DNA of 64,000 bases from Salinibacterium amurskyense (GTDB lineage Bacteria > Actinomycetota > Actinomycetes > Actinomycetales > Microbacteriaceae), in assembly GCF_002797685.1 (NCBI RefSeq), contig NZ_PGFH01000002.1, positions 496,001-560,000 on the forward strand. Reading direction: 5' to 3'. The position numbers were made by a program, and so were the translations under genes. Under the pieces are notes generated by a model, which saw nothing but the letters and a program-made list of their open reading frames with translations, did not search any database and was not told where the DNA came from. The first letter of the stretch is position 1, and every line of letters begins with the position of its first letter. Shown here piece after piece: positions 1 through 64,000 of the stretch.

Positions 1-1315
1 CGGGCTCGATCGTGAAGACCATGCCGGGCTCTAGAATTCCGTCGAGGTACATGTCGCGGCGGGCGGCGGCGCAGTCGTGAACGTCGATGCCCAGGTGGTG
101 GCTGGTGCCGTGCACCATGTAGCGGCGGTGGAACTGCTTGTCCGCCTCCAGCGACTCCTCGGCTGACACGGGCAGCAGGCCCCACTCGGCGGTCTTCTCG
201 GCGATGACGCGCATTGCTTCAGCGTGGATGTCGCGGAACTTGATTCCGGGGCGCACGATGGCAAAGGCAGCATCCGCCGCTTCGAGCACGGCGTCGTAGA
301 CGCGACGCTGCACCTCGGTGAACGTGCCACTAATGGGCAGGGTGCGGGTGATGTCGGCGGTGTAGTAGCTGTCGAGCTCAATGCCAGCATCGATGAGGAT
401 GAGGTCGCCCGGCTTCACGGGACCGTCGTTGCGAGTCCAGTGCAGCACGCACGCGTGAGGGCCGGAGGCAGCGATCGTGTCGTAGCCGACAGTGTTTCCC
501 TCGGCGCGAGCACGACGGTTGAACGTGCCCTCCACGAGGCGCTCACCGCGGCTGTGCTCGATGATGTTGGGCAGATCAGAGACAACATCGTTGAAGCCCA
601 TCTGGGTGGCGTCAACGGCGGCACGCATCTCGGTGACCTCGTAGGAGTCCTTGACGAGACGCAGCTCGCTCAGGTCGCGGCTGAGCTCGTCGTCGCCATC
701 GTGCTCGAGAGCTTCGGAGTCAGCGGCAAGTAGGCGGCGGCCATCGACCTGGTCGGTGACATCGCGGTCGGCGTCGCGCACGATCAGCGTGGTGGCATCA
801 ACGCGGTCGAGCACAGCGTCGAACTCCGCCAGCGGCAGAGTCGCAACGCCGAGATCGGTGGCGACATTGGCGAGCGACGGGCGCGGGCCGGTCCAGAATT
901 CTCCGACATCCGGGTTCGCGTAGAACTCGCTCGTGTCGCGGCCAGCGGCCGGACGGAAGTACAGGGTGGCGTCGTGGCCATCAGCCGTGGGCTCCATTAC
1001 GAGAACGCTGCCGGCAACAACATCCGAACCCCACCCGGTCACGTGCGCGAACGTGGAGTGCGCGCGGAACGGGTAGTCGGTGTCGTTCGAGCGCACCTTG
1101 GCTGAACCGGCCGGAATGATTAGTCGCTGGCCCTGGTGAAGCTGCGAGAGGCGCTCGCGGCGGGCAGCAGCGAAGGCGGCCTGCTCGCGGGGAACAACCT
1201 CAGCGTCAACCCGCTCAGCCCATCCCGTAGAGATGTAATCAGAGAAGCCCGAAGACTGGGGCGTCGTGGAACGGTTAGAGGTCGCGCGGGGGCTGGGTGC
1301 CGAAGAATCTGCCAT
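1..1315 (-). CDS. pepP: Xaa-Pro aminopeptidase (aminopeptidase P, M24B), 3' end outside the window
   Basis: The reverse strand reads open from an ATG at 1315 to the left edge, giving about 438 residues without the C-terminus. An aminopeptidase P N-terminal (creatinase-like) domain comes first, with the segment DYPFRAHSTFAHVTGWG at about residue 80. The M24 pita-bread domain follows, with metal ligands in LILIDAGIELDSYYTADITR and the His of MVHGTSHHLGIDVHD. The reading stops just after FTIEP, whose Glu is another metal ligand, so only the last part is missing. The enzyme removes N-terminal residues that precede proline, in the cytoplasm. The first 45 residues are Ser/Pro/Thr-rich and probably disordered, as in many actinobacterial homologues. 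It has its own promoter region between 1316 and 1411. Confidence 0.93.
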   Translation of the reverse strand, partial: MADSSAPSPRATSNRSTTPQSSGFSDYISTGWAERVDAEVVPREQAAFAAARRERLSQLHQGQRLIIPAGSAKVRSNDTDYPFRAHSTFAHVTGWGSDVVAGSVLVMEPTADGHDATLYFRPAAGRDTSEFYANPDVGEFWTGPRPSLANVATDLGVATLPLAEFDAVLDRVDATTLIVRDADRDVTDQVDGRRLLAADSEALEHDGDDELSRDLSELRLVKDSYEVTEMRAAVDATQMGFNDVVSDLPNIIEHSRGERLVEGTFNRRARAEGNTVGYDTIAASGPHACVLHWTRNDGPVKPGDLILIDAGIELDSYYTADITRTLPISGTFTEVQRRVYDAVLEAADAAFAIVRPGIKFRDIHAEAMRVIAEKTAEWGLLPVSAEESLEADKQFHRRYMVHGTSHHLGIDVHDCAAARRDMYLDGILEPGMVFTIEP

Positions 1316-1411
1316 ACCTCTAGTGTCTCCCTTCGCGCGGTAAAACGCACTATCGAGAGGGACCCTCACTGTTCGCATAATGCTGCGGATGCGGGGCGCG
1401 AGGCTGGATGC

Positions 1412-2425
1412 TTACTGTGCAGGGGAGAGCATGGCGAGCACCGGTCGGTGGTCGCTGCCGAAACCATCGTGAGACTCGATGACGCGCATCCCCGTGGTCG
1501 TCCACTCGCTCGTGCTCATGACGTGGTCGATCGGGGCGCCCAGCAGCGAGGGCAACTGGGTCGGCCAGGTACCGATTGCGGCGTTGTCGGTGACGGAGGC
1601 GGCATCCGTGCAACTGCCGAGAGCAAAGTCAGCCCCATCGGTAAGCGATGCGTAGTGATCGAGGGTCGAGTTGAAGTCGCCGGCGAGGATGACGTTGGTG
1701 CCGCGGCACTGTTCGGCAAGCCAGTCGAGGTCGGTTCGCCAGTTCGTCATCTCGCCGCGCACGGGTGCAACCGCGTGCACGGCGACGATCGTGGGCATCG
1801 AGGGGTCTTGAGGGGTCGCGACGAGGCTGGGCAGAGTGGAGGTTGTGCGTGTCTGCACATCGACGTCGTATTCGCCGAGGTCGACACTGATCAACACGGT
1901 CGTCGAACGCGACTTGGAGACCTGATCATAGGCAAGCGTGTGCACCCACATGGGGTGGTCGGCGGCGGCCATTAGCTGCGCCACCTCGAAGCCCATCTCG
2001 CGAGTTGTTTCGGGCAGCGTAACAATATCGGCGTCGTTCTCCAGTGCGAGATCAGCGATCGCGGACGCTCCGGGAGCATCACCGAGAGTGTTCCACGACA
2101 GCACCGTCACATCGCCGTCGGCCTTTGTCTCGAAACCGGGGCTACCGAAACCACGCGTCGACAGCACCACGAGAGAGAGCGCACTGAACGCGAGACCGAT
2201 CACCGCGAGGGATGCCGCAAAGCGGTGCATCCGTGCCGACAAGAGAGCAATGAGCGTCAACGCCAACACGGCAACAAAGGCTGCGGCGGCACTCAACCCG
2301 CGCAGCGAGACCACCTGAGCAATACCCACCGTCTGTTCGAGAGAGAACAGCTGAGGCCACGCCGCGACAATAAGGGCGGCAGCGGTGGCGAGTATAAAGA
2401 TCGCCGCGAGAAAGCGTTGAATCAT
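1412..2425 (-). CDS. Membrane-anchored endonuclease/exonuclease/phosphatase (EEP) family protein
   Basis: This 337-residue protein has three predicted membrane segments in its first 100 residues (about 7-28, 40-63, 72-92). A DNase I-like/EEP domain follows from about residue 105. Visible motifs are LSWNTLG at the start of the domain, a conserved Glu in LPET, AGDFN, IDHVMS and the C-terminal SDHRP that carries the catalytic His. Family members cleave phosphodiester bonds in nucleic acids or phospholipid head groups. The N-terminal membrane segments suggest the catalytic domain is held at the membrane, probably facing outward. The substrate cannot be told. The ATG at 2425 lies back to back with the PHP gene starting at 2459, so both promoters share about 33 bases. 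Confidence 0.85.
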   Translation of the reverse strand: MIQRFLAAIFILATAAALIVAAWPQLFSLEQTVGIAQVVSLRGLSAAAAFVAVLALTLIALLSARMHRFAASLAVIGLAFSALSLVVLSTRGFGSPGFETKADGDVTVLSWNTLGDAPGASAIADLALENDADIVTLPETTREMGFEVAQLMAAADHPMWVHTLAYDQVSKSRSTTVLISVDLGEYDVDVQTRTTSTLPSLVATPQDPSMPTIVAVHAVAPVRGEMTNWRTDLDWLAEQCRGTNVILAGDFNSTLDHYASLTDGADFALGSCTDAASVTDNAAIGTWPTQLPSLLGAPIDHVMSTSEWTTTGMRVIESHDGFGSDHRPVLAMLSPAQ

Positions 2426-2458
2426 AGCGACCTGAGCCTAGAGCAATAGGCTTGCATA

Positions 2459-3343
2459 ATGCTCAACACCCCGATCGACCTGCACACTCACAGTGCCGTG
2501 TCTGACGGTACCGAAACCCCCACCCAGCTGATTCGTTCCGCTGCTCGGGCGGGGCTCGCGACGGTAGCGCTCACCGACCACGACTCCACCGCTGGCTGGC
2601 AGGAGGCCATTTCTGCGGCATCCGTGGCTGGTATCAATGTCATTCCGGGTATGGAGCTGAGCACCAACTTTGGCCCCGCGAGCGTTCACGTGCTGGCGTA
2701 CCTCTTCGACCCGCTCGACCGCACGATCGTCACCGAGACGGCGCGCATCCGCGATGGCCGTCTGCGGCGGGCTGAACGCATCGTTGAGAAGATTGCCCTC
2801 GACTACGACCTGACGTGGGATGACGTGCTCGCCGAATCGTCAGACGGCACGACTCTCGGTCGCCCGCATATCGCTGACGCGCTTGTGCGCAAAGGGCACG
2901 TCGCCAACCGCAGCGCTGCGTTCGAGAGCATCCTGCACTGGCAGGGTGGGTACTACGAGAAGTACTACGCTCCGAGTCCGCTCGAAGGCGTGAAGATGAT
3001 CGTCGCTGCCGGGGGAGTGCCCGTGCTCGCGCATCCGGCCGCTCACGGAAAGTATCGATCGATGGATGACGCGGTGATCCGTGAGCTCGTGGACCACGGC
3101 CTTTTCGGGCTTGAGGTTCACCACCGCGACAACACCGACGAGGGCAAAGCCTGGCTGATGACGGTCGTCAAGAAGTTCGGGCTCGAAATCACTGGTTCAA
3201 GCGACTACCACGGCGAAGGAAAGCCCAACCGGCTCGCCGAAAACACTACGGCTCCCGATGTGCTCGAGAAGCTCATCGCGCGCGCCACCGGATCACAACC
3301 TTTTATTGCCGGCGCTAACCCCGCCCAGGAGGAGACCTCATGA
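2459..3343 (+). CDS. PHP-domain phosphoesterase (TrpH/RNase AM-like)
   Basis: The 294-residue product is a single PHP domain. Metal-binding motifs are in order: DLHTHS (residues 6-11), TDHDS near residue 40, GMELS near 66, a His in HPAAHGK near 192 and SSDYHGEGKP near 243. This arrangement matches the TrpH/YciV family, in which the E. coli member is a 5'-3' exonuclease acting on RNA and on 3',5'-bisphosphonucleotides. A nucleotide or RNA phosphoesterase role is therefore likely but not proven. Its stop overlaps the next start (ATGA, 3340-3343), so it is translationally coupled to the MalY-type lyase, a pairing with no obvious metabolic logic. Confidence 0.9.
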   Translation: MLNTPIDLHTHSAVSDGTETPTQLIRSAARAGLATVALTDHDSTAGWQEAISAASVAGINVIPGMELSTNFGPASVHVLAYLFDPLDRTIVTETARIRDGRLRRAERIVEKIALDYDLTWDDVLAESSDGTTLGRPHIADALVRKGHVANRSAAFESILHWQGGYYEKYYAPSPLEGVKMIVAAGGVPVLAHPAAHGKYRSMDDAVIRELVDHGLFGLEVHHRDNTDEGKAWLMTVVKKFGLEITGSSDYHGEGKPNRLAENTTAPDVLEKLIARATGSQPFIAGANPAQEETS

Positions 3344-4512
3344 CTACCAACGCCGAACAGTGGAACGCCCTGACTCCCGAACTGCTTCGCAGTCGGGGAA
3401 GCAACAAGTGGACCGCGCCCGAAGGCGAACTGCTGTGTGCCGGCGTTGCTGAAATGGATTACGGCACCGCGCCCGCCGTGCTCGAGGAGTGGGCTGCGAT
3501 TGCTGAGCGCTTCGGCTTCGGCTACCCCGACGAGTCGGTCGCGCTCGAAATGAACGCGGCAACGGCGAAGTGGCACCGCGAGCAGTACGGCTGGGAGCTG
3601 GACGCCACCGACGTGCACCCGCTGCCCGACGTGCTCAAGGGTCTCGAACTGGCGATCACTAAGTTCAGCAAGCCGGGCGCTGCGGTCATCGTGCCGACTC
3701 CGGCGTACATGCCCTTCTTGGCTGTGCCGAAGGACTTCGGCCGTGAAGTCATCGAGTCGCCGATGCTGCGTGGCGATGACGGCAGCTTCGCGCTCGATCT
3801 CGACGACATTGCCCGCCACTTCGCTGACGGCGCCAACCTGCTGATTCTCGCCAACCCCGGCAACCCCACCGGCAAGGTCTACTCGCGTGACGAACTCGTG
3901 GCGCTCGCCGACGTGGCTGACGCTCACGGTGCGCGCATTTTTAGCGACGAGATTCACTCGCCCCTCGCCCTCTTTGGCAACAAGCACGTGCCTCTGGCGA
4001 GTGTCTCGGATGCCGGTGCGCGTGCCGCGATCACCGCCACCAGCACGTCAAAGGCTTTCAACCTGCCCGGGCTCAAGTGTGCGCAGATCATCCTCAGCAA
4101 CGACGCCGACCGCGCACAGTGGGAGTCGCTGAGCTGGCTTGCCACGCACGGAGCCAGCACACCCGGCATGAAGCTCAACACGGCCGCGTACCTTCGCGGT
4201 GAGCCGTGGCTGCTCGAGGTGCGCGAGTACATCGAGGGCAATATCGAGTTCGCCCGGGCAGCGCTCGCCGAGCACCTGCCCAAGGCTCGCATGGCTCCCA
4301 TGCAGGGCACCTACTTGGCGTGGCTTGACTTGCGTGCCTACTCTGACGAGCCAGAACTTTCCGAGATGTTGGCTGAGAAGGCGGGCATCCGGGTCAATGG
4401 TGGCGTGGGCTATGGCGCTGTTGGTGCCGGCCACATTCGCGTGAACCTGGCGACCTCGCGCCCCATTCTCGAACGCATCATCGCGCAGCTCGCCGCGGCG
4501 ATGACCTCCTAG
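3340..4512 (+). CDS. PLP-dependent C-S lyase / aminotransferase, MalY-PatB family
   Basis: The 390-residue fold-type I PLP enzyme shows the MalY/PatB-type features: [11 protein letters not shown] in the middle, FSDEIHSPL for the Asp that contacts the pyridine nitrogen, and [12 protein letters not shown] with the Schiff-base Lys. Such enzymes are cystathionine beta-lyases that release homocysteine or cysteine-derived sulfur; some act mainly as regulators. A methionine-biosynthesis or sulfur-salvage role is the usual assignment. It is coupled by a 4-nt overlap to the PHP gene upstream. Its TAG stop overlaps the TAG stop of the convergent TetR gene within one CTAG. Confidence 0.9.
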
Positions 4513-5213
4513 CGGCTGATAGCTTTCTCGCCCCAGCCGGGGAGCGGCAGTCGCTGTTCGAGAGAGTCGAGGATGAGATCGAGACCGATCTCGAATTCGT
4601 TGGCATAGCTATAGCCGGGCAGTAATGCGTGGCCGACGGCCATTTCGGTGAGGTGGGGAAACTCGCCGGTCGGCATCTCGGTGACGATTCCCTCGGCGAC
4701 TTCGGTGAGTTCTTCGGACGATTCGAAGGGCAGGCTGAGTTCTTGCAGGACGAAGCCGTAGATGTAGCTGTCGAGCGCCGAGAAAGCATGGGCGGCGCCG
4801 GCGATCGAGAAACCGCCGGCCCGGAAGGCGCCGATGACGGCGTCGTGGTGTCGGAGCGTTGCGAGGCCCGGGTCTCGGCGTGAGTCCATGAGGCCGATCG
4901 CCCAGCGGTGGCGCACGAGCACAGTGCGAGTGGAGACAGCGCGATCGCGCATGGCCGGTCGCCAGCCGTGTTCGGCCGTCGGGAGTTCAATTTCAGCGAA
5001 GACGAGGTCGACAAGGCCCGTGAGGATCGCCTCTTTATTGGGCACGTGGTAGTAAATCGACATTGCTTCTACCCCGAGGCGATCGGCGAGTTTACGCATC
5101 GTGAGCGCGGTAGCGCCTTCTGCATCGGCGAGCTCGAGCGCCGCGGCGAGTACGGTTTCGCGGGTGATCGGCGCGCGCTTTGTCGTACTGCGCGCTCGGC
5201 TGTGCTCTGCCAC
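4509..5213 (-). CDS. TetR/AcrR family repressor (TetR_C-type C-terminal domain)
   Basis: The 234-residue protein has an N-terminal HTH with [18 protein letters not shown] and the recognition region [19 protein letters not shown] at about residues 40-58. The longer C-terminal half resembles the tetracycline-repressor C-terminal domain family. It is divergent from the NAD(P)-binding protein gene at 5298. Two tandem palindromes (5248-5278) lie between them over the likely promoter, so I infer that it represses itself and its neighbour until a small ligand binds. The ligand is unknown. Confidence 0.9.
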
Positions 5214-5239
5214 TCGGGTTCTCCTTCTCGTGGGGGGTA

Positions 5240-5278
5240 TTGACTATCTTACTGCGTAAGGTAATCTTACGGCGTAAG
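5240..5278 (+). promoter_or_regulatory. Promoter overlapped by two tandem TetR-type operators
   Basis: CTTAC-TGC-GTAAG (5248-5260) and CTTAC-GGC-GTAAG (5266-5278) are two near-identical 13-bp palindromes 18 bp apart centre to centre. A likely -35 (TTGACT, 5240-5245) and -10 (TAATCT, 5262-5267) with a 16-bp spacer fit the downstream gene, so a bound repressor would cover the promoter. They are placed between a TetR gene and its divergent neighbour, the classic position for autoregulation. Confidence 0.85.
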
Positions 5279-5297
5279 GTCTATGAGAGAGGAAACC

Positions 5298-6035
5298 ATG
5301 ATTGCCCCTGAAACGAGTAGTTCCGCCGTCGAGCCGTCCCGCCAGCGCGTCTGCATCGTCGGCATCTCCGGCAAGCTCGGCCAGTATTTAGCAGCCCACG
5401 CCCTCGAGCGTGGCTACGAAGTGGTGGGAGTATGCCGACCGCAGAGCGTGGCGAAGCTCGAACATTTCGGGGACCGCATCACGGTTATCCCGGGCGACAC
5501 CTCCGATCGCACCGTCATCGAGCGGGCCGTCGCTGGCTGCGCAGCGGTGCTGACGGTTCTCGCGCCGTGGGGTGTGCGCGAATACTCTTCGCGCACTGCG
5601 CAAGCCGTGATGGACTTCGCTCCGACCGGGGCCCGCCTGATTTTCTCGTGCGGCTGGCACGTGCGGGCGAGCGCGGCTGACCACTATTCGCGACGCTTTC
5701 TCGCGACGGTGGCAGTCGCATCCTGGCTCGCCAAAGCCGTACGTGCCGTCGACATTGCCGACCAAACCCGCGCTGCCGAGCGCATTTTTGCAAGCGATAC
5801 TCGCTGGACTCTCGTTCGCGGCAGCGACCTCGAAGAGGGCGAAAGCGAAGGGCTGCCCGTCTGGAGCTCGGCGGTCGGCTCGCCCATTCTCGAGAGCAAT
5901 CTCACCCGGCGTACCGACTTCGCCCTCTTCATGGTGGAGGCGATCACGAACGACGCTCTCATTCATCAAGCACCCGCGATCGTCGGATGCCGCAGCGAGT
6001 CCGCCGTCGCGCATGCTTCGACAGCCCGCGCCTAG
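5298..6035 (+). CDS. NAD(P)-binding Rossmann-fold protein (atypical SDR, NmrA/NAD(P)H-binding type)
   Basis: I chose the ATG at 5298 because GAGAGGA precedes it at good spacing; the in-frame ATG at 5283 lies almost in the operator. The 245-residue product begins with a Rossmann nucleotide-binding motif (VGISGKLGQYLAAHAL, G-x-S-G-x-L-G) followed by an acidic/basic loop VGVCRP that suggests NADPH. A second motif, TVLAPWGV, ends strand 4. The C-terminal half is shorter and less typical. Atypical SDRs of this kind are reductases or redox sensors acting on small molecules. It is presumably controlled by the divergent TetR protein. Confidence 0.75.
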   Translation: MIAPETSSSAVEPSRQRVCIVGISGKLGQYLAAHALERGYEVVGVCRPQSVAKLEHFGDRITVIPGDTSDRTVIERAVAGCAAVLTVLAPWGVREYSSRTAQAVMDFAPTGARLIFSCGWHVRASAADHYSRRFLATVAVASWLAKAVRAVDIADQTRAAERIFASDTRWTLVRGSDLEEGESEGLPVWSSAVGSPILESNLTRRTDFALFMVEAITNDALIHQAPAIVGCRSESAVAHASTARA

Positions 6036-6095
6036 CCGAGCTCTCGTTCGAAAGAACTGCATGTGGGAGGAGTGATTATCTGTCACTATCAGTAC

Positions 6096-6545
6096 ATGAG
6101 GACCGCCCGGAAATCTCCGCTTTCGACGCCCACCATGGTTGTAGTAGCGATCATTCCGATCGTCGTATTCTTTTTTGCGTTTCAGGTATACGCGCCCGTC
6201 TTCGCTCTCGTGCGGCTACCAGGGGTCTGGAACGCTGCAAGGTTGTCGCGCCGCGCAGCGGCGTCGGCGCTGCTAGAGGCAAGCAATCTCACTTTGTACA
6301 CGCCACTGTCTCGGACGAGTGAGAGCAGTGGGGCGTACGCTGAGGAATCCGGAGTGGAATCACCGCTTTCTTCGGACAGCGCCGGAAGCACAGGAGCGAT
6401 CCGCACCGTGCCTGACCGGGATTATGACCCGGTGGGGGACATGACGAGACGCGTGCGGCAGCTACGAATCGTCGCCGGCTTGTACGCTCTCGCGGCGGGT
6501 ATGGTCCCGCTCCTCGGTGTGGTCAGCTATTACCTAGAGTTGTGA
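6096..6545 (+). CDS. Small two-segment membrane protein, unknown function
   Basis: The preferred start is ATG 6096, giving 149 residues; an in-frame GTG at 6063 would add 11. A strong membrane segment lies at about residues 14-35 (VVVAIIPIVVFFFAF) and a second at the C-terminus (about 122-147). The middle is polar, Ser/Glu-rich and probably disordered (about residues 70-105). I recognise no family. It lies between an NAD(P)-binding protein and lactate dehydrogenase, with nothing that indicates its role. Confidence 0.6.
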   Translation: MRTARKSPLSTPTMVVVAIIPIVVFFFAFQVYAPVFALVRLPGVWNAARLSRRAAASALLEASNLTLYTPLSRTSESSGAYAEESGVESPLSSDSAGSTGAIRTVPDRDYDPVGDMTRRVRQLRIVAGLYALAAGMVPLLGVVSYYLEL

Positions 6546-6591
6546 GGGCGACCCTGCGACTCTCTCGCGGCACTCGTGGCACACTAATCGC

Positions 6592-7545
6592 ATGAGCGTT
6601 GTCGAGAACTCCAAACTGACCATCGTGGGTGCCGGCAGTGTCGGCGCCAGTGCCGCCTATGCTGCCCTGATTCGCGGCTCTGCCCGCCAGATCGCGCTGT
6701 ACGACATCGCGACCAAGAAAGTGGATGCCGAGGTGCTCGACCTCGCCCACGGCACCCAGTTCACGGGGTCGAGCCAGATCATCGGCGGCAGCGACATCTC
6801 CGTTGCGGCCGGATCGCACGTGGTCGTGATCACGGCGGGCGCCAAGCAGAACCCGGGTCAGACGCGGCTGGAGCTTGCTGATGTGAATGCGCGGATGCTC
6901 GGCTCGCTCATTCCGCAGCTGATGGAGGTCGCGCCGAACGCCATCTACATCATCGTCACGAACCCGTGCGATGTACTCACCGCGCTCGCGCAGGAGCAGT
7001 CCGGTCTGCCGCCCGAGCGCCTCTTCGCCTCGGGCACCGTTCTCGATACCTCCCGACTGCGCTGGAAGTTGGCCGAGCGCGCCGGAGTTTCGCCCTCGAG
7101 CGTCCACGCTTCGATCATCGGCGAGCATGGCGACTCCGAGTTTCCGCTGTGGTCGCGCGCCACGATCGGTGGCGTTCCGGTTCTCGAATGGCAGCGTGAC
7201 GGGCATCCGCGTATGACCGAGGCAGAGCTCGACGAGATCGCCATCAGCGTGCGCGACGCCGCCTACAAGGTGATCGAGGGCAAGGGTGCGACGAACTACG
7301 CGGTCGGTCTCTCGACGGCCCACATTGTGGAAGCGATTCTCGGTGACAAGCGCTCCATCATGCCGGTAGCTCCCGTGCTCTCCGACTTTCACGGGATCGA
7401 CGGCGTCGCGCTTTCCGTGCCGTGCATCGTGAGCGCTTCGGGGGCAACTCCCATCAAGGAGACAACGTTCAGCGAGAAAGAACTGCGACAGCTAACCGAA
7501 TCTGCGACCACGCTGCGCGCCGCGGCCGATTCGCTGCGTTCTTAG
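6592..7545 (+). CDS. ldh: L-lactate dehydrogenase
   Basis: The 317-residue product has the NAD-binding GAGSVGAS motif at residue 12, the substrate-loop Arg in NPGQTRLELAD at about residue 89, NPCDVLTAL near residue 124, and the catalytic His in GEHGDSE at about residue 180. The Gln before the loop Arg (GQTR) is typical of lactate rather than malate dehydrogenase. It interconverts pyruvate and L-lactate with NADH in the cytoplasm. It stands alone and is followed by a strong terminator at 7648. Confidence 0.95.
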   Translation: MSVVENSKLTIVGAGSVGASAAYAALIRGSARQIALYDIATKKVDAEVLDLAHGTQFTGSSQIIGGSDISVAAGSHVVVITAGAKQNPGQTRLELADVNARMLGSLIPQLMEVAPNAIYIIVTNPCDVLTALAQEQSGLPPERLFASGTVLDTSRLRWKLAERAGVSPSSVHASIIGEHGDSEFPLWSRATIGGVPVLEWQRDGHPRMTEAELDEIAISVRDAAYKVIEGKGATNYAVGLSTAHIVEAILGDKRSIMPVAPVLSDFHGIDGVALSVPCIVSASGATPIKETTFSEKELRQLTESATTLRAAADSLRS

Positions 7546-7647
7546 CCCAACGGCACGAGCCCGCCGGCCCGGGGCCAGCGGCAACCGTTTCTCCGGCCGC
7601 GCCGGTTCGGACCACCGATTCTCCAGCCGTGCCTCCGCCTTAACGGC

Positions 7648-7676
7648 GAAAGCCCCGCACAGTGTGCGGGGCTTTC
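7648..7676. terminator. Bidirectional intrinsic terminator between ldh and the DEAD-box helicase
   Basis: A perfect 14-bp inverted repeat (GAAAGCCCCGCACA / TGTGCGGGGCTTTC) with a single central G lies between two convergent genes. A and T runs flank the GC core, so it can work for both strands. Confidence 0.88.
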
Positions 7677-7687
7677 GTGTGAAGTGT

Positions 7688-7714
7688 GCTGCTGCTGCTG
7701 CTGCTGCTGCTGCT
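7688..7714 (+). repeat. (GCT)9 trinucleotide microsatellite at a stop codon
   Basis: Nine uninterrupted GCT units (27 bp) end exactly at the first base of the TTA that encodes the helicase stop codon on the other strand. On the helicase mRNA the repeat is (AGC)9 in the 3' untranslated region. Confidence 0.95.
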
Positions 7715-9213
7715 TAGGCAGTGGGAGGCGTGCTCGGTGCACCCTCGCTGCCGCCGCGACGACGACGAGTGCGCTTGCGACGAGCGGGTGCTCCGCCGTC
7801 GTGCGTTCCGCCGCCTTCGGGGCGCGTGTTGTCGTCAGCGGCGCGAGCGCTTGCTACTGATCCGCCATCGCTCGATCGTGATCCTGAACCGGATGCCGAA
7901 CCCGACCCTGAACGGGTGCGGTTGCGGGGCGGACGCGAGGAGTCGCCACCACGTTGCGATCCACGACCGCCGCCCGATCCCGTTCCGGAACCCGAAGCGG
8001 CACCACTAGCGCGCACTGCCGGAGCGTGCGATCCGGGCAGGCGGCCCTTGGTTCCCTCAGGAATGTCGAGGTCGGTGAAGAGGTGCGGGCTCGACGAGTA
8101 AGTTTCGACGGGCTCGGGGATGCCCATTTCGAGCGCTTTGTTGATGTGCGTCCACTTGAGCATGTCTGCCCAGTCCACGAACGTGACAGCAACACCGGTC
8201 TTGCCGGCGCGGCCGGTACGGCCAGCACGGTGCAGGTAGGTGTCGTGGTCATCCGGGATGGTGTGGTTGATCACGTGCGTGACGTCGTTGACGTCGATGC
8301 CTCGTGCCGCAACATCCGTCGCGATGAGAATGTCTTTCTTGCCCGCCTTGAACGCGGCCATGGCGCGCTCGCGCTGCTCTTGGTTGAGGTCACCGTGCAC
8401 GGCGGCGGCGTTGAAGCCACGGTCGTTCAGTTCTTCAACGAGCTTGGCGGCAGCACGCTTGGTGCGCGTGAAGATGACGGTCTTGCCGCGACCCTCAGAC
8501 TGCAGGATGCGGGCGATGACCTCGTCTTTGTCGAGGTTGTGAGCGCGGTACACGACGTGCTTGATGTTCTTCTGCGTCAGGCCCTCGTCGGGGTCGGTGG
8601 CGCGGATGTGGATCGGCTTGTTCATGAAGCGACGAGCGAGAGCCACGATCGGGCCGGGCATCGTTGCCGAGAACAACATCGTGTGACGAGTGGGAGGCGT
8701 CTGCGCGAACAGCTTCTCGATGTCGGCAAGGAAGCCGAGGTCGAGCATCTTGTCAGCCTCATCCAGAACCATCACCTTGATGTCCTTGAGTGAGAGCATG
8801 CGCTGGCTGGCGAGGTCGAGCAAACGACCCGGTGTACCGACGATTACTTGAGCGCCGGCCTTGATCTGTTCGACCTGACCCTCGTACGCCTTGCCGCCGT
8901 AAATAGCGGCGATCTTGGTGGAGCGGTTGGATGCTGCGAGCACGAGGTCTTCAGCTACCTGAACACACAGCTCGCGGGTCGGTACCACGATGAGGGCCTT
9001 CACGCCGGGCTCAGGATCGGTGCCGAGCGACTGCAGTACAGGGAGCCCGAAGCCGAGCGTCTTACCGGTACCTGTCTTGGCCTGGCCGATGATGTCCTGG
9101 CCTGCGAGGCCCATAGGGATTGTTTGGGTTTGGATCGGGAACGGTTCGAGGATGCCCTTGGTTGCAAGTGCATCGACCATGTCCTGATCGATATTGAGTT
9201 CTGAGAAAGTCAC
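7714..9213 (-). CDS. DEAD-box ATP-dependent RNA helicase (RhlE-like)
   Basis: I start at GTG 9213 (reading TFSELNIDQDMVDAL, the Q-motif region). A longer reading frame to 9366 would translate strong hairpins and is unlikely. The 499-residue product shows AKTGTGKT, PTREL, TPGRLLD, DEADKMLD, SAT and HRAGRTGRAG in order over about 370 residues. A low-complexity tail rich in Gly, Ser and Arg follows and ends in a basic RRKRTRRRRGG block, suited to RNA binding. It unwinds RNA duplexes, probably in ribosome assembly or mRNA decay. Its position beside the ferritin-like gene matches the mycobacterial rhlE neighbourhood as I recall it. Confidence 0.92.
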   Translation of the reverse strand: MTFSELNIDQDMVDALATKGILEPFPIQTQTIPMGLAGQDIIGQAKTGTGKTLGFGLPVLQSLGTDPEPGVKALIVVPTRELCVQVAEDLVLAASNRSTKIAAIYGGKAYEGQVEQIKAGAQVIVGTPGRLLDLASQRMLSLKDIKVMVLDEADKMLDLGFLADIEKLFAQTPPTRHTMLFSATMPGPIVALARRFMNKPIHIRATDPDEGLTQKNIKHVVYRAHNLDKDEVIARILQSEGRGKTVIFTRTKRAAAKLVEELNDRGFNAAAVHGDLNQEQRERAMAAFKAGKKDILIATDVAARGIDVNDVTHVINHTIPDDHDTYLHRAGRTGRAGKTGVAVTFVDWADMLKWTHINKALEMGIPEPVETYSSSPHLFTDLDIPEGTKGRLPGSHAPAVRASGAASGSGTGSGGGRGSQRGGDSSRPPRNRTRSGSGSASGSGSRSSDGGSVASARAADDNTRPEGGGTHDGGAPARRKRTRRRRGGSEGAPSTPPTA

Positions 9214-9237
9214 GTATGAAGCCCGTCTAGGTGCGAT

Positions 9238-9284
9238 GCGCCCTTTTTGACCTGGGGCGCCGGACCCCCTCCTGAGTCGGGGGG
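9238..9284 (-). promoter_or_regulatory. Structured 5' leader of the DEAD-box helicase gene
   Basis: On the reverse strand two hairpins sit just upstream of the start at 9213: a C5/G6 stem (9265-9269 with 9279-9284) and a 6-bp GCGCCC/GGGCGC stem (9238-9243 with 9255-9260) whose loop has a run of five A on the mRNA. Helicase leaders are often used for autoregulation; this role is inference. Confidence 0.45.
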
Positions 9285-9388
9285 ATGCCCGCAGTTTAGC
9301 GGGTTGCGCTGGGCTGAGGCCGTGAATTGCGGCGGCGAGGCGGGTTGTTGCAGAGACGTAGGGCACCCAGACGCTCTAAGCTGGCTGC

Positions 9389-10105
9389 GTGGTTAAGTGG
9401 TTTTCGCGCAAGCCAGGTCGCATCGAAGTGCCTCGCCTTCGGTCACGGTCTGACGTCTCCGCGACCGAAAAAATAGCCCTAGCGGAGTTCGCTCCCGACA
9501 TCCTCGCGTTCCTCGGGCGTGCAGCGTATGTGCAACTCATGATCTTCGAGAACCTCTCGCGAGTGATCTCGACGGCGCCAACGACGGCCGCCAAGACGGC
9601 AATCGGCAAAGCTGCCGAGCTGTCGATGGCGAAGCACCGCAAGTTGGTTGACGAGATCACCAAGGCCGGCGGTTCGCCCGCTGAAGTCATGGACAGCTTT
9701 ACGGATGAGGTCGACGAGTTCGATCGCATCGCTCGCGGCGCCGACTGGTACGAATCCTTGATCTCGGCCTACTTGAGTGCGGGATTCTTTGACGACTTCT
9801 ACGCACGCCTTGCTGCGGGACTCCCGACGGAATCCCACACTCGTCTTGTCGAAATCTTTCGCGGGGAATCGGGCGAGGAGGTGTTGGCCGAGTTCCTGCA
9901 AGCCGCGATCGACGAAAACCCTCGTCTCGACTCGCGACTGGCAATGTGGGGCCGCCGCCTCATGGGCGACATGATGCTGCTGGCGCGTTCCGCGCTGGTA
10001 TTCCCCGACCACACGCGCAACACCGAAGCTCAGGTTGAGCCGGTCTTCACCGAGCTCGTTGCTTCGCACACCCGCCGAATGGATGCGCTCGGCCTGACCG
10101 CCTAG
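9389..10105 (+). CDS. Ferritin-like fold protein (MiaE-like, actinobacterial Rv3210c type)
   Basis: The 238-residue, all-helical product carries Glu/His positions of a ferritin-like four-helix bundle: an early Glu in FENLSR, MAKHRKL about 30 residues on, and later helices with acidic pairs. It resembles the actinobacterial family loosely annotated as tRNA hydroxylation MiaE-like protein. If the di-iron site is real it could be an oxygen-using hydroxylase, but no substrate is established. It diverges from the DEAD-box helicase gene, and the same pairing occurs in mycobacteria (recalled). Confidence 0.75.
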   Translation: MVKWFSRKPGRIEVPRLRSRSDVSATEKIALAEFAPDILAFLGRAAYVQLMIFENLSRVISTAPTTAAKTAIGKAAELSMAKHRKLVDEITKAGGSPAEVMDSFTDEVDEFDRIARGADWYESLISAYLSAGFFDDFYARLAAGLPTESHTRLVEIFRGESGEEVLAEFLQAAIDENPRLDSRLAMWGRRLMGDMMLLARSALVFPDHTRNTEAQVEPVFTELVASHTRRMDALGLTA

Positions 10106-10173
10106 TTGCGCCCGTCTAGTGGCGACCGTCTACTGGTAGCCGCTCGGTCTCGACGGCTTAGCAGCTGGCTGCT

Positions 10174-10467
10174 CTAGTTGCCGCGCGAGAGCGTTTCGAA
10201 GGCGCGCACGTCGGCAGCTTCGCGGTACCGCGGAAGCATGATCGCGGTGGCTACAGCAGCACCAACGCCGGCGAGAAGGCTCGCAACCCAGATCCAGGTG
10301 CCATCGAAGGTCAAACCGACCCACACGAGAGCAACCCACACCGTTGCGGTTACAGCGGCGCCCACGGCAGGCAACAGGGCCATGCCGTACATGCCACGCG
10401 AGGGCAGCAGGTAGCGCACGATGGTCGCGAGTGATGCACCGATCACGGTGACGAACAGCAGTTCCAC
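10174..10467 (-). CDS. Small integral membrane protein, unknown function
   Basis: The 97-residue product has three hydrophobic segments at about residues 1-18, 26-52 and 56-77, then a charged C-terminus. Its start is 2 bp after the stop of the DUF3107 gene, so the two form an operon. I do not recognise a characterised family. Similar small proteins occur next to DUF3107 genes in Microbacteriaceae-like genomes (recollection). Confidence 0.7.
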   Translation of the reverse strand: MELLFVTVIGASLATIVRYLLPSRGMYGMALLPAVGAAVTATVWVALVWVGLTFDGTWIWVASLLAGVGAAVATAIMLPRYREAADVRAFETLSRGN

Positions 10468-10469
10468 TG

Positions 10470-10700
10470 TTAGGCCACGAATCCGATGCGGCGCGACTCT
10501 TCTTCGCCAAGTTCGACGTAGGCGAGTGCCGTGGTCGGAACGATGTACAGCTTGCCCTTGGCGTCGCGCAGGCTCACGTACTTGGCATCCGAGTTCAATG
10601 CCTCGGCAATGATGGTCTCAACCTCGCTGGCCGACTGTGCCGACTCGAAGTTGATCTCACGGGGGCTGTTGTTGATACCGATGCTTATGTCCACGAACAC
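10470..10700 (-). CDS. DUF3107 domain protein (Rv3208A/TB9.4-like)
   Basis: The 76-residue product matches the DUF3107 pattern: a first strand DISIGINNSPREI, a central helix (SASEVETIIAEAL), and a C-terminal YIVPTTALAYVELGEEE followed by a short tail. GTG 10694 is an alternative start that removes two residues. The family is confined to actinobacteria and has no established function. It lies just upstream of, and divergent from, adnA. Confidence 0.88.
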   Translation of the reverse strand: MFVDISIGINNSPREINFESAQSASEVETIIAEALNSDAKYVSLRDAKGKLYIVPTTALAYVELGEEESRRIGFVA

Positions 10701-10768
10701 AGATTACGACACAACGCGGGGCGATGAATGTCCCGTTCACTGTCAGCGCATCCCGATAACGTTGATTC

Positions 10769-13700
10769 ATGGTCACTTTGCCCCCAGAGCCAGCGGATGT
10801 CTCGGCTCCCGCACCGCTGAATCTCGACGATTCGCAGCGTGCAGTTGTCGATCTCGCTGACGGTGTGAGCGCCGTGGTGGTCGGTGCGGCAGGGTCGGGT
10901 AAGACCGCCACTCTGGTGGAGCTCGTTGCTGAGCGTGTTCATGAGCGCGACTGGTCTCCCGAGCAGATCGTGGTGCTCTCGGCCACTCGTCAGAGCGCAA
11001 CGGCTTTGCGTGATCGTCTCGCCGCACGCATTGATGCGCCCACTCTTGGCCCGCTGGCGCGCACGGCCAATTCCTTGGCATTCGAAGTCATTCGTGAAGC
11101 GGCGGCGGTGGCCGGTGACGGCGCACCCACGCTCTTGACCGGCGCCGAGCAAGACCAGATTATTGCTGACCTTCTCGCCGGGGAGATTGCCGATGGCGCG
11201 GGAGCGCCCTGGCCGGCGCACCTCGATCCCGAGGTTCGCCGCCTTCGCGGGTTCCGCACCGAGTTGCGAGATCTGATGATGCGCTGTGTCGAGTTCGGGG
11301 TCACTCCCGAACAGTTGGCGGCGCTGGGCGAACGCACCGAACGGCCGGAATGGGTGGCGGCATCCGCCTTCATTTCGGTCTACGATGCGGTAAAGGCGAG
11401 CTATCGTGACCGGCACTTCGATGCGAGCGAGTTGCTTGCCGAAGCCGCGGCTCTCATTGAGGGCGGTCACTATGCCGCGATTGATCGCCTGCGGCTCGTG
11501 GTGGTGGATGACGCCCACGAGCTCACCGAAGCCACGATTTCGCTCGTGCGGGCGCTTGCGTCTCGCGGCATCACGATCATTGGCTTGGGTGACCCCGACC
11601 TCACGACGGGGTCATTCCGCGGCGCTCAGCCTGCAGTGCTCTCGCAGTGGGCAGCACGTTTGGCGCTGGAGAATTGCGAGTCGCTGTTCTTGTCGTCGGT
11701 ACATCGGCACAGCGCCGAATTGCGCCAGACCGTCACGGCGCTCACTCAACGCATCGGCGTGGCTGGGCTCATTGAGCAGCGCAAGTCGCCGGCGGTCGCT
11801 ACGGCGGCCTCGAGCATCCACAGTTTTCAGCTGTCGACCCCGGCCGAAGAGGTGGCGTTCATCGCGCGGCACTTGCGCGAGAAGCATGTGCTGGAGTCGG
11901 TGCCGTGGTCGCGCATGGCGGTAATCGTGCGCACGGGGTCCTTGATTCCCTCGCTCGCCCGTCAGCTGCGCACGCTCGAAGTTGTCACGAGCGTGTCGAG
12001 CGCGCGCAGTGCGGTGCGCGACGAGTTCAGCGTGAACGGCCTCATCGTGCTGCTTGAACTGGCCTTGGAACGTCGCCCGCTGGATGCCGCGGCGGCCATC
12101 GAGTTGCTGTGCAGTGCAGTGGGCGGTTTCGATGCCGTCTCGCTGCGCCGCCTCAAGGCTGCGTTGCGGCACGAGGCATTGGGCGCAGAGATTTTCGACT
12201 CGGCCGACGAGTTGATCGCGCAAGCGATGGCGGCGCCTGCTGGGTTCGTCACGATCGACAATCGCGTTGCTCGCCAGGCTGCCGCAGTGGCCAAGAATCT
12301 GCGAGAAACCGCAGCGGCCGGTGCCGCGGGCGACACTATTGAAGAGCTTCTCTGGGGTGCCTGGCAGCGCAGTGGGCTCGCCGATCGGTGGTTTGAGCAA
12401 GCGCTCGGCGCCGGTGTCGTGGCTGAAGAAGCCAACCGCCACCTCGATGCCGTCGTCGCCCTGTTCTCTTCAGCGAAGCGTTTTGTGGAACGTCGACCGG
12501 ATGCTCCCGCCAACGTCTTTCTCAACGAATGGCTCTCGGCCGATGTTGCCGAAGACACGCTCGCTGCTCGCTCGATCATGGATTCCGTCACCGTCGGAAC
12601 CCCGGCATCCGTCATCGGTCAAGAGTTCGATGTCGTGGTCGTTGCCGGACTTCAAGAGAACGTGTGGCCCAACCTTCGCGTGCGTGGCTCCCTCCTGGGC
12701 GCGCACGACCTTCCTCGAGTACTCGCGGGGGAGCAGCTCGCCGTTACCGACCGCCGCCGCGAAGTGTTGCACGACGAGCTGCGCATGTTTGCGCAGGCGG
12801 TGTCGCGGGCAACGAGCGAAGTGATCGTGACTGCCGTCGCCGGCGACGACAACATGCCGTCCCCGTTCCTGGCCCTCATTCCCGAACCGGACGAACCCGT
12901 GCGCTCGCGCCCGCCCCTCAGTTTGCGTGGCCTCGTGGGAGTGCTTCGCCGCGAGCTGACGAGCGGCGCGAATCCGGATGCCGCGGCATCCTCCCTGGCC
13001 CGGCTCGCCGCTGAAGGCGTTCCCGGGGCCGATCCGCGCTCCTGGTACGGCCTGCGAACTCCCAGCACTACCGAACCCCTTGTTGACCTCACCGAACCGG
13101 ATGCCGAAGTGCGCGTCTCGCCCTCGCGCATGGAGTCCTTCGAGACCTGCCCCTTGCACTGGGCTATCGACCAGCTGGGCGGCTCGACGTCGAACACCGC
13201 CTCGAACCTTGGCACGCTCATCCACGACGTTGCGGAGAAGGCTACAGACTTTAGCGCCGACGCTCTTTTCAAGGGTGTCGAAGAACGCTGGAGCCAAATG
13301 AGCTTCGAAGCCAGTTGGCAGTCGGAGGCCGAAAAGCTGCGCGCCAAGAAACTCACGCAGCATCTCGCCACCTACCTGCGCGACTTCGCGGCCGATGGGG
13401 GAGAACTCATCAGCAACGAGATGCAATTCAAGCTGCCCCTCGATCAGGCTCTGTTGAGCGGAAAGATTGACCGCGTTGAGGTGTACGGCGGCACCACCGC
13501 GGTGATCGTCGACCTCAAGACCGGCAAGAACGAACCATCGACCGATAAGGCTGTGGCCGATCATCCGCAGCTCGCGGCCTACCAACTGGCCTTCGCGTCG
13601 GGGGCGATCGAGGGAGTACCCGAGGGGCTTGAGAACGGCGGCGCCAAGCTCGTTGTGCTCTCGCCCTCGGCCAAGACCCGCGACTACGTCGACCCCAAGC

Positions 13701-13870
13701 AGCAACCCATGAACGACGAGGAGCTCGAACTGTTCCGACAGCGCGTGATCGACGATGCCCGCGGAATGGCCGGCAGCGTATTTGTGGCTCGAGTCAGCAG
13801 CCACTGCACCGACCCGTGGAGCTTTGGCAATTGCCGCATCCACGTCGTGCCGGCGGTGAGTGCCCGATGA
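10769..13870 (+). CDS. adnA: AdnA-like subunit of the AdnAB helicase-nuclease
   Basis: The 1033-residue protein has an N-terminal UvrD-type motor and a C-terminal RecB-type nuclease. Walker A is GAAGSGKT (about residue 36), motif II is VVDDAHE (about 245), and the PD-(D/E)XK nuclease residues are in GKIDRVE (about 898) and VDLKTGK (about 914). The length matches mycobacterial AdnA, and a nuclease-bearing UvrD-like partner overlaps it by 4 nt, so the AdnAB assignment is firm. The complex resects double-strand breaks, doing the job of RecBCD/AddAB. Cys residues in FETCP and HCTDPW...NC near the C-terminus could contribute to an iron-sulfur cluster, which I did not verify. Confidence 0.9.
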   Translation: MVTLPPEPADVSAPAPLNLDDSQRAVVDLADGVSAVVVGAAGSGKTATLVELVAERVHERDWSPEQIVVLSATRQSATALRDRLAARIDAPTLGPLARTANSLAFEVIREAAAVAGDGAPTLLTGAEQDQIIADLLAGEIADGAGAPWPAHLDPEVRRLRGFRTELRDLMMRCVEFGVTPEQLAALGERTERPEWVAASAFISVYDAVKASYRDRHFDASELLAEAAALIEGGHYAAIDRLRLVVVDDAHELTEATISLVRALASRGITIIGLGDPDLTTGSFRGAQPAVLSQWAARLALENCESLFLSSVHRHSAELRQTVTALTQRIGVAGLIEQRKSPAVATAASSIHSFQLSTPAEEVAFIARHLREKHVLESVPWSRMAVIVRTGSLIPSLARQLRTLEVVTSVSSARSAVRDEFSVNGLIVLLELALERRPLDAAAAIELLCSAVGGFDAVSLRRLKAALRHEALGAEIFDSADELIAQAMAAPAGFVTIDNRVARQAAAVAKNLRETAAAGAAGDTIEELLWGAWQRSGLADRWFEQALGAGVVAEEANRHLDAVVALFSSAKRFVERRPDAPANVFLNEWLSADVAEDTLAARSIMDSVTVGTPASVIGQEFDVVVVAGLQENVWPNLRVRGSLLGAHDLPRVLAGEQLAVTDRRREVLHDELRMFAQAVSRATSEVIVTAVAGDDNMPSPFLALIPEPDEPVRSRPPLSLRGLVGVLRRELTSGANPDAAASSLARLAAEGVPGADPRSWYGLRTPSTTEPLVDLTEPDAEVRVSPSRMESFETCPLHWAIDQLGGSTSNTASNLGTLIHDVAEKATDFSADALFKGVEERWSQMSFEASWQSEAEKLRAKKLTQHLATYLRDFAADGGELISNEMQFKLPLDQALLSGKIDRVEVYGGTTAVIVDLKTGKNEPSTDKAVADHPQLAAYQLAFASGAIEGVPEGLENGGAKLVVLSPSAKTRDYVDPKQQPMNDEELELFRQRVIDDARGMAGSVFVARVSSHCTDPWSFGNCRIHVVPAVSAR

Positions 13871-16800
13871 TCTCGTCCGTTGACCTCGCCGGTCTCATGG
13901 GCATCCATGCGCCCACCCCACAACAGCAAGTAGTGATTGAAGCGCCTCTGTCGCCCGCGCTCGTGGTGGCGGGTGCCGGCAGCGGCAAGACCGACACCAT
14001 GGCCAGCCGGGTGGTGTGGCTCGTCGCTAACAACTTTGTGAGCCCCGACCAGATTCTGGGCCTCACCTTCACGCGCAAGGCAGCGGGCTCGCTGAGTAAG
14101 CGTGTGAGCGAGCGCATCGCCATCTTGCGCGAGGTGCAGAACCGGCATCCCGAGCGTTTTGAAGCAACGCCCGAGACCGCATCGATCGAATTCGACCAGC
14201 CGACGATCTCGACCTACAACTCGTTTGCGAGTGCACTCTTCACCGAGAACGCACTGCTCATCGGGCGCGAGCCGGAGTCGACGCTGCTCAATGATCCTTC
14301 GTCATGGCAGCTTGCTCGCAAGCTCGTTGTGGCGAGCACGGATGAGCGACTCGTGGGTCTTGAGAAGTCGATCAACGCGCTCACCGAAGCGGTGCTCGAC
14401 CTCAGCCATGCCCTCAGCGACAACGTGGCGAATGCGGATGATGTGGCCGCCTACGCGCAGCGCTTCACCCAGATCTCAGAACTTCCGTACGCCGACACCG
14501 CGCGCAAGAAAACCCCGTATGCCTCGGTGACCGATGCCGTCGCTGAGATCGGGTCCCTCGCGCCCCTGCTCGACTTGGCCGTGCAGTATGCCCAGCAGAA
14601 ACGCGCGCAGGGCCTGCTCGAGTTCAGCGACCAGGTGGCGCTCGCGCTTGAGGTCGCTCAACGTTCACAGGATGTTGTTGACCACTACCAAGACCGCTAC
14701 CGCGTCGTGCTGCTCGACGAATATCAAGACACGAGCGTTGTGCAAACCCGGCTGCTCGCACGTCTCTTCGGCAACCACTCCGTGATGGCCGTCGGCGACC
14801 CGCACCAGTCGATCTATGGCTGGCGCGGAGCGAGTGCCGCCAACCTGGCCCGCTTCAGCCGCGACTTCACCGAGAACGCGGATGCCCAGTACTTTGCGCT
14901 TTCCACGAGCTGGCGCAATGCGACGTCGGTGCTCGACGCTGCCAACGTGATCGTAGAGCCGCTCAGCGCGCGTTCGCCCGTGCGGGTGGAATCTCTCGGT
15001 GCTCGCCCCACCGCACCCGCTGGCTCTGTCGACGCGTATTACTACGAACACATCGATGAAGAAGCGACAGGCGTCGCCACGTGGTTCGCGCGCGCTCTCG
15101 CCCCGCAAGCGTGGAACCACTACAACCCCGACCCGGATGCCGCCGCCCCCGAACCGCCGACCGCTGCCATCCTGTTCCGGCGCCGCAGTGACATGGATCG
15201 CTTTGCCACGGCGCTCGGTGCCCAAGACGTTCCCTACCACGTGCTCGGAATCGGCGGCCTCCTGTCGACCCCCGAAATCGTTGACCTCGTCAGCGCGCTC
15301 ACCGTCATTCACGACCCCAGTGCGGGCTCCGAGCTCATACGCCTGCTCTCGGGTGCGCGCTGGTCGATCGGCACGCGCGACTTGCAAGCTCTGGCCGACC
15401 TGTCGCGCTGGCTGCTGAGCCGCTCCGTCTCCCAACACGAGTTGAGTGACGAAGTAAAGCAGCGGATGAAGGACTCCGTTGCCGTCGATGATTCGGCATC
15501 CATTGTCGATGCTCTCGACTTCGTCGGCGAAGCCCCCGCCTCCCACTCGCAGCTCGAGAAATTCAGCCCCGAGGGGCTCTCGCGGCTCAAAGATGCCGCC
15601 AAACAACTGGCGTTCTTCCGTTCGCGGGCCGGGCTCGAGCTCGGCGACCTCGTTCGGTTGCTCGAACAAGAGCTGCTGCTCGACATTGAGGTCGTCGCAA
15701 GCCGTCCTCAAGCGCAGGGCATGGCCAACCTGTATGCCTTCCACGATGAACTCGCTGGGTTTCTCGCGAGCGACGACCAAGCGAACCTCGGCAGCTTCTT
15801 GTCGTGGCTGCGGCGTGCTGCCCAGCAAGACATGATGGGGCCACGCAGCGACGATGCCGAAGCCGGCACCGTGCAACTGCTCACCATTCACGCGTCTAAG
15901 GGTTTGGAATGGGATCTCGTGGCCGTGCCGCGCCTCGTTGATGGCGAAGTTCCCGCGACGTCGAGAGAGGGCAAGGGCTGGGTCTCGTTCGGCAAGTTGC
16001 CGTTTGCTTTCCGCGGCGACGCTGCCGAACTCCCCGAACTTGAGTGGGAAAACGCTCAGTACCAGTCAGACTTCGACGGCTCCCTCAAAGAGTTCAAAGC
16101 GGCACTGGCCGACCGCCACCAAGCCGAAGAGCGACGACTCGGCTATGTGGCGATCACCCGCGCCCGCGACAACCTGCTGCTCACCGGATCGTTCTGGTCG
16201 AGCCGCAGCAAACCGCAAGCCCCGAGCACCTTCCTGCAAGAACTTCAGGAACATGAACTGATCGGCGAACTGCCGAGCGACCCCGTGAACGACGAAAACC
16301 CCACGCTCAACGACGTCGTTGATCCGCTCTGGCCCTTCGACCCTCTCGGCAACCGTCGAGCCACCGTCGAAGCTGCCGCGCAGCTCGTCACGACCGCTGA
16401 CCCTGGCGCCGACGGCCTCTGGGCGCACGAGATCGACCTGCTACTCGCCGAGCGCGCCCGTGCCGCGAGCGAAGCCCGACGCACCCCGCTGCCGCAGCGC
16501 ATCCCCGCGTCGCGCTTCAAGGACTACATCGCTGATCCCGAAGCCGTCGCGCTCTCGCTTCGTCGTCCCATGCCCGAGAAGCCCTACCGGGCAACGCGAC
16601 TCGGAACCCAATTTCACGAATGGGTCGAATCACGGTTCGGTTCTTCGGCATCCACCGAAACGCTCGACGCCTTCGCGCTTGAACTCGACGGCACCGACGA
16701 CGACAGTGCTGCGGATGCTGCGAAGCTCGCCGAGTTGCAAGCAACGTTCGAGCGCTCAGCGTGGGCCACGCGGCAACCGGTCGACGTCGAAATCGAGATT

Positions 16801-17118
16801 CACGTTCCCTTCGGCGACCGCGTCGTCATCTGCAAGATTGACGCCGTGTACGCCGACGGCGACCGCTACGAAATCGTCGACTGGAAGACCGGCCGCGCGC
16901 CGCGCGATGCGGCCGATCTCGAAGCGAAGCAACTGCAGCTCGCGCTGTATCGCCTCGCCTACGCGCAGTGGAAGGGCATCGCTCCCGACAAGATCGATGC
17001 CGCGTTCTATTTCGTGGCCGACGACACCGTCATTCGCCCCACGCACATCTCGAGCGAGAACGAACTGCGGCAGGCGTGGGCCGGATCGGTCGGCACCGCG
17101 CCAAGCTTCGGCGGCTAG
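13867..17118 (+). CDS. adnB: AdnB-like subunit of the AdnAB helicase-nuclease
   Basis: The start at ATG 13867 overlaps the adnA stop (ATGA) and gives 1083 residues. An in-frame ATG at 13816 would lie deeper inside adnA. Walker A is GAGSGKTDT (about residue 35), followed by TFTRKAAGSL, then motif II LLDEYQDTS (about 280), GDPHQSIYGWRGA, and IHASKGLEWD. The nuclease domain has KIDAVY (about 990) and VDWKTGR (about 1003). AdnB is the lead motor in mycobacteria. The two subunits are translationally coupled, as expected for a 1:1 heterodimer. The gene ends in a CTAG that also ends the convergent LysR gene. Confidence 0.92.
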   Translation: MISSVDLAGLMGIHAPTPQQQVVIEAPLSPALVVAGAGSGKTDTMASRVVWLVANNFVSPDQILGLTFTRKAAGSLSKRVSERIAILREVQNRHPERFEATPETASIEFDQPTISTYNSFASALFTENALLIGREPESTLLNDPSSWQLARKLVVASTDERLVGLEKSINALTEAVLDLSHALSDNVANADDVAAYAQRFTQISELPYADTARKKTPYASVTDAVAEIGSLAPLLDLAVQYAQQKRAQGLLEFSDQVALALEVAQRSQDVVDHYQDRYRVVLLDEYQDTSVVQTRLLARLFGNHSVMAVGDPHQSIYGWRGASAANLARFSRDFTENADAQYFALSTSWRNATSVLDAANVIVEPLSARSPVRVESLGARPTAPAGSVDAYYYEHIDEEATGVATWFARALAPQAWNHYNPDPDAAAPEPPTAAILFRRRSDMDRFATALGAQDVPYHVLGIGGLLSTPEIVDLVSALTVIHDPSAGSELIRLLSGARWSIGTRDLQALADLSRWLLSRSVSQHELSDEVKQRMKDSVAVDDSASIVDALDFVGEAPASHSQLEKFSPEGLSRLKDAAKQLAFFRSRAGLELGDLVRLLEQELLLDIEVVASRPQAQGMANLYAFHDELAGFLASDDQANLGSFLSWLRRAAQQDMMGPRSDDAEAGTVQLLTIHASKGLEWDLVAVPRLVDGEVPATSREGKGWVSFGKLPFAFRGDAAELPELEWENAQYQSDFDGSLKEFKAALADRHQAEERRLGYVAITRARDNLLLTGSFWSSRSKPQAPSTFLQELQEHELIGELPSDPVNDENPTLNDVVDPLWPFDPLGNRRATVEAAAQLVTTADPGADGLWAHEIDLLLAERARAASEARRTPLPQRIPASRFKDYIADPEAVALSLRRPMPEKPYRATRLGTQFHEWVESRFGSSASTETLDAFALELDGTDDDSAADAAKLAELQATFERSAWATRQPVDVEIEIHVPFGDRVVICKIDAVYADGDRYEIVDWKTGRAPRDAADLEAKQLQLALYRLAYAQWKGIAPDKIDAAFYFVADDTVIRPTHISSENELRQAWAGSVGTAPSFGG

Positions 17119-17969
17119 GCCCGGCGCTGAACCGGGCGGCTCAGGATGGCCGTGCTCAGCGCCTCCACGGGTTCGCGAGCGGCCATCGGGTTATCGAGCA
17201 GCACGAAGTCCACGTCTCCCAGCTCGGGCAGTTCGAACGACGCCGGCACTTGCGCTAGGTCGGCAGGGATGAGCGACTGCGGAAACACCGCAATGCCAAT
17301 TCCGGCCCGAACCGCGGCAAGCGCGCCGTTCACTTCCTTCACGTTGCACGTAATGCGCCAAGTGCGGCCATCCGCCTCGAGCGCCCGCATGGCATAGGCG
17401 CGACCGAGGCTGGGGGCTTGGTAGGCGATGAGGGGAACGGGGGAGCCCGCTTCGAGCGTCATGCTCTTGTGCCCGAGCCACACCATCCGGTCGCGGCGCA
17501 CAAGGCGCCCGCCCTCGGCGCCAGCATCCTGCTTCACGAAGATGAGGTCGAGCTGGCCCGCTTGCAAGCGGCGAACGAGGTTTCCGCTTTGGCTCACCGT
17601 GAGTTCGAGGTTGATGTGCGGATACAACTGCCGAAAGTCTCGCAGGATGCGCGGCAACTGCGTGAGTGCCAGGTCGTCGGCGGAACCGAAACGAAGTCGA
17701 CCGCGCATGGCGGAACCGGTGAAGTACTTTACTGCCTGATCTTCAGCAGCCAAGATCGCACGGGCAAAGCCGAGCATTGCCTCGCCGTTGTCGGTGAGCG
17801 AGACGGCGCGGGTGTCGCGCATCACGAGGATGCGCCCCGCGGCAGCTTCGAGCTTGCGAATGTGTTGACTGATCGTCGGCTGGCTGAGCTCTAGCGTGCG
17901 AGCGGCATCCGTGAAGCTGCGGTTCTCAGCGACAGCGACAAAAGATTTGAGAAGTACGGGGTCGAACAC
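17115..17969 (-). CDS. LysR-type transcriptional regulator
   Basis: The 284-residue protein starts at GTG 17969. The N-terminal winged HTH reads LLKSFVAVAENRSFTDAART and then LSQPTISQHIRKLE. A substrate-binding domain follows from about residue 90. It is divergent from an MFS transporter gene with an ideal LysR-type box between them (17978-17992), so it most likely controls that transporter and itself. The co-inducer is unknown. Confidence 0.93.
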   Translation of the reverse strand: MFDPVLLKSFVAVAENRSFTDAARTLELSQPTISQHIRKLEAAAGRILVMRDTRAVSLTDNGEAMLGFARAILAAEDQAVKYFTGSAMRGRLRFGSADDLALTQLPRILRDFRQLYPHINLELTVSQSGNLVRRLQAGQLDLIFVKQDAGAEGGRLVRRDRMVWLGHKSMTLEAGSPVPLIAYQAPSLGRAYAMRALEADGRTWRITCNVKEVNGALAAVRAGIGIAVFPQSLIPADLAQVPASFELPELGDVDFVLLDNPMAAREPVEALSTAILSRPVQRRA

Positions 17970-17977
17970 AATGCTCC

Positions 17978-17992
17978 ATTACGAAACGTAAT
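17978..17992. promoter_or_regulatory. LysR box (T-N11-A) palindrome
   Basis: ATTACG-AAA-CGTAAT is a perfect 15-bp interrupted palindrome with T-N11-A spacing, only 8 bp from the LysR start and about 65 bp from the MFS start. Confidence 0.8.
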
Positions 17993-18056
17993 TGAATTTA
18001 TAGGCTCGATTATGCCGTGGAATGAGCGGGGAGACAATACGGTTGAGGGCGTGAGT

Positions 18057-19520
18057 ATGCCATCTGAGACGTCCCCCGCGACAGTTCCCATCTCGGCGGT
18101 CATGCAGCGCCCACTCTGGCGCGACACCTTCAGCTCGCTGCGGCTGCACAATTACCGCCTCTACGTGATCGCTCAGTTCATCGCCTATACCGCGGCGTGG
18201 GTTCAGCGCATCGCCGTGGACTGGCTTGTTCTTGAGCTCACCGGCAACGTTGCCCTCGTGGGGCTGACGATCGCTATTCAGTTCACGCCCACGATTGTGC
18301 TCGGCGCCTACGCGGGCGTGATCGCTGACCGCTTCGACAAGCGTGCCACCCTCATGGTCGCGCAGTCGATCATCGGCCTGCTCAGTCTCGCTCTCGCGAT
18401 CGTCACGATCATGGGAGTCGCCCAGCTGTGGCTGGTCTACCTTCTCGTGCTGCTCATGGGCATCATCCAAGTCTTCGACAACCCGGCGCGCGCGGTCTTC
18501 GTCAACGAACTTGTTGGCCCACGCCACTTGCGCAACGCGATCAGCCTCAACGCGTCGATCTTCCACTCGGGTGCCTTCCTAGGCCCCGCCCTCAGCGGTG
18601 TCCTCATTGTGGCTGCGGGCTCAGGATGGGCCATCGGCATCAACGCCGTCGCTGTGGTGATCGGCGTCATCATCCTCGCCTCGATGCGCAAGAACGAGCT
18701 ACTGATCGCCCCGCGGGCTCCCGAAGCCAAGGGGCAGATCCGCGAAGCTATCCGCTACATCAAAGCCAAGCCAACGCTTTTCTGGACCATGATCATGGTG
18801 TTCGTCGTCGCTGTGTTCGGGATGCCGATGCCGACGCTTCTCGCCGCGATGGCCAACACCGTTTACGACACCGGGGCTAGTGGTTATGGCCTCTACAACT
18901 CGCTGGCCGCCATCGGCGCGCTTCTCGGAGCACTCGCCTCGGCTCGCCGCGCCAGCCTCCGCCTGCGCACGATCATCTTCGGTGCAGTGCTCTACGGCCT
19001 CATGATGATGCTCGCCGGCATAGTGCCCGTCTACGGACTGTTCCTCGGCGTGCTCATCGGTATCGGGCTGAGCCGTCTGCTGCTCATGACCGCGGCCGAA
19101 ACAATGGTGCAACTCTCGTCGAACCTCGTGATTCGCGGTCGTGTCATGGCCTTCTGGGTCATTGTGATCCTGGGTGGCCAAGCCGTTGGCGGCCCGCTCA
19201 TGGGAACAATCGCCGAGCTGTGGGGCGCCAAGCTCGCCTTCGTGATTGCCGGTGGCGTTCCCGCCGCGGTCGCTATCGGTATCGCGATCGTACTTGCTCG
19301 CTCCGGTCGATTGACCGTGAAGGTTGCTCCGCGCCGCAACGGACGCTGGGTCGCGATTGTGCCGCAGCATCAGTCGCGGGCGATTACGGAGCCCATCACG
19401 ATCGTGGATGCCGACGCTGCAGCGGTTGCCGCGCATCCAGCCCCCAAGCGCAATCGGCTTCGCACGCTGCGCTCGTCACTGCTTCGCCGGTCGGCATCGA
19501 AACGGCGCTCCGAAAAGTAG
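18057..19520 (+). CDS. MFS transporter (enterobactin exporter EntS/multidrug-efflux-like)
   Basis: I chose ATG 18057 (487 residues), which has GAGGG 8 bp upstream; earlier in-frame starts exist at 18012 and 18051. There are about 10-12 membrane segments. Family motifs are FRDTFSSLR-like residues before the first helix, the loop 2-3 motif GVIADRFDKR and a helix 4-5 stretch with DNPARAVFVNELV. These mark the EntS/TetV-like branch of small-molecule exporters. The C-terminal 60 residues are basic and cytoplasmic. It is probably induced through the divergent LysR protein. Confidence 0.88.
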   Translation: MPSETSPATVPISAVMQRPLWRDTFSSLRLHNYRLYVIAQFIAYTAAWVQRIAVDWLVLELTGNVALVGLTIAIQFTPTIVLGAYAGVIADRFDKRATLMVAQSIIGLLSLALAIVTIMGVAQLWLVYLLVLLMGIIQVFDNPARAVFVNELVGPRHLRNAISLNASIFHSGAFLGPALSGVLIVAAGSGWAIGINAVAVVIGVIILASMRKNELLIAPRAPEAKGQIREAIRYIKAKPTLFWTMIMVFVVAVFGMPMPTLLAAMANTVYDTGASGYGLYNSLAAIGALLGALASARRASLRLRTIIFGAVLYGLMMMLAGIVPVYGLFLGVLIGIGLSRLLLMTAAETMVQLSSNLVIRGRVMAFWVIVILGGQAVGGPLMGTIAELWGAKLAFVIAGGVPAAVAIGIAIVLARSGRLTVKVAPRRNGRWVAIVPQHQSRAITEPITIVDADAAAVAAHPAPKRNRLRTLRSSLLRRSASKRRSEK

Positions 19521-19582
19521 CGAAGGTGCGATGCTCGTTTCACCAGCGAGACAGCGCCGCCCCGCAGAGCAGGGCCACAGCC

Positions 19583-20584
19583 TTAGACCGCGCGGTTGTC
19601 CTTGCGCAGCATGGCTTCAACTTCGTCAACCGCCATGGTCGGCATGGTGTTGGCGCTGATGGGGTTCATCACGTCATCACGGATGTCGTCGAGCAGCGTC
19701 GTCAGCATCTCGCCGGCGTCGTCCACGATTTCGGTGCTGCGTACTTCGGTGCCGTGCAACAGCCACTTCGCGACCGAGAGCTCGGCGTAGAAAGTGGCGC
19801 GCTGCTTGAGCTGGCGGTCACCAGCTCCCCGAGCATCCGCGTACGCCCCAAAGGCAGTGTCGATAATCGCGTCGTTGCGCGGTCCGAGCAACCACTGCAG
19901 GTCTGTTGCCGGGTCGCCCACCTTGATGTCTTGCCAGCCGAGTACACCGGTAACGGCGTTGTCGGCGCTCAAGAAGGAATCAGAAACAAGCGAACCGTTC
20001 ACGACGGTCGGCTGAAACTGCCACAGCTTGGAGTCTTCGGTCGCTTCGCGCCAGCGTGCGAGCAGCGCGGCCGGCACGAGCTTGGTGGCGGCAGCGCGGT
20101 CGATGATGGAAATGCACGAGCGCAATGCTTCGCCCGCCGTCTGAACGGGGAGTCCGGCATCCGCTACAAAGCTCGTCGGCAGAGCGTGAATCGCGGCGAT
20201 TGCGGTACCGATCGATGCCGCAAGCGAGTTGGGCCCGGTCGTGTACGAGCGCATGGGAACTTTGTTGCCATAAACGAATTCGTAGACGATGCCACGGGTC
20301 TGACCGACGGCAACCTGGCCGGCGTAGCTCGTGACCGCGAAGGGGAGGCGGGTGCGTACTCCGGCGCTGAGGGCGCGCAACGCAACGAGGTCGGCCGATT
20401 GCACATTCTCGGCCGCAGCGTTTCGGGGCACTCGAATAATCCAGTGCTTGCCGGCGCGGTCGGTGATGAGCGCCGAGTCAAAGTCGTTGCCGTTACCGGT
20501 GCCGAACGGGGCAGCTGCGGCGACTTCGAGTCCCTCGACAGCGGAGGTCGCCAGCGCGGCTAGAGTGAGATGTGATCTGGCCAT
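19583..20584 (-). CDS. Phosphotransferase family protein (APH-like kinase)
   Basis: The start at ATG 20584 gives 333 residues. The APH-type kinase fold is visible as a nucleotide-binding N-lobe (GTGNGNDFDSALI, IIRVPR), YEFVYG at the hinge, and in the C-lobe a brace motif LGWQDIKVGDPATDLQWLLG that holds the metal-binding Asp. The usual catalytic HGD motif appears degraded (VVNGSLVSD, NGS in place of HGD). This casts doubt on kinase activity, although this subfamily is widespread next to nudC/uvrD2 in actinobacteria (recollection). It diverges from nudC. Confidence 0.78.
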   Translation of the reverse strand: MARSHLTLAALATSAVEGLEVAAAAPFGTGNGNDFDSALITDRAGKHWIIRVPRNAAAENVQSADLVALRALSAGVRTRLPFAVTSYAGQVAVGQTRGIVYEFVYGNKVPMRSYTTGPNSLAASIGTAIAAIHALPTSFVADAGLPVQTAGEALRSCISIIDRAAATKLVPAALLARWREATEDSKLWQFQPTVVNGSLVSDSFLSADNAVTGVLGWQDIKVGDPATDLQWLLGPRNDAIIDTAFGAYADARGAGDRQLKQRATFYAELSVAKWLLHGTEVRSTEIVDDAGEMLTTLLDDIRDDVMNPISANTMPTMAVDEVEAMLRKDNRAV

Positions 20585-20651
20585 AACACTCAGGGTAGGT
20601 CGCTCTGGCGTGCATTTGCCGTACGCCACGCACTTGGGACGGGGTCGATAC

Positions 20652-21578
20652 ATGTCACAATCTTTTCTTTCGCGGCTGCCGCTGTCGCGATATGAGATTG
20701 ATCGTGACCACTTAGCTCGAGAAGATCCACGTCTTCTTGATCGTTTGTGGCGTGACTCGGCGACGCGCGTGCTGCCTATTTTTGATGGGTCGGCGCTGCT
20801 GGCGGCCGATGGTTCTCTCGCCTTGCTGCACCCGGATGCGATCGAGCGCGGCCACACGAGTGTCTACTTGGGGCGGTCGACATCTGAGACAAGTCCCGAG
20901 CCCCATGGCACTCCCATCGTGACCGTTGAGCTTGAGGATGCCGGGCACTTTGCCGAGGCAAACTGGGGCAATCTGCGCAGCATTGCCACGCAATTGAGCG
21001 ATCGGGATGCGGGGCTCTTCACCGAGGCGTTGGCGATCTTGAACTGGCACTCTTCGCACTTGTTCTCGCCGCGCACGGGGGAGCCGACTGTCGTAGAGAA
21101 GGCGGGCTGGGTGCGCCGCGATGTGGCCTCCAAGCTGGAAATCTACCCTCGCACCGACCCCGCGATCATTGTCGGTGTCACAGACAACGACGACCGTCTT
21201 TTGCTCGGTTCCAACGCGCTCTGGGAATCCAACCGCTACTCGCTGCTCGCGGGTTTCGTGGAGCCAGGGGAGTCTTTGGAATCAGCCGTGCAGCGCGAAA
21301 TTTTCGAAGAATCGGGTGTGCCCGTTGTCGACCCGGTCTACCTGGGTAGCCAGCCGTGGCCTTTTCCGGCGTCGCTCATGCTCGGTTTCACCGCCTCGGT
21401 CGCTCCCGGGTTCACCGGGTCCGGCGCTCCGGATGGCACCGAAATTCTCGACCTGCGCTGGTTCAGCCGGGATGAACTTGCACACTCCTTGAACGACATC
21501 CGTCTGCCAGGGCACTCGTCGATTGCACGTGCAATCATCGAGCACTGGTACGGCCAACCGATTGACGAACAACCGTGA
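20652..21578 (+). CDS. nudC: NudC-family NAD+ diphosphatase / RNA deNADding enzyme
   Basis: ATG 20652 gives 308 residues. The Nudix box is complete (GFVEPGES...REIFEESGV at about residue 200) and is followed by the NudC signature GSQPWPFPASLMLGF. This identifies an NAD(H) pyrophosphatase that also removes NAD caps from RNA. The zinc-ribbon region that normally carries four Cys reads LFSPRTGEPTVVEKAGWVRRDVAS, so all four Cys are gone. The stop overlaps the uvrD2 start (GTGA), so the two are co-translated. Confidence 0.92.
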   Translation: MSQSFLSRLPLSRYEIDRDHLAREDPRLLDRLWRDSATRVLPIFDGSALLAADGSLALLHPDAIERGHTSVYLGRSTSETSPEPHGTPIVTVELEDAGHFAEANWGNLRSIATQLSDRDAGLFTEALAILNWHSSHLFSPRTGEPTVVEKAGWVRRDVASKLEIYPRTDPAIIVGVTDNDDRLLLGSNALWESNRYSLLAGFVEPGESLESAVQREIFEESGVPVVDPVYLGSQPWPFPASLMLGFTASVAPGFTGSGAPDGTEILDLRWFSRDELAHSLNDIRLPGHSSIARAIIEHWYGQPIDEQP

Positions 21579-23269
21579 CGCTTGACGCCAACGCATTACT
21601 CGACGCTCTAGATGAAGGCCAGCGCCAAGCCGCAGAAACGCTGCTCGGTCCCGTGTGCCTGCTGGCTGGTGCCGGCACGGGTAAGACCCGCGCCATTACT
21701 CATCGCATTGCGTACGGCGTCGCGACGGGTGTGTACCCTCCCGGTCGAGTCATGGCCCTCACCTTCACCAATCGGGCTGCTGGCGAGCTGCGCGGGCGGC
21801 TCCGTTCCCTCGGTGCCGATGGCGTCGCGGCTCGCACGTTCCACGCCTCGGCGCTGTCGCAACTGAACGCATTCTGGCCCCAGACGATCGGCGGAACCAT
21901 GCCGCGCTTGCTCGAAGGCAAAGCACGCATGATCGCCCACGCTGCCGACTCGCTCAAGCTCAAGCTGGATACCGCAACGTTGCGCGATGTTGCCGCCGAG
22001 ATCGAGTGGCGAAAGACCTCGCGGATGTCGGTAGAGCAATACGGCAACGCCGGTCGTACGCCTCCCGCCGCTCTCACTATCGACCGCCTCGTCGAGCTTC
22101 AGACGGCGTACGAGGCGATCAAGGATGCCCGCCGCCAGATCGACTTCGAAGATGTGTTGTTGGCTGCCGCCGGAATGATCGAAGCCGAGCCGCGCATTGC
22201 GCAGCAGGTGCGCGAGCAGTATCGCTTCTTCGTGGTCGACGAGTACCAGGACGTTTCGCCCCTGCAGCACGAACTGTTGCGACTGTGGGTTGGTGACCGC
22301 GACGACCTCTGCGTTGTGGGCGATGTGAGCCAAACCATCTATTCCTTCGCTGGAGCAAGCCCGGAGTTCTTGTTGCGCTTCGCCTCGCAGCACGACAATG
22401 CGGCGGTGCTGCGTCTTGAGCGCAACTACCGCTCCACGCCCGAAATCGTTCACACCGCGAACCGACTGATGACGAATCAGAAGGGCGCGCTCACCCTGCA
22501 GGCCGCTACGACGGAACATTCGTCGACGCCTCAGGTAACCGGCTATGACGATGACAACGCTGAAGCGACGGCGATCGCCGACGCTATCTCGGCGCAGATT
22601 GCGGCAGGCACGAGCCCGGAAGAGATCGCCGTGCTGTACCGCATCAACGCCCAATCTCAACCGATTGAGGCGGCGCTCTCGGCCGCGGGAGTTCCATTCT
22701 TGGTGCGCGGAGCTACGCGCTTCTTCGATCAGCGCGAAGTCAAAGAGGCGATCATGCTGCTGCGCGGAGCGTCGATCAGCACGGCTACCGAGCCGCTTTT
22801 CAAGTCGGTCAGCGACATCCTGCGTTCGATTGGTTGGTCGCAGGATCCGCCAGAGACCGCCGGTGCGGTTCGCGAACGCTGGGAATCGCTCAATGTGATC
22901 ATGCGGCTGGCCGAGGATGCTGCGCCCGAAGTCACCCTGCGGGAGTTTGTGGCCGATCTGGTCGACCGCCAGAGCAGCAACAACGAACCGCTGCGTTCAG
23001 CCGTGAACCTCGCGACCCTGCACTCTGCCAAGGGCCTCGAGTGGGACTGCGTTCACCTCATCGGGCTCAACGAAGGATTGCTGCCGATCAGCTACGCGCG
23101 CACGCCGGAAGCGATCGACGAAGAGCGACGACTGCTGTACGTCGGCATCACTCGTGCTCGTCGTTCGCTCGGGATGTCGTGGTCGGCTAGTGCACAAACA
23201 GGCCGGGGTGGGCGTCGCGCCCCCAGTCGCTTCCTCGACGACGTTCGGGATCGGACTCAGCGCTCGTAA
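21575..23269 (+). CDS. uvrD2: UvrD2-like superfamily 1 DNA helicase
   Basis: GTG 21575 overlaps the nudC stop. The 564-residue product shows GAGTGKT (about residue 31), TFTNRAA, the Q-like ARTFHASALS segment, VVDEYQDVSPLQ (about 220), GDVSQTIYSFAGAS, LERNYRS, TLHSAKGLEWD and VGITRAR. Mycobacterial UvrD2 is about 700 residues with an HRDC domain and a tetracysteine module; this protein ends about 15 residues after the last helicase motif and has neither. The next gene (ThiF-like) overlaps its 3' end by 83 bp on the other strand. Confidence 0.9.
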   Translation: MTLDANALLDALDEGQRQAAETLLGPVCLLAGAGTGKTRAITHRIAYGVATGVYPPGRVMALTFTNRAAGELRGRLRSLGADGVAARTFHASALSQLNAFWPQTIGGTMPRLLEGKARMIAHAADSLKLKLDTATLRDVAAEIEWRKTSRMSVEQYGNAGRTPPAALTIDRLVELQTAYEAIKDARRQIDFEDVLLAAAGMIEAEPRIAQQVREQYRFFVVDEYQDVSPLQHELLRLWVGDRDDLCVVGDVSQTIYSFAGASPEFLLRFASQHDNAAVLRLERNYRSTPEIVHTANRLMTNQKGALTLQAATTEHSSTPQVTGYDDDNAEATAIADAISAQIAAGTSPEEIAVLYRINAQSQPIEAALSAAGVPFLVRGATRFFDQREVKEAIMLLRGASISTATEPLFKSVSDILRSIGWSQDPPETAGAVRERWESLNVIMRLAEDAAPEVTLREFVADLVDRQSSNNEPLRSAVNLATLHSAKGLEWDCVHLIGLNEGLLPISYARTPEAIDEERRLLYVGITRARRSLGMSWSASAQTGRGGRRAPSRFLDDVRDRTQRS

Positions 23270-24077
23270 CGTTCGAGACGTGCTGGCAGCCGCAGTCCGG
23301 ATGCCGAAAGCGCAAGCTTTCATCACGGCGGCCCGTGGCGTGATCGATCCGCACGGACGACGTGGCATCGGCCGGGGTCTGGTCGAAGACGGTGTACCCG
23401 ATGCGCCCGAGACGGTGCAGGGCCATGCGACTTGTTTCAGCCGCAGCCTCCGCCACGAGCGTTGGGGTTTCGGCAAGCGAGGTGCGCCCCATTAGTTGAG
23501 TGGCGATGGCGGGCCACGACGGGTCGGCATCGCGGCGGTGCATGTCGATGCAGAGCAGGCATCCGGTGATCCCGGGAGTGACGACGGGCCCCACTTCGGC
23601 AGCGGAGTCTGAGATCACAACCGGCAGGTGCGGGATGTCGCGGCGCAACCAGTGCGAGTGCACCGACGGCGGGATCACAAAGTGACCCACCAGGATTGCG
23701 AGGTCAGGGTCGGGCTGGCTGAGGCCGTGAGGGGTGGCGGCGACTTCGACGGTCACTCCGCTCACGGAAAGGATCTCGGCAATCGAATCGACGAGGGCAC
23801 CCGAGCCCAGAACGGCAACTTGGGCACTCGGCGGTTGCGGGGGAGTCGCCACGAGAACTTTCGACAGAGCATCGATGAGGTCATTGCACTCATGCGGGTG
23901 AGTGCTGGCCAGCATCTCGAGGCCACTGCGGCTGATGCCGGCTACCAGCGCCGAGAGAATTTTCTCCTGCGCTTCGGTCACGTTGGGCAGCACGACAACG
24001 GGTGGGTCGATGCCAAATTGGGCACTGGTGGGGGACCGCCACACAAGCGGTAGTCGGGGGTCTACGCGCAGGATCAT
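23187..24077 (-). CDS. ThiF/TOMM-cyclodehydratase-like zinc protein, unknown function
   Basis: Starting at ATG 24077 (an in-frame GTG lies at 24092) the product has 296 residues. An N-terminal region of the kind that opens leader-binding cyclodehydratases (LRVDPRLPLVWRSPTSAQFG) leads to a Rossmann-like core (VAVLGSGALVDSIAEIL). A Cys pair in GCLLCIDMH at about residue 185 and HPDCGC near residue 265 form a Cys4 zinc site as in ThiF/MoeB and TOMM cyclodehydratases. No precursor peptide, YcaO or dehydrogenase gene is nearby. In actinobacteria similar genes sit by uvrD2 (recollection). Confidence 0.7.
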   Translation of the reverse strand: MILRVDPRLPLVWRSPTSAQFGIDPPVVVLPNVTEAQEKILSALVAGISRSGLEMLASTHPHECNDLIDALSKVLVATPPQPPSAQVAVLGSGALVDSIAEILSVSGVTVEVAATPHGLSQPDPDLAILVGHFVIPPSVHSHWLRRDIPHLPVVISDSAAEVGPVVTPGITGCLLCIDMHRRDADPSWPAIATQLMGRTSLAETPTLVAEAAAETSRMALHRLGRIGYTVFDQTPADATSSVRIDHATGRRDESLRFRHPDCGCQHVSNVTSAESDPERRRGSDWGRDAHPGLFVH

Positions 24078-24190
24078 GTGCCCATTGTGCACAACTGTCC
24101 GATTGGTCAGTGTGAAGATTCCACAGCATGAATATGAACGGTCAGCAAAGAACCCCCGATCGCTCGCGGGCCACGATGGGAGAAACCGTT

Positions 24191-25534
24191 CTAGGAGTTG
24201 TCGCCCTCGTGCGGGCGGTCACCTGATTCATCGTTCAAGAGGTCGCTGATGGCCTGGTCGATGTCATCCGGAGTGCTGCCACCGTCACGCAAGCGCGCTA
24301 CGAGAGCAGCGGGGTCATCTATGTCGGCGGCAGTGGGCATGAGGTCGGGGTGTGACCACAGCGAATCCCGCTGCTCCGCGCCAAGCTCATCCGTAACGTG
24401 CTGCCACATCGCCGCGGCTTCCCGCAGACGGCGAGGGCGCAGTTCGAGACCAACGAGGGTCGCGAACGCCGACTCTGCTGGACCACCGGAAGCACGACGG
24501 CGTCGCACCGTCTCGGCGATAGCTTCGCGGGCAGGGAGGCGAGATGTGGCGGCCGCGGTCACGACATCCACCCACCCCTCCACGAGCGCGAGAACGGTTT
24601 CGAGACGCTCAAGAGCCTCACGCTGTTCTTCACTCTTCGGCGGGATGAGCGAACCATTCGTCATGGCATCGCGCAACTCTTCAGGGTTGTTGGGGTCAAA
24701 GTCGCTCGCGAGCTCGGCAATGGCATCCGAATCAATGTGGATGTCGTGGGCATACGCCGTCACCGACGTCATGAACTGCAGGCGCAGCCACTTCGCGTGG
24801 CGGAACAACCGAGCGTGCGCGAGCTCGCGCACCGACAAGTACAGGTGAATCTCGCTGTCGGGAAGGTCGAGACCGTTGCCGAAAGCGAAGACACTTTGCG
24901 GAACGAGCACGGCTTGCTGCTCGTCGAAGAGGGGGATGCCGATGTCGCCGCCAGAAACGACTTCGCTCGACAGTTGGCCAACGACCTGGCCGAGTTGCAT
25001 AGCGAAGAGAGTGCCGCCAATATTGCGCATCATCTTGCTCGCTCCGGAGAGCATGTCGGTCATCTCTTCGGGAGCGTTCTGCTTGAGAACGTCGGTGAAT
25101 GAGTTTGCGATGGAGTTGGCGACGGGCTCCGCAAGCTGGGTCCAGATGGGCATCGTGATCGTGACCCATTCGCTGCGGCTGAGCAGCTTGGGTTCCACCG
25201 TGAGCTCGGAGATGTCGGTGACCTCATTGAGCCAGAGGGCAGCGACGTGCATGGCCTGCTCAAGCTTGCTGCGTTCGGCGGGGAGAGAGACGACGGTGCT
25301 CTGAGATGCCAAGTTCTTGGCCTGCTCAAGGGCAATATCCCAGTTGATGCCATCGCCCGATTTGCCGAGGGCGTTCTGCAGTTGGCTCAGCAGCTGTTGG
25401 ATCATCGCGGGATCATTGGGCAAACCTGCCGCACCCGCCAGCTTCGCGGGATCGATTTCGCCATCGCCCGAGAGGAAGTCCCGCATCATGTCGCGGAACT
25501 CGTCTTCGGAATTGTTCTCAGCATTGTCAGCCAT
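24191..25534 (-). CDS. Zincin_2 (DUF2342) family putative metalloprotease
   Basis: The 447-residue product begins with an acidic, low-complexity stretch (about 1-85) and continues in a helical domain of the zincin_2/DUF2342 family. In the region where a metalloprotease motif is expected it reads VRELAHARLFRHAKWL, and a downstream EGWVDVV supplies a possible third ligand. The family is annotated as a hydrolase or zinc-dependent protease, and Rv3195 is a homologue by gene order. Activity has not been inferred with confidence, since the classical HExxH is not intact. It is divergent from the Lon-like protease gene. Confidence 0.82.
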   Translation of the reverse strand: MADNAENNSEDEFRDMMRDFLSGDGEIDPAKLAGAAGLPNDPAMIQQLLSQLQNALGKSGDGINWDIALEQAKNLASQSTVVSLPAERSKLEQAMHVAALWLNEVTDISELTVEPKLLSRSEWVTITMPIWTQLAEPVANSIANSFTDVLKQNAPEEMTDMLSGASKMMRNIGGTLFAMQLGQVVGQLSSEVVSGGDIGIPLFDEQQAVLVPQSVFAFGNGLDLPDSEIHLYLSVRELAHARLFRHAKWLRLQFMTSVTAYAHDIHIDSDAIAELASDFDPNNPEELRDAMTNGSLIPPKSEEQREALERLETVLALVEGWVDVVTAAATSRLPAREAIAETVRRRRASGGPAESAFATLVGLELRPRRLREAAAMWQHVTDELGAEQRDSLWSHPDLMPTAADIDDPAALVARLRDGGSTPDDIDQAISDLLNDESGDRPHEGDNS

Positions 25535-25643
25535 GTATTAACGCTAGCCGCTCGATGCCGTGCGCGGCTGAGTTTTGACCTAGGCTAGTGACTCTTACCG
25601 TGCGCCTGTGGCGAACACCGCTCCCCACCCCGTAAGGATCTAG

Positions 25644-26756
25644 GTGGCCCTGTTTATTGATAATCGACCCGAACCGTCATCACGTCGCGCCCGAAGCGGG
25701 TGGCTGGGATGGCTGATTCTGAGCGTCGCACTCGTTGGAACGTTACTGGCGACTCTGGTTCCTTCGCCCTACATCATCGAGCAGCCGGGCCCGGTCTACG
25801 ACACCTTGGGTGACGTTGAGATCGAGGGTGCCCTCGTGCCGCTCATCCAGATTCCGGTCGAAACGACGTATCCCACTGAGGGCGCGCTCGATATGTTGAC
25901 CGTCAATGTGCGCGGTAACCCCGATTCTCCCTTGAGCTGGTTCGAGATCGGCGCTGCCTACTTCGACCGCAGCCGCGCCATCGTGCCGGTTGAAGCCGTG
26001 TACCCGGTGGGCGTCACGGTCGAAGAATCGACCGAGGCCGGTCAAGTTCAGATGGAGACGTCGCAGCAAGAAGCGATCGCGGCCGCTCTCGCCAATCTGG
26101 ACTACGAGTTTGATGCCACTCTCACCGTCGCCGAGACCTCCGATGGTGGTCCTTCGGATGGCGTGCTGCAGGCGGGCGACATCATCCGCACCGTCAACGG
26201 CGAGTCCTTCGCTGACGTTGCGGGCTTGCGCGACACTATCGCCGCCAACGGCACGAGCACTCCCGCCGACGTTGTTTTCGAACGCGAGGGCGAAGAACTC
26301 ACGGTAGAGATCACCCCCGAATTGAGCGAGGGCGAAGATCCCATCGCCATCATCGGTGTGATTGTCGGTAGCGAATACAACTTCCCGGTCGACGTCAAGA
26401 TTCAGCTCGAAAACGTGGGCGGCCCCAGCGCCGGCATGATGTTCGCGCTTGGAATCATCGACAAGCTCACTCCCGGCGCCATCAACGGTGGCCACGAAGT
26501 TGCGGGCACCGGAACGATCACCGCAACGGGCGATGTCGGCCCGATCGGTGGCATCCAACAAAAAATGTATGGAGCAAGTGCGGCCGGAGCCGACTTCTTC
26601 TTTGCACCGGTTGAGAACTGCGACGAAGTCGCAGGAAACACCCCCAAGGGGCTCACGGTGTACGCAATTGACGACCTCAACGACGCATTGGTTGCGCTCG
26701 CGAGCATCCGCGGTGGCCTCGGTGGCGCCGGGCTGCCGTCGTGCACCGACCAGTAA
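25644..26756 (+). CDS. PDZ and Lon-like Ser/Lys protease, membrane-anchored (YlbL/Rv3194c family)
   Basis: GTG 25644 has AAGGAT upstream. A single N-terminal membrane segment (about residues 23-42) anchors the 370-residue protein with its bulk outside. A PDZ-like segment spans about 170-240 (SDGVLQAGDIIRTVNGE). The Lon protease domain follows, with Ser262 in GGPSAGMMFAL and Lys307 in GGIQQKMYGA as the catalytic dyad. Bacillus YlbL degrades a division inhibitor; the substrate here is unknown. The UPF0182 gene follows on the same strand, an arrangement recalled in mycobacteria. Confidence 0.9.
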   Translation: MALFIDNRPEPSSRRARSGWLGWLILSVALVGTLLATLVPSPYIIEQPGPVYDTLGDVEIEGALVPLIQIPVETTYPTEGALDMLTVNVRGNPDSPLSWFEIGAAYFDRSRAIVPVEAVYPVGVTVEESTEAGQVQMETSQQEAIAAALANLDYEFDATLTVAETSDGGPSDGVLQAGDIIRTVNGESFADVAGLRDTIAANGTSTPADVVFEREGEELTVEITPELSEGEDPIAIIGVIVGSEYNFPVDVKIQLENVGGPSAGMMFALGIIDKLTPGAINGGHEVAGTGTITATGDVGPIGGIQQKMYGASAAGADFFFAPVENCDEVAGNTPKGLTVYAIDDLNDALVALASIRGGLGGAGLPSCTDQ

Positions 26757-26856
26757 CCGCTCGCTGAGGTAGTCACGCTGAGAGCGATCATCAGCCCTAC
26801 GCCCATGAAAGACCTTTAAGATACCGCTAGGCCCCCAATTTCAGGAGCGAAGTACT

Positions 26857-29745
26857 GTGTCGAGCCAAACCCAACAAGCCCCGACGAGCAAGACGAGGTC
26901 TGCATTTACGATTACGGCGATAATTCTCGCCGTTATCGTGATCGCCTTCTTCATGTTCTCGAGCCTCTACGCCGATGTTCTCTGGTTTAGCCAGACCGGC
27001 TATCTGGAGGTTCTCACCACTCAGTGGATTGCAACCGCCGTAATGTTCGCCATCGGCTTTGTCGCCATGGCGGTTCCCGTAGGCGTCAGCCTTCTGGTCG
27101 CATTCCGCGCCCGCCCCATCTACGCGAAACTCAATGCGCAATTGGAGGGCTACCAGCAGGTCGTTGAACCACTGCGCAAGCTCGCTATGGTTGGCATCCC
27201 GGTTCTGCTCGGCGTGTTCGGCGGTGTTTCGTCGGCAAGCGCCTGGCCCGTTGCGCTGCAGTGGTTGAACCGCAGCTCGTTCGGCACAACCGACCCGCAG
27301 TTCGGCTTGGACATCTCGTTCTACTTCTATGAGCTGCCGATGTACCACGCTGTTGTCGGCTTTGCTTCGGCAGTGCTGATCATCTCGTTCCTCGGCGCGC
27401 TCGCCACGAGTTACCTCTACGGCGCTCTGAGCGTCCACGGCCGCGAAGTTCGTATTTCGCGTTCCGCACGTATTCAGCTCGCGATCACTGCGGGGCTCTT
27501 CTTCGCACTGCAGGCTCTGAGCATTTGGCTTGACCAGTACACGACGCTGTACTCCACCAGCCAGGGCTTCCTGCAGACCGGTGCGAGCTACACCGAAGCG
27601 AACGCAACGATTCCTGGCCGGGCGATTCTCGCCGGCATTGCCGCCATCGTTGCCATCCTCTTCATCGTCACGGCCATCATCGGCCGCTGGCGTTTGCCGA
27701 TGATCGGTACGGCACTGCTACTCATCAGCGGTCTCGTCGTCGGAAACCTCTACCCGTGGATCGTTCAGCGCTTCCAGGTAGACCCCAACGCGCGTACCTA
27801 CGAGTCCGAGTATATTGATCGAAGTATTGAAGCGACGCGTGATGCCTATGGCGTCGCGGATGTCGCAGAAATTCCCTATAGCGCCACGACCGACGCTGAG
27901 TCGGGTGCACTCCGCGAAGACGCCACGACCACGGCGAACATTCGTATTCTCGACCCTGCCATTGCGCCTCAGGCCTTCGCGCAGCTCGAGCAGTTCAAGC
28001 AGTACTACCAATTCGGTAGCCACTTGGACGTCGACCGCTACGAGATCGATGGCGAAACTCAAGACACGGTGATTGCCGTTCGTGAGCTCAACCAGTCCGG
28101 TCTTGGTGAGTCGCAGTCCTGGTACAACAACGCTGTCGTCTACACCCACGGCTATGGCGTGGTTGCAGCATTCGGTAACCAGCGTGCTGCTGATGGTCAG
28201 CCGGTCTTCTTGCAGTCGGGCATCCCGAGCACCGGAGAGCTTGGCGAATTCGAGCCTCGCGTGTACTTCGGTGAGAATTCACCGGACTACTCGATCGTGG
28301 GCGCCCCAGAGGGTGCAGATGACATCGAGCTCGACTTCCCCTCAGGTGGAGAAGACAGCAACCAGAACGCCACCACCACCTTCAGCGGTGACGGTGGACC
28401 GTTGCTCGACAACATCTTCAAGAAGCTCGTTTACGCCGTGAAGTTCCAGTCGGAGCAGATCTTCTTGTCGTCTGACGTGACGAGCGAGTCGCAGATTCTG
28501 TACGACCGTGAGCCCAGCGAGCGTGTGCAGAAGGTTGCGCCGTACCTCACGATCGACAGTGACGTGTACCCGGCCATCGTGGATGGTCGTATCGTCTGGA
28601 TCGTCGACGGCTACACCACGGGCGCTAACTACCCGTACTCGCAGGTTGAGCAGCTCTCCAGCGCGATTGCTGACACCTACACGCCGGCGCCGCAGTTTGC
28701 GCTCGACGACATCAACTACATCCGCAACTCGGTCAAGGCGACCGTTGATGCCTATGACGGTTCGGTGAAGCTGTATGCGTGGGATGACGAAGACCCTGTT
28801 CTGCAGACCTGGAACAAGATCTTCCCGAACACGCTTCTTGCGCAAGACGAGATGAGCGTCGAGCTGCTGGATCACGTTCGCTACCCCGCTGACCTGTTCA
28901 AGGTTCAGCGCGAGATTCTTGGTTCGTACCACGTCACGGATGCTGGCTCGTTCTACTCGAGCGACGACCAGTGGGTAAGCCCAGAAGACCCGGTATCGAC
29001 TACGGGTTCGACTCAGCCGCCGTACTACCTGACGATGCAGGTTCCGGGAACGGATGACCCCGCATTCACGCTGTATTCCACCTTCATTCCGAAGGGAACT
29101 GCTGACGCGAGTCGAAGCGTTCTTACCGGCTATCTGACGGCCAACTCGGATGCCGGCCCTGACTACGGCAAGCTCACGCTGTTGAACCTGCCGAAGCAAG
29201 ACACGGTTCCCGGCCCCGGTCAGGTGCAGAACAGCTTCAACACCGACACGATCGTGGCCAACCAGCTGGCGCTCTTGCAGCGTGGTGACACCGAGGTCAG
29301 ACTCGGTAACCTGCTGACACTGCCCGTTGGTGGAGGACTGCTCTACGTGCAGCCCGTCTATGTGCAGTCGACCAGCGGAACTCAGTACCCGCTGCTGCGC
29401 AAGGTGCTCGTATCGTTCGGTGACGAAATCGCTTTCGAGGACACTCTCGATGAGGCGCTGGATTCCCTCTTCGGCGGTGACTCAGGTGCCGAGGCCGGCG
29501 ACGGTGACGTAGAAGTCGATCCTGACGCTCCTGTCGTGGACCCCGACGAGCCCGTCGACCCTGACGCTCCGGTTGACCCCGGAACGCCTAGCGACAACGC
29601 TGCGCTCGACAGCGCCCTTGCTGACTACAAGGCAGCGCTCGCTGATCGTAACGCCGCGTATGCAGCGAACGATCTCGTTGCTGCAGCCGAGGCTGACCAG
29701 GCAATGGTCGACGCCATCGAGCGGGCAATCGCCGCAACCGAATAG
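26857..29745 (+). CDS. UPF0182 family large membrane protein
   Basis: The 962-residue product starts at GTG 26857 with AGGAG upstream. Seven hydrophobic segments lie within the first 310 residues, followed by a large presumably extracytoplasmic region with typical UPF0182 stretches such as SLYADVLWFSQTGYLEV, SEYIDRSIEATRDAYG and IVDGYTTGANYPYS. The tail (about 870-910) is a Pro/Asp/Val spacer with a Asp-rich repeat, then an Ala-rich helix. The function is unknown in the family. It is followed by a terminator at 29755. Confidence 0.93.
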   Translation: MSSQTQQAPTSKTRSAFTITAIILAVIVIAFFMFSSLYADVLWFSQTGYLEVLTTQWIATAVMFAIGFVAMAVPVGVSLLVAFRARPIYAKLNAQLEGYQQVVEPLRKLAMVGIPVLLGVFGGVSSASAWPVALQWLNRSSFGTTDPQFGLDISFYFYELPMYHAVVGFASAVLIISFLGALATSYLYGALSVHGREVRISRSARIQLAITAGLFFALQALSIWLDQYTTLYSTSQGFLQTGASYTEANATIPGRAILAGIAAIVAILFIVTAIIGRWRLPMIGTALLLISGLVVGNLYPWIVQRFQVDPNARTYESEYIDRSIEATRDAYGVADVAEIPYSATTDAESGALREDATTTANIRILDPAIAPQAFAQLEQFKQYYQFGSHLDVDRYEIDGETQDTVIAVRELNQSGLGESQSWYNNAVVYTHGYGVVAAFGNQRAADGQPVFLQSGIPSTGELGEFEPRVYFGENSPDYSIVGAPEGADDIELDFPSGGEDSNQNATTTFSGDGGPLLDNIFKKLVYAVKFQSEQIFLSSDVTSESQILYDREPSERVQKVAPYLTIDSDVYPAIVDGRIVWIVDGYTTGANYPYSQVEQLSSAIADTYTPAPQFALDDINYIRNSVKATVDAYDGSVKLYAWDDEDPVLQTWNKIFPNTLLAQDEMSVELLDHVRYPADLFKVQREILGSYHVTDAGSFYSSDDQWVSPEDPVSTTGSTQPPYYLTMQVPGTDDPAFTLYSTFIPKGTADASRSVLTGYLTANSDAGPDYGKLTLLNLPKQDTVPGPGQVQNSFNTDTIVANQLALLQRGDTEVRLGNLLTLPVGGGLLYVQPVYVQSTSGTQYPLLRKVLVSFGDEIAFEDTLDEALDSLFGGDSGAEAGDGDVEVDPDAPVVDPDEPVDPDAPVDPGTPSDNAALDSALADYKAALADRNAAYAANDLVAAAEADQAMVDAIERAIAATE

Positions 29746-29754
29746 CAAATTCTG

Positions 29755-29800
29755 ACTCAGCGGGCCGCAGCAGACTGTGAGCCCGCTGAGTTCGGTTTTT
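29755..29800 (+). terminator. Intrinsic terminator downstream of the UPF0182 gene
   Basis: An 11-bp stem (ACTCAGCGGGC / GCCCGCTGAGT) with a 15-nt loop is followed by TTCGGTTTTT, starting 9 bp after the stop codon. Confidence 0.85.
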
Positions 29801-29834
29801 GAGCCGTTCACCCTGTGTTAGTCTTTAAGCACGC

Positions 29835-29911
29835 CGCGGGGTGGAGCAGTTCGGTAGCTCGCTGGGCTCATAACCCAGAGGTCGCAGGTTCAAATCCTGT
29901 CCCCGCAACCA
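29835..29911 (+). tRNA. Initiator tRNA-fMet (CAU)
   Basis: A 77-nt cloverleaf with a 7-bp acceptor arm (CGCGGGG / CCCCGCA), anticodon CAT in the loop CTCATAA, T-arm CAGGTTCAAATCCTG and encoded CCA. The C1-A72 mismatch and the three consecutive G-C pairs in the anticodon stem (GGG/CCC) are marks of the initiator, not elongator, tRNA-Met. Confidence 0.95.
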
Positions 29912-29915
29912 CGTA

Positions 29916-29949
29916 AAAAGTCCCGGTCTCGAAAGAGACCGGGACTTTT
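29916..29949 (+). terminator. Terminator of the tRNA-fMet gene
   Basis: A 15-bp perfect stem (AAAAGTCCCGGTCTC / GAGACCGGGACTTTT) with a GAAA tetraloop begins 5 nt after the tRNA CCA end. Confidence 0.9.
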
Positions 29950-30148
29950 GCGTTAACGGTGTTCGCGTGAAGGCCTGTGCCTTGCTGGCAGCGAGAGTTG
30001 TCACTACGTGCGAAGCCCCACGCAGACTGGGGTGGTGCGCTCGATTCACCAGACTAGTAGCCTGAAAACGCAGAAATAAATCCCGTTCTGCACACCCGAT
30101 GGCGCGAAATCCCGTTCAGCGTCAGACCAGTTTTTAAGGCTTACCCGA

Positions 30149-31831
30149 GTGTTTTACCTATTCCAGAACTCTGTGGCGACGCGTCGCGCTCCCGAGCGCA
30201 GCACAGCGCTTCGTTCGCGCGGCTTGCGCGCGGCAATGATGGCGGCGGTAGCCTCTCTGGCTGCGGTCACTCTGATCGCAACCCCGGCATCCGCCGCTAC
30301 GTATGTTCACATTTCGGATGAAGTGAGCGGCAACAATATTGCGGGCCGCGCGAGTGCGTCGCTGCTGCGTGACGCCTGGGGTGCCGCGATCACAGCACGC
30401 GGCGCAACCGTGCCTGCACCACTGGCTATCGCGGGAGTAGAGAATTCAGAACTTTCCGGAGTGATCGCGACGAGTGTTGCGGGCACCACCATCTCGGTCG
30501 AACGTTCGATGTACACGCTCGGCCTCGCGCCGACCTACGTGGGTGTCAGCCCGTCGCAGGGGATTGCGCAGTGCACCGGCAGCGGCCGTACCCTGCAGAG
30601 CAGTGCACCGCGCCCCGATGTGATTCTGGGAAACACTGACTGCGACGACGCGAACGGCTTCACCTACGGCGAATCGGGTGGCAACTCTCAAGAGGCGAAC
30701 ACGCGGGACGGTATCGAGTTCACGTTCGGTGGCACTGGGGCGCTCGCCTTTGGTGCTTGGTTCGGCGACCTCGAAACGCGCACGGACGGCCTGGGCGTTC
30801 CAGCGCTGCTGCGACTCTATGACGGCGACGGCTCCCTGCTTTCTGAAGCAGAGATTGAGCCGGCAGGCGACCAATCGACGTGCTCTAACTCCAGCACTGG
30901 ATGCGGCAACCGCAGCACCCGGTGGATCGGTTTCGTCGCTGACCTCAACACTCCGGTCACGCGAATGGTTGTCATCGTGGGCGACGAAGATGCCACGGGC
31001 GATGCTTCGAATGAGGGCACCAGTTTTGTGGGCCCCTCGATTGTTGACGGCACTGCAGCACTGAGCGTCGTAAAGACCTCGACGCCGCTGCCGGCGGGTC
31101 CGTCTGAAGTGGGCGACCTCATCCAGTATCAATTTGGGTTGACCAATGACGGTTCACTGCCTCTGAGCAGCGTCGCGATTGTTGACGCAGGTGCGCAGAA
31201 CGTGTCGTGCCCCTCGACCTCGCTCACCACAACGATGACGTGCACGGGCGAACACGCAGTGACGCAACTCGATATCAACGCCGGCTCGTTTGTGAACACG
31301 GCCACAGTCTCGGGAATCGCGTGGGGCGAGACCGTGACCTCGGAGCCTGCAAGTGCGACGACCGCGGTGAACCAGAACGTAGTGCTGACGGCGACGCAGA
31401 CCGCCGCGACCTCCACGTTCTCAGAACTGGGGGAGACTCTGACGTTCGACATCGGGCTGCTCAACGACGGAAACGTCACGCTCAGCGGAGTAGCTGTTGC
31501 CGGAACTGTTCCGGGGATCTCGATCGACTGCAGCACCGTGCCGGCGCAACTTGCGCCCGGAACTGAAGCAACCTGCACAGCTACCGCGATTGTGGCGGCT
31601 GTCGGGAGTGACATCTCGAACGTCGCTACCGTAGCCACCGACCAGCTGACGGTCGAATCGAACGTGGCAACCGTTCGCTACGTCGCGCCCGCGGCTGTTC
31701 TCGGCTCGACGACCGCTAGCTTGGCGAACACGGGGTCAAGCCCCGTGGCTGGCATCTCCGTCGGCGGGCTACTGCTCGCGGCCGGAGCGCTCCTGCTGGG
31801 GTCGGCTCGTCTCAGCGCTCAGCGTCGCTAA
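30149..31831 (+). CDS. Secreted wall-anchored protein with LAxTG sortase signal and DUF11-like repeats
   Basis: GTG 30149 (560 residues) or GTG 30173 may start the gene. A basic N-terminus and hydrophobic core end in ATPASAAT, a good signal peptidase site at about residue 48. Residues 50-290 form a domain with Cys pairs (IAQCTGS, NTDCDD, CSNSSTGC) of unknown type. Two tandem DUF11/DUF7507-like beta-sandwiches follow (about 300-410 and 415-520; LTNDGSLPLSSVAI and LLNDGNVTLSGVAV). The C-terminus carries LANTG, a hydrophobic segment and RLSAQRR, the class E sortase (LAxTG) signal. It is most likely an adhesin or cell-surface structural protein. No sortase is in the window. Confidence 0.82.
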   Translation: MFYLFQNSVATRRAPERSTALRSRGLRAAMMAAVASLAAVTLIATPASAATYVHISDEVSGNNIAGRASASLLRDAWGAAITARGATVPAPLAIAGVENSELSGVIATSVAGTTISVERSMYTLGLAPTYVGVSPSQGIAQCTGSGRTLQSSAPRPDVILGNTDCDDANGFTYGESGGNSQEANTRDGIEFTFGGTGALAFGAWFGDLETRTDGLGVPALLRLYDGDGSLLSEAEIEPAGDQSTCSNSSTGCGNRSTRWIGFVADLNTPVTRMVVIVGDEDATGDASNEGTSFVGPSIVDGTAALSVVKTSTPLPAGPSEVGDLIQYQFGLTNDGSLPLSSVAIVDAGAQNVSCPSTSLTTTMTCTGEHAVTQLDINAGSFVNTATVSGIAWGETVTSEPASATTAVNQNVVLTATQTAATSTFSELGETLTFDIGLLNDGNVTLSGVAVAGTVPGISIDCSTVPAQLAPGTEATCTATAIVAAVGSDISNVATVATDQLTVESNVATVRYVAPAAVLGSTTASLANTGSSPVAGISVGGLLLAAGALLLGSARLSAQRR

Positions 31832-31903
31832 GGCGGCGTCTGAGCGCCGGTGCGGTCCTCGTCGCTCCGTGGGTGCGGCGCATGGCTCGTGTGTGAGCGC
31901 GCG

Positions 31904-32515
31904 CTACTTCCAAGTGTCGACGAGCGCGTGAATGGCGGCAAACACAGAGCGCAGTTGCGCGGCGTCAGCCTGCGAGCGAATCGTGACTTGAAGACCGAGG
32001 ATGAGCGTCGAGAGTAGTTCGGCGCGCTGGCTCGTGAGCGCAGCATCCGGAGCATTCTCGGGAAGAGCAAGAGCGGCAAGAGCTGTCATCTGAGAGGTCA
32101 TGAGCTCGCGGTACTTGAGCGAGAAGTCTTCAAAGCCCGGAGCGGTGCCCCGCAGTTCGTCGCTCGCGGTGACAGCGAGGCAGCCTCGACTGCCGCTTTC
32201 GGAGAGCGCGAACTCTTCGAAGAGATCGAAGAACGTGTGGATGCCGGCGATTCCTGGCCCGGCCATCGCGCGCATGCTGGAGAGGTGTTGCTCGCGCTCG
32301 GCGAGGTAGCGGCGCAGCACGGTCGCGAAGAGCTGCTCTTTGTCGCCAAAGGTGCGGTAGAGGCTGGGCTTGTGCACGCCGCTGGCTTCGACGATGTCGC
32401 TGAGCGAGGTGTGTCGGTACCCTTGCTGCCAGAACAGGTCGGTGAGTTGGCCGAGCACGGCGTCGGCATCGAAGGCGCGCGGGCGACCCGCTGTGGTGCC
32501 GGTGTGGGTGCTCAT
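31904..32515 (-). CDS. TetR family repressor (AcrR-like)
   Basis: ATG 32515 gives 203 residues. The HTH reads GYRHTSLSDIVEASGVHKPSLYRTFGDK. The rest resembles the QacR/AcrR-like C-terminal domain with GCLAV and a helix pair near the end. Divergent from an SDR oxidoreductase with an inverted repeat between them, it likely represses that gene and itself. The ligand is unknown. Confidence 0.9.
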   Translation of the reverse strand: MSTHTGTTAGRPRAFDADAVLGQLTDLFWQQGYRHTSLSDIVEASGVHKPSLYRTFGDKEQLFATVLRRYLAEREQHLSSMRAMAGPGIAGIHTFFDLFEEFALSESGSRGCLAVTASDELRGTAPGFEDFSLKYRELMTSQMTALAALALPENAPDAALTSQRAELLSTLILGLQVTIRSQADAAQLRSVFAAIHALVDTWK

Positions 32516-32543
32516 GCCTTCACTATACGCGCGAGCCTTCCCA

Positions 32544-32596
32544 TTTGAAACCCAGTGGTACCAAAAGGAGATGCAATGGTACTGTTTGGTTTCAAA
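32544..32596. promoter_or_regulatory. Candidate TetR operator region between regulator and SDR gene
   Basis: TTTGAAACC (32544-32552) and GGTTTCAAA (32588-32596) form a perfect 9-bp inverted repeat with a 35-bp spacer. Inside it CAxTGGTAC occurs twice (32553-32561 and 32574-32582), 21 bp apart. The arrangement suggests two dimers on one DNA face. Confidence 0.6.
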
Positions 32597-32616
32597 CATA
32601 CGCAAAAGGACGATCG

Positions 32617-33585
32617 ATGAACGCCAACGCCGCAAAAACCGCTCTCGTCACGGGTGCGAGCTCCGGAGTCGGCTGGGAAGCCTCCGCTCAGCTCGCCGAG
32701 GCAGGCTATGGCCGCATCGTCGTTGCCGCCCGCACTCTCGCGAAAGCAGACGAAGCCCGTGACGCCCTTCTGGCTCGCGTGCCCGGGGCACAATTCGTGC
32801 CACTCGCGCTCGACCTCGATGACTTCACCTCCATCGATAACGCCGCGCAGGCACTCGTCGCCGCAGGAAACCCGATTGACGCACTCATCCTTAACGCGGG
32901 AGTCGCCGCGACCAGTGCGCTGCGGCGCACCGCACGCGGCATCGAGCAGATCATGTCGGCAACCATTACCGGGCACCACGCCCTGACTTCGCACTTGCTC
33001 CGCGCTGAGCTGTTGAGCCCCAGCGCGCGCATCATCATTGCCGGATCGGAAGCCGCGCGAGGAGATGTTCCCACCTTCTCGAATATTGATGTTCAGGCGC
33101 TGGCTGCGGCATCCTTCGACGGCGATCTCGAACGCGCCATTGAGGCCATTCTTCGCGTCGACAAGCCAGTGAAGTTCGCCAACGGAACCCAGTACGCGAC
33201 GGCGAAGACCTTTGCGGTCTGGTGGGCTAAGGAGCTCGCCACCCGGCTGCCCGCCGGCATGACCGTCAATGCCGTCTCACCGGGCAACACCCCCGACACG
33301 AAAGCATCGCGCGAGATGCCGGCCATCATGCGCCGCGTCATGCTGCCGATCATGAAGCTCATGCCGAGCATGTGGCACAGTGTGCCCACGGCCGCCGCCC
33401 GCTACCTCACCGTGATCGAGATGCCGGATGGCGTGACTGGCCAATTCTTCGCATCGCCCGCCACCAAGATGACCGGCCCCGTCACCTCCATGACGATGAG
33501 CCACTTCACGAATGTGGAAGGTCAGCGCGCGCTCTGGAATGTGATTAACAGGGTTGCCGGGGTGAGTAACGCGAGTAAGAATTAG
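32617..33585 (+). CDS. Short-chain dehydrogenase/reductase
   Basis: ATG 32617 follows AAAAGGA. The 322-residue product has the SDR cofactor motif TGASSGVGWE, NAG near residue 90, and YATAKTFA with the catalytic Tyr and Lys. The Ser partner is in AGSEAARGD. Its C-terminal end is unusually long and rich in Met (MRRVMLPIMKLMPSMW), a pattern seen in membrane-associated or protochlorophyllide-reductase-like SDRs. The substrate is unknown. Regulation by the divergent TetR protein is inferred. Confidence 0.85.
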   Translation: MNANAAKTALVTGASSGVGWEASAQLAEAGYGRIVVAARTLAKADEARDALLARVPGAQFVPLALDLDDFTSIDNAAQALVAAGNPIDALILNAGVAATSALRRTARGIEQIMSATITGHHALTSHLLRAELLSPSARIIIAGSEAARGDVPTFSNIDVQALAAASFDGDLERAIEAILRVDKPVKFANGTQYATAKTFAVWWAKELATRLPAGMTVNAVSPGNTPDTKASREMPAIMRRVMLPIMKLMPSMWHSVPTAAARYLTVIEMPDGVTGQFFASPATKMTGPVTSMTMSHFTNVEGQRALWNVINRVAGVSNASKN

Positions 33586-33644
33586 CTTCTAGCGCCGCCG
33601 CGCTCCACAGCGGGTGGGGTAGCGGTCGCAGAAGGAGCACTGCG

Positions 33645-34037
33645 ATGGAATCTGCCCTCGATAACGTCGAAGCAATCACCGTCTTCGTGGATGACGTCGC
33701 GGCGGGGCGCGAGTTCTACTCGACCGTATTCTCGGCGACGATCATCTTCGAAGAAGGTGGCTCGTGCATGTTCCAGATCGGGGCGCTCATCGTGAACCTG
33801 TTGGCGCGCAGCGAGGCCGACGACATGATCGGGCCCGCCGCTGTGGCGCAGCCGGGCGCTGCGGCATCCGTCATGCTCACCGTGAATGTGCCCGACGTGG
33901 ATGCCGCGTGCGCTGCTGCCCGCGAACGCGGCGTCGAGCTCGTCAATGGCCCCATGGATCGCCCTTGGGGTCGTCGTACTGCCGTGTTTCTCGACCCGTC
34001 GGGGCTGCCGTGGGAGATTGCGCAAGAGCTGAGCTAG
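33645..34037 (+). CDS. VOC family (glyoxalase/bleomycin-resistance-like) protein
   Basis: The 130-residue product starts at ATG 33645 with GAAGGAG. Two beta-alpha-beta-beta-beta modules are visible (VFVDDVAAGREFYSTVFSA; VPDVDAACAAARERGVELV...VFLDPSGLPWEI). Metal-ligand positions are partly kept (Glu at the end). Family members bind small hydrophobic molecules or do metal-dependent chemistry. The stop overlaps that of the convergent small membrane gene in a CTAG. Confidence 0.85.
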   Translation: MESALDNVEAITVFVDDVAAGREFYSTVFSATIIFEEGGSCMFQIGALIVNLLARSEADDMIGPAAVAQPGAAASVMLTVNVPDVDAACAAARERGVELVNGPMDRPWGRRTAVFLDPSGLPWEIAQELS

Positions 34038-34306
34038 CTCGGGTGAGATGCTCCTGACGAGCGCTCGATCTTCAGCATGACGAGTGCGCCCACGATCAGT
34101 AGCGGACCGAACATGCGGGCAAGCTGGCCAATCGTGTCGAGCCCTGAAGTGAGGATCCCGACGAACTGCTGAGTCATGGGAAAGTTGATTCCCTCGATGA
34201 CGAGATACAGCGTGGGAAGAAAGAAGTTGAACACGATGAAGCTCGCGAGGGTGAGGGCCGCTCCGGTCCAAAACGCAATCTTGGGGCGAAGTAGTTGATC
34301 GATCAT
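34034..34306 (-). CDS. Small two-segment membrane protein, unknown function
   Basis: The 90-residue product has hydrophobic segments at about residues 11-35 and 58-80 with a short loop between. No family is recognised. It shares a CTAG stop with the convergent VOC gene and diverges from nadE. Confidence 0.65.
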   Translation of the reverse strand: MIDQLLRPKIAFWTGAALTLASFIVFNFFLPTLYLVIEGINFPMTQQFVGILTSGLDTIGQLARMFGPLLIVGALVMLKIERSSGASHPS

Positions 34307-34418
34307 CCGGGGCTCCTGTGTTTCGTGGGCGTAACAGTTTCAGGCTAACCCGCCGAGAGTCTGCGGCGCGGCATAAATGAACAATCCTAATGACACCGGG
34401 CGGGGTTAGGTTTAATGC

Positions 34419-35243
34419 ATGACATCGTTGCAGGCCCGCATCATTTCCGAGTTGAACACTCAGCCCACAATTGACCCCGCTGGGCAAATTCGTCGGCGCA
34501 TCGAGTTCCTCAAGGAATACCTCAAGGCATCCCACGCCAAGGGGCTCGTGCTGGGCATTAGCGGCGGTCAAGACTCATCACTTGCCGGGCGACTCTGCCA
34601 ACTCGCGGTGACCGAATTGCGCGCGGACGGTGTCGAAGCGCAGTTCGTGGCGGTGCGACTGCCGCACGGAGTGCAGCGCGACGAAGACGATGCGCAACTG
34701 GCGCTCGACTTCATCGAGGCAGACCGCGAAGTGACCTTCAACATCCAGCGTGCCGTCGACGGCATTGCCGCCGAGTTTGCGGATGCGATGGGCGAGCCGA
34801 TTACCGACTTCAACAAGGGCAACGTGAAGGCACGCGAGCGCATGGTGGCGCAATACGCCATCGCCGGGCAGCTCGGCTACCTTGTGGTCGGCACCGACCA
34901 CGCGGCCGAAGCAGTCACGGGCTTCTTCACCAAGTTCGGCGATGGTGGCGCTGACGTGCTGCCCCTCACCGGCCTCACCAAGCGTCAAGGCAAGCAGCTC
35001 CTCATCCACCTCGAGGCTCCCGAGCGACTGTACGAAAAGGTGCCGACCGCAGACCTACTCGACCACACACCAGGCCAAGCCGACGAAGCCAACCTCGGTG
35101 TCACCTACGAGCACATCGACGACTACCTCGAGGGCCTCGACGTGCCCGCCGAGGCCGCTGCCGACATCGAGCAGAAGTACCTCAACACTCGTCACAAGCG
35201 CACGGTGCCCGTTTCGATGTACGACGAGTGGTGGTCTGCCTAG
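34419..35243 (+). CDS. nadE: NH3-dependent NAD+ synthetase
   Basis: The 274-residue product has the ATP-pyrophosphatase P-loop SGGQDSS (residues 48-54), [15 protein letters not shown] near residue 137, and [22 protein letters not shown] near 165. Its length matches the ammonia-using form without a glutaminase domain. It makes NAD+ from deamido-NAD+, the last step of NAD synthesis. The ligand and ATP sites look intact. It stands alone. Confidence 0.95.
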
Positions 35244-35273
35244 CTCGCTAGTTCACGAGCTGGGCCCGACCGA

Positions 35274-37490
35274 TCAGTGCGCTGACGAGCGCGTCACGTC
35301 CACCATCCAGGCGTAGTTGAAGGCACGCTCGCGCCAGGCGTCGTAGCGGCCGGAGACGCCGCCGTGGCCCGCCGCCATCTCGGTCTTGAGCAGAGCATCC
35401 GCGCCCACCTCACGCAGTCGAGCAACCCATTTGGCGGGCTCGACGTAGAGCACGCGGGTGTCGTTGAGCGAGGTCACCGCGAGGATGCGGGGGTAGTGCG
35501 TGTCGTGCACGTTCTCAATGGGGGAGTACGACTTCATGTAGTGATACACCTCCTCGTTGTGGAGGGGGTCGCCCCACTCATCCCACTCGATGACCGTCAG
35601 TGGCAGTGAGGGGTCGAGGATCGACGTGAGCGGGTCAACAAACGGAACAACCGCGAGGATGCCCGAGAAGAGTTGCGGGGCAAGGTTCGCGACGGCACCC
35701 ATGAGCAGGCCACCCGCGCTACCGCCCTCCGCAACGAGACGATCGCTCGACGTGACATCGATGTCGATGAGGTGACGGGCGCACGCGACAAAGTCGGTGA
35801 ACGTGTTGCGCTTATGGAGTTTCTTGCCGCCCTCGTACCACGTGCGACCCAGCTCACCACCACCGCGCACGTGCGCGACAGCGAACACCATGCCGCGGTC
35901 GAGCAGGCTCAGGCGGCCGACTGTGAAGCCCGGGTCGATGCTGATCTCGTACGAGCCATAGCCGTAGAGCACGGTCGGCGCCGGCGTTCCAGGCACCACG
36001 AGGTCGTTGCGGTAGACGAGCGAGATCGGCACCCGAGTGCCGTCGGACGCGGTGGCCCACTCCCGACGCTGCGTGTATAGTGCGGGTTCGAAGTGACCAA
36101 GCACCGGCTGCTGTTTACGCACGACCAGTTCGTTGTCATCCACGAGGTAGTCGTACACGATCGTCGGGGTGACGAAACTGCCATAGCTGAGACGGATGCT
36201 CGGCTGATTCCATTCGGGGTTGGAACTGAGGCCCACGGTGAAGAGTTCGTCGTCGAATTTCAGTTCGTGCGGGATGTCTTCGTAGCGTCCGCCATGCTTC
36301 GGAACGATCGCAATCGCCACGCGGGTGAGACCCTCGCGGCGGTACTCGATGGCCACAAAGTCCTTGAAGGCATCGACACCCTCGAGGCGCACGGCTTCAT
36401 TGTGGGGGAGGATCACGCGGCGCTCGCCGAGGGGATCGGCGGCGGCAACGCTCACGAGCTCGAAGTTGATCGCATCCTTGTTGTGCACAATCAGCAGTCG
36501 ATCTTGCGTGCCCACCACCACATGCTCAACGTCGTACTCGACGCCGACTTCGCGCGGCCACACAACCTCGAACTCACCGGTCGGATCGCTCGTGTCGAGC
36601 AGCCGCGTCTCACTCGTCAGGCGCGAGCCCGCTTCGATTGCCAGATATTTGCCACTGCGCGAACGGCCAACTCCCACCCAGAAACTTTCGTCCGGCTCAT
36701 GAAACACCTGAACCGCGGATGCCGCAGCCGTGCCCAACTCGTAGCGCCAGACGGTATCGGGGCGCCACGCATCATCCACCGTTGTATAGAAGACGTACTT
36801 GCCCGTGGCATCCAAGAGCGCGCCGCCCGCGGTGCCCGGAATCTCGTCCGGAAGGTCATCGGCGGAGCTGAAGCGGATGACAGCATCAGCGTCGGAAGCA
36901 TCAGCCGAACCAGCGCTCGCCACAGGCGCATCGCCAAGCTGGCGCACGCGCAACGTGTAACGTTCATCGCCCTCGATGTCGACACCGTAGAGCAGCAGCG
37001 TTCCGTCGTCGCTCAGCGAGAACGAGCCCAGGCTGAAGAAGTCGTGACCCTCGGCTTCAACGTTGTCGTCGAGGAGGATCTGCTCGCCGGGAAGGGTGGT
37101 GGGAACCGCGGCAGCATCAGCACCAGCGTCACCGGCAACAGGCTCGGCAATCGTCGGGGGAGTCCAGTCATCGTCGCCCGCAATTGGCGCGCGGCAATGG
37201 ATCGGGTACTGCTTGCCCTCTTCGGTGCGGCTGAAGTACCACCACTGGCCGCGGCGAACCGGAACGCTCAAGTCGGTCTCCTTCGTGCGGCCCTTGATCT
37301 CTTCGAAGATCTGCTCTTGCAGCACGCTGAGGTGACTCGTGCGCGCAGCGGTGAAGGCATTCTCGGCATGGAGGTGCGCGAGGGTCTCGGGGCTCTCTTT
37401 GTCGCGCATCCACTCGTAATTGTCGACGTAGTGGTCGCCATGCTGGAGGCGTTCCGTGGGAATCTTCGCGGCTTCAGGTGGGGTGAGCAT
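35274..37490 (-). CDS. ptrB: Oligopeptidase B (S9A serine peptidase)
   Basis: ATG 37490 gives 738 residues, beginning with the typical LTPPEAAKIPTERLQHGDHYVDNYEWMRD-type N-terminus. A seven-bladed propeller domain occupies about 70-440 and the alpha/beta hydrolase domain the rest. The catalytic triad is Ser in GGSAGG (near residue 589), Asp in SLNDTRV and His in AAGHGG. It cuts peptides after basic residues and cannot take large proteins. Frame extension upstream to 37685 would overlap the small zinc-ribbon gene and is not preferred. Confidence 0.93.
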   Translation of the reverse strand: MLTPPEAAKIPTERLQHGDHYVDNYEWMRDKESPETLAHLHAENAFTAARTSHLSVLQEQIFEEIKGRTKETDLSVPVRRGQWWYFSRTEEGKQYPIHCRAPIAGDDDWTPPTIAEPVAGDAGADAAAVPTTLPGEQILLDDNVEAEGHDFFSLGSFSLSDDGTLLLYGVDIEGDERYTLRVRQLGDAPVASAGSADASDADAVIRFSSADDLPDEIPGTAGGALLDATGKYVFYTTVDDAWRPDTVWRYELGTAAASAVQVFHEPDESFWVGVGRSRSGKYLAIEAGSRLTSETRLLDTSDPTGEFEVVWPREVGVEYDVEHVVVGTQDRLLIVHNKDAINFELVSVAAADPLGERRVILPHNEAVRLEGVDAFKDFVAIEYRREGLTRVAIAIVPKHGGRYEDIPHELKFDDELFTVGLSSNPEWNQPSIRLSYGSFVTPTIVYDYLVDDNELVVRKQQPVLGHFEPALYTQRREWATASDGTRVPISLVYRNDLVVPGTPAPTVLYGYGSYEISIDPGFTVGRLSLLDRGMVFAVAHVRGGGELGRTWYEGGKKLHKRNTFTDFVACARHLIDIDVTSSDRLVAEGGSAGGLLMGAVANLAPQLFSGILAVVPFVDPLTSILDPSLPLTVIEWDEWGDPLHNEEVYHYMKSYSPIENVHDTHYPRILAVTSLNDTRVLYVEPAKWVARLREVGADALLKTEMAAGHGGVSGRYDAWRERAFNYAWMVDVTRSSAH

Positions 37491-37560
37491 GCCTTCAGCG
37501 TATGCCCGATTTCTGCAGAGCAGGAGGGAAAACGAGAAGGAGCGGGAGTGGCGAGGGCGA

Positions 37561-37725
37561 TTACGCGACTGAGCGGTGACGCGCCTGCGGAGGCGAATCG
37601 TCTTCGCTGGCTTGCCGCGTGCCCCAGGAGGTGGCGCAGTGCGCGCAGCGGAACCAGTTGGTGCCCGAGCGCGCGTGGGCACCATAGATCGTGCACAGCG
37701 GGCATTCGTCCGTAGTGCTCGTCAT
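37561..37725 (-). CDS. Small zinc-ribbon protein, unknown function
   Basis: A 54-residue frame from ATG 37725 carries CPLC and, 15 residues later, CAHC, spaced as a treble-clef or zinc-ribbon site. The remainder is polar. Short, conserved-looking CxxC proteins of this kind are often missed. It is separated by 70 bp from ptrB and could be translated from the same mRNA. Function unknown. Confidence 0.5.
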   Translation of the reverse strand: MTSTTDECPLCTIYGAHARSGTNWFRCAHCATSWGTRQASEDDSPPQARHRSVA

Positions 37726-37897
37726 GGTTGGGCCTCGATCCCCGGTCGTGGAGTCGCTCAGTAGCGACGGTGCTCTCACATTATTGAGCATATTTCGGAA
37801 TTAAGCATCCCCTTGTTGTGGGCGGTACCGGTCGAGACTGCTCCCGCGTGTGCGGCTGCGAATGTCATCATTGAAGTTCCCCACGATCGGAGCTCGG

Positions 37898-38758
37898 ATG
37901 CCTCACCCCCTCGTCACCGCGAACGAACTAGACGCACTGCTCACCGCAGCCGAGTCGGGCGGAACCCCCGTGCGCGTTCTCGACGTGCGCTGGAGCCTTG
38001 GCGGGCCCGCCGGCCTGCCGCTCTACGAAGCCGGACACATCCGCGGTGCTGTCTACGTTGACCTCGATACCGAGCTTGCGCGTCACGGTGAACCGCACGA
38101 GGGGCGTCATCCACTGCCCGCGGTCGAGGAGTTTCAGGCCGCCGTGCGCCGCTGGGGAATCAACGACGGTGACGCTGTCGTCGTCTATGACGACTGGAAC
38201 AGCCTCGCCGCCTGCCGCGCCTGGTGGCTGCTGCGCTACATGGGCATTGAGAACGTGCAGGTGCTTGATGGCGCGCTTTCCGCGTGGGTGGCGGCCGGGC
38301 ATCCACTCGCCACCGGCACCGACGACTTGGCCGCAGTTGTTCCCGGCACCGCAACCCTCAGCGCGGGTAACGAGCCCGTTCTCGATGCGGATGACGCTGC
38401 CGCTCTAGCCGAAACCGGCGTGCTTCTCGATGCGCGGGCAGGCGAACGCTACCGCGGCGAGGTTGAACCGATCGATCCGCGAGCCGGTCACATTCCCGGG
38501 GCAATTAGCGCACCGACTTCGGGCAACCTCACTGGCGATGGCCAGTTCTTGGACGCCGAGACGCTGCGGGAGCGCTACGAAGCGCTCGGGGTGAGTGTCG
38601 ATCGTGCCGTCGGCGTGTACTGCGGTTCAGGCGTGACTGCTGCGCACAACGCGCTAGCGCTCACCGTCGCCGGTTTCCGTCCCGCACTCTTCCCCGGTTC
38701 GTGGTCGGCCTGGTCGAACCAGCCGGAGCGCCCAGTTGCTACCGGCGCAACTCCGTAG
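37898..38758 (+). CDS. Sulfurtransferase with two rhodanese domains (thiosulfate/3-mercaptopyruvate type)
   Basis: ATG 37898 (GGAG upstream) gives 286 residues; an earlier in-frame GTG lies at 37850. The N-terminal rhodanese domain is catalytically inactive. The C-terminal one has the active loop CGSGVTA with Cys242. The CGSGVTA sequence is typical of mercaptopyruvate-type enzymes. It transfers sulfane sulfur to cyanide or thiols in the cytoplasm. It ends at a strong terminator shared with the convergent permease gene. Confidence 0.9.
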   Translation: MPHPLVTANELDALLTAAESGGTPVRVLDVRWSLGGPAGLPLYEAGHIRGAVYVDLDTELARHGEPHEGRHPLPAVEEFQAAVRRWGINDGDAVVVYDDWNSLAACRAWWLLRYMGIENVQVLDGALSAWVAAGHPLATGTDDLAAVVPGTATLSAGNEPVLDADDAAALAETGVLLDARAGERYRGEVEPIDPRAGHIPGAISAPTSGNLTGDGQFLDAETLRERYEALGVSVDRAVGVYCGSGVTAAHNALALTVAGFRPALFPGSWSAWSNQPERPVATGATP

Positions 38759-38801
38759 CCGCGGCATCCACTCGAAGCACCGGCTTTACACCTCTTAACC
38801 A

Positions 38802-38840
38802 CGAAGGGCCCCAACACCATCACAGTGTTGGGGCCCTTCG
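38802..38840. terminator. Bidirectional terminator between rhodanese and permease genes
   Basis: A 16-bp perfect stem (38802-38817 with 38825-38840; CGAAGGGCCCCAACAC arm) and 7-nt loop lie between convergent stops at 38758 and 38850. Confidence 0.9.
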
Positions 38841-38849
38841 CTTGGTTAT

Positions 38850-40346
38850 TTAGGAGATGACGTCTTGCAGCAGTTCTTCGTTGAGGTTCTTGCGAACGAG
38901 CGAGACGACGTAGCCGATCACGAAAGCGATGAACGGCGACAGCACGAGGAACCAGCCGAAGGCGTTGAGGCCGAAGGCGGTCACCGTCGGATCGACTCCA
39001 GCGGCGAGCGTGAGGTCGCCGGCGAGCAGGCCGAAGCGTGACATCAGCAGGTACTCGGCGAGAACGAGACCAATGAAGGCCAGGATCGGCGCAATCATGG
39101 TGACAAAGATGTTCTCGGTTCCCTTGTTCTGAAGGAAGAAGCGGATGATCGCCACGCAGACGAGCGCTTCGATCAGCACGATTGCCACCACGGCGAGGCC
39201 ACTGAACCAGAAGAACATGTTGCCGATGGGGTCGAGCTGGAACGCAGCGAACAGCACAATCACAACACCGCTAATGATCGACACGATGATGGATGCACGA
39301 CCGGGGGCTCCGCGACCGTTCACGGTTCCCACCGAGCTCGCCAGCACGCCACCGCGGCCGAGGGCGAAGAGGTAGCGGCTTGCGGCGTTCTGGAACGCGA
39401 GCAGTCCGGCGAACAGGCTCGAGAGCACGAGGATGCTCATGAGCGTGGCGAGCCACGGTCCGACGTATTCGCTGGCCAGGGTGAAGAGCACAGCGGCCGG
39501 GTCTTCGAGACCGCCTGAGCGTTCGAGCGTCTGGTCGATCACGTTCGAGGCGCCCATGCCGGTGACGAGGGCGAAAGCGGTGAAGGCGAACAGCACGGTG
39601 ATGAGGCCAACAGCAAGGTAGGTAGCGCGCGGTACGGCACGCTTCGGGTTGACGCTCTCTTCGCCGTAGATGGCGGTTGCTTCGAAGCCGATGAAGGAGG
39701 CGAAGGCGAACGCGAACGCGATACCGGCGGAGCCTGCGAGGCCACCAGCGAGAATCAGGTCAGGGGAGAAGGAAGCGCCCCAGTTGAGGCCCTCGGGGCC
39801 ACCATCGGCGAGGATCGCCACGGCTGCGATGACAAGCACGGTGACTTCGGCGAGCATGAGTACACCGAGCAGCTTGGCGCCGACGTCAACGCGAGCAAGC
39901 GAGAGGCCGGTGACGACGAGCCACGCGAGAAGCGTCCAAGCCCACCACGGGAGAAGTCCGACCTGGCCGGCCATGACGCCACCGAAGAAGCCATAGATGG
40001 CGAGCTGGATGGTGAGGTAAGCGAGGATCGACACGAACGACGAGGCGATGCCGGCGTTGCGCCCGAGCCCACGGCCGACGTAGGCGAAGAAGGCGCCGGT
40101 ATTGGTGACGCGTTGGCTCATCGCAGCGTAGCCGACGCTGAACAGGAGAAGCACGATGCCGGCGAACAAGTACGCGCCGGGGGCTGCTGCACCGTTACCG
40201 AGAACGATGGCCACGGGCACCGCGCCAGTCATTCCGACCAGCGGTGCGGCGGCAGCCACAACAAAGAAGACGATTCCGATTACGCCGAGTCGCCCTTTGC
40301 GCAGGGTTCGATCGGGGCTTTCCTGGGATTTTTGGTCAAGCGCCAT
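38850..40346 (-). CDS. APC family amino acid/amine permease
   Basis: ATG 40346 (GAGGAG upstream) gives 498 residues with 12 predicted membrane segments. Helix 1 starts at about residue 25 (GIVFFVVAAAAPLVGMTG) and carries the unwound, substrate-binding pattern of APC transporters. It has the conserved FIGFEATAIYGEES in helix 6. It takes up amino acids or amines with a proton or by exchange. It is the import gene of the cluster and has a probable operator at 40378. Confidence 0.88.
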   Translation of the reverse strand: MALDQKSQESPDRTLRKGRLGVIGIVFFVVAAAAPLVGMTGAVPVAIVLGNGAAAPGAYLFAGIVLLLFSVGYAAMSQRVTNTGAFFAYVGRGLGRNAGIASSFVSILAYLTIQLAIYGFFGGVMAGQVGLLPWWAWTLLAWLVVTGLSLARVDVGAKLLGVLMLAEVTVLVIAAVAILADGGPEGLNWGASFSPDLILAGGLAGSAGIAFAFAFASFIGFEATAIYGEESVNPKRAVPRATYLAVGLITVLFAFTAFALVTGMGASNVIDQTLERSGGLEDPAAVLFTLASEYVGPWLATLMSILVLSSLFAGLLAFQNAASRYLFALGRGGVLASSVGTVNGRGAPGRASIIVSIISGVVIVLFAAFQLDPIGNMFFWFSGLAVVAIVLIEALVCVAIIRFFLQNKGTENIFVTMIAPILAFIGLVLAEYLLMSRFGLLAGDLTLAAGVDPTVTAFGLNAFGWFLVLSPFIAFVIGYVVSLVRKNLNEELLQDVIS

Positions 40347-40377
40347 AGTGAAACTCCTCGTTGAGTTCTGAATCAAT

Positions 40378-40395
40378 TCGTCCGTATCCGAACGA
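40378..40395. promoter_or_regulatory. Cluster palindrome A (permease side)
   Basis: TCGTCC-GTATCC-GAACGA is a palindrome with one arm mismatch, 32 bp from the permease start. It is one of five similar sites (see also 40453, 42784, 46690, 47378). Confidence 0.7.
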
Positions 40396-40452
40396 GTTGC
40401 GTTCAACAATGGCGAAGACAGGGTGTCTTAGTCAAGCGTTTTGAGAAATTCA

Positions 40453-40481
40453 TTCGGATACGAACCGTTTTGGGCTACACT
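40453..40481 (+). promoter_or_regulatory. Cluster palindrome B inside the promoter of the acetoacetate-decarboxylase-family gene
   Basis: TTCG-GATA-CGAA (40453-40464) is a perfect 12-bp palindrome. TTCGGA (40453-40458) is a plausible -35, and TACACT (40476-40481) a -10 at 17 bp. The ATG at 40489 is only 8 nt further on, so the mRNA may be leaderless. Confidence 0.65.
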
Positions 40482-40488
40482 CTGGCGC

Positions 40489-41298
40489 ATGACCGAACTC
40501 AATGGATTCCTTCCTCCACTCACTCCGCAAGGGTCAAGTTCGCTCGTGCCGAAGATGCCCTGGTACTACTCGGGAACGCTACTCACTGTCGAGTACTTGA
40601 CCGATCCAGCCAACGTACGTGCGATCCTTCCTGACGATATTGACCTCGCTCCCGAACAACCTGGCGCCGTTGCCATTGTCTGGGCCGACTGGCAGTCCTG
40701 CAGCACGGGCGGCCTCGAACTGCTCGACCCCGTACGCGCGCAGTACCTCGAAGCGTTCATGGTCGTGCGCTGCTCTCACAAGGGCATCGTCTACAGCCGC
40801 TGCGTCGCGATCTGGGTCAACAAAGACTTCGCCATCGGCCGCGGTTGGTTCCAGGGCTACCCCAAGAAGCTCGGCAACATCGCCGTTACGCGAGTCTTCA
40901 ACAAGGGAAAGGCCACCCCCAAGCTCGAGAACGGCGGCCAGTTCGGCGCCTCTATCGCGGCTTACGACCACCGCCTCGCTTCGGCAGTCGTCACGCTGCG
41001 CGAGCCTGCTGAAAGCAACGGTTTCGTCAACGGCCACAAAATGCTGCACAGCCGCTTCATGCCCTCCATCAGCAAGGATGCAGGAATGTCCCTCGACCAG
41101 CTCATCACGATGGGCGGCACCGACGTCGAGATCGGCGAGACCTGGAAGGGCGATGCTGAGCTTCACCTCGGTGACTCGCAGTGGGATGAGTTGCACTCGA
41201 TCCTGCCCGTGCAAGAGATTCTCGGCGGCTACTACCGCGAGATCGGAGTCACCTTCAACGGTGGCGAACTCGTAGAAGACCGCTCACAGGCGATCTAA
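40489..41298 (+). CDS. Acetoacetate decarboxylase family protein
   Basis: ATG 40489 gives 269 residues. The product matches the acetoacetate decarboxylase fold: PWYYSGT near the start, VRCSHKGI mid-protein with an acidic EAF, and GYPKKLG (Lys126/127) corresponding to the Schiff-base Lys motif. The Arg near the Tyr (SRCVAIW) also fits. Family members decarboxylate beta-keto acids or do aldol/dehydration chemistry. It diverges from the permease within one putative regulon, so I suggest it acts on a cluster intermediate. Its specific reaction is unknown. Confidence 0.85.
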   Translation: MTELNGFLPPLTPQGSSSLVPKMPWYYSGTLLTVEYLTDPANVRAILPDDIDLAPEQPGAVAIVWADWQSCSTGGLELLDPVRAQYLEAFMVVRCSHKGIVYSRCVAIWVNKDFAIGRGWFQGYPKKLGNIAVTRVFNKGKATPKLENGGQFGASIAAYDHRLASAVVTLREPAESNGFVNGHKMLHSRFMPSISKDAGMSLDQLITMGGTDVEIGETWKGDAELHLGDSQWDELHSILPVQEILGGYYREIGVTFNGGELVEDRSQAI

Positions 41299-41359
41299 GC
41301 GCCCGGCGGCGGCGGCATCCGCTCGCTGCCGCAGCCGACACCGCCGCTCATGGCGGCAT

Positions 41360-41400
41360 ACAGAAAAGCCCCGCCTATTCGTTCGGCGGGGCTTTTCTGT
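41360..41400. terminator. Bidirectional terminator between the acetoacetate-decarboxylase-family and GS-like genes
   Basis: A 16-bp perfect stem (41360-41375 with 41385-41400; core AAAAGCCCCGCC/GGCGGGGCTTTT) with a 9-nt loop lies between two convergent genes. Confidence 0.9.
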
Positions 41401-41419
41401 GTCGTCGACCGTTACCGGC

Positions 41420-42766
41420 TTAGTAGTCGGCGAAGTACTCGTCGATCTCCCACTGGCTCACGTCGCGGGTCGTCTTGTCGGCGACAGTATCTTCGTAGCG
41501 CATCACTTCGTCACGCTTCAGTACGCTGAAAACGTCGATGACGGTGCTGCCCATGGTCTCGCGCATGACGGTGTCGGCGTCAAGAGCGTCGAGGGCGGCG
41601 TTGAGGGTCATCGGCAAGATCGGTGCCGATTCGTCTTCGTAAGCCCAACCCTCGACCGCTGAGGGGGCCGTGAGCTTGCGCTTGATGCCATCGAGGCCAG
41701 CAGCCAGAGTGGATGCGATCAGCAGATACGGGTTCGCCGCCGGGTCGCCGAGGCGAACTTCCAGTCGCGTGCCCGCGCCGCGCTCGGGCGGTACCCGCAG
41801 CATCGCGCTGCGGTTATCGTGGCCCCAGTTGGCGCGGTACGGAGCCAAAGTGTCGGGGCCGAGGCGCTTGTAGGCATTGACGGTGGGGTTCGAGAGCGCT
41901 GCGAGTGAGCCAGCATGTTCGAGGATGCCGCCGATCATGTGGTTGGCCATCTCTGAGAGCCCAGAGCCGCCATCCGACATGATGTTGTTGCCGTCTTTGT
42001 CGACGACCGAGAAGTGCAGGTGGAATCCGCTGCCACCCTCGTCGTCCCAGGGTTTGCCCACGAAGAGGGCGTGCTTGCCGGTGCGAGCGACGATGTCGCG
42101 CACTGCGGTCTTGAAGAGGAAGGTGCGGTCAGCGGCATCCAGTGCCTCGCTGTGCCAGAGATTGATCTCGTACTGCGATGGGCTGAATTCGTGGTTGCCG
42201 GCGAAGACGCCGATGTCCATGCCGTCGAGCATGCGCATGAGGTTCAGAAACTCGCCGCCGGGATCGACGCTTTCGCCCGTCGTGTAGACGCGACCCGTGC
42301 GACTGAGGCTGCGACTCCAGCCGTTCTCGTCGTCGTAGTTGGCGATGTAGAACTCGAGCTCGGGGCCCACTGTCGGGGTGAGTCCGAGGGCAGCGTATTC
42401 GGCGATGACCTTCTGCAGTACTGAACGGGGTGCAATTTCGCTGACGCTGTGGTCGGGGTTGAAGGCGTCGCCGACGACGAGGGCAACTCCGGGTTCCCAC
42501 GGCATCATCGTGAGGGTGTTCGGGTCGATCTGAGTGAGAAGGTCGGGCAATCCAGACGACATGATGTCGTTTCCGTCGAGCACGTCGCCGCCGGTGGTGG
42601 TTACCCAGACGCCCTGGCAGAACAGGGGCGACTTCGCGCGGTGCAATTGGCTGACGAGGAGATCTTTGGAGCGGGTAATGCCCAGCACATCCGGAAAGAT
42701 CAGGCGCAGAACATCAATCCCTTTGGCCTGCAGGTCTGTCTGGAGTGCTGCTATGTCGAGAGTCAT
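41420..42766 (-). CDS. Glutamine-synthetase-like gamma-glutamyl-amide ligase
   Basis: ATG 42766 has a perfect GGAGGA. The 448-residue product keeps the GS catalytic fold: ELEFYI (metal Glu), NHEFSPSQYEI, GSGFHLHFS (substrate region), and NRSAMLRVP with REVRLGDPAANPYL at the C-terminal half. It lacks the adenylylation loop Tyr of a housekeeping GlnA and resembles PuuA/GlnA3-type ligases. These add an amine to the gamma-carboxyl of glutamate. It is divergent from a class I glutamine amidotransferase, which supports a ligase-hydrolase pair on an amine, as in aniline and polyamine catabolism. Confidence 0.85.
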   Translation of the reverse strand: MTLDIAALQTDLQAKGIDVLRLIFPDVLGITRSKDLLVSQLHRAKSPLFCQGVWVTTTGGDVLDGNDIMSSGLPDLLTQIDPNTLTMMPWEPGVALVVGDAFNPDHSVSEIAPRSVLQKVIAEYAALGLTPTVGPELEFYIANYDDENGWSRSLSRTGRVYTTGESVDPGGEFLNLMRMLDGMDIGVFAGNHEFSPSQYEINLWHSEALDAADRTFLFKTAVRDIVARTGKHALFVGKPWDDEGGSGFHLHFSVVDKDGNNIMSDGGSGLSEMANHMIGGILEHAGSLAALSNPTVNAYKRLGPDTLAPYRANWGHDNRSAMLRVPPERGAGTRLEVRLGDPAANPYLLIASTLAAGLDGIKRKLTAPSAVEGWAYEDESAPILPMTLNAALDALDADTVMRETMGSTVIDVFSVLKRDEVMRYEDTVADKTTRDVSQWEIDEYFADY

Positions 42767-42783
42767 TCTTCCTCCGAAAAATA

Positions 42784-42805
42784 AATCGTTCGGCACTGAA
42801 CGATT
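42784..42805. promoter_or_regulatory. Cluster palindrome C between the GS-like and amidotransferase genes
   Basis: AATCGTTC-GGCACT-GAACGATT: perfect 8-bp arms around a 6-bp centre, between two divergent starts (42766 and 42877). It can control both directions. Confidence 0.8.
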
Positions 42806-42876
42806 AGTGAGATACTAAGCCACATAGCGGTGTGGCTGTCCACTCATCGCGAGAAATTTACCTGAAAGGTACACAG

Positions 42877-43584
42877 ATGAGAGCCCTCTTGGTGCAACAC
42901 GATCACGTCACCGCCAGTGGCCCAGTGGGGGATCGCCTGCGGGAACGCGGCTTCGAAATCGACGAGATCATGGTTGTAACCGAAGAGAATTTCGAGAACC
43001 CGAACGTTGACTTTGAATTCCCGGATGTCACGGGCTACGACCTCGTCGTTCCGATGGGAGCCCCGTGGGGCGCCTGGGATGACGGCTGCATTGGCAACTG
43101 GTTGACTCCAGAGCTGGAGTGGGTGCGCTCCACCATCGAGGCGGACATCCCGGTGTTGGGCATCTGTTTTGGCGGCCAGCTCATCGCACGAGCGCTCGGC
43201 GGCACGGTTGCCCGCGGTGCGAAGTCGGAGATCGGTTGGACCGCCATTCATAGCGATGACACCTCGCTGGTCTCCAACGGTCCGTGGTTCCAGTTTCACT
43301 ACGACCAGTGGACGATGCCCGAAGGCGCCGTCGAGATCGCCCGCAACCCGGTGGCACCGCAAGCCTTCACGTATGGCCGCAGTCTCGCCGTGCAATTTCA
43401 TCCTGAGCTCAACACCGCGATTCTCGAGGGCTGGCTCGATCAGGGTGGCATCAACGAAGTGATCGAGAGCGGTCAAGACCCAGAAATCATGCTCGCGCAG
43501 ACCCGGGCAGAAGAGGGCGTGGCCGGAGAACGCACGGCGGCTCTCGTGGATGCCTTCCTCGACCGCGTAGCCAAGCTCGGCTAG
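42877..43584 (+). CDS. Class I glutamine-amidotransferase-like protein
   Basis: ATG 42877 (GAAAGG upstream) gives 235 residues. The triad is Cys in GICFGGQ, His in QFHPE and the Glu after it. There is no synthetase domain. Freestanding class I GATase domains such as PuuD and the aniline-pathway AtdA2 hydrolyse gamma-glutamyl amides. With the GS-like ligase it would form a two-step gamma-glutamylation/deglutamylation, or act in the reverse sense. The exact substrate is unknown. Confidence 0.82.
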   Translation: MRALLVQHDHVTASGPVGDRLRERGFEIDEIMVVTEENFENPNVDFEFPDVTGYDLVVPMGAPWGAWDDGCIGNWLTPELEWVRSTIEADIPVLGICFGGQLIARALGGTVARGAKSEIGWTAIHSDDTSLVSNGPWFQFHYDQWTMPEGAVEIARNPVAPQAFTYGRSLAVQFHPELNTAILEGWLDQGGINEVIESGQDPEIMLAQTRAEEGVAGERTAALVDAFLDRVAKLG

Positions 43585-43628
43585 CGAGCTACGTGCAGCC
43601 GAGCAGGCGAGGAGGCGAGCCGTGCAGC

Positions 43629-43964
43629 CTATTGAGCTTTCACCACCGTCAACAGAAATGCGCAGTCTTCGAGCGCATCCACCGCATGAACTTCAGCGGG
43701 AATCGGCATGAGGTCGCCGACCTTTCCATGCCACGACTGATCGCTGGTGCGCAGGGTGATGCTGCCCGTAAGAACTTGAAGGGTCGCTTCGCCGGGGCTT
43801 GAGTGCTCCGAGAGGCCTTCACCGGCCCGCAAAGCCATCACTGTCTGTCTGAGCTGGGCATCGCGCCCACCACATACCGTCACGGCGCTACGGCCGTTGT
43901 TCGAAGCGAGAGCGCTCGCCAGTTCCATTGCGGCAAGCTCGGTCAAAGAAACAGTGGTGTTCAT
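43629..43964 (-). CDS. Cupin-fold small protein
   Basis: ATG 43964 gives 111 residues with AAGGGCG upstream. The pattern MALRAGEGLSEHSSPGEATLQVLTGS...GDLMPIPAEVHAV is a cupin barrel. The first cupin motif has one His and one Glu, and the second His is present, so metal binding is possible. It is the third gene of the P450 operon (64 bp after the decarboxylase). Function in the pathway is unknown. Confidence 0.75.
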   Translation of the reverse strand: MNTTVSLTELAAMELASALASNNGRSAVTVCGGRDAQLRQTVMALRAGEGLSEHSSPGEATLQVLTGSITLRTSDQSWHGKVGDLMPIPAEVHAVDALEDCAFLLTVVKAQ

Positions 43965-44027
43965 CTCGTCACGCCCTTCGTGCACGGTCGGCGTCATCGC
44001 CGTGCAGCAAAGCTACCGCAGCGTGCC

Positions 44028-45398
44028 CTAGCGCAGAGTCTCCAACGCCGCCATCACTTTGGATGCCTCGGTGTCAGGGTTCACGAATGCTAGCCGCAGC
44101 ACAGTCTGGCCGCGCCATTTCGTTGGCACGCAGAGGATAACGCCGTCGTGTGCGACTTGCTTCGACCAGGCGGAATACTGTTCTGCCGTCCACCCGGTTC
44201 GCACAAACAGCAGTACCGAGAGCTCGGGCTCGCGCACGAGTTCGAGGTAGTCGCTCTCGTCGATAGCCTGGGTGACAGCACGCGCGGTCGATACCGAGGC
44301 TTCGATCGCGTCCCGATACTTGTCGGTACCGTGCGTGGCGAGACTGAACCACAGGGGGAGTCCGCGCACGCGCCGCGAGAGGTGCAGGGCGAGCTCGCTG
44401 GGGTTCCATTCGTTGCGGTCGATGGCATCCAAATAGCTGGCGTGCTGAGAGTGCACGGCCCGGGCAAGCTCGGGTTCGCGATAAATCAGCGCACAGCAGT
44501 CGTACGGCGCAAAGAGCCACTTGTGCGGGTCGACGATAAAGCTGTCGGCCCGTTCAATGCCGTCGAAGATGGGGCGGATGCTCGGGGCGGCGAGCCCCGC
44601 ACCGCCATAGGCGCCATCGACGTGCATCCAGACACCGAACTCTTCGCAGACGTCGGCAATGTCGGCAAGGTCGTCGACGAGGCCTTCGTTGGTCGTTCCG
44701 GCGGATGCCACCACGGCAAACACGTTCGGTGACTGTTCGAGAACGGCCCGCAGGGCTGCCCCGGTCATGTGTCCGCGGTCATCGATGGGCACATCGACCC
44801 GATCAACGTCGAGCGCTTTCGCGGCCGAGTTGATCGAAGAGTGAGCGTTGGACGTATAAGCGAGTTGCCAGCCGCCAGCAGGGCGACCGCCGCGACGCGT
44901 CTTGGCGGTTTCGCGGGCCGTCATGAGCGCCGAGAGGTTGCCCGAGGTGCCCCCGGAGACGAACGTTCCGCCAGCGGTCTCGGGCCAATCGAGCAGACCG
45001 ATGATCCACTGCAGTGCTTGGTTCTCGGCAAAGATGGCGCCAGCACCGGACTCCCAGAGCCCACCAAAAATGTTGGCAGAACTGGTGACGAGATCGAAGG
45101 CAACTGCCGCCCGTGTGGGCGCGGCGGCGATGTAAGCGAGGTTCAGCGGGTCATCTTGAGCCCGCGTTGCCGGCTCGAGAATCTCGTCGAAAATCCGGAG
45201 CGCTTCTGCGCCGCCGATTCCCTCCGGACGGATCGCGTGACCCACCGCTGCCGCCAGATCGGCCGCAGGCCGTGCTGTCGAAAATGGGTCGGTTTCGCGG
45301 ACCATTCTTTTGGAGGTCCAGTCGAGGGCGAGCTGCACTACTTCAGTCTCGTCGCCCCAGACTGCGTGGGGTCTGCCTTGTGGCCGCACTTCGCTCAT
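44028..45398 (-). CDS. PLP-dependent group II amino acid decarboxylase
   Basis: The 456-residue product shows the group II decarboxylase markers: GGTSGNLSAL, SNAHSSINSAAKAL, ASAGTTNEGLVDDL, VDGAYGG and the Schiff-base Lys in DPHKW near residue 303. It resembles the aromatic-L-amino-acid/2,4-diaminobutyrate decarboxylase group. It would turn an amino acid into its amine and CO2. It starts 21 bp after the P450 stop on the same strand, so it is in that operon. In this setting a decarboxylase for tyrosine, DOPA or a related amino acid is an attractive hypothesis, not a conclusion. Confidence 0.85.
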   Translation of the reverse strand: MSEVRPQGRPHAVWGDETEVVQLALDWTSKRMVRETDPFSTARPAADLAAAVGHAIRPEGIGGAEALRIFDEILEPATRAQDDPLNLAYIAAAPTRAAVAFDLVTSSANIFGGLWESGAGAIFAENQALQWIIGLLDWPETAGGTFVSGGTSGNLSALMTARETAKTRRGGRPAGGWQLAYTSNAHSSINSAAKALDVDRVDVPIDDRGHMTGAALRAVLEQSPNVFAVVASAGTTNEGLVDDLADIADVCEEFGVWMHVDGAYGGAGLAAPSIRPIFDGIERADSFIVDPHKWLFAPYDCCALIYREPELARAVHSQHASYLDAIDRNEWNPSELALHLSRRVRGLPLWFSLATHGTDKYRDAIEASVSTARAVTQAIDESDYLELVREPELSVLLFVRTGWTAEQYSAWSKQVAHDGVILCVPTKWRGQTVLRLAFVNPDTEASKVMAALETLR

Positions 45399-45419
45399 GC
45401 AACTACCTCGCTCATGTGC

Positions 45420-46664
45420 CTACTTTGCTAATTCGACGCGTACCGGGAGTCGTTTGATTCCGTTGACGAAATTGCTGCGCAGACGGTCAGGTTCACTGAG
45501 CTTCGTCATTCCCGAGATTCGGGGCAACAGGTTCTCGAACATGATACGGATTTCGAGACGGGCCAGTGAGTTTCCAAGACACATGTGCGGGCCACCGCGA
45601 CCGAACGCCATGTGCTCGTTCGGGTTGCGGGTGACATCCATCTGGTAGGGGTTGTCGAAGATCTCGGGGTCACGGTTTCCGGCGGCGAACCACGTGACAA
45701 CCTTCTGGCCTTCCTTGATGGCCTGACCATTGATCTCGGTGTCCTTCGTCGCGGTGCGACGGAAGTGGTAAACCGGGCTGGCCATGCGTAGGAACTCTTC
45801 AACAGCCCACGGGATGAGCTCAGGCTTCTCCTGCAGGAGTGCCATCTGGTCGGGGTTGTCCATGAGGTAGTTCATGGAGTGCGTAATGGTGTGGCGCGTG
45901 GTTTCGTTGCCGGCAACGACGAGTAGCAGGAAGTAACTGTTGAAGTCGCGCTCGCTGAGCTCTTGGCCGTCCATCGGCGTCTGGTTGACGAGGCGAGACA
46001 CGAGGTCGTTGCCATCCTTGCCGCGACGCTGGTTGGCGAGGTCGTTGCCGTACTCGAAAACCTCTCTCGCAGCAGGTGAGCGGAAGGGCAGAAGGCGAAA
46101 CTCTTCACTCTCGGCGGAGCTTGCCAGTACGTCAGCGTGTTCCGGATCGTCGTTTCCGATCATCCGGTTGCCCCAGTCGATCAGTTTGTAAATGTCGGTG
46201 TCAGGCACGTCGAGCATCTTGGCGAGAACACGGATCGGGAAGTCGGCAGCCACTTGATCGACGAACTCGAACTCAGGGTTCGCAAAGGCGGCATCGAGGG
46301 TGCTGGCGGTGAGGCCGCGGAGGAAGGTTTCGTAGCCGGCGACTGCGCGGGGAGTGAACTCGCCCTGCATGAGGCGGCGAAGCGCGCGGTGACGAACACC
46401 GTCGGTTTCGAGCATCGACTTGCGGGCTTCAATTTGCTCGTCATCGAGCTCTTCGAGGTTGACCGTACCGCGCTCGCTGGAGAAGGTTTCGGTGTCCCGG
46501 AGTACGGACACGATGTCGTGGTAGCGGGTGAGCGACCAAAAGCCGTGGTTGGGCGCTGGTTCCTCTGACCAGTGCACCGGAGCCTCTGCCCGAAGCTTGT
46601 CGAACACGTTCCAGGGTGTGCCATTTTCGAACAGATCTAGGTCTGCCAGGGTGACGTTCGCCAT
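45420..46664 (-). CDS. Cytochrome P450 monooxygenase
   Basis: ATG 46664 gives 414 residues. The I-helix motif is GNETTRHTITHS, the ExxR is in EEFLRMASP, and the haem loop is AFGRGGPHMCLGN with Cys362 as thiolate ligand. It is a soluble class I P450 that needs a ferredoxin and reductase, which lie about 4 kb away at 50677 and 50868. The substrate-entry region has the FRRTATKDTEINGQ type of the CYP124/CYP268-like group (a resemblance, not an assignment). It is the first gene of the P450, decarboxylase, cupin operon and has a palindrome 26 bp upstream. Confidence 0.92.
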   Translation of the reverse strand: MANVTLADLDLFENGTPWNVFDKLRAEAPVHWSEEPAPNHGFWSLTRYHDIVSVLRDTETFSSERGTVNLEELDDEQIEARKSMLETDGVRHRALRRLMQGEFTPRAVAGYETFLRGLTASTLDAAFANPEFEFVDQVAADFPIRVLAKMLDVPDTDIYKLIDWGNRMIGNDDPEHADVLASSAESEEFRLLPFRSPAAREVFEYGNDLANQRRGKDGNDLVSRLVNQTPMDGQELSERDFNSYFLLLVVAGNETTRHTITHSMNYLMDNPDQMALLQEKPELIPWAVEEFLRMASPVYHFRRTATKDTEINGQAIKEGQKVVTWFAAGNRDPEIFDNPYQMDVTRNPNEHMAFGRGGPHMCLGNSLARLEIRIMFENLLPRISGMTKLSEPDRLRSNFVNGIKRLPVRVELAK

Positions 46665-46689
46665 TGAAGTCAACTCAATCCTCCGTGGG

Positions 46690-46707
46690 TTGTTTGGATA
46701 CAAACAA
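46690..46707. promoter_or_regulatory. Cluster palindrome D (P450 side)
   Basis: TTGTTT-GGATAC-AAACAA: perfect 6-bp arms with the same GGATAC centre as palindrome A on the opposite strand, 26 bp upstream of the P450 start. Confidence 0.78.
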
Positions 46708-46810
46708 TACGGTACCCGAACAAGTTTCCGCGAGTATTCGCGTCAAATCTTTCTGGGTGGCAGGGGTTAGATAGAGTAACCGCAGCTAAATGCGAGCGAG
46801 GGGACCCTCC

Positions 46811-47311
46811 GTGGCCGGACCACACACACTGACTGAAACCGAGCGCCAGGTGCAGGCGAGAGTCGGCGGCCTGCCGCTCGACTACTCCGCGATGGCTGTT
46901 GCGTCGAATCTGTTTCGTGCCGCTAACGCCGTGCGTAACCATTTCGAGCGCACCGTGCTCTCAGAGCACAACCTGTCGTGGACGGCATTCGTGGTGTTGT
47001 GGGTTACGTGGATCTGGGAGCCCATCGAAACTCGTCAAATTGCACTCGAGGGCGGATTCTCTAAAGCCACTCTCACGGGAGTGCTCACGACGCTCGAACG
47101 CCGCGGTTGGTTGACGCGCGAGCGCAGCGATACTGATGGTCGTCTTGTTGTTGTGAAGCTCACCGATCGTGGTCGCGAACTCATGACCGAGTTGTTCCCG
47201 GCCTTCAACCTGCAAGAGCAGGCAGTGACGGGCCCGGTTGATCCCGAACGCCGCGAGGAGCTGGCTGAGATGCTGCGCCTCATCACGGCCGGCGTTGAGC
47301 CCAAGCCCTAG
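46811..47311 (+). CDS. MarR family regulator, probable controller of the cluster
   Basis: GTG 46811 (166 residues) is preferred over the in-frame ATG at 46790 because GAGGGGA precedes it. The winged HTH is visible in LSWTAFVVLWVTWIWEPIETRQIALEGGFSKATLTGVLTTLERRGWLTRERSDTDGR-like order, here with DGR in the wing. It lies divergent from the P450 operon and upstream of the dehydrogenase-dioxygenase operon, and palindromes lie on both sides. MarR proteins bind 16-20 bp palindromes and release them on phenolic or CoA ligands, so it is the best candidate for reading the five sites. Confidence 0.9.
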   Translation: MAGPHTLTETERQVQARVGGLPLDYSAMAVASNLFRAANAVRNHFERTVLSEHNLSWTAFVVLWVTWIWEPIETRQIALEGGFSKATLTGVLTTLERRGWLTRERSDTDGRLVVVKLTDRGRELMTELFPAFNLQEQAVTGPVDPERREELAEMLRLITAGVEPKP

Positions 47312-47377
47312 GTAATTCACATTTTTTAGTGGTCTGTTGTCCTCAATGCTTGTTTGGGGTCTAATCACTCGCTAAGG

Positions 47378-47403
47378 TAAGTCATTAGCATCCGAATGAC
47401 TTA
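47378..47403. promoter_or_regulatory. Cluster palindrome E (aldehyde dehydrogenase operon)
   Basis: TAAGTCATT-AGCATCCG-AATGACTTA: perfect 9-bp arms, 29 bp before the dehydrogenase start. The reverse complement has TTCGGATGC, close to the TTCGGATAC of the other sites. Confidence 0.8.
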
Positions 47404-47431
47404 ACGGCGAGCGATTCGAGACGGGACAACT

Positions 47432-48895
47432 ATGACCAACGTTAAAGTAGCCGGAGTGACCGTCGATACGCGGCACTTCATCAATGGAGAACGCGTCGCC
47501 TCAGACGAGACGTTCACCAACACGTCACCGATCGACGCCAGCCCCCTCGGAGAAATCTCCCGCGGCGGTCAGCGCGAAGTCGACATGGCTGTCGCTGCCG
47601 CTCGTGCAGCATTCCCCGGATGGGCTGCCACGAGCCCGAAAGACCGTGCAGCCATCATGCACAAGATCGCCGACCTCGTTGAAGAGCGCGTCTCCGAGCT
47701 CGCCAACGTTGAGACGATGGACAACGGCGCGCTCCTGCGCAGCCACCTGCGCGGCGTGATGCCGCGAGTGGCCCACAACTTCCGGTTCTTCGCCGACTAT
47801 CTCGTGAACGACCTCGGGCATCCGGACTTCGAAACTCGCGGCCACAACAACCACGTCTCGTGGGACCCCTCGGGAGTCGCCGCTCTCATCACGCCGTGGA
47901 ACGCGCCGCTCATGCTCGCCACCTGGAAGATCGCTCCGGCGCTCGCCGCGGGCGACACGGTCGTGCTCAAGCCGGCCGAGTGGACGCCGCTCACGGCATC
48001 CCTCTTCGCCGACATCACCGCTGAAGCGGGCCTTCCTGCCGGTGTCTTCAACGTTGTGCAGGGTTACGGCAAAGAAGCGGGCGCTTCGCTCGTTGCTCAC
48101 CCCGACCTCAGCCGCATCTCGTTCACCGGTTCGGTGCCGACGGCCAAGTCGATCGCTCGTGCCGCCGCCGACAACCTCACCCCCTGCAGCTTCGAACTCG
48201 GGGGCAAGAGCCCGTGCATCGTCATGGAAGACGCCGACCTCGAGCTCGCCGCAACTCTCGCGGTCGAGCAGTACGACAACGCTGGCCAGGTCTGCCTCTC
48301 CGGTACCCGCATCCTCGTTCACGAGAACATTGCGGATGCCTTTGCCGAAGCCTTCAAAGCCAAGGTTGCGACCCTGCGCCAAGGCGACCCTCGCGACATC
48401 GAGACCGACATCGGGCCGCAGGTTCACCGCGTGCACTTCGAACGCATCAAGGGATTTGTTGATCGCGCGAAAGACGGCGGAGCCAACATCGTTTTCGGTG
48501 GCGAGCCGAACGCAGAGCTTGGTGGGCTCTACTTCTCGCCGACTCTCGTCAAGAACCCCGAGGTCGACAGCGAAATCGTCACCCAGGAGGTCTTCGGGCC
48601 GGTGCTCACGATGCAGACCTTCACAACGGATGACGAACTCGTCGCCATGGCGAACGGCACCGAGTTTGGCCTCGCCGCCATTCTCGTCTCGGGCAACCGC
48701 GAGCACGCTGACGTTATCGCCAAGCAGCTCGTCGCCGGCACGATCTGGGTCAACTGCTTCTTCGTGCGTGACTTGCGGGCACCTTTCGGCGGTTCCAAGA
48801 AGTCGGGTGTTGGTCGCGAGGGTGGCACGTGGTCGTTTGATTTCTACGCAGATGTAAAGAACACGGTGGTTTCACCGAACGGATGGAAGGAATAG
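47432..48895 (+). CDS. Aldehyde dehydrogenase, HpaE/AmnC-like semialdehyde type
   Basis: The 487-residue product has PWNAPLML, FTGSVPTAKSI, ELGGKSPCIV (Glu general base) and NAGQVCLSGTRI (catalytic Cys). Near the C-terminus, NCFFVRDLRAPFGG and GVGREGG follow the HpaE (5-carboxymethyl-2-hydroxymuconic semialdehyde dehydrogenase) and 2-aminomuconic semialdehyde dehydrogenase branch. This fits oxidation of a meta-cleavage product by NAD+. It opens an operon with the dioxygenase, 2 bp away. Confidence 0.9.
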   Translation: MTNVKVAGVTVDTRHFINGERVASDETFTNTSPIDASPLGEISRGGQREVDMAVAAARAAFPGWAATSPKDRAAIMHKIADLVEERVSELANVETMDNGALLRSHLRGVMPRVAHNFRFFADYLVNDLGHPDFETRGHNNHVSWDPSGVAALITPWNAPLMLATWKIAPALAAGDTVVLKPAEWTPLTASLFADITAEAGLPAGVFNVVQGYGKEAGASLVAHPDLSRISFTGSVPTAKSIARAAADNLTPCSFELGGKSPCIVMEDADLELAATLAVEQYDNAGQVCLSGTRILVHENIADAFAEAFKAKVATLRQGDPRDIETDIGPQVHRVHFERIKGFVDRAKDGGANIVFGGEPNAELGGLYFSPTLVKNPEVDSEIVTQEVFGPVLTMQTFTTDDELVAMANGTEFGLAAILVSGNREHADVIAKQLVAGTIWVNCFFVRDLRAPFGGSKKSGVGREGGTWSFDFYADVKNTVVSPNGWKE

Positions 48896-48897
48896 TC

Positions 48898-49809
48898 ATG
48901 GGAGAAGTAGTTGGCGCTGGGCTGATCGCCCACGTACCTACAATCATGTTGCCCAAAGAGATCCGTATGGAGCTCAATGAGGGCAAGGACTCAACGCTCG
49001 TTGAAGGCCTCGAACGACTCCGCAAGGACTACTTCGAGAATGACGACTACGACACTGTTGTCGTGCTCGACAGCCACTGGGCGACCACGGTTGAATTCGT
49101 CGTCACGGCGCACGAGCGTCGCCACGGCAAGTTCACGTCAGAAGAACTGCCCCGCGGAATGAGCGGGGTGCCGTACGACTTCATCGGCGACCCCGAGCTC
49201 GCGAAACTCATGGGGGAGCAGGCCGAAAAGAACGGTACCTGGATCACCCCGATCGACGACGAGTACCTGCCGATCATGTACGCCACGATCAACCTGTGGG
49301 AGTACCTCGGCAAGGGTCTTCCTGACAAGAAGTGGGTCAGCGTTTCCATCTGCCAGACCGCGACCGATGAGGACTTCCTTCGGGCGGGTCGTGCCATTGG
49401 CGAAGCGATTGCCAAGAGTGATCGCCGCGTCATCCTCCTCGCTTCTGGTGCGCTCTCGCACACGTTCTACAAGCTGCGCGATCTGCGCAAGCACGAGATG
49501 GCTGATCCGGCCCACATTTTCTCGGATGCTGCCCGCGAGGCAGACTACGAACGTCTCGACTGGTTCAAGGCCGGCGACCACGCTCAGGTGCTGGAGACCA
49601 TGCCCGCGTTCCAGAAGGTGCGCCCCGAGGCCATGTTTGGCCACTGGCTCATGACCGCGGGTGCGATCGGCGAAGAAGCCTGCACCGCCCCCGGCGTGAT
49701 GTACAGCGAGTACGAAAATTCGATCGGCACCGGTCAGGTGCACGTATGGTTCCCGAAGCCCGAAGGTGGCTTCCCGGCAGCAAAGGATGTGGTCCTTTCT
49801 CGTGACTGA
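48898..49809 (+). CDS. Class III (LigB-type) extradiol ring-cleavage dioxygenase, HpcB-like
   Basis: ATG 48898 has GGAAGGAA. The 303-residue product shares the layout of HpcB 3,4-dihydroxyphenylacetate 2,3-dioxygenase: AHVPT (metal His12), VVLDSHW (His60), TSEELP, LASGALSHTF and GTGQVHVWFP at the end. These enzymes use Fe(II) and O2 to open a catechol next to the hydroxyls, giving a yellow semialdehyde. Homoprotocatechuate is the likely class of substrate; 2-aminophenol is an alternative in the same superfamily. Confidence 0.85.
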   Translation: MGEVVGAGLIAHVPTIMLPKEIRMELNEGKDSTLVEGLERLRKDYFENDDYDTVVVLDSHWATTVEFVVTAHERRHGKFTSEELPRGMSGVPYDFIGDPELAKLMGEQAEKNGTWITPIDDEYLPIMYATINLWEYLGKGLPDKKWVSVSICQTATDEDFLRAGRAIGEAIAKSDRRVILLASGALSHTFYKLRDLRKHEMADPAHIFSDAAREADYERLDWFKAGDHAQVLETMPAFQKVRPEAMFGHWLMTAGAIGEEACTAPGVMYSEYENSIGTGQVHVWFPKPEGGFPAAKDVVLSRD

Positions 49810-50680
49810 GTTCCGCAGAGTACTTCTTGATGGATACCCGACGCAGGTAACGCGTCACGGTGACGTTCTCGTCGCCGGTGATGGCCGAGAGGTGGGAGTC
49901 GACGAGGCAATTCACCTGCCGCCGACCGAGCCGAGCAAGATCATCGCCGTGCACTTGAACTACGCCAGCCGCACCGAAGAGTTCATGACAAAGCTGCCCG
50001 CTGCGCCGACTTACTTTCAGAAGCCGGTCACCGCGCTCAACACTCACAAGGGGGATGTTGTGCGGCCCGAGGGCTGCAAGTGGTTGAACTTCGAGGGTGA
50101 GATCGTCATCGTGATCGGCCGCACGTGCCGCAATGTTTCGCCCGACCAGGCCAGCGACTACATCGCCGGCTACTCGATCGGTAACGACTACGGTCTGCAC
50201 GATTTCCGCGACACGGATGCCGGTTCCATGCTTCGCGTCAAGGGCAGCGACACGCTCGCTCCTGTTGGCCCCGGCCTCGTGACGGATTGGGATTTCCGCG
50301 GCAAGCAGTTGCGCACCATCGTCAACGGTGAAGTCAAGCAAGACGACAACACCGACAACATGGAGTGGGACATGAACTACCTCGTGGCCGATATTGCTCG
50401 CACGATCACGTTGAGCCCCGGCGACATGCTGTTCTCGGGAACGCCCGCGTTCTCGCGTCCGGTTCAGCCTGGCGACGTTGTTGAGGTCGAAGTTGAAGGT
50501 CTGGGCAAGCTGACGAACCGTATCGTTACGGGTCCGACTGCGATCCGCACCGACGTGGGGGCACAGCCCACAGAGTCTGAAGAGGTAATGTCGACGGCAA
50601 TGGGTGGCGACTGGGAGTTCCGAGGAATTCGGACCCCGTCGAAGGATCTCTACCCATCGAAGATTGAGGAAAAGCGATGA
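49802..50680 (+). CDS. Fumarylacetoacetate hydrolase family protein (HpaG-like isomerase/decarboxylase/hydratase)
   Basis: GTG 49802 overlaps the dioxygenase stop and gives 292 residues. The FAH fold has HLNYASR, PTYFQKPVTAL, NFEGEIVIVIG with the acidic metal ligands, and GNDYGLHDFRD. This family contains HpaG and 4-oxalocrotonate decarboxylase/hydratase enzymes that act after meta cleavage and dehydrogenation. It fits the next step of the pathway. The rest of a canonical lower pathway (HpaF, HpaH, HpaI) is not in this window. Confidence 0.85.
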   Translation: MTEFRRVLLDGYPTQVTRHGDVLVAGDGREVGVDEAIHLPPTEPSKIIAVHLNYASRTEEFMTKLPAAPTYFQKPVTALNTHKGDVVRPEGCKWLNFEGEIVIVIGRTCRNVSPDQASDYIAGYSIGNDYGLHDFRDTDAGSMLRVKGSDTLAPVGPGLVTDWDFRGKQLRTIVNGEVKQDDNTDNMEWDMNYLVADIARTITLSPGDMLFSGTPAFSRPVQPGDVVEVEVEGLGKLTNRIVTGPTAIRTDVGAQPTESEEVMSTAMGGDWEFRGIRTPSKDLYPSKIEEKR

Positions 50681-50868
50681 TCAAAATCGAAGTCGACATG
50701 AACCAGTGCCAGCACTATGGCCAGTGTGTGTTTGAGGCACCCGACAACTTCAAGCTCAACGATGACGACAAGCTCGAGTACGTGGCCGAAGCGCCCGACT
50801 CGGAGCGCGACAACATCGAAGCCGCTGTTGATGTATGCCCGATGCAGGCCATCCGAATCGTCGAATAG
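50677..50868 (+). CDS. [3Fe-4S] ferredoxin of the P450 type
   Basis: The 63-residue protein has CQHYGQC and a CPMQA motif, giving three Cys (C-x5-C...CP) for a [3Fe-4S] cluster, typical of ferredoxins that feed class I P450s. ATGA overlaps the previous stop, and the reductase start follows directly (TAGTG). It transfers electrons from the reductase to the P450. Confidence 0.92.
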   Translation: MIKIEVDMNQCQHYGQCVFEAPDNFKLNDDDKLEYVAEAPDSERDNIEAAVDVCPMQAIRIVE

Positions 50869-52094
50869 TGTCTGAGGCTAACCCCGCCGCACCGGTCGTT
50901 ATTGTCGGTGCGGCGATGGGTGGGCTGCGCGCGGCGGAGTCTCTTCGCCGTTCGGGCTACACCGGCGCTATCCGCGTGGTTGGTGAAGAACTTCACGCGC
51001 CTTATAACCGTCCACCCCTCTCTAAAGAGGTGTTGGCCAGCGATGTAACCCACGAGGCTGTGGCGTTCCCGTCGCGTGCCGAAATGGGCGACGTCGAATG
51101 GATGCTCGGGGTGCGGGCAACTGCGGTCGATCTCGATGCGCACACTCTCACCACCGACGATGGGTCTGTGCAGGAGTGGCGTGCCCTGGTTATCGCGACG
51201 GGCCTGCGCGCTCGCCGCTTGGATTTTGCCCCGATTGCCGGGCGTCACGTTGTCCGTTCGCTGGATGACGCGATGGCTCTGCGCGCCGAACTCACCGAGG
51301 GTGCGCGCGTTGTGGTCGTCGGCTCAGGCTTCTTAGGCTGTGAACTGAGCGCCACCGCTCGCAAGCTCGGCTGCGAAGTCACCATTGTGACGCCGAGTGC
51401 CGAGCCCATGATGCGTCCGTTGGGTGACCTCGTCGCGAAGGAAATGCGTCGTCGACTCACCGATGAGGGCGTAGAGATTTTCTCCGGTGTGACTGTTGCG
51501 GCGATCAACGGCGAGGCTGCGGTCGAGTCTGTTGAGCTGAGCGATGGCCGCGTTATTGAGGCCGATGTCGTGATTGAGTCTGTTGGCTCGCACTGCAACA
51601 TCGAGTGGCTTGAGGGAACGAACCTCGACGTCGCGGACGGAGTGCTCGCTGACAACGCGATGCGCGCTGTCACGACCGACGGTCGTGCTCTCGATGACGT
51701 CTACGTTGTGGGCGATATCGCTCGCTTCCCGAACCCCATGTTCGATAACGTTGCCCGTCGAATCGAGCACTGGAACATCCCCACCGACACCGGCAAGCGT
51801 GCGGGCGCCGTGCTCGCAGCGCACCTCGCCGACGACGGATCCTTCGCCGATGTGGTGGCGAAGCCTTTCGCTCCGATGCCGTCGTTCTGGTCGAACCAGT
51901 TCGAGATCAAACTGCAGGCCTACGGTCTGTTGGGCTTGGTGTCGGATGACGACATCCGCGTGCTTGAGGGAGACCTCAGCGACCAGGCTGCCGTGGGTTA
52001 CTACCGCGAGGGCCGTCTCGTAGGCGTACTCGGAATTGGCATGAAGGCCGCGCTGCTGCCGTATCGCAAGCAGATTGCGGAGGGCGGCGCGTAG
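50868..52094 (+). CDS. FAD-dependent ferredoxin reductase
   Basis: GTG 50868 overlaps the ferredoxin stop by one base and gives 408 residues. An N-terminal FAD motif (VIVGAAMGGLRAAESLRR), a central NAD motif (VVVVGSGFLGCELSATARKLG) and YVVGDIARFPN place it in the oxygenase-coupled NADH-ferredoxin reductase family (BphA4/putidaredoxin-reductase type). It completes the P450 electron chain. The C-terminal reductase domain is intact. Confidence 0.93.
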   Translation: MSEANPAAPVVIVGAAMGGLRAAESLRRSGYTGAIRVVGEELHAPYNRPPLSKEVLASDVTHEAVAFPSRAEMGDVEWMLGVRATAVDLDAHTLTTDDGSVQEWRALVIATGLRARRLDFAPIAGRHVVRSLDDAMALRAELTEGARVVVVGSGFLGCELSATARKLGCEVTIVTPSAEPMMRPLGDLVAKEMRRRLTDEGVEIFSGVTVAAINGEAAVESVELSDGRVIEADVVIESVGSHCNIEWLEGTNLDVADGVLADNAMRAVTTDGRALDDVYVVGDIARFPNPMFDNVARRIEHWNIPTDTGKRAGAVLAAHLADDGSFADVVAKPFAPMPSFWSNQFEIKLQAYGLLGLVSDDDIRVLEGDLSDQAAVGYYREGRLVGVLGIGMKAALLPYRKQIAEGGA

Positions 52095-52150
52095 CCGTAT
52101 TCACACCGTTGTCTCTGGGCAGTGGAGAAGCGGGGTCGTAGGCTGGCCTT

Positions 52151-52966
52151 ATGACTCCCGCTTCGACTATCGCCGTTGCCCAGTTCGTTCCTGGCCATGA
52201 TCGCGATGAGAACATCGCGCAGATCACCGAGCTCGCTGAGCGCGCCGTTGAGCGTGGCGCGAGTTTTGTGATCTTTCCGGAGTACTCGTCGTACTTCACC
52301 GCCACGATGGGCGAAGACTGGGTCACCGCCGCCGAGCCCCTCGACGGCCCTTTCGTGCAGGCGTTGACCTCGCTCGCCCAGCGCTTGCGGATTCATGTCG
52401 CTGCGGGAATGTTGCAGTCGAGTGAGGAAGATAACCGCTTCTGGAACACCCTCGTCGCGATTGCTCCCACCGGTGCGATCGTCGCGACTTACAGCAAACA
52501 GCACCTCTACGACGCGTTCGGTCAGCGTGAATCCGACTGGGTCATTCCCGGGTCGATTGCGGCGCCGCAGACCTTCGCGTGGGAGGGCTTCACCGTCGGT
52601 TTGCAGACTTGCTACGACATCCGTTTTCCGGAGGTGTCACGCCGGTTGGTGGATGCCGGGGCCAACCTCATTGTGGTGCCAGCCGAGTGGGTGCGTGGTC
52701 CGCTCAAGGAGTACCACTGGCGCACGCTGCTCACGGCGCGGGCGATCGAGAACACCGTCTTTGTGGCGGCGGCTGACCACGCCCCGCCGATCGGTGTCGG
52801 CAACAGCATGGTCGTCGACCCGATGGGGGTGGAGCTCGTGACGATTGGGGAGCGCACGGATGTCGCTGTCGCTCACATCGAGCACGCTCGCCTTGACGAG
52901 GTGCGGGCGACCAACCCGGCGCTATCGTTACGTCGCTATGGAGTGCACCCGCTCGAGGAGCGTTAG
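52151..52966 (+). CDS. Nitrilase-family carbon-nitrogen hydrolase
   Basis: ATG 52151 gives 271 residues with the triad Glu44 (FPEYSS), Lys116 (YSKQHLYDAFG) and Cys154 (LQTCYDIRFPEV). It hydrolyses an amide or a related C-N bond. It is 56 bp after the reductase gene on the same strand, with no palindrome, so it may be read through as the last gene of the cluster. An omega-amidase or amide-cleaving role in the pathway is possible but untested. Confidence 0.88.
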   Translation: MTPASTIAVAQFVPGHDRDENIAQITELAERAVERGASFVIFPEYSSYFTATMGEDWVTAAEPLDGPFVQALTSLAQRLRIHVAAGMLQSSEEDNRFWNTLVAIAPTGAIVATYSKQHLYDAFGQRESDWVIPGSIAAPQTFAWEGFTVGLQTCYDIRFPEVSRRLVDAGANLIVVPAEWVRGPLKEYHWRTLLTARAIENTVFVAAADHAPPIGVGNSMVVDPMGVELVTIGERTDVAVAHIEHARLDEVRATNPALSLRRYGVHPLEER

Positions 52967-53226
52967 GCCGAGCGCCGCTGTTCCGGCTCCCGAACTTCGG
53001 CCCAGACCTCATCCAGAGAAAGCCCAATAGCGTCGGCGACGGCCGCGATGGTGGGGAATGCTGGGGTCGCGATGCGTCCCGTCTCGATCTTGCGCAGTGT
53101 TTCCGGTGAGATGCCGGCGGCAAGAGCGGTGTCGAGGATCGATCGTGCGCCTCGACCGCGCCTGAGCGCCATACCGAGGCGTTTTCCGCGGTCGACTTCA
53201 GAGGGGGAGAGCGGCAATCGGACCAT
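52963..53226 (-). CDS. XRE-family small DNA-binding regulator
   Basis: The 87-residue product is essentially one HTH_3 domain: VDRGKRLGMALRRGRGARSI, then LAAGISPETLRKIETGRIATP. It diverges from the M24 peptidase gene. A 28-bp palindrome between them is its likely operator, so it probably represses both. Confidence 0.9.
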   Translation of the reverse strand: MVRLPLSPSEVDRGKRLGMALRRGRGARSILDTALAAGISPETLRKIETGRIATPAFPTIAAVADAIGLSLDEVWAEVREPEQRRSA

Positions 53227-53235
53227 GCGCCGATT

Positions 53236-53263
53236 CTATACCGGGATAATATGGCCGGTATAG
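53236..53263. promoter_or_regulatory. XRE operator palindrome
   Basis: CTATACCGG and CCGGTATAG are perfect 9-bp arms with a 10-bp spacer, between starts at 53226 and 53295. Confidence 0.85.
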
Positions 53264-53294
53264 TTATTCGAAATGTTCTGGTGTGGAGGCTTCA

Positions 53295-54065
53295 ATGATC
53301 GAAATTCTTAGCCCCGGAGAATTGCTTCGTGCGCGGGAGACAGGGGCTCTGGTCGCCCAGATCTTGCAGACGTTGAAAGGTCGAGCGAAGGTCGGCACCA
53401 ATCTGCTCGAAATTGACCGTTGGGCTCAGTCGATGATCCTGGAGGTCGGGGCCACCTCGTGCTACGTCGACTACGCCCCGTCGTTTGGGCGCGGTCCGTT
53501 CGGGCACTACATCTGCACGGCCGTGAACGACGCAGTACTTCATGGGCTGCCCCACGACTATGCGCTCGCGGAGGGTGACCTTCTCACTCTTGACCTTGCG
53601 GTCATTCTCGACGGCGTCGCGGCAGACTCGGCGATCAGTTTCGTGGTCGGGGAGTCGCAGGCCGCCGAGAGCTTCGCATTGATCGATGTCACGCAGCGGG
53701 CTCTAGTTGAGGGCATTGCCGTTGCGCGACCGGGCAATCGCATCGGCGATATTTCACACGCTATCGGTGCGGTACTGAGCGAGGCCGGGTATCCCATCAA
53801 CATGGAGTTCGGCGGTCACGGCATCGGCTCCACGATGCATCAGGATCCTCACGTTGCCAACGATGGGCGACCAGGTCGGGGCTTCCCGCTTCGCGCAGGA
53901 ATGCTCCTGGCGCTCGAGCCATGGGTGATGGCCGACACTGACGAACTCGTGACGGATGCCGATGGTTGGACTTTGCGTAGCGCTACCGGTTGCCGCACTG
54001 CCCACAGCGAGCACACGATCGCGATCACCGACGATGGTGCAGAAATCTTGACCGTCGCTCGCTAG
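53295..54065 (+). CDS. Type I methionine aminopeptidase-like M24 protein
   Basis: ATG 53295 with GGAGG upstream gives 256 residues. The pita-bread metal ligands are kept: His in LHGLPHD, Asp pair in LDLAVILDGVAAD, His in GGHGIGST, and Glu in LALEPW and SEHT. Substrate-loop residues differ from housekeeping MetAP, and the gene is under its own XRE repressor, so it may be a secondary or specialised peptidase. Its stop shares a CTAG with the convergent aminotransferase. Confidence 0.88.
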   Translation: MIEILSPGELLRARETGALVAQILQTLKGRAKVGTNLLEIDRWAQSMILEVGATSCYVDYAPSFGRGPFGHYICTAVNDAVLHGLPHDYALAEGDLLTLDLAVILDGVAADSAISFVVGESQAAESFALIDVTQRALVEGIAVARPGNRIGDISHAIGAVLSEAGYPINMEFGGHGIGSTMHQDPHVANDGRPGRGFPLRAGMLLALEPWVMADTDELVTDADGWTLRSATGCRTAHSEHTIAITDDGAEILTVAR

Positions 54066-55264
54066 TTGCGCAGCTTCATCCCCGAAAGCTGAGCTGCGGC
54101 ACGATCGAGTACGTCGGGCTTCTTGCAGTAGGCGAAGCGGATGAGCGTGTTGTAGTCGCCGTGGTTTGCCGGATGCACGAATGCAGTTACGGGGATTCCG
54201 ACGACTCCGCTGATCTCGGGAAGGATGCGGCAGAAATCTGCAGCGTCCGTGACTCCCAGTGGTGCGGCATCCGCAATGATGAAGTAGCCGGCCTGAGGCG
54301 TGGTGACGTCGAAACCTGCACTGCGCAGCCCGGCGCCGAGGGTGTCGCGTTTGCGGGCGAGGCCGCTGGCAAGGTCGGTGAAGTAGCTATCGGGCAGCCC
54401 GAGTCCGGTCGCAATGCCTACTTGTAGCGGTGCACCATTCACGTAGGTGAGGTACTGCTTCACGGCCATAATGGCCTGCAGGATGGGCTGGGGTGCGGTG
54501 ATCCAGCCGATCTTCCACCCGGTGGTGTTGAACGTCTTGCCGCCGCTGGAGATGCTGATCGTTCGCTCGAATGCCCCGGGAAGGCTCGCGACAGGAATGT
54601 GTTCGTGGCCAAAGGTGATGTGTTCGTACACTTCGTCGGTCACGATGAGCGCGTCGTGTTTGTGGGCGAGCTCGACGATTAGTTCGAGCGTCGCCCGATC
54701 GAGCACACTGCCGGTGGGGTTGTGCGGACTGTTGAGGATGATGAGGCGAGTGCGCCCGCTGAAGGCGGCCCGGATGTCGTCATGGTCGGGCTGGAAGCTG
54801 GGGGAGCGCAGCGGCACCGTGACATGGGTGGCGCGCGCGTAGTTGATCATGGCCCCGTAAGCGTCGTAGAACGGCTCAAGGGTGATGACCTCGTCGCCTT
54901 CGCTCGTGAGGGCGAGAATCGTCGCGGCGAGGGCTTCGGTAGCTCCGGCGGTCGCGAGCACTTCGGTGTCGGGATCAACGTAGATGCCGTAGAACCGCTG
55001 CTGGTGCTCGGCGATCGCGTTGCGCAACACGGGGAGCCCGTTGCCGGGCGGGTACTGGTTGGTGCCGTCGCTGATGGCCTTGCGGGCGGCATCCAACACT
55101 TCAATGGGGCCGTCTTCATCGGGAAAGCCCTGGCCCAGGTTGATAGCGCCGCTGGTGACGGCGAGGGCCGACATTTCGGCAAAGATTGTTTGGCTCAGCT
55201 GCCCATCGGCGCCGAGCAGCATGGCGCCATTGGCGGCGCGTTCCCAAGATCCGGTGACTGTCAT
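54062..55264 (-). CDS. Class I/II PLP aminotransferase (DapC/kynurenine-aminotransferase-like)
   Basis: The 400-residue product has NLGQGFPDEDGP and TNQYPPGNGLP at the start, NSPHNPTG, VTDEVYEHITF and SSGGKTFNTTGWKIGW with the Schiff-base Lys. This is the DapC/MalY-neighbour group that includes N-succinyldiaminopimelate and kynurenine aminotransferases. It moves an amino group to 2-oxoglutarate or a similar acceptor. The specific substrate cannot be read. Confidence 0.9.
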   Translation of the reverse strand: MTVTGSWERAANGAMLLGADGQLSQTIFAEMSALAVTSGAINLGQGFPDEDGPIEVLDAARKAISDGTNQYPPGNGLPVLRNAIAEHQQRFYGIYVDPDTEVLATAGATEALAATILALTSEGDEVITLEPFYDAYGAMINYARATHVTVPLRSPSFQPDHDDIRAAFSGRTRLIILNSPHNPTGSVLDRATLELIVELAHKHDALIVTDEVYEHITFGHEHIPVASLPGAFERTISISSGGKTFNTTGWKIGWITAPQPILQAIMAVKQYLTYVNGAPLQVGIATGLGLPDSYFTDLASGLARKRDTLGAGLRSAGFDVTTPQAGYFIIADAAPLGVTDAADFCRILPEISGVVGIPVTAFVHPANHGDYNTLIRFAYCKKPDVLDRAAAQLSGMKLRN

Positions 55265-55358
55265 CGTGCGCCAAGCCTAACTACTTGCGGTGCCGGATGC
55301 CGCGTCTGGTTGTGGAAAGTTGAGGGCCTGAACCGTGTCGGGTGTTTAGCGTCGTTGT

Positions 55359-55913
55359 ATGCGGCTACCGAACCTCGTACGCGCCTCGGTTGGCGTGCTC
55401 CTCTTAGTTGTACTGAGCGGATGCACGCCCTCCGATGCCATCACCTCACCCGAACCCACCGCAACCTTCGTTGCCCCCTACGCGACCGACGAAGAGGCGC
55501 TCGCCGCGGCCGAAGCGGCCTATGCGGAGTATGTGCAGTTGTCTGCGGAAATTCTGCGAGACGGCGGTAGGGAACCTGAACGCATTCTGCCAATTGTCAC
55601 GGGTGAATTTACCGAGACGAACCTCGCGGACTTTGCCGCATTTCGTGATGGAGAGCGACGTAGTACCGGCCAAGCAACGTTCGATGGCGTTGAATTGCAA
55701 CGTTATTCATCTGGCGGCGGCTATATCGAGCTTGTGTCGATCTACGTTTGCCATGACGTTAGTGGCGTCGATGTGCTCGACGCGAACGGTGCTTCAGTTG
55801 TACTCGCCGACAGACTGGAGCGGATCTTTATGGTCGTGACGTTCGATTATGACCCTGCAGATAGCCAGCTCAAGCTTTCGAGTCGTGAGCCCTGGGAGCA
55901 GCGGGAGTGCTAG
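55359..55913 (+). CDS. Small secreted lipoprotein
   Basis: The 184-residue product has an N-terminal signal with lipobox LSGC (Cys at about residue 22), then a Thr/Pro-rich linker and a compact domain that includes one further Cys pair region. It will be lipidated on the outer face of the membrane. No family is recognised. Its 3' end overlaps the PKD gene by 7 nt. Confidence 0.75.
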   Translation: MRLPNLVRASVGVLLLVVLSGCTPSDAITSPEPTATFVAPYATDEEALAAAEAAYAEYVQLSAEILRDGGREPERILPIVTGEFTETNLADFAAFRDGERRSTGQATFDGVELQRYSSGGGYIELVSIYVCHDVSGVDVLDANGASVVLADRLERIFMVVTFDYDPADSQLKLSSREPWEQREC

Positions 55914-56686
55914 GGGCGCTCAGCATGCACGCTGCTTTCGTGCTCCTCTTGGCGGCTAGCGTGGTATCGGCGAGTGGCGGCGAAGGCGGGCTCAGCACTG
56001 GAGAAGGAACAACAGCGACTCCTCATACGGACACGGTCTCGGTGAGTGGCTCGCGCGACATTTCCGGAGGTAATAGCGGATCCGGCGGCGGCCTAGCGCT
56101 CCCTGTCAGCGGCGGCGAGGCGCAGACCGAAGACGAGAACTGGTGCATCATTCCGCGTGTTCCGTGCTTGATGCCGGAGCCCGCTGAGGTGGCCGCCGCG
56201 GGGCCCATCTCAATTTCAGACATCGCCACATTCCGCCCACAACCGCCGACCGCAGCGATGCAACCGAACCAGTGGATGATCGTCGGCCTCGACACCAACT
56301 TCTATGCCAACGCATCCACCCATGTGGTTGACGGCACCCTCTTCGGCGGCACCGCCCAAGTGCGATTCACGCCCGTTGGCTACAACTGGGACTATGGCGA
56401 CGGCACCACCGCAAACCTCGGCAACGCTGGCACCACCTGGGCTAAATACAAGATCGCAGAATTCGATGCGACACCCACGAGCCACATCTACGATCAGCCC
56501 GGCGAATACACCATCACCCTCGCCGTCACCTACGCCGCCGAGTTCCGGGTAGCCGGAAGCAGTTGGCAAAACGTCGTCGGAACCCTCACCATCGTCGCCC
56601 CGCCACTCACCGCCACAGCAGGCCACGCCACCACCGTGCTCGTCGACCAAGACTGCAACGCAAACCCCACCGGCATCGGCTGCTAA
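55907..56686 (+). CDS. Secreted PKD-domain protein
   Basis: GTG 55907 (259 residues) opens a signal peptide (LLLAASVVSASGG), followed by a Gly/Ser-rich linker and Cys residues. A PKD domain with FTPVGYNWDYGDGTTA and IYDQPGEYTITLAVTYA lies at about 150-230. It ends with Cys residues in DQDCNAN and GIGC. PKD domains mediate extracellular protein contacts. The overlap with the upstream lipoprotein gene implies coupled expression and a possible complex. Confidence 0.75.
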   Translation: MLGALSMHAAFVLLLAASVVSASGGEGGLSTGEGTTATPHTDTVSVSGSRDISGGNSGSGGGLALPVSGGEAQTEDENWCIIPRVPCLMPEPAEVAAAGPISISDIATFRPQPPTAAMQPNQWMIVGLDTNFYANASTHVVDGTLFGGTAQVRFTPVGYNWDYGDGTTANLGNAGTTWAKYKIAEFDATPTSHIYDQPGEYTITLAVTYAAEFRVAGSSWQNVVGTLTIVAPPLTATAGHATTVLVDQDCNANPTGIGC

Positions 56687-56846
56687 ACCCAACCTGAACG
56701 CCGCCCAACACAAAAACCGCACAAAGCCGGGAGTCCCGCCCCAAACACCCCAAATCCTCAGGTCAAGCGCGCAGCCAGCCCACAGGCGAACTAAATAGAA
56801 TGCACAGGTTCGCGGTGGAGGCTAGCACCGCTGAAAGGAGCACACC

Positions 56847-58469
56847 ATGACCGAGGTCCCCGAAGAACCCACCGCCAACAACACACCCGACAACAGCACC
56901 GCACCCAGCACCCCCGAAACCCCCGCTGCCACACCCACCGCAGCAAACACGGCAGAAACTGCCACCGGCGCCAACGACGCGCCCCCACACGTTTCCTCCA
57001 CCGACGCAACAGACGCTGCCCCGGTCGAGACCCCGCCCGCCGCAGACACCGCCATCACCCCAGAAACTCCGCCAGCCTCGGCTGAAGCACCGGCCGAAGC
57101 GCCCGTCGCGGCAGCAGTCACCCCCGTCGACGCCGCCAACCCCACGGTGCACGCCGAAGCGGTAACTCACGACCACGCCACCGCTGCTCCCAGCGCTCCC
57201 GGAGCAGCCTTCGGAGCCGCCGCAACAGCAGCACCCGCTGAACCTGCCGCGCCGGCCAAAAAGCCTCGCCTCACCCTCGGTCTCGTCGCTGGCTTCGCGA
57301 TCGTCGCTCTCCTCGGCGGAGCCTCCGGCGCCGGCGTCGCGCTTTGGGCTGTCGGCAACCAAGCCACGTCAGCAGTGAGCGGAACCGCGAGCCCCGCATC
57401 CATCACCGTCAACGACCCCGGTAACGCCACCCTCGTCACCTCCGTCGTAGCCAAAGCAGCCCCCGCCATCGTCACCATCAACGTGACCGGCCAGAACAGC
57501 GGCGGCAGTGGCTCAGGCGTCATCATCAGCGAAGACGGCAACGTCATCACCAACGCCCACGTCGTAACCCTCGACGGTGAAGTGGCCGACCCCAAGGTCA
57601 CCGTCACCACCGCCGACGGACGACTGCTCTCCGCAACCGTCGTCGGGTTCGACCCGATCTCCGACATTGCCGTCATCAACATCGACGACGCAAGCGACAT
57701 GCCGTTCATCAACATCGCGGACTCCAGCGAGCTCAACGTCGGTGACAGCACTGTCGCAATCGGCGCGCCCCTCGGCCTCTCCGGCACCGTCACCAGCGGA
57801 ATCGTGAGCGCACTCAACCGCAGCATCACGATCGCATCGTCGGCTCTCCCCGAAGACCCCGAAATTAGCCCCGACGCACCCGACGACAGCGAAGCGCCCG
57901 ACCTGTGGAACTTCGACCTCTTCGGAGAGAACGGTCAAGGCAACGGCCAAAGCTCCGCCACTCAAGCCAGCGTTGCTCTCGCGGTCATCCAAACCGACGC
58001 CGCTATCAACCCCGGCAACTCCGGTGGTGCACTGTTGAACTCCGATGGAGAACTTATCGGCATCAACGTGGCCATCGCTTCCTCGGGCGGTAACGAAGGC
58101 AGCATCGGTGTTGGCTTCGCAATCCCGTCCAACGTGGCCAGCCGCGTCGCTAACGAGATCCTCGAAACCGGAACGGCAACGCACGGCCTCCTCGGAGCAT
58201 CCGTCGCTGACGTCACCGACGACCCCGCCCAGAGCGACGCCGAAGTAGTTGGCGCGAGCATCGTCGGCATCTCCGACGGTGGAGCAGCAGCGGATGCCGG
58301 ACTCCAGATCGGCGACATCGTCACCGGCTTCGACGGACTACCCATCACCAACAAGACCGACCTCACCGCCCAGGTGCGGGCATACTCGGCCGGTGAAAGC
58401 GTTCCCCTGACCTACGTCCGAGACGGTAAGGGATACACCGTCGACGTGACCCTCGGTTCACTCCAGTAA
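56847..58469 (+). CDS. HtrA/DegP-family serine protease with PDZ domain (S1C)
   Basis: ATG 56847 with AAGGAG. The first 145 residues are Pro/Ala/Thr-rich and probably cytoplasmic and disordered. A membrane segment at about 149-173 is followed by the trypsin-like domain with His238 (TNAHVV), Asp273 (SDIAVI) and Ser392 (GNSGGA), and a C-terminal PDZ domain (about 450-535). It is the envelope stress protease of actinobacteria. The active site faces outward. Confidence 0.93.
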   Translation: MTEVPEEPTANNTPDNSTAPSTPETPAATPTAANTAETATGANDAPPHVSSTDATDAAPVETPPAADTAITPETPPASAEAPAEAPVAAAVTPVDAANPTVHAEAVTHDHATAAPSAPGAAFGAAATAAPAEPAAPAKKPRLTLGLVAGFAIVALLGGASGAGVALWAVGNQATSAVSGTASPASITVNDPGNATLVTSVVAKAAPAIVTINVTGQNSGGSGSGVIISEDGNVITNAHVVTLDGEVADPKVTVTTADGRLLSATVVGFDPISDIAVINIDDASDMPFINIADSSELNVGDSTVAIGAPLGLSGTVTSGIVSALNRSITIASSALPEDPEISPDAPDDSEAPDLWNFDLFGENGQGNGQSSATQASVALAVIQTDAAINPGNSGGALLNSDGELIGINVAIASSGGNEGSIGVGFAIPSNVASRVANEILETGTATHGLLGASVADVTDDPAQSDAEVVGASIVGISDGGAAADAGLQIGDIVTGFDGLPITNKTDLTAQVRAYSAGESVPLTYVRDGKGYTVDVTLGSLQ

Positions 58470-58484
58470 CCGAACCAACCACGC

Positions 58485-58524
58485 ATGCGGCGTGCGCGGG
58501 CCTCAAAGCTCGTGCACGCCGCAT
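58485..58524. other. Strong hairpin downstream of the HtrA gene
   Basis: An 11-bp perfect stem (ATGCGGCGTGC / GCACGCCGCAT) with an 18-nt loop lies 15 bp after the HtrA stop. It lacks a T-tract, so it is not a standard intrinsic terminator; it could still slow the polymerase or protect the mRNA 3' end. Confidence 0.6.
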
Positions 58525-58599
58525 ACGTGTGTAACCGCCGCTGATCGCAAGCAACGCGATAAGCTCTACCGGACAACCCAGTCCTACGTATTGGAACCC

Positions 58600-59628
58600 A
58601 TGGCAAAGAAGGCTCAAGCCCTCACTGGTGTGTCGTACGTGATGCCCGTACTCAACGAAGTTGAACACATCGAGGCAGCCGTCGACAGCCTCACAGCGCA
58701 GGACTACGAAGGACCCTTCGAAATCGTGCTCGCGCTCGGGCCAAGCGTTGACGGCACCAACGCCATCATCGATGAAATGGCGCGACTCGACCCGCGCATC
58801 CGTCACATCCCCAACGAACTAGGCTCAACTCCCGGCGGGCTCAATGCCGCCATCCGCGCCTCCACTCACCCCATCGTGGTTCGAGTAGACGCCCACTCCG
58901 TGCTGCCCACCAACTACACGCGCATCGCCGTCGAAACGCTCGAACGCACCGGAGCTGACAACGTCGGTGGCGTCATGAAGGCGCAAGGTCGCACGCCGTT
59001 TGAGCGCGCCGTCGCCCATGCCTACGGATCACCCGAGGGCCTCGGTGGCACGCAACACCACACCGGAGGCGACGAAGGCCCCGCCGACACCGCCTACCTC
59101 GGTGTCTTTCAACGCGACCGACTCGTTGAGGTTGGGCTCTTTGACGAAGACATCAAGCGCGGCCAAGACTGGGAACTCAACCGGCGACTTCGCGCCACCG
59201 GCGGCACCGTGTGGTTCACCCCCGAGCTCGAAGTTGTTTATCGCCCGCGCTCAAACCTGCGCAAGCTCATCCGTCAGTTCGTCGCTACGGGAATTTGGCG
59301 CGGTGAACTCGCACGACGCTTCGGCACCGCCAACTCGTTGCGCTACTTCGTGCCTCCACTCGCAGTGCTCGGAACCGCCGTCGGGCTCATCCTCGGCATT
59401 ATCGGTAGCGTCACCGGCATCAACTGGCTAGCTATCGCCTACGCGGCCCCCGCCGTCTATGGCCTCTTCGTCGTTGCAGCAACCGCTGTTGCTACTGCAC
59501 AGGAGGGGTTACGATCAGGTCTTTGGTATCTGATCGTGTTGCCGTGCATCCACTTCGGATGGGGCAGTGGGTTCATTCTCGGATTCCTGAAGCTCACGAA
59601 AAATATAACTGCGCAAACGGGAAGGTAA
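58600..59628 (+). CDS. Family 2 glycosyltransferase
   Basis: ATG 58600 gives 342 residues. The GT-A fold is visible in SYVMPVLNEVEHIEAAVDSL, VLALGPSVDGT, the RVDAHS motif in place of DxD, and QDWELNRRLRATGG near the acceptor site. Membrane segments follow at about 250-280 and 285-335. It probably adds a sugar to a lipid-linked or wall-polymer intermediate. It opens an operon with a CDP-alcohol phosphatidyltransferase and a second GT2. Confidence 0.88.
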   Translation: MAKKAQALTGVSYVMPVLNEVEHIEAAVDSLTAQDYEGPFEIVLALGPSVDGTNAIIDEMARLDPRIRHIPNELGSTPGGLNAAIRASTHPIVVRVDAHSVLPTNYTRIAVETLERTGADNVGGVMKAQGRTPFERAVAHAYGSPEGLGGTQHHTGGDEGPADTAYLGVFQRDRLVEVGLFDEDIKRGQDWELNRRLRATGGTVWFTPELEVVYRPRSNLRKLIRQFVATGIWRGELARRFGTANSLRYFVPPLAVLGTAVGLILGIIGSVTGINWLAIAYAAPAVYGLFVVAATAVATAQEGLRSGLWYLIVLPCIHFGWGSGFILGFLKLTKNITAQTGR

Positions 59629-59632
59629 CACC

Positions 59633-60451
59633 GTGTCCCCCCACACACCCTCGCAGCCCGCTGCGCGCCCCACCTCCATCGCTCAGCTGCGCGAAGTAAC
59701 GCAACCTCCCGAGGTTCGACTCCGCGCCAACGCCGAGCACTGGACGGCGTCGCTGTACCTGCGCGACCTCTCTCCGTACCTGACTTGGATGCTCCTCAAG
59801 ACGTCCATCAGCGCCAACGGCGTCACCGGGCTCATGATCCTCACCGGTTGGCTCACCGCCGCAGCACTCCTCATCCCCGGTTTCACCGGCGCTGCGCTCG
59901 CGCTGATCCTCGGCCAAATGCAGATGCTCGTCGACTGCAGCGATGGCGAAGTCGCGCGCTGGCGCAACACTCGCTCACCCGCCGGTGTCTTCCTCGACAA
60001 AGTGGGGCACTACAGCACCGAAGCCCTCATCCCGATCGCCTTGGGCATCCGAGCCGCTGGTTGGCCCCTCGACTTCCCGGCAGACTTCGCCTGGACAACG
60101 GCCGGGTTCGCGCTCGCGCTCATCATCGTGCTCAACAAAGCGCTCAACGACATGGTCCACGTCGCGCGCGCTAACGCTGGCCTCGAGAAACTCAGCGACC
60201 GCAAGGGCGAGGCCGAGCCGAGCCACAGCCTCGTCGCCAAGCTACGCCGCTTTGCCCGCTTCGTGCCGTTCCACCGCCTGTACCACTCGGTTGAACTCAC
60301 GATGATCGCCTTCGCCACCGCCATCATTGCGCTCTTTGTGCCCGCAATGGCGGCAGAACGCACGGTGCTGCTCATTCTGCTTCCGCTGGCACTCCTCGCA
60401 CTCGGCGGGCACTTCGTCGCCATCATGGCCTCCAAGCGCGTTCGCTCATGA
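59633..60451 (+). CDS. CDP-alcohol phosphatidyltransferase family protein with altered motif
   Basis: GTG 59633 with GGAAGG gives 272 residues. Six membrane segments are predicted. The signature Asp101-x2-Asp104-Gly105-x2-Ala-Arg109-x8-Gly118-x3-Asp122 is present, but the final Asp, usually the catalytic base, is replaced by His126 (DKVGH). The enzyme transfers a phospho-alcohol group from a CDP-alcohol to an acceptor, within the membrane. It lies between two glycosyltransferases, so an envelope-lipid or glycopolymer role is likely. Whether it is active is open. Confidence 0.85.
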   Translation: MSPHTPSQPAARPTSIAQLREVTQPPEVRLRANAEHWTASLYLRDLSPYLTWMLLKTSISANGVTGLMILTGWLTAAALLIPGFTGAALALILGQMQMLVDCSDGEVARWRNTRSPAGVFLDKVGHYSTEALIPIALGIRAAGWPLDFPADFAWTTAGFALALIIVLNKALNDMVHVARANAGLEKLSDRKGEAEPSHSLVAKLRRFARFVPFHRLYHSVELTMIAFATAIIALFVPAMAAERTVLLILLPLALLALGGHFVAIMASKRVRS

Positions 60452-61314
60452 CCCACCGCGTTGGCGTTGTCTCGCTCAGCCAGGGCAAGCGCCCCGACGA
60501 TCTGGCGCGCGGCCTCGCCTCGCTGCAGGCACAGCAAGGCGTAGAACTCGATGTGATTGTCGTCGGCAACGGCTGGCAGCCCAGTGGGCTTCCGGATGGC
60601 GTCCGCGGGCTTCACCTCGAATCCAACCTGGGCATTCCAGCGGGCCGCAATCGCGGAGTGGAGCATGTGCAAGGGGACTGGATCTTCTTTCTCGACGACG
60701 ATGCCAGCATCCCGTCACCGACATTTCTCAGCGATGCGATCGCGATCATGCAGGCCGACCCCAGCATCGGACTCCTGCAGCCGCGCGTCGAAGACGCCGA
60801 GGGTAAAGAGAACCCGCGCCGCTGGATCCCACGCATCCGCAAAGGCGACTCCGCGCACCCCAGCGACGTCTTCTCCGTCTGGGAGGGTGCCGTTCTCATG
60901 CCGCGCCCGCTTTTCGACGACATCGGCGGCTGGGGCGACCCGTACTTCTATGCTCACGAGGGCATAGAGCTCGCTTGGCGCGTATGGGGCGCCGGTAAAA
61001 GGGCCTGGTACGCCGGAAACCTCGTGGCGAATCATCCCGCCATCGATCCCGCTCGTCACAGCTACTACTACCGCCTCAACGCACGCAATCGCATCTGGTT
61101 GGCTAAGCGCAACCTGCCCGTGCTACTGGTGCCCATCTACGTGGCCAGCTGGACGGCCATCCAAGTGCTGCGCTCGGCAAGGAACCCCGTGGGCATGCGT
61201 GCCTGGTGGGGCGGCTGGTTCGCCGGCTGGCGCGAAAATCCCGGCGGTCGTCGCAGCATCGGCTGGGCAACAGTGGGGCGGATGGCGCGTGCCGGTCGCC
61301 CTCCCGTGATCTAA
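60448..61314 (+). CDS. Family 2 glycosyltransferase (rhamnosyl/galactosyl type)
   Basis: The start overlaps the previous stop (ATGA). The 288-residue product has VVGNGWQPSGLP, the catalytic FLDDDASIPS (DDD near residue 89), and a YAHEGIELAWRVWGAG motif typical of GT2 enzymes of the rhamnosyl- or galactofuranosyl-transferase kind. A short hydrophobic stretch near 215-240 may touch the membrane. It probably extends a wall glycopolymer, with the two upstream genes. Confidence 0.88.
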   Translation: MTHRVGVVSLSQGKRPDDLARGLASLQAQQGVELDVIVVGNGWQPSGLPDGVRGLHLESNLGIPAGRNRGVEHVQGDWIFFLDDDASIPSPTFLSDAIAIMQADPSIGLLQPRVEDAEGKENPRRWIPRIRKGDSAHPSDVFSVWEGAVLMPRPLFDDIGGWGDPYFYAHEGIELAWRVWGAGKRAWYAGNLVANHPAIDPARHSYYYRLNARNRIWLAKRNLPVLLVPIYVASWTAIQVLRSARNPVGMRAWWGGWFAGWRENPGGRRSIGWATVGRMARAGRPPVI

Positions 61315-61329
61315 CCACCACCACCACCA
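61315..61329 (+). repeat. (CCA)5 trinucleotide run after a stop codon
   Basis: Five CCA units follow the glycosyltransferase TAA stop directly. It is short and may be chance, but it parallels the (GCT)9 run beside another stop codon at 7688. Confidence 0.7.
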
Positions 61330-61439
61330 CACAGGCTTCGCTCGCGGCATCCGTCAATCGGCATGTCCGTCGCACCGCCCGCCCACGCACGGTTCCGCCT
61401 ACGAGGACGCACCGCCCACCGCACCGCACCGCCCACGCA

Positions 61440-61477
61440 AAAGCGCGGCACCTCACCGAAGTGAAGTACCGCGCTTT
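61440..61477 (-). terminator. Terminator of the DeaD-like helicase gene
   Basis: Arms AAAGCGCGGCAC and GTACCGCGCTTT form a 12-bp stem with one C-A mismatch on the forward strand that becomes a G-U pair on the reverse transcript. It lies 15 bp after the helicase stop. Confidence 0.75.
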
Positions 61478-61491
61478 CGTTAGTTCGTGCT

Positions 61492-63411
61492 CTAGGAGCG
61501 AGGTTTGCGCTTGGGGCGATCGTCGTAGCTGCCGCCGCCTTCGCGACCACCGGCGTAACCGCCGCCACTGCGGTCGCCGTCACGGTTGTTGTAACCGCGT
61601 GAGGCTTCACGTTCGCGGTTAGCGCGGGCGCCGCCCTCGAACGAGCGGTCACGGCTCGGGTACTTGTCGCCAGCGGAACGTGCGCCGCCGCCGTTTGCCT
61701 TGCGGTCCGGCGCGATCTCAATCAGCTTGCCGCTGATGCGAGTGTCGCGCAGGCGCTCGAGAACGTCTTTCGACATGTCGGCAGGCAACTCGACGAGCGA
61801 AAAGTCTGGACGAATCTGAATGTGACCGAAGTCGTCACGGCTGAGACCACCCTCGTTGGCGAGTGCGCCAACGATCTGGCGGGGCTCAACGCGTTGGCGC
61901 TTGCCAACCTCGATACGGTACGCCGCCATGGGCTTGGTGGAACGCGGGCGGCGCTCGGGGCGGTCGCCACGATCTCCGCGGTCGCCACCACGCTCAGGGC
62001 GATCGGTGCGTGCCTTGCGCTCGTCACGCTCAGCGAAACGCTGGGCGCGCTCTTCTTCAGCCGAGAGCAGCAGGGGAGTCTCGCCCTGAGCCACGACGGC
62101 AAGAGCGGCAGCAACATCCATCTCGGGTACGTCGTGGTGTTCGACGTAGTGACCGATGATCTCGCGGAACGCAGTGATGCGCGCCTGCTGGTTGAGGGCT
62201 TCGGTGATGGCGTCGTCGAAGCGCGTGAGGCGCGTGGAGTTGACGTCTTCAACCGAGGGAAGCTGCATTTGCGTGAGCGGCTGGCGCGTGGCCTTCTCGA
62301 TGGCGGTCAGCAGACGACGCTCGCGAGGAGTGACGAAGCTGATTGCCGAACCGCTGCGACCGGCGCGACCCGTGCGACCAATGCGGTGCACGTACGACTC
62401 GGTGTCAACGGGGATATCGAAGTTAACGACGTGGCTGATGCGGTCAACGTCGAGTCCACGAGCAGCAACGTCTGTTGCTACCAGGATGTCGAGCTTGCCC
62501 GACTTGAGTTGGTTGACGGTGCGCTCGCGCTGAGCCTGAGCCACGTCACCGCTGATGGCGGCTGCGGAGTAACCGCGGGCACGCAACTTCTCGGCGAGGT
62601 TCTCGGTTTCGCTCTTCGTGCGAACGAAGATGATCATGCCTTCGAAGTTTTCCACTTCGAGGATGCGCGTGAGGGCATCCACCTTTTGCGGGTAGGAAAC
62701 GATCAGGTAGCGCTGAGTGGTGTTGGCCGACGTAGTCGTCTTGGCCTTGACCGTGATCTCTTCAGCGTTGTTCAGGTACTTCTTGGAGATGCGGCGAATC
62801 TGTGCCGGCATCGTCGCGGAGAAGAGAGCAACCTGCTTGTCATCGGGGGTGTCGGCGAGGATCGTTTCAACGTCTTCGGCGAAGCCCATCTTGAGCATTT
62901 CGTCGGCCTCATCGAGAACGAGGTACTTGAGCTCAGAGAGGTCGAGGGTGCCCTTGGCGAGGTGGTCCATGATGCGGCCGGGGGTACCGACAACAACGTG
63001 AACGCCGCGGCGCAGTGCCGACAGCTGAACGCCATAGGCTTGTCCGCCATAGACGGGGAGCACGTGCACTCCACGCATGTGGGTGGCGTACTTCTCGAAA
63101 GCCTCACACACCTGCAGGGCGAGTTCGCGGGTGGGGGAGAGCACGAGCGCTTGAGGCTTGCTCTGGGATACATCGAGGCGCGAGAGAATCGGCAGCGCGA
63201 AGGCTGCGGTCTTTCCCGTGCCGGTCTGGGCCAGGCCGACTACGTCGCGCCCTTCCAGAAGAGTAGGAATAGTGGCTGCTTGGATAGCCGAAGGCGTCTC
63301 GTAGCCAATGTCGCGGACCGCTTTCAATACCGCATCGCTGAGAGCGAGGTCGGAGAAAGTGATCGCGGTCTCGGTGGGTTCAGACGGTGCGGTTGAATCA
63401 GAATCGGTCAT
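61492..63411 (-). CDS. DEAD-box RNA helicase, DeaD/CsdA type
   Basis: The 639-residue product has a Q-motif, AQTGTGKTAAFALPI (about residue 60), PTRELALQ, TPGRIMDHL, DEADEMLKMG, FSAT, and HRIGRTGRAG. After the core a DbpA-type RNA-binding domain appears (YRIEVGKRQ through GKLIEIAP, about 490-575), then a Gly/Arg/Ser-rich tail with RGG-like repeats. This layout is that of cold-induced DeaD helicases which remodel rRNA and mRNA structure. It is distinct from the RhlE-like helicase at 7714. Confidence 0.94.
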   Translation of the reverse strand: MTDSDSTAPSEPTETAITFSDLALSDAVLKAVRDIGYETPSAIQAATIPTLLEGRDVVGLAQTGTGKTAAFALPILSRLDVSQSKPQALVLSPTRELALQVCEAFEKYATHMRGVHVLPVYGGQAYGVQLSALRRGVHVVVGTPGRIMDHLAKGTLDLSELKYLVLDEADEMLKMGFAEDVETILADTPDDKQVALFSATMPAQIRRISKKYLNNAEEITVKAKTTTSANTTQRYLIVSYPQKVDALTRILEVENFEGMIIFVRTKSETENLAEKLRARGYSAAAISGDVAQAQRERTVNQLKSGKLDILVATDVAARGLDVDRISHVVNFDIPVDTESYVHRIGRTGRAGRSGSAISFVTPRERRLLTAIEKATRQPLTQMQLPSVEDVNSTRLTRFDDAITEALNQQARITAFREIIGHYVEHHDVPEMDVAAALAVVAQGETPLLLSAEEERAQRFAERDERKARTDRPERGGDRGDRGDRPERRPRSTKPMAAYRIEVGKRQRVEPRQIVGALANEGGLSRDDFGHIQIRPDFSLVELPADMSKDVLERLRDTRISGKLIEIAPDRKANGGGARSAGDKYPSRDRSFEGGARANREREASRGYNNRDGDRSGGGYAGGREGGGSYDDRPKRKPRS

Positions 63412-63602
63412 TGTGTCAACAGTACCTGCTTAACCCCTAGTAACATGCGGTTTTAAGGGCTCTTACCCAGTAATCTGCCGCGAATGTGGGGCGAGTACTA
63501 TCGAAAGCGCTGCTCAGACTCCTGCTCAAGGATCAGCATCGGCTCGATAACGGTGTGGCGGGGGAGCTAGCGCACCATACTTCCAGTGATTTGATTGTGA
63601 CC

Positions 63603-64000
63603 ATGGCTCTACTGAAGGACATCAAGACCGCACGCAAGGTGGTGCGCACGATGTTGCGCTCCCGCCGTAATCGGCGACGCGTTGCCGGGCTGATGGATGA
63701 GCATCCACTGCCCGTTCCCGGCTCGGTGAGTATCGCCGTCTATTTCGCCGATACAAAGGTGAATCTGTACCAAATGCGTCAGTGGTACGCGCCCCTCGCC
63801 GAGCTGTCGAAGCGCTTTCCGGTGGCGATCATTGCGCGCTCGCCCAGCTCGGTGCTTGCCCTCTGGGACGAAGCGCCCGTACCCACTGTCTACCTGCGTC
63901 GCGTTTCTGAGCTCGAGCAGTTCGTTGCTGAGCAGCCGTTGAAGATCATTTTCTACGTCAACCAGAACGCCAAGAACTTTCAGATGTTCCGCTACGGCCG
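63603..64000 (+). CDS. CDP-glycerol glycerophosphotransferase-like protein, N-terminal part
   Basis: The frame runs from ATG 63603 to the right edge (about 132 residues) and continues beyond. It ends in IIFYVNQNAKNFQMFRYGR, a stretch seen at the start of CDP-glycerol glycerophosphotransferase (TagB/TagF-like) proteins of actinobacteria. Such enzymes polymerise or cap teichoic-acid-type polymers. With the glycosyltransferase operon it suggests an envelope-polymer locus. No good ribosome-binding site is seen, so the exact start is uncertain. Confidence 0.65.
   Translation, partial: MALLKDIKTARKVVRTMLRSRRNRRRVAGLMDEHPLPVPGSVSIAVYFADTKVNLYQMRQWYAPLAELSKRFPVAIIARSPSSVLALWDEAPVPTVYLRRVSELEQFVAEQPLKIIFYVNQNAKNFQMFRYG

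Follow-up and report, generated by a model that had tools for sequence, protein, structure and literature searches.

What a bacterium might do with a single locus that places a glutamine synthetase (GS)-like ligase beside a cytochrome P450 and the enzymes of aromatic ring opening is the question raised by positions 38850-52966 of the window, the 64,000-nucleotide stretch of the Salinibacterium amurskyense genome analysed here. A sequence-only reading had listed a permease, a ligase/hydrolase pair, a PLP decarboxylase, a P450 with its ferredoxin and reductase, and a ring-cleavage set related to HpaE, HpaD and HpaG, and had proposed that they break down an aromatic amine or amino acid through a dihydroxyphenylacetate-type intermediate. 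Every member that it named is an open reading frame matching its expected Pfam family. Its list was nonetheless short of three genes: one for an acetoacetate-decarboxylase-family (ADC) protein, which we propose to be a hydratase-aldolase (40489-41298, forward strand; PF06314, 201.6 bits), one for an HpaR-like regulator of the MarR family, a proposed repressor (46790-47311, forward; PF01047), and one for a small accessory cupin (43629-43997, reverse), whose Pfam score lies below the cut-off (PF07883, E=5.4e-4) and which has matches in 6 loci.

Gene content, promoters and recurrence of the cluster

The cluster begins with an APC-family amino acid/amine permease (38850-40346, reverse; PF00324, 89.4 bits), called from a TTG at 40409 with operator-like sites inside this longer call. 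Beyond the ADC gene lie those for the putative gamma-glutamyl-amine ligase of the GS family (41420-42766, reverse; PF00120, 313.6 bits) and for a class I glutamine amidotransferase-like protein (GATase), a proposed gamma-glutamyl-amide hydrolase (42877-43584, forward; PF00117). An accessory group II PLP decarboxylase (44028-45398, reverse; PF00282, 198 bits) lies 21 bp behind the class I P450 (45420-46664, reverse; PF00067), and co-transcription of the two is therefore likely. A forward run then encodes an HpaE-like aldehyde dehydrogenase (47432-48895), a LigB/HpaD-like extradiol dioxygenase (48883-49809; PF02900), an FAH-family protein (49802-50680; PF01557, 186.8 bits), a small ferredoxin of 63 aa (50677-50868; PF13370) and an FAD ferredoxin reductase (50868-52094; PF07992 and PF14759). 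The last gene, for a carbon-nitrogen hydrolase (52151-52966, forward; PF00795, 160.8 bits), has matches in few loci (11) and is either an accessory member or a neighbor.

The promoters of this locus display a palindromic operator-like site. Two copies lie between the permease and ADC genes, namely TCGTTCGGATACGGACGA (40378-40395, reverse; genome match C2:536378-536395, 1 mismatch) and TCATTCGGATACGAACCG (40450-40467, forward; 2 mismatches); the GS/GATase promoter has TCGTTCGGCACTGAACGA (42786-42803, forward; 4 mismatches to the consensus), set within perfect 8-bp arms spanning 42784-42805; the P450/MarR promoter has TTGTTTGGATACAAACAA (46690-46707, forward; 2 mismatches); and TCATTCGGATGCTAATGA (47382-47399, reverse; 0 mismatches) precedes the run from the dehydrogenase to the reductase. 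Several called starts appear too long because they overrun these conserved sites, the likely ATGs being at 40346 for the permease, 40489 for ADC, 42766 for GS, 42877 for GATase and 46664 for the P450. Across genomes the site occurs in 133 of 136 promoter gaps and in none of 166 control gaps, with a consensus derived from the very gaps on which it was scored and with close relatives counted separately. At two or fewer mismatches, 16 of 26 distinct sites in four genomes fall inside the cluster. Scans of the window alone gave a weak excess, with 58 hits against 44.0 expected (5 of 100 shuffles had as many) and, in a second scan, 11 against 5.25 (1 of 100). The best NCBIfam model for the MarR protein is HpaR, at 54 bits with a cut-off of 121.2. 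We posit that this regulator acts on the shared site, and the cluster is apparently under a single, MarR-controlled switch.

The gene set is shared by certain actinobacteria and a small number of other bacteria. A GS or P450 gene is found near the dioxygenase gene in 48 of 53 loci, and both are found in 41; within 10 kb of the dioxygenase gene we observed GS in 46 loci, the aldehyde dehydrogenase in 46, FAH in 44, P450 in 43 and ADC in 41. Outside the 27 Microbacteriaceae-type loci the linkage to GS or P450 is seen in 21 of 26. Presence of the PLP decarboxylase is optional (near the dioxygenase gene in 23/53 loci, and missing from 11 of the 27 Microbacteriaceae-type ones), and a PuuD-like hydrolase is present in 19/53. 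Gene order is shuffled outside Microbacteriaceae, with the same partners differently arranged in Actinomycetota and in Novosphingobium. Given this recurrence, and given that no other P450 was found in the S. amurskyense genome, the cluster is more than a chance assemblage and its parts form one system. Unlinked members in related genomes had been named beforehand as the observation that would count against such a cluster; the 41 loci with both genes provide no such refutation. Neither GS nor P450 lies near the dioxygenase in five loci (L062, L071, L127, L128 and L130), which for L128 and L130 may reflect the limited stretch of sequence examined, and GS/P450 pairs without a dioxygenase also exist. 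In L061 and L062 the dioxygenase gene lies beside asparagine-synthase-like and activator genes, perhaps as part of a biosynthetic cluster.

Active-site features of the predicted tagging, oxidation and ring-cleavage enzymes

In all 62 non-housekeeping GS proteins aligned, the ammonia-site glutamate, the equivalent of Glu327, is replaced, while both housekeeping GlnA proteins of S. amurskyense retain it. The residues binding ATP and glutamate are kept (the ExE motif and the His269 equivalent in 64/64; the R/E/R residues in 63, 63 and 64 of 64). This pairing of a lost ammonia site with an otherwise intact active site is that of a glutamyl-organic-amine synthase (GoaS), and the ligase matches the NpaA1 structure 8wwu with 193.9 bits; the flap residue is printed as Glu357 in the accessible part of PMC11335346. 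The Cys/His/Glu of the GATase is retained in all 36 sequences with more than 40% identity. For the PLP decarboxylase, the best NCBIfam model is a diaminobutyrate rather than an aromatic decarboxylase, and the score is far below the cut-off. The P450 belongs to a largely GS-linked clade of 55 rows in the tree (100/94), 54 of them from loci with the dioxygenase; three loci (L121, L129 and L131) carry a different P450 (25-26%).

The ring-cleavage enzymes had been called HpcB-like and HpaE-like, and the relatedness is real; family membership does not follow, as both fall below the curated cut-offs. The dioxygenase scores 128.9 bits with the HpaD model (cut-off 315.95), and the dehydrogenase 514.8 with HpaE (TIGR02299; cut-off 638.35). 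For the FAH protein the general FAH model PRK12764 is best (219.7 bits; cut-off 444), followed by the HpaG C-terminal model TIGR02303 (201.3; cut-off 276.4), with HpaG 1gtt as the best PDB match. The dioxygenase shares with 7/7 HpaD proteins His17, His65, Glu249 and His193, presumably the iron ligands and the catalytic histidine. It differs from all seven at positions conserved in 24/24 cluster-type sequences, including Arg28, Thr69, His254, Glu278 and His287, and the same positions are found in a Sphingobium locus (L076) without a GS match. Its best fold match is the 3,4-dihydroxyphenylacetate 2,3-dioxygenase 8iq8 (TM 0.83/0.90), with the 2-aminophenol 1,6-dioxygenases as the next closest folds.

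The ADC-family protein has a catalytic-type lysine in the motif GYPKKLG, kept in 58/58 sequences and aligned to four PDB sequences; we take it to be the catalytic lysine of the ADC superfamily. Its nearest NCBIfam model is the enduracididine enzyme MppR (173.3 bits; cut-off 380). Searches for HpaH and HpaI yielded no match to either family in the S. amurskyense genome, and neither is found in 11 of 13 cluster bearers of the same family or in 13 of 21 bearers overall; the other 8 of the 21 have an HpaH- or HpaI-like gene, two of these 8 having both. We suggest that the ADC protein probably replaces HpaH and HpaI in the ring-cleavage route. An ADC-family aldolase has already been suggested for archaeal phenol meta-cleavage, where Sso1221/Sso1222 are induced about 80-fold on phenol, according to the accessible part of PMC7820114. 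The cluster protein has the family and the lysine region in common with MppR and Sso1221/Sso1222; it differs from them in its linkage to a homoprotocatechuate-like set, and its activity is a prediction.

The proposed pathway and its alternatives

From the observed gene content, protein families, catalytic residues, co-occurrence, operator-like site and absence of HpaH and HpaI in most bearers, we propose that the cluster is probably a catabolic unit under MarR control, with an aromatic amine as its substrate, most likely an arylethyl amine. Its substrates, its reactions and the timing of glutamate removal are all inferred. A tyramine- or dopamine-like amine would be imported by the permease, or formed from an amino acid by the decarboxylase, and coupled by the ligase to glutamate at the expense of ATP. 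The P450, with the small ferredoxin and the FAD reductase as its redox partners, would hydroxylate the gamma-glutamyl amide in the manner of the Ipu pathway of isopropylamine use, and the resulting catechol would be opened by the HpaD-like dioxygenase. The semialdehyde would then be oxidized by the HpaE-like dehydrogenase, isomerized and decarboxylated by the FAH-family enzyme, and the oxo-enoate hydrated and cleaved by the ADC-family enzyme, giving a C4 aldehyde along with pyruvate. Glutamate would be taken off by the amidotransferase or, in relatives, by PuuD. The earlier idea of aromatic amine or amino acid catabolism through a catechol-type intermediate remains the best reading. Its choice of dihydroxyphenylacetate is not established, because the dioxygenase, dehydrogenase and FAH protein all score below the homoprotocatechuate cut-offs and because one relative (G013) has, in addition to the cluster, hpa-type genes that approach or exceed these thresholds.

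The scan of the cluster genes revealed no amine oxidase, and none of 14 gave a Pfam hit to a PuuB-type FAD amine oxidase; therefore, either the C-N bond is cut by the P450 or the amine is retained. In the latter case, which we put forward tentatively, the gamma-glutamyl group would remain on the ethylamine side chain throughout ring hydroxylation, opening and cutting, and no step would involve an amine oxidase. A gamma-glutamyl-dopamine-like catechol would replace homoprotocatechuate, and the eight-carbon unit would yield CO2, pyruvate and gamma-glutamyl-4-aminobutanal, which a PuuC- or PatD-like dehydrogenase and then PuuD or GATase would convert to GABA and glutamate. Such a route would explain the travelling of PuuA-, PuuC- and PuuD-like genes with the ring-cleavage set, the lack of an amine oxidase among the genes scanned and the drift of the ring enzymes from HpaD, HpaE and HpaG. 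Of the second dehydrogenases encoded at dioxygenase loci, 17 in all, nine match PuuC best (two of them incomplete at the edge of the locus sequence), three, from near-identical loci, score above the PatD cut-off, and five match other models best (three lactaldehyde-type ones from related genomes, plus those of L074 and L076). In ten comparison dehydrogenases of G000 and G013, a non-random pick, PuuC is best for one, which lies about 15 kb from the G013 cluster, and succinate-semialdehyde dehydrogenase for three. Other lineages have PuuC-, PatD- or PuuD-like genes beside the cluster, and in L036 a GABA transaminase over its cut-off adjoins it. Against retention of the amine, the S. amurskyense locus has neither PuuC nor PuuD, this species and its close kin have no linked PuuC/PatD-like dehydrogenase, and almost every genus member tested has PatD and GabT, whether or not it carries the cluster.

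Were the amine removed first, as we consider rather unlikely, the P450 would hydroxylate the carbon next to the nitrogen of a gamma-glutamyl-arylethylamide to give glutamine and an arylacetaldehyde, which a dehydrogenase, possibly PuuC-like, would turn into homoprotocatechuate; from there the ring set would follow the classical sequence, with pyruvate and succinate semialdehyde as products. The HpaD and HpaE models, HpaG as second among models and first among solved structures, and the fold match to 8iq8 fit this course, as does a same-clade P450 of Ruegeria TM1040 which, with GS and GATase, adjoins phenylacetyl-CoA epoxidase genes. The sub-cut-off scores, the dioxygenase positions that deviate from HpaD and the extra hpa-type genes of G013 argue against it, and succinate-semialdehyde dehydrogenase is the best model for none of the 17 second dehydrogenases. 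That glutamate is instead placed on a ring amine, with the P450 oxidizing the anilide and the dioxygenase opening a catechol or aminophenol, appears improbable: the ligase and GATase logic is that of the aniline and 1-naphthylamine systems in the accessible part of PMC11335346, and the 2-aminophenol enzymes are close in fold, yet they are far lower by sequence (34.5 vs 82.9 bits), the known systems use a Rieske dioxygenase, none of which was detected among 20 window genes scanned, and a PLP decarboxylase better suits an alkylamine. A chance sharing of locus and regulator by separate amine-use and aromatic-breakdown pathways strikes us as likewise improbable. Records from Sagittula, Ruegeria and Mesorhizobium do show GS and P450 accompanied by a GATase or PuuD-like gene and no ring set, the ring set stands without GS or P450 in L127, L128 and L130, and the GABA-type genes around L036 may point to amine use in general; however, the same partners recur in different orders in Actinomycetota and Novosphingobium, and promoters of both halves carry one operator-like site.

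Relationship to known systems

The Ipu pathway was reportedly first described in Pseudomonas KIE171. In Paenarthrobacter aurescens TC1 (pTC1 and pTC2), its ligase, GATase-type proteins, class I P450, ferredoxin and reductase lie in one locus, as in the cluster, so that the earlier statement that such components are known singly was too strong; the pTC2 stretch also has an annotated amino acid permease. The S. amurskyense locus itself holds such an Ipu-type module, with a ligase lacking the ammonia site, GATase, P450, ferredoxin and reductase. The Ipu P450 acts on the glutamylated amine, in the same step order, according to the accessible part of PMC6776027. In contrast to the cluster, the Ipu P450s (L081/L082) fall outside the P450 clade and lack its F-G loop motif, and the two stretches read, on pTC1 and pTC2, have no ring-cleavage or ADC gene. 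In the aniline (AtdA) and 1-naphthylamine (NpaA) systems a GoaS-type ligase without ammonia-site residues and a GATase-like hydrolase likewise feed an oxygenase (PMC11335346, accessible part), but this is of the Rieske rather than the P450 type and the nitrogen is on the ring. The homoprotocatechuate pathway (HpaD/HpcB, HpaE, HpaG) offers the same families and expected order of chemistry as the cluster dioxygenase, dehydrogenase and FAH enzyme, which differ from it in their sub-cut-off scores and in having an ADC-family gene where HpaH and HpaI have no match. With the Puu pathway (PuuA, PuuC, PuuD) the cluster has gamma-glutamylation of an amine in common; unlike it, the cluster joins this to ring cleavage, and the scan of window genes showed no PuuB-kind oxidase. 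The literature searched held no description of ligase tagging combined with P450 oxidation and ring opening. What is new, then, is the fusion of an Ipu-type module, itself known, to a divergent homoprotocatechuate-type set.

If the proposal is true, glutamate tagging coupled to a P450, known for a small alkylamine, would extend to aromatic amines in many Actinomycetota and at least one plasmid of an alphaproteobacterium (Novosphingobium EMRT-2), small-genome lineages such as Aurantimicrobium included. It delineates a P450 clade that can be recognized by its F-G loop motif and probably acts on glutamylated amides, and makes testable both the use of ADC-fold enzymes as hydratase-aldolases in meta-cleavage and the notion that a biogenic aromatic amine may be broken down while its nitrogen remains masked.

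Gene content, linkage and a shared operator-like site

The genome bearing the window is 2.78 Mb in size, and its nearest named relatives at the cluster locus are Salinibacterium species and the marine actinobacterium PHSC20C1. A sequence-only reading had described the region as an undescribed gene combination for the likely catabolism of an aromatic amine or aromatic amino acid, and all the enzymes it named were recovered as open frames between 38850 and 52966, where we additionally observed genes for an acetoacetate-decarboxylase (ADC) family protein, a MarR regulator and a weak cupin. An APC permease gene on the leftward strand is accompanied by the rightward ADC-family gene, and a leftward gene for a glutamine-synthetase-like (GS) gamma-glutamyl-amine ligase by a rightward one for a class I glutamine amidotransferase-like (GATase) protein. 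These are joined by a leftward P450-decarboxylase-cupin run (spacers of 21 and 30 bp), the rightward MarR gene, and rightward genes for the dehydrogenase, dioxygenase, FAH protein, ferredoxin and reductase, in this order, with a hydrolase.

Named genomes scanned with the dioxygenase as query yielded 45 loci. The dioxygenase was matched in 20 genomes among 149 relatives, including 13 of the 26 others of the genus, and in 54 of 396 Actinomycetota genomes, 36 of them at 45% identity or more (a count of rows that includes the window's own genome); one or two in-frame stops occur in 8 of these 36 rows. Stretches were taken from 18 phylum matches, 4 relatives and several plasmid records. A locus was counted if its dioxygenase was at least 45% identical and the stretch reached 8.5 kb or more ahead of the gene's midpoint and 3 kb or more beyond it. 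This kept 53 loci, window excluded; those dropped, for example L075, L076 and L129, include 16 of the 45 named ones. Neighbors were genes within 10 kb at identity floors of 33% (GS), 35% (P450), 45% (dehydrogenase), 28% (decarboxylase), 23% (APC) and 30% (others).

The gene-neighborhood comparison that the sequence-only reading had proposed revealed linked partners across these loci. Near the dioxygenase, GS and the HpaE-like dehydrogenase are each encoded in 46 of the 53, FAH in 44, P450 in 43, ADC in 41, MarR in 40, APC and GATase in 32 each, the ferredoxin in 31 and the reductase likewise in 31, while 19 have a PuuD-like hydrolase. Gene order is conserved in 27 Microbacteriaceae-type loci and shuffled in the other 26, of which 21 retain GS or P450 and 14 both; neither is near the dioxygenase in L062, L071, L127, L128 and L130. 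As recurrence of the same partners in shuffled order is what a shared pathway predicts, the cluster genes form one system. Three candidates were rejected as core members, namely the decarboxylase (near the dioxygenase in only 23 loci, with those of about 30% identity possibly being other group II enzymes), the cupin (matches in 6 loci) and a nitrilase, i.e. carbon-nitrogen hydrolase (matches in 11).

A palindrome close to TCRTTHGGATRCDAAYGA is present in the promoter gaps of the cluster. At up to 4 mismatches it occurs in 133 of 136 such gaps versus none of the 166 other gene junctions in these loci, a comparison in which the consensus derives from the very gaps scored, and is thus not independent, and close relatives are counted individually. 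By gap, it is found in 24/26 for APC/ADC, 36/36 for GS/GATase, 37/37 for P450/MarR, 20/21 for MarR/dehydrogenase and 16/16 for PuuD/dehydrogenase; among base-shuffled gaps, 1.0 to 4.4% do as well. The window's APC/ADC gap is one of the 3 misses, because the called starts overrun the sites at 40378 and 40450. Across four whole genomes there are 26 distinct places at up to 2 mismatches, 16 of them inside the cluster, four per genome; the reversed pattern gave 1, 2, 1 and 7 matches. In the window alone the operator scan is weak, becoming strong only in comparison across loci. We infer that MarR binds this site.

The amine module

The GS-like protein retains the ATP and glutamate residues in the alignment. 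The ammonia-site Glu is kept in both housekeeping GlnA proteins of the window's genome and replaced in all 62 non-housekeeping GS proteins aligned, among them the ligases of the isopropylamine (Ipu) pathway and of other plasmids; loss of such residues has been described for glutamyl-organic-amine synthases (PMC11335346). The Cys, His and Glu of the GATase are retained in 36/36 sequences above 40% identity. In Paenarthrobacter aurescens TC1, genes for a GATase, P450, ferredoxin and reductase lie close to ipuC on two plasmids, and the Ipu P450 converts gamma-glutamyl-isopropylamide to gamma-glutamyl-alaninol, with the amidotransferase postulated to act next (PMC6776027). By analogy with this grouping and the published P450 step, the amine half of the cluster would work like Ipu. 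Nevertheless, it is not simply Ipu: the Ipu P450s fall outside the 55-row clade (support 100/94) in which the P450 of the cluster is placed.

Dioxygenase loci supply 54 of those rows, and the Ruegeria locus L078 the remaining one; L121, L129 and L131 carry a different P450 in the tree. Of 59 GS-linked P450s, 55 carry the motif PF-x-[SHA]-P in the F-G loop, versus 3 of 14 that are not GS-linked. It is missing from four GS-linked P450s, namely both Ipu enzymes and those of L121 and L131, which are of the different type. The three motif-bearing enzymes without GS linkage all fall in the clade, and for two of them (L042, L059) the contig is cut. The window's P450 (45420-46664; mean pLDDT of the predicted structure 81) has its nearest solved structure in CYP125MRCA, a laboratory-reconstructed ancestor, at 46% identity; to living CYP125 proteins it is about 33% identical.

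GS-linked P450s with the F-G motif also occur outside the main clade in Sagittula, Mesorhizobium and Novosphingobium humi (L077, L079 and L138), and are perhaps parts of further gamma-glutamylamide systems with other substrates. In L078, on the Ruegeria TM1040 megaplasmid, genes for a GATase, a main-clade P450 and GS adjoin paaABCD, without the dioxygenase and with a dehydrogenase best matching PuuC several kb away; this is a possible phenethylamine version of the amine module.

The ring module and the ADC-family protein

The best model for the dioxygenase is HpaD (128.9 bits against a cut-off of 315.95) and for the dehydrogenase HpaE (514.8 against 638.35); for the FAH protein the general FAH model (219.7) is ahead of that for the HpaG C-terminus (201.3, cut-off 276.4), and its best solved-structure match is HpaG (1gtt). 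The predicted dioxygenase structure (pLDDT 92) best matches 8iq8, a 3,4-dihydroxyphenylacetate 2,3-dioxygenase, followed by 2-aminophenol dioxygenases. Its metal ligands and catalytic His are shared with seven annotated HpaD proteins, and several positions differing from all seven are conserved in 24/24 cluster-type sequences. Given the missed cut-offs and the lack of any match to the HpaH and HpaI models in the window's genome, we rejected a simple hpa operon. Moreover, the relative G013 has separate hpa-type genes elsewhere (HpaE at 640.3 bits, over the cut-off, and at 626.3; HpaH at 334.9 and HpaI at 287.0, both below), which makes it unlikely that the cluster is just one more copy of that route. 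In the genus, G007 carries HpaH- and HpaI-type genes in the absence of the cluster, and G013 carries them alongside it. Arg28 and Glu278 of the dioxygenase were considered as a gamma-glutamyl pocket and dismissed, being present also in L076 and L062, both of which are without a GS match.

The classical homoprotocatechuate route needs HpaH and HpaI after decarboxylation. Neither was matched in 11 of 13 cluster bearers from the family and 13 of all 21 tested; among the 21, five have an HpaH-like gene and five an HpaI-like one, with two bearers counted in both groups. The closest relatives of the ADC-family protein are MppR and three further proteins of solved structure; its lysine is retained in 58/58 sequences. 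The complement is seen in the Sphingobium locus L076, where a 38%-identical dioxygenase is found with annotated hydratase and aldolase genes and no ADC match. In Saccharolobus grown on phenol, two proteins of the ADC family are induced about 80-fold and have been suggested to be MppR-like aldolases (PMC7820114). From these several lines we propose the ADC-family protein as a putative hydratase-aldolase.

Substrate, nitrogen release and related systems

The decarboxylase suggests that the amine is derived from an amino acid. Among solved structures it comes closest to the tryptophan decarboxylase 4obu, an enzyme of the desferrioxamine pathway and a DOPA decarboxylase; with diaminobutyrate decarboxylase as its best NCBIfam model (167.8 bits, cut-off 900), an aromatic substrate is only a candidate. 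As the HpaD-type dioxygenase suggests a C6-C2 skeleton, we infer tyramine or dopamine as the substrate of the pathway. In L036 and L037, the genes for an agmatine-deiminase-like protein (identified by eye) and a PLP decarboxylase of 46-48% identity adjoin each other downstream of the cluster; L036 further has genes for a PucR-type regulator, a GABA transaminase and a glutamate-type dehydrogenase.

That the nitrogen stays under its glutamate mask through ring cleavage is a minority option with an appreciable chance; its removal before ring cleavage remains the alternative. Under the masked version, the cluster would be accompanied by genes for an aminobutanal-type dehydrogenase and a hydrolase of gamma-glutamyl-GABA, not for a succinate-semialdehyde dehydrogenase (SSADH). 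The best model for 17 second dehydrogenases at dioxygenase loci is PuuC in 9, PatD in 3, others in 5 and SSADH in none; for ten other dehydrogenases of genomes G000 and G013, a non-random pick, it is SSADH in three, HpaE in two, BADH, ExaC, StyD and PuuC in one each, with one having none at threshold. In several relatives a dehydrogenase lies about 16 kb left of the dioxygenase; a PuuC-like one sought at the corresponding position of the window, about 32 kb, is absent. No dehydrogenase of this kind is linked to the cluster in the window's genome, where the best PuuC score (391 bits) belongs to an unlinked gene that another model scores better, and PatD (673.7 bits) is also unlinked. PatD and GabT were discarded as linked evidence, exceeding cut-offs in 27/30 and 29/30 genomes, cluster or not, and being general in the genus. 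A plain polyamine (Puu) cluster was likewise rejected, since the ring set is core.

Genes of SDR and luciferase-like monooxygenase types recur near the cluster in L120-L122, L124, L129, L131, L072, L073 and L075. A GcvT-like folate protein, found in four related f31 loci (partial in L120), may be a hint that a methoxylated substrate is O-demethylated. The 55-56% identical dioxygenases of Streptomyces sp. AV19 and S. caatingaensis (L061, L062) come with no amine module; their neighbors include an asparagine-synthase-like protein, a dehydrogenase of the zinc type and a large transcriptional activator, in L062 a BTAD one. These loci are possibly biosynthetic clusters using the same ring-opening enzyme.

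Streptomyces lunaelactis has parts of an orthologous set at the border of its lunaemycin cluster, which was drawn to 72,040 so as to take in the permease, GS, MarR and ADC genes, with Lun33, Lun34 and Lun36 listed without an assigned role and Lun35 under regulation (PMC9866976). On pSLUN1 (L073, 61-76 kb of the record), genes for the dioxygenase, FAH protein and a PLP enzyme extend past this edge; hence, its permease, GS, MarR and ADC genes probably belong with this catabolic set rather than with lunaemycin biosynthesis. An Ipu-like module combined with a divergent homoprotocatechuate-like set and an ADC gene under one operator-like site was undescribed among the open-licence papers listed in the literature searches. 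The parts are known, and it is the fusion of the Ipu-like and ring modules that is new with respect to that literature.
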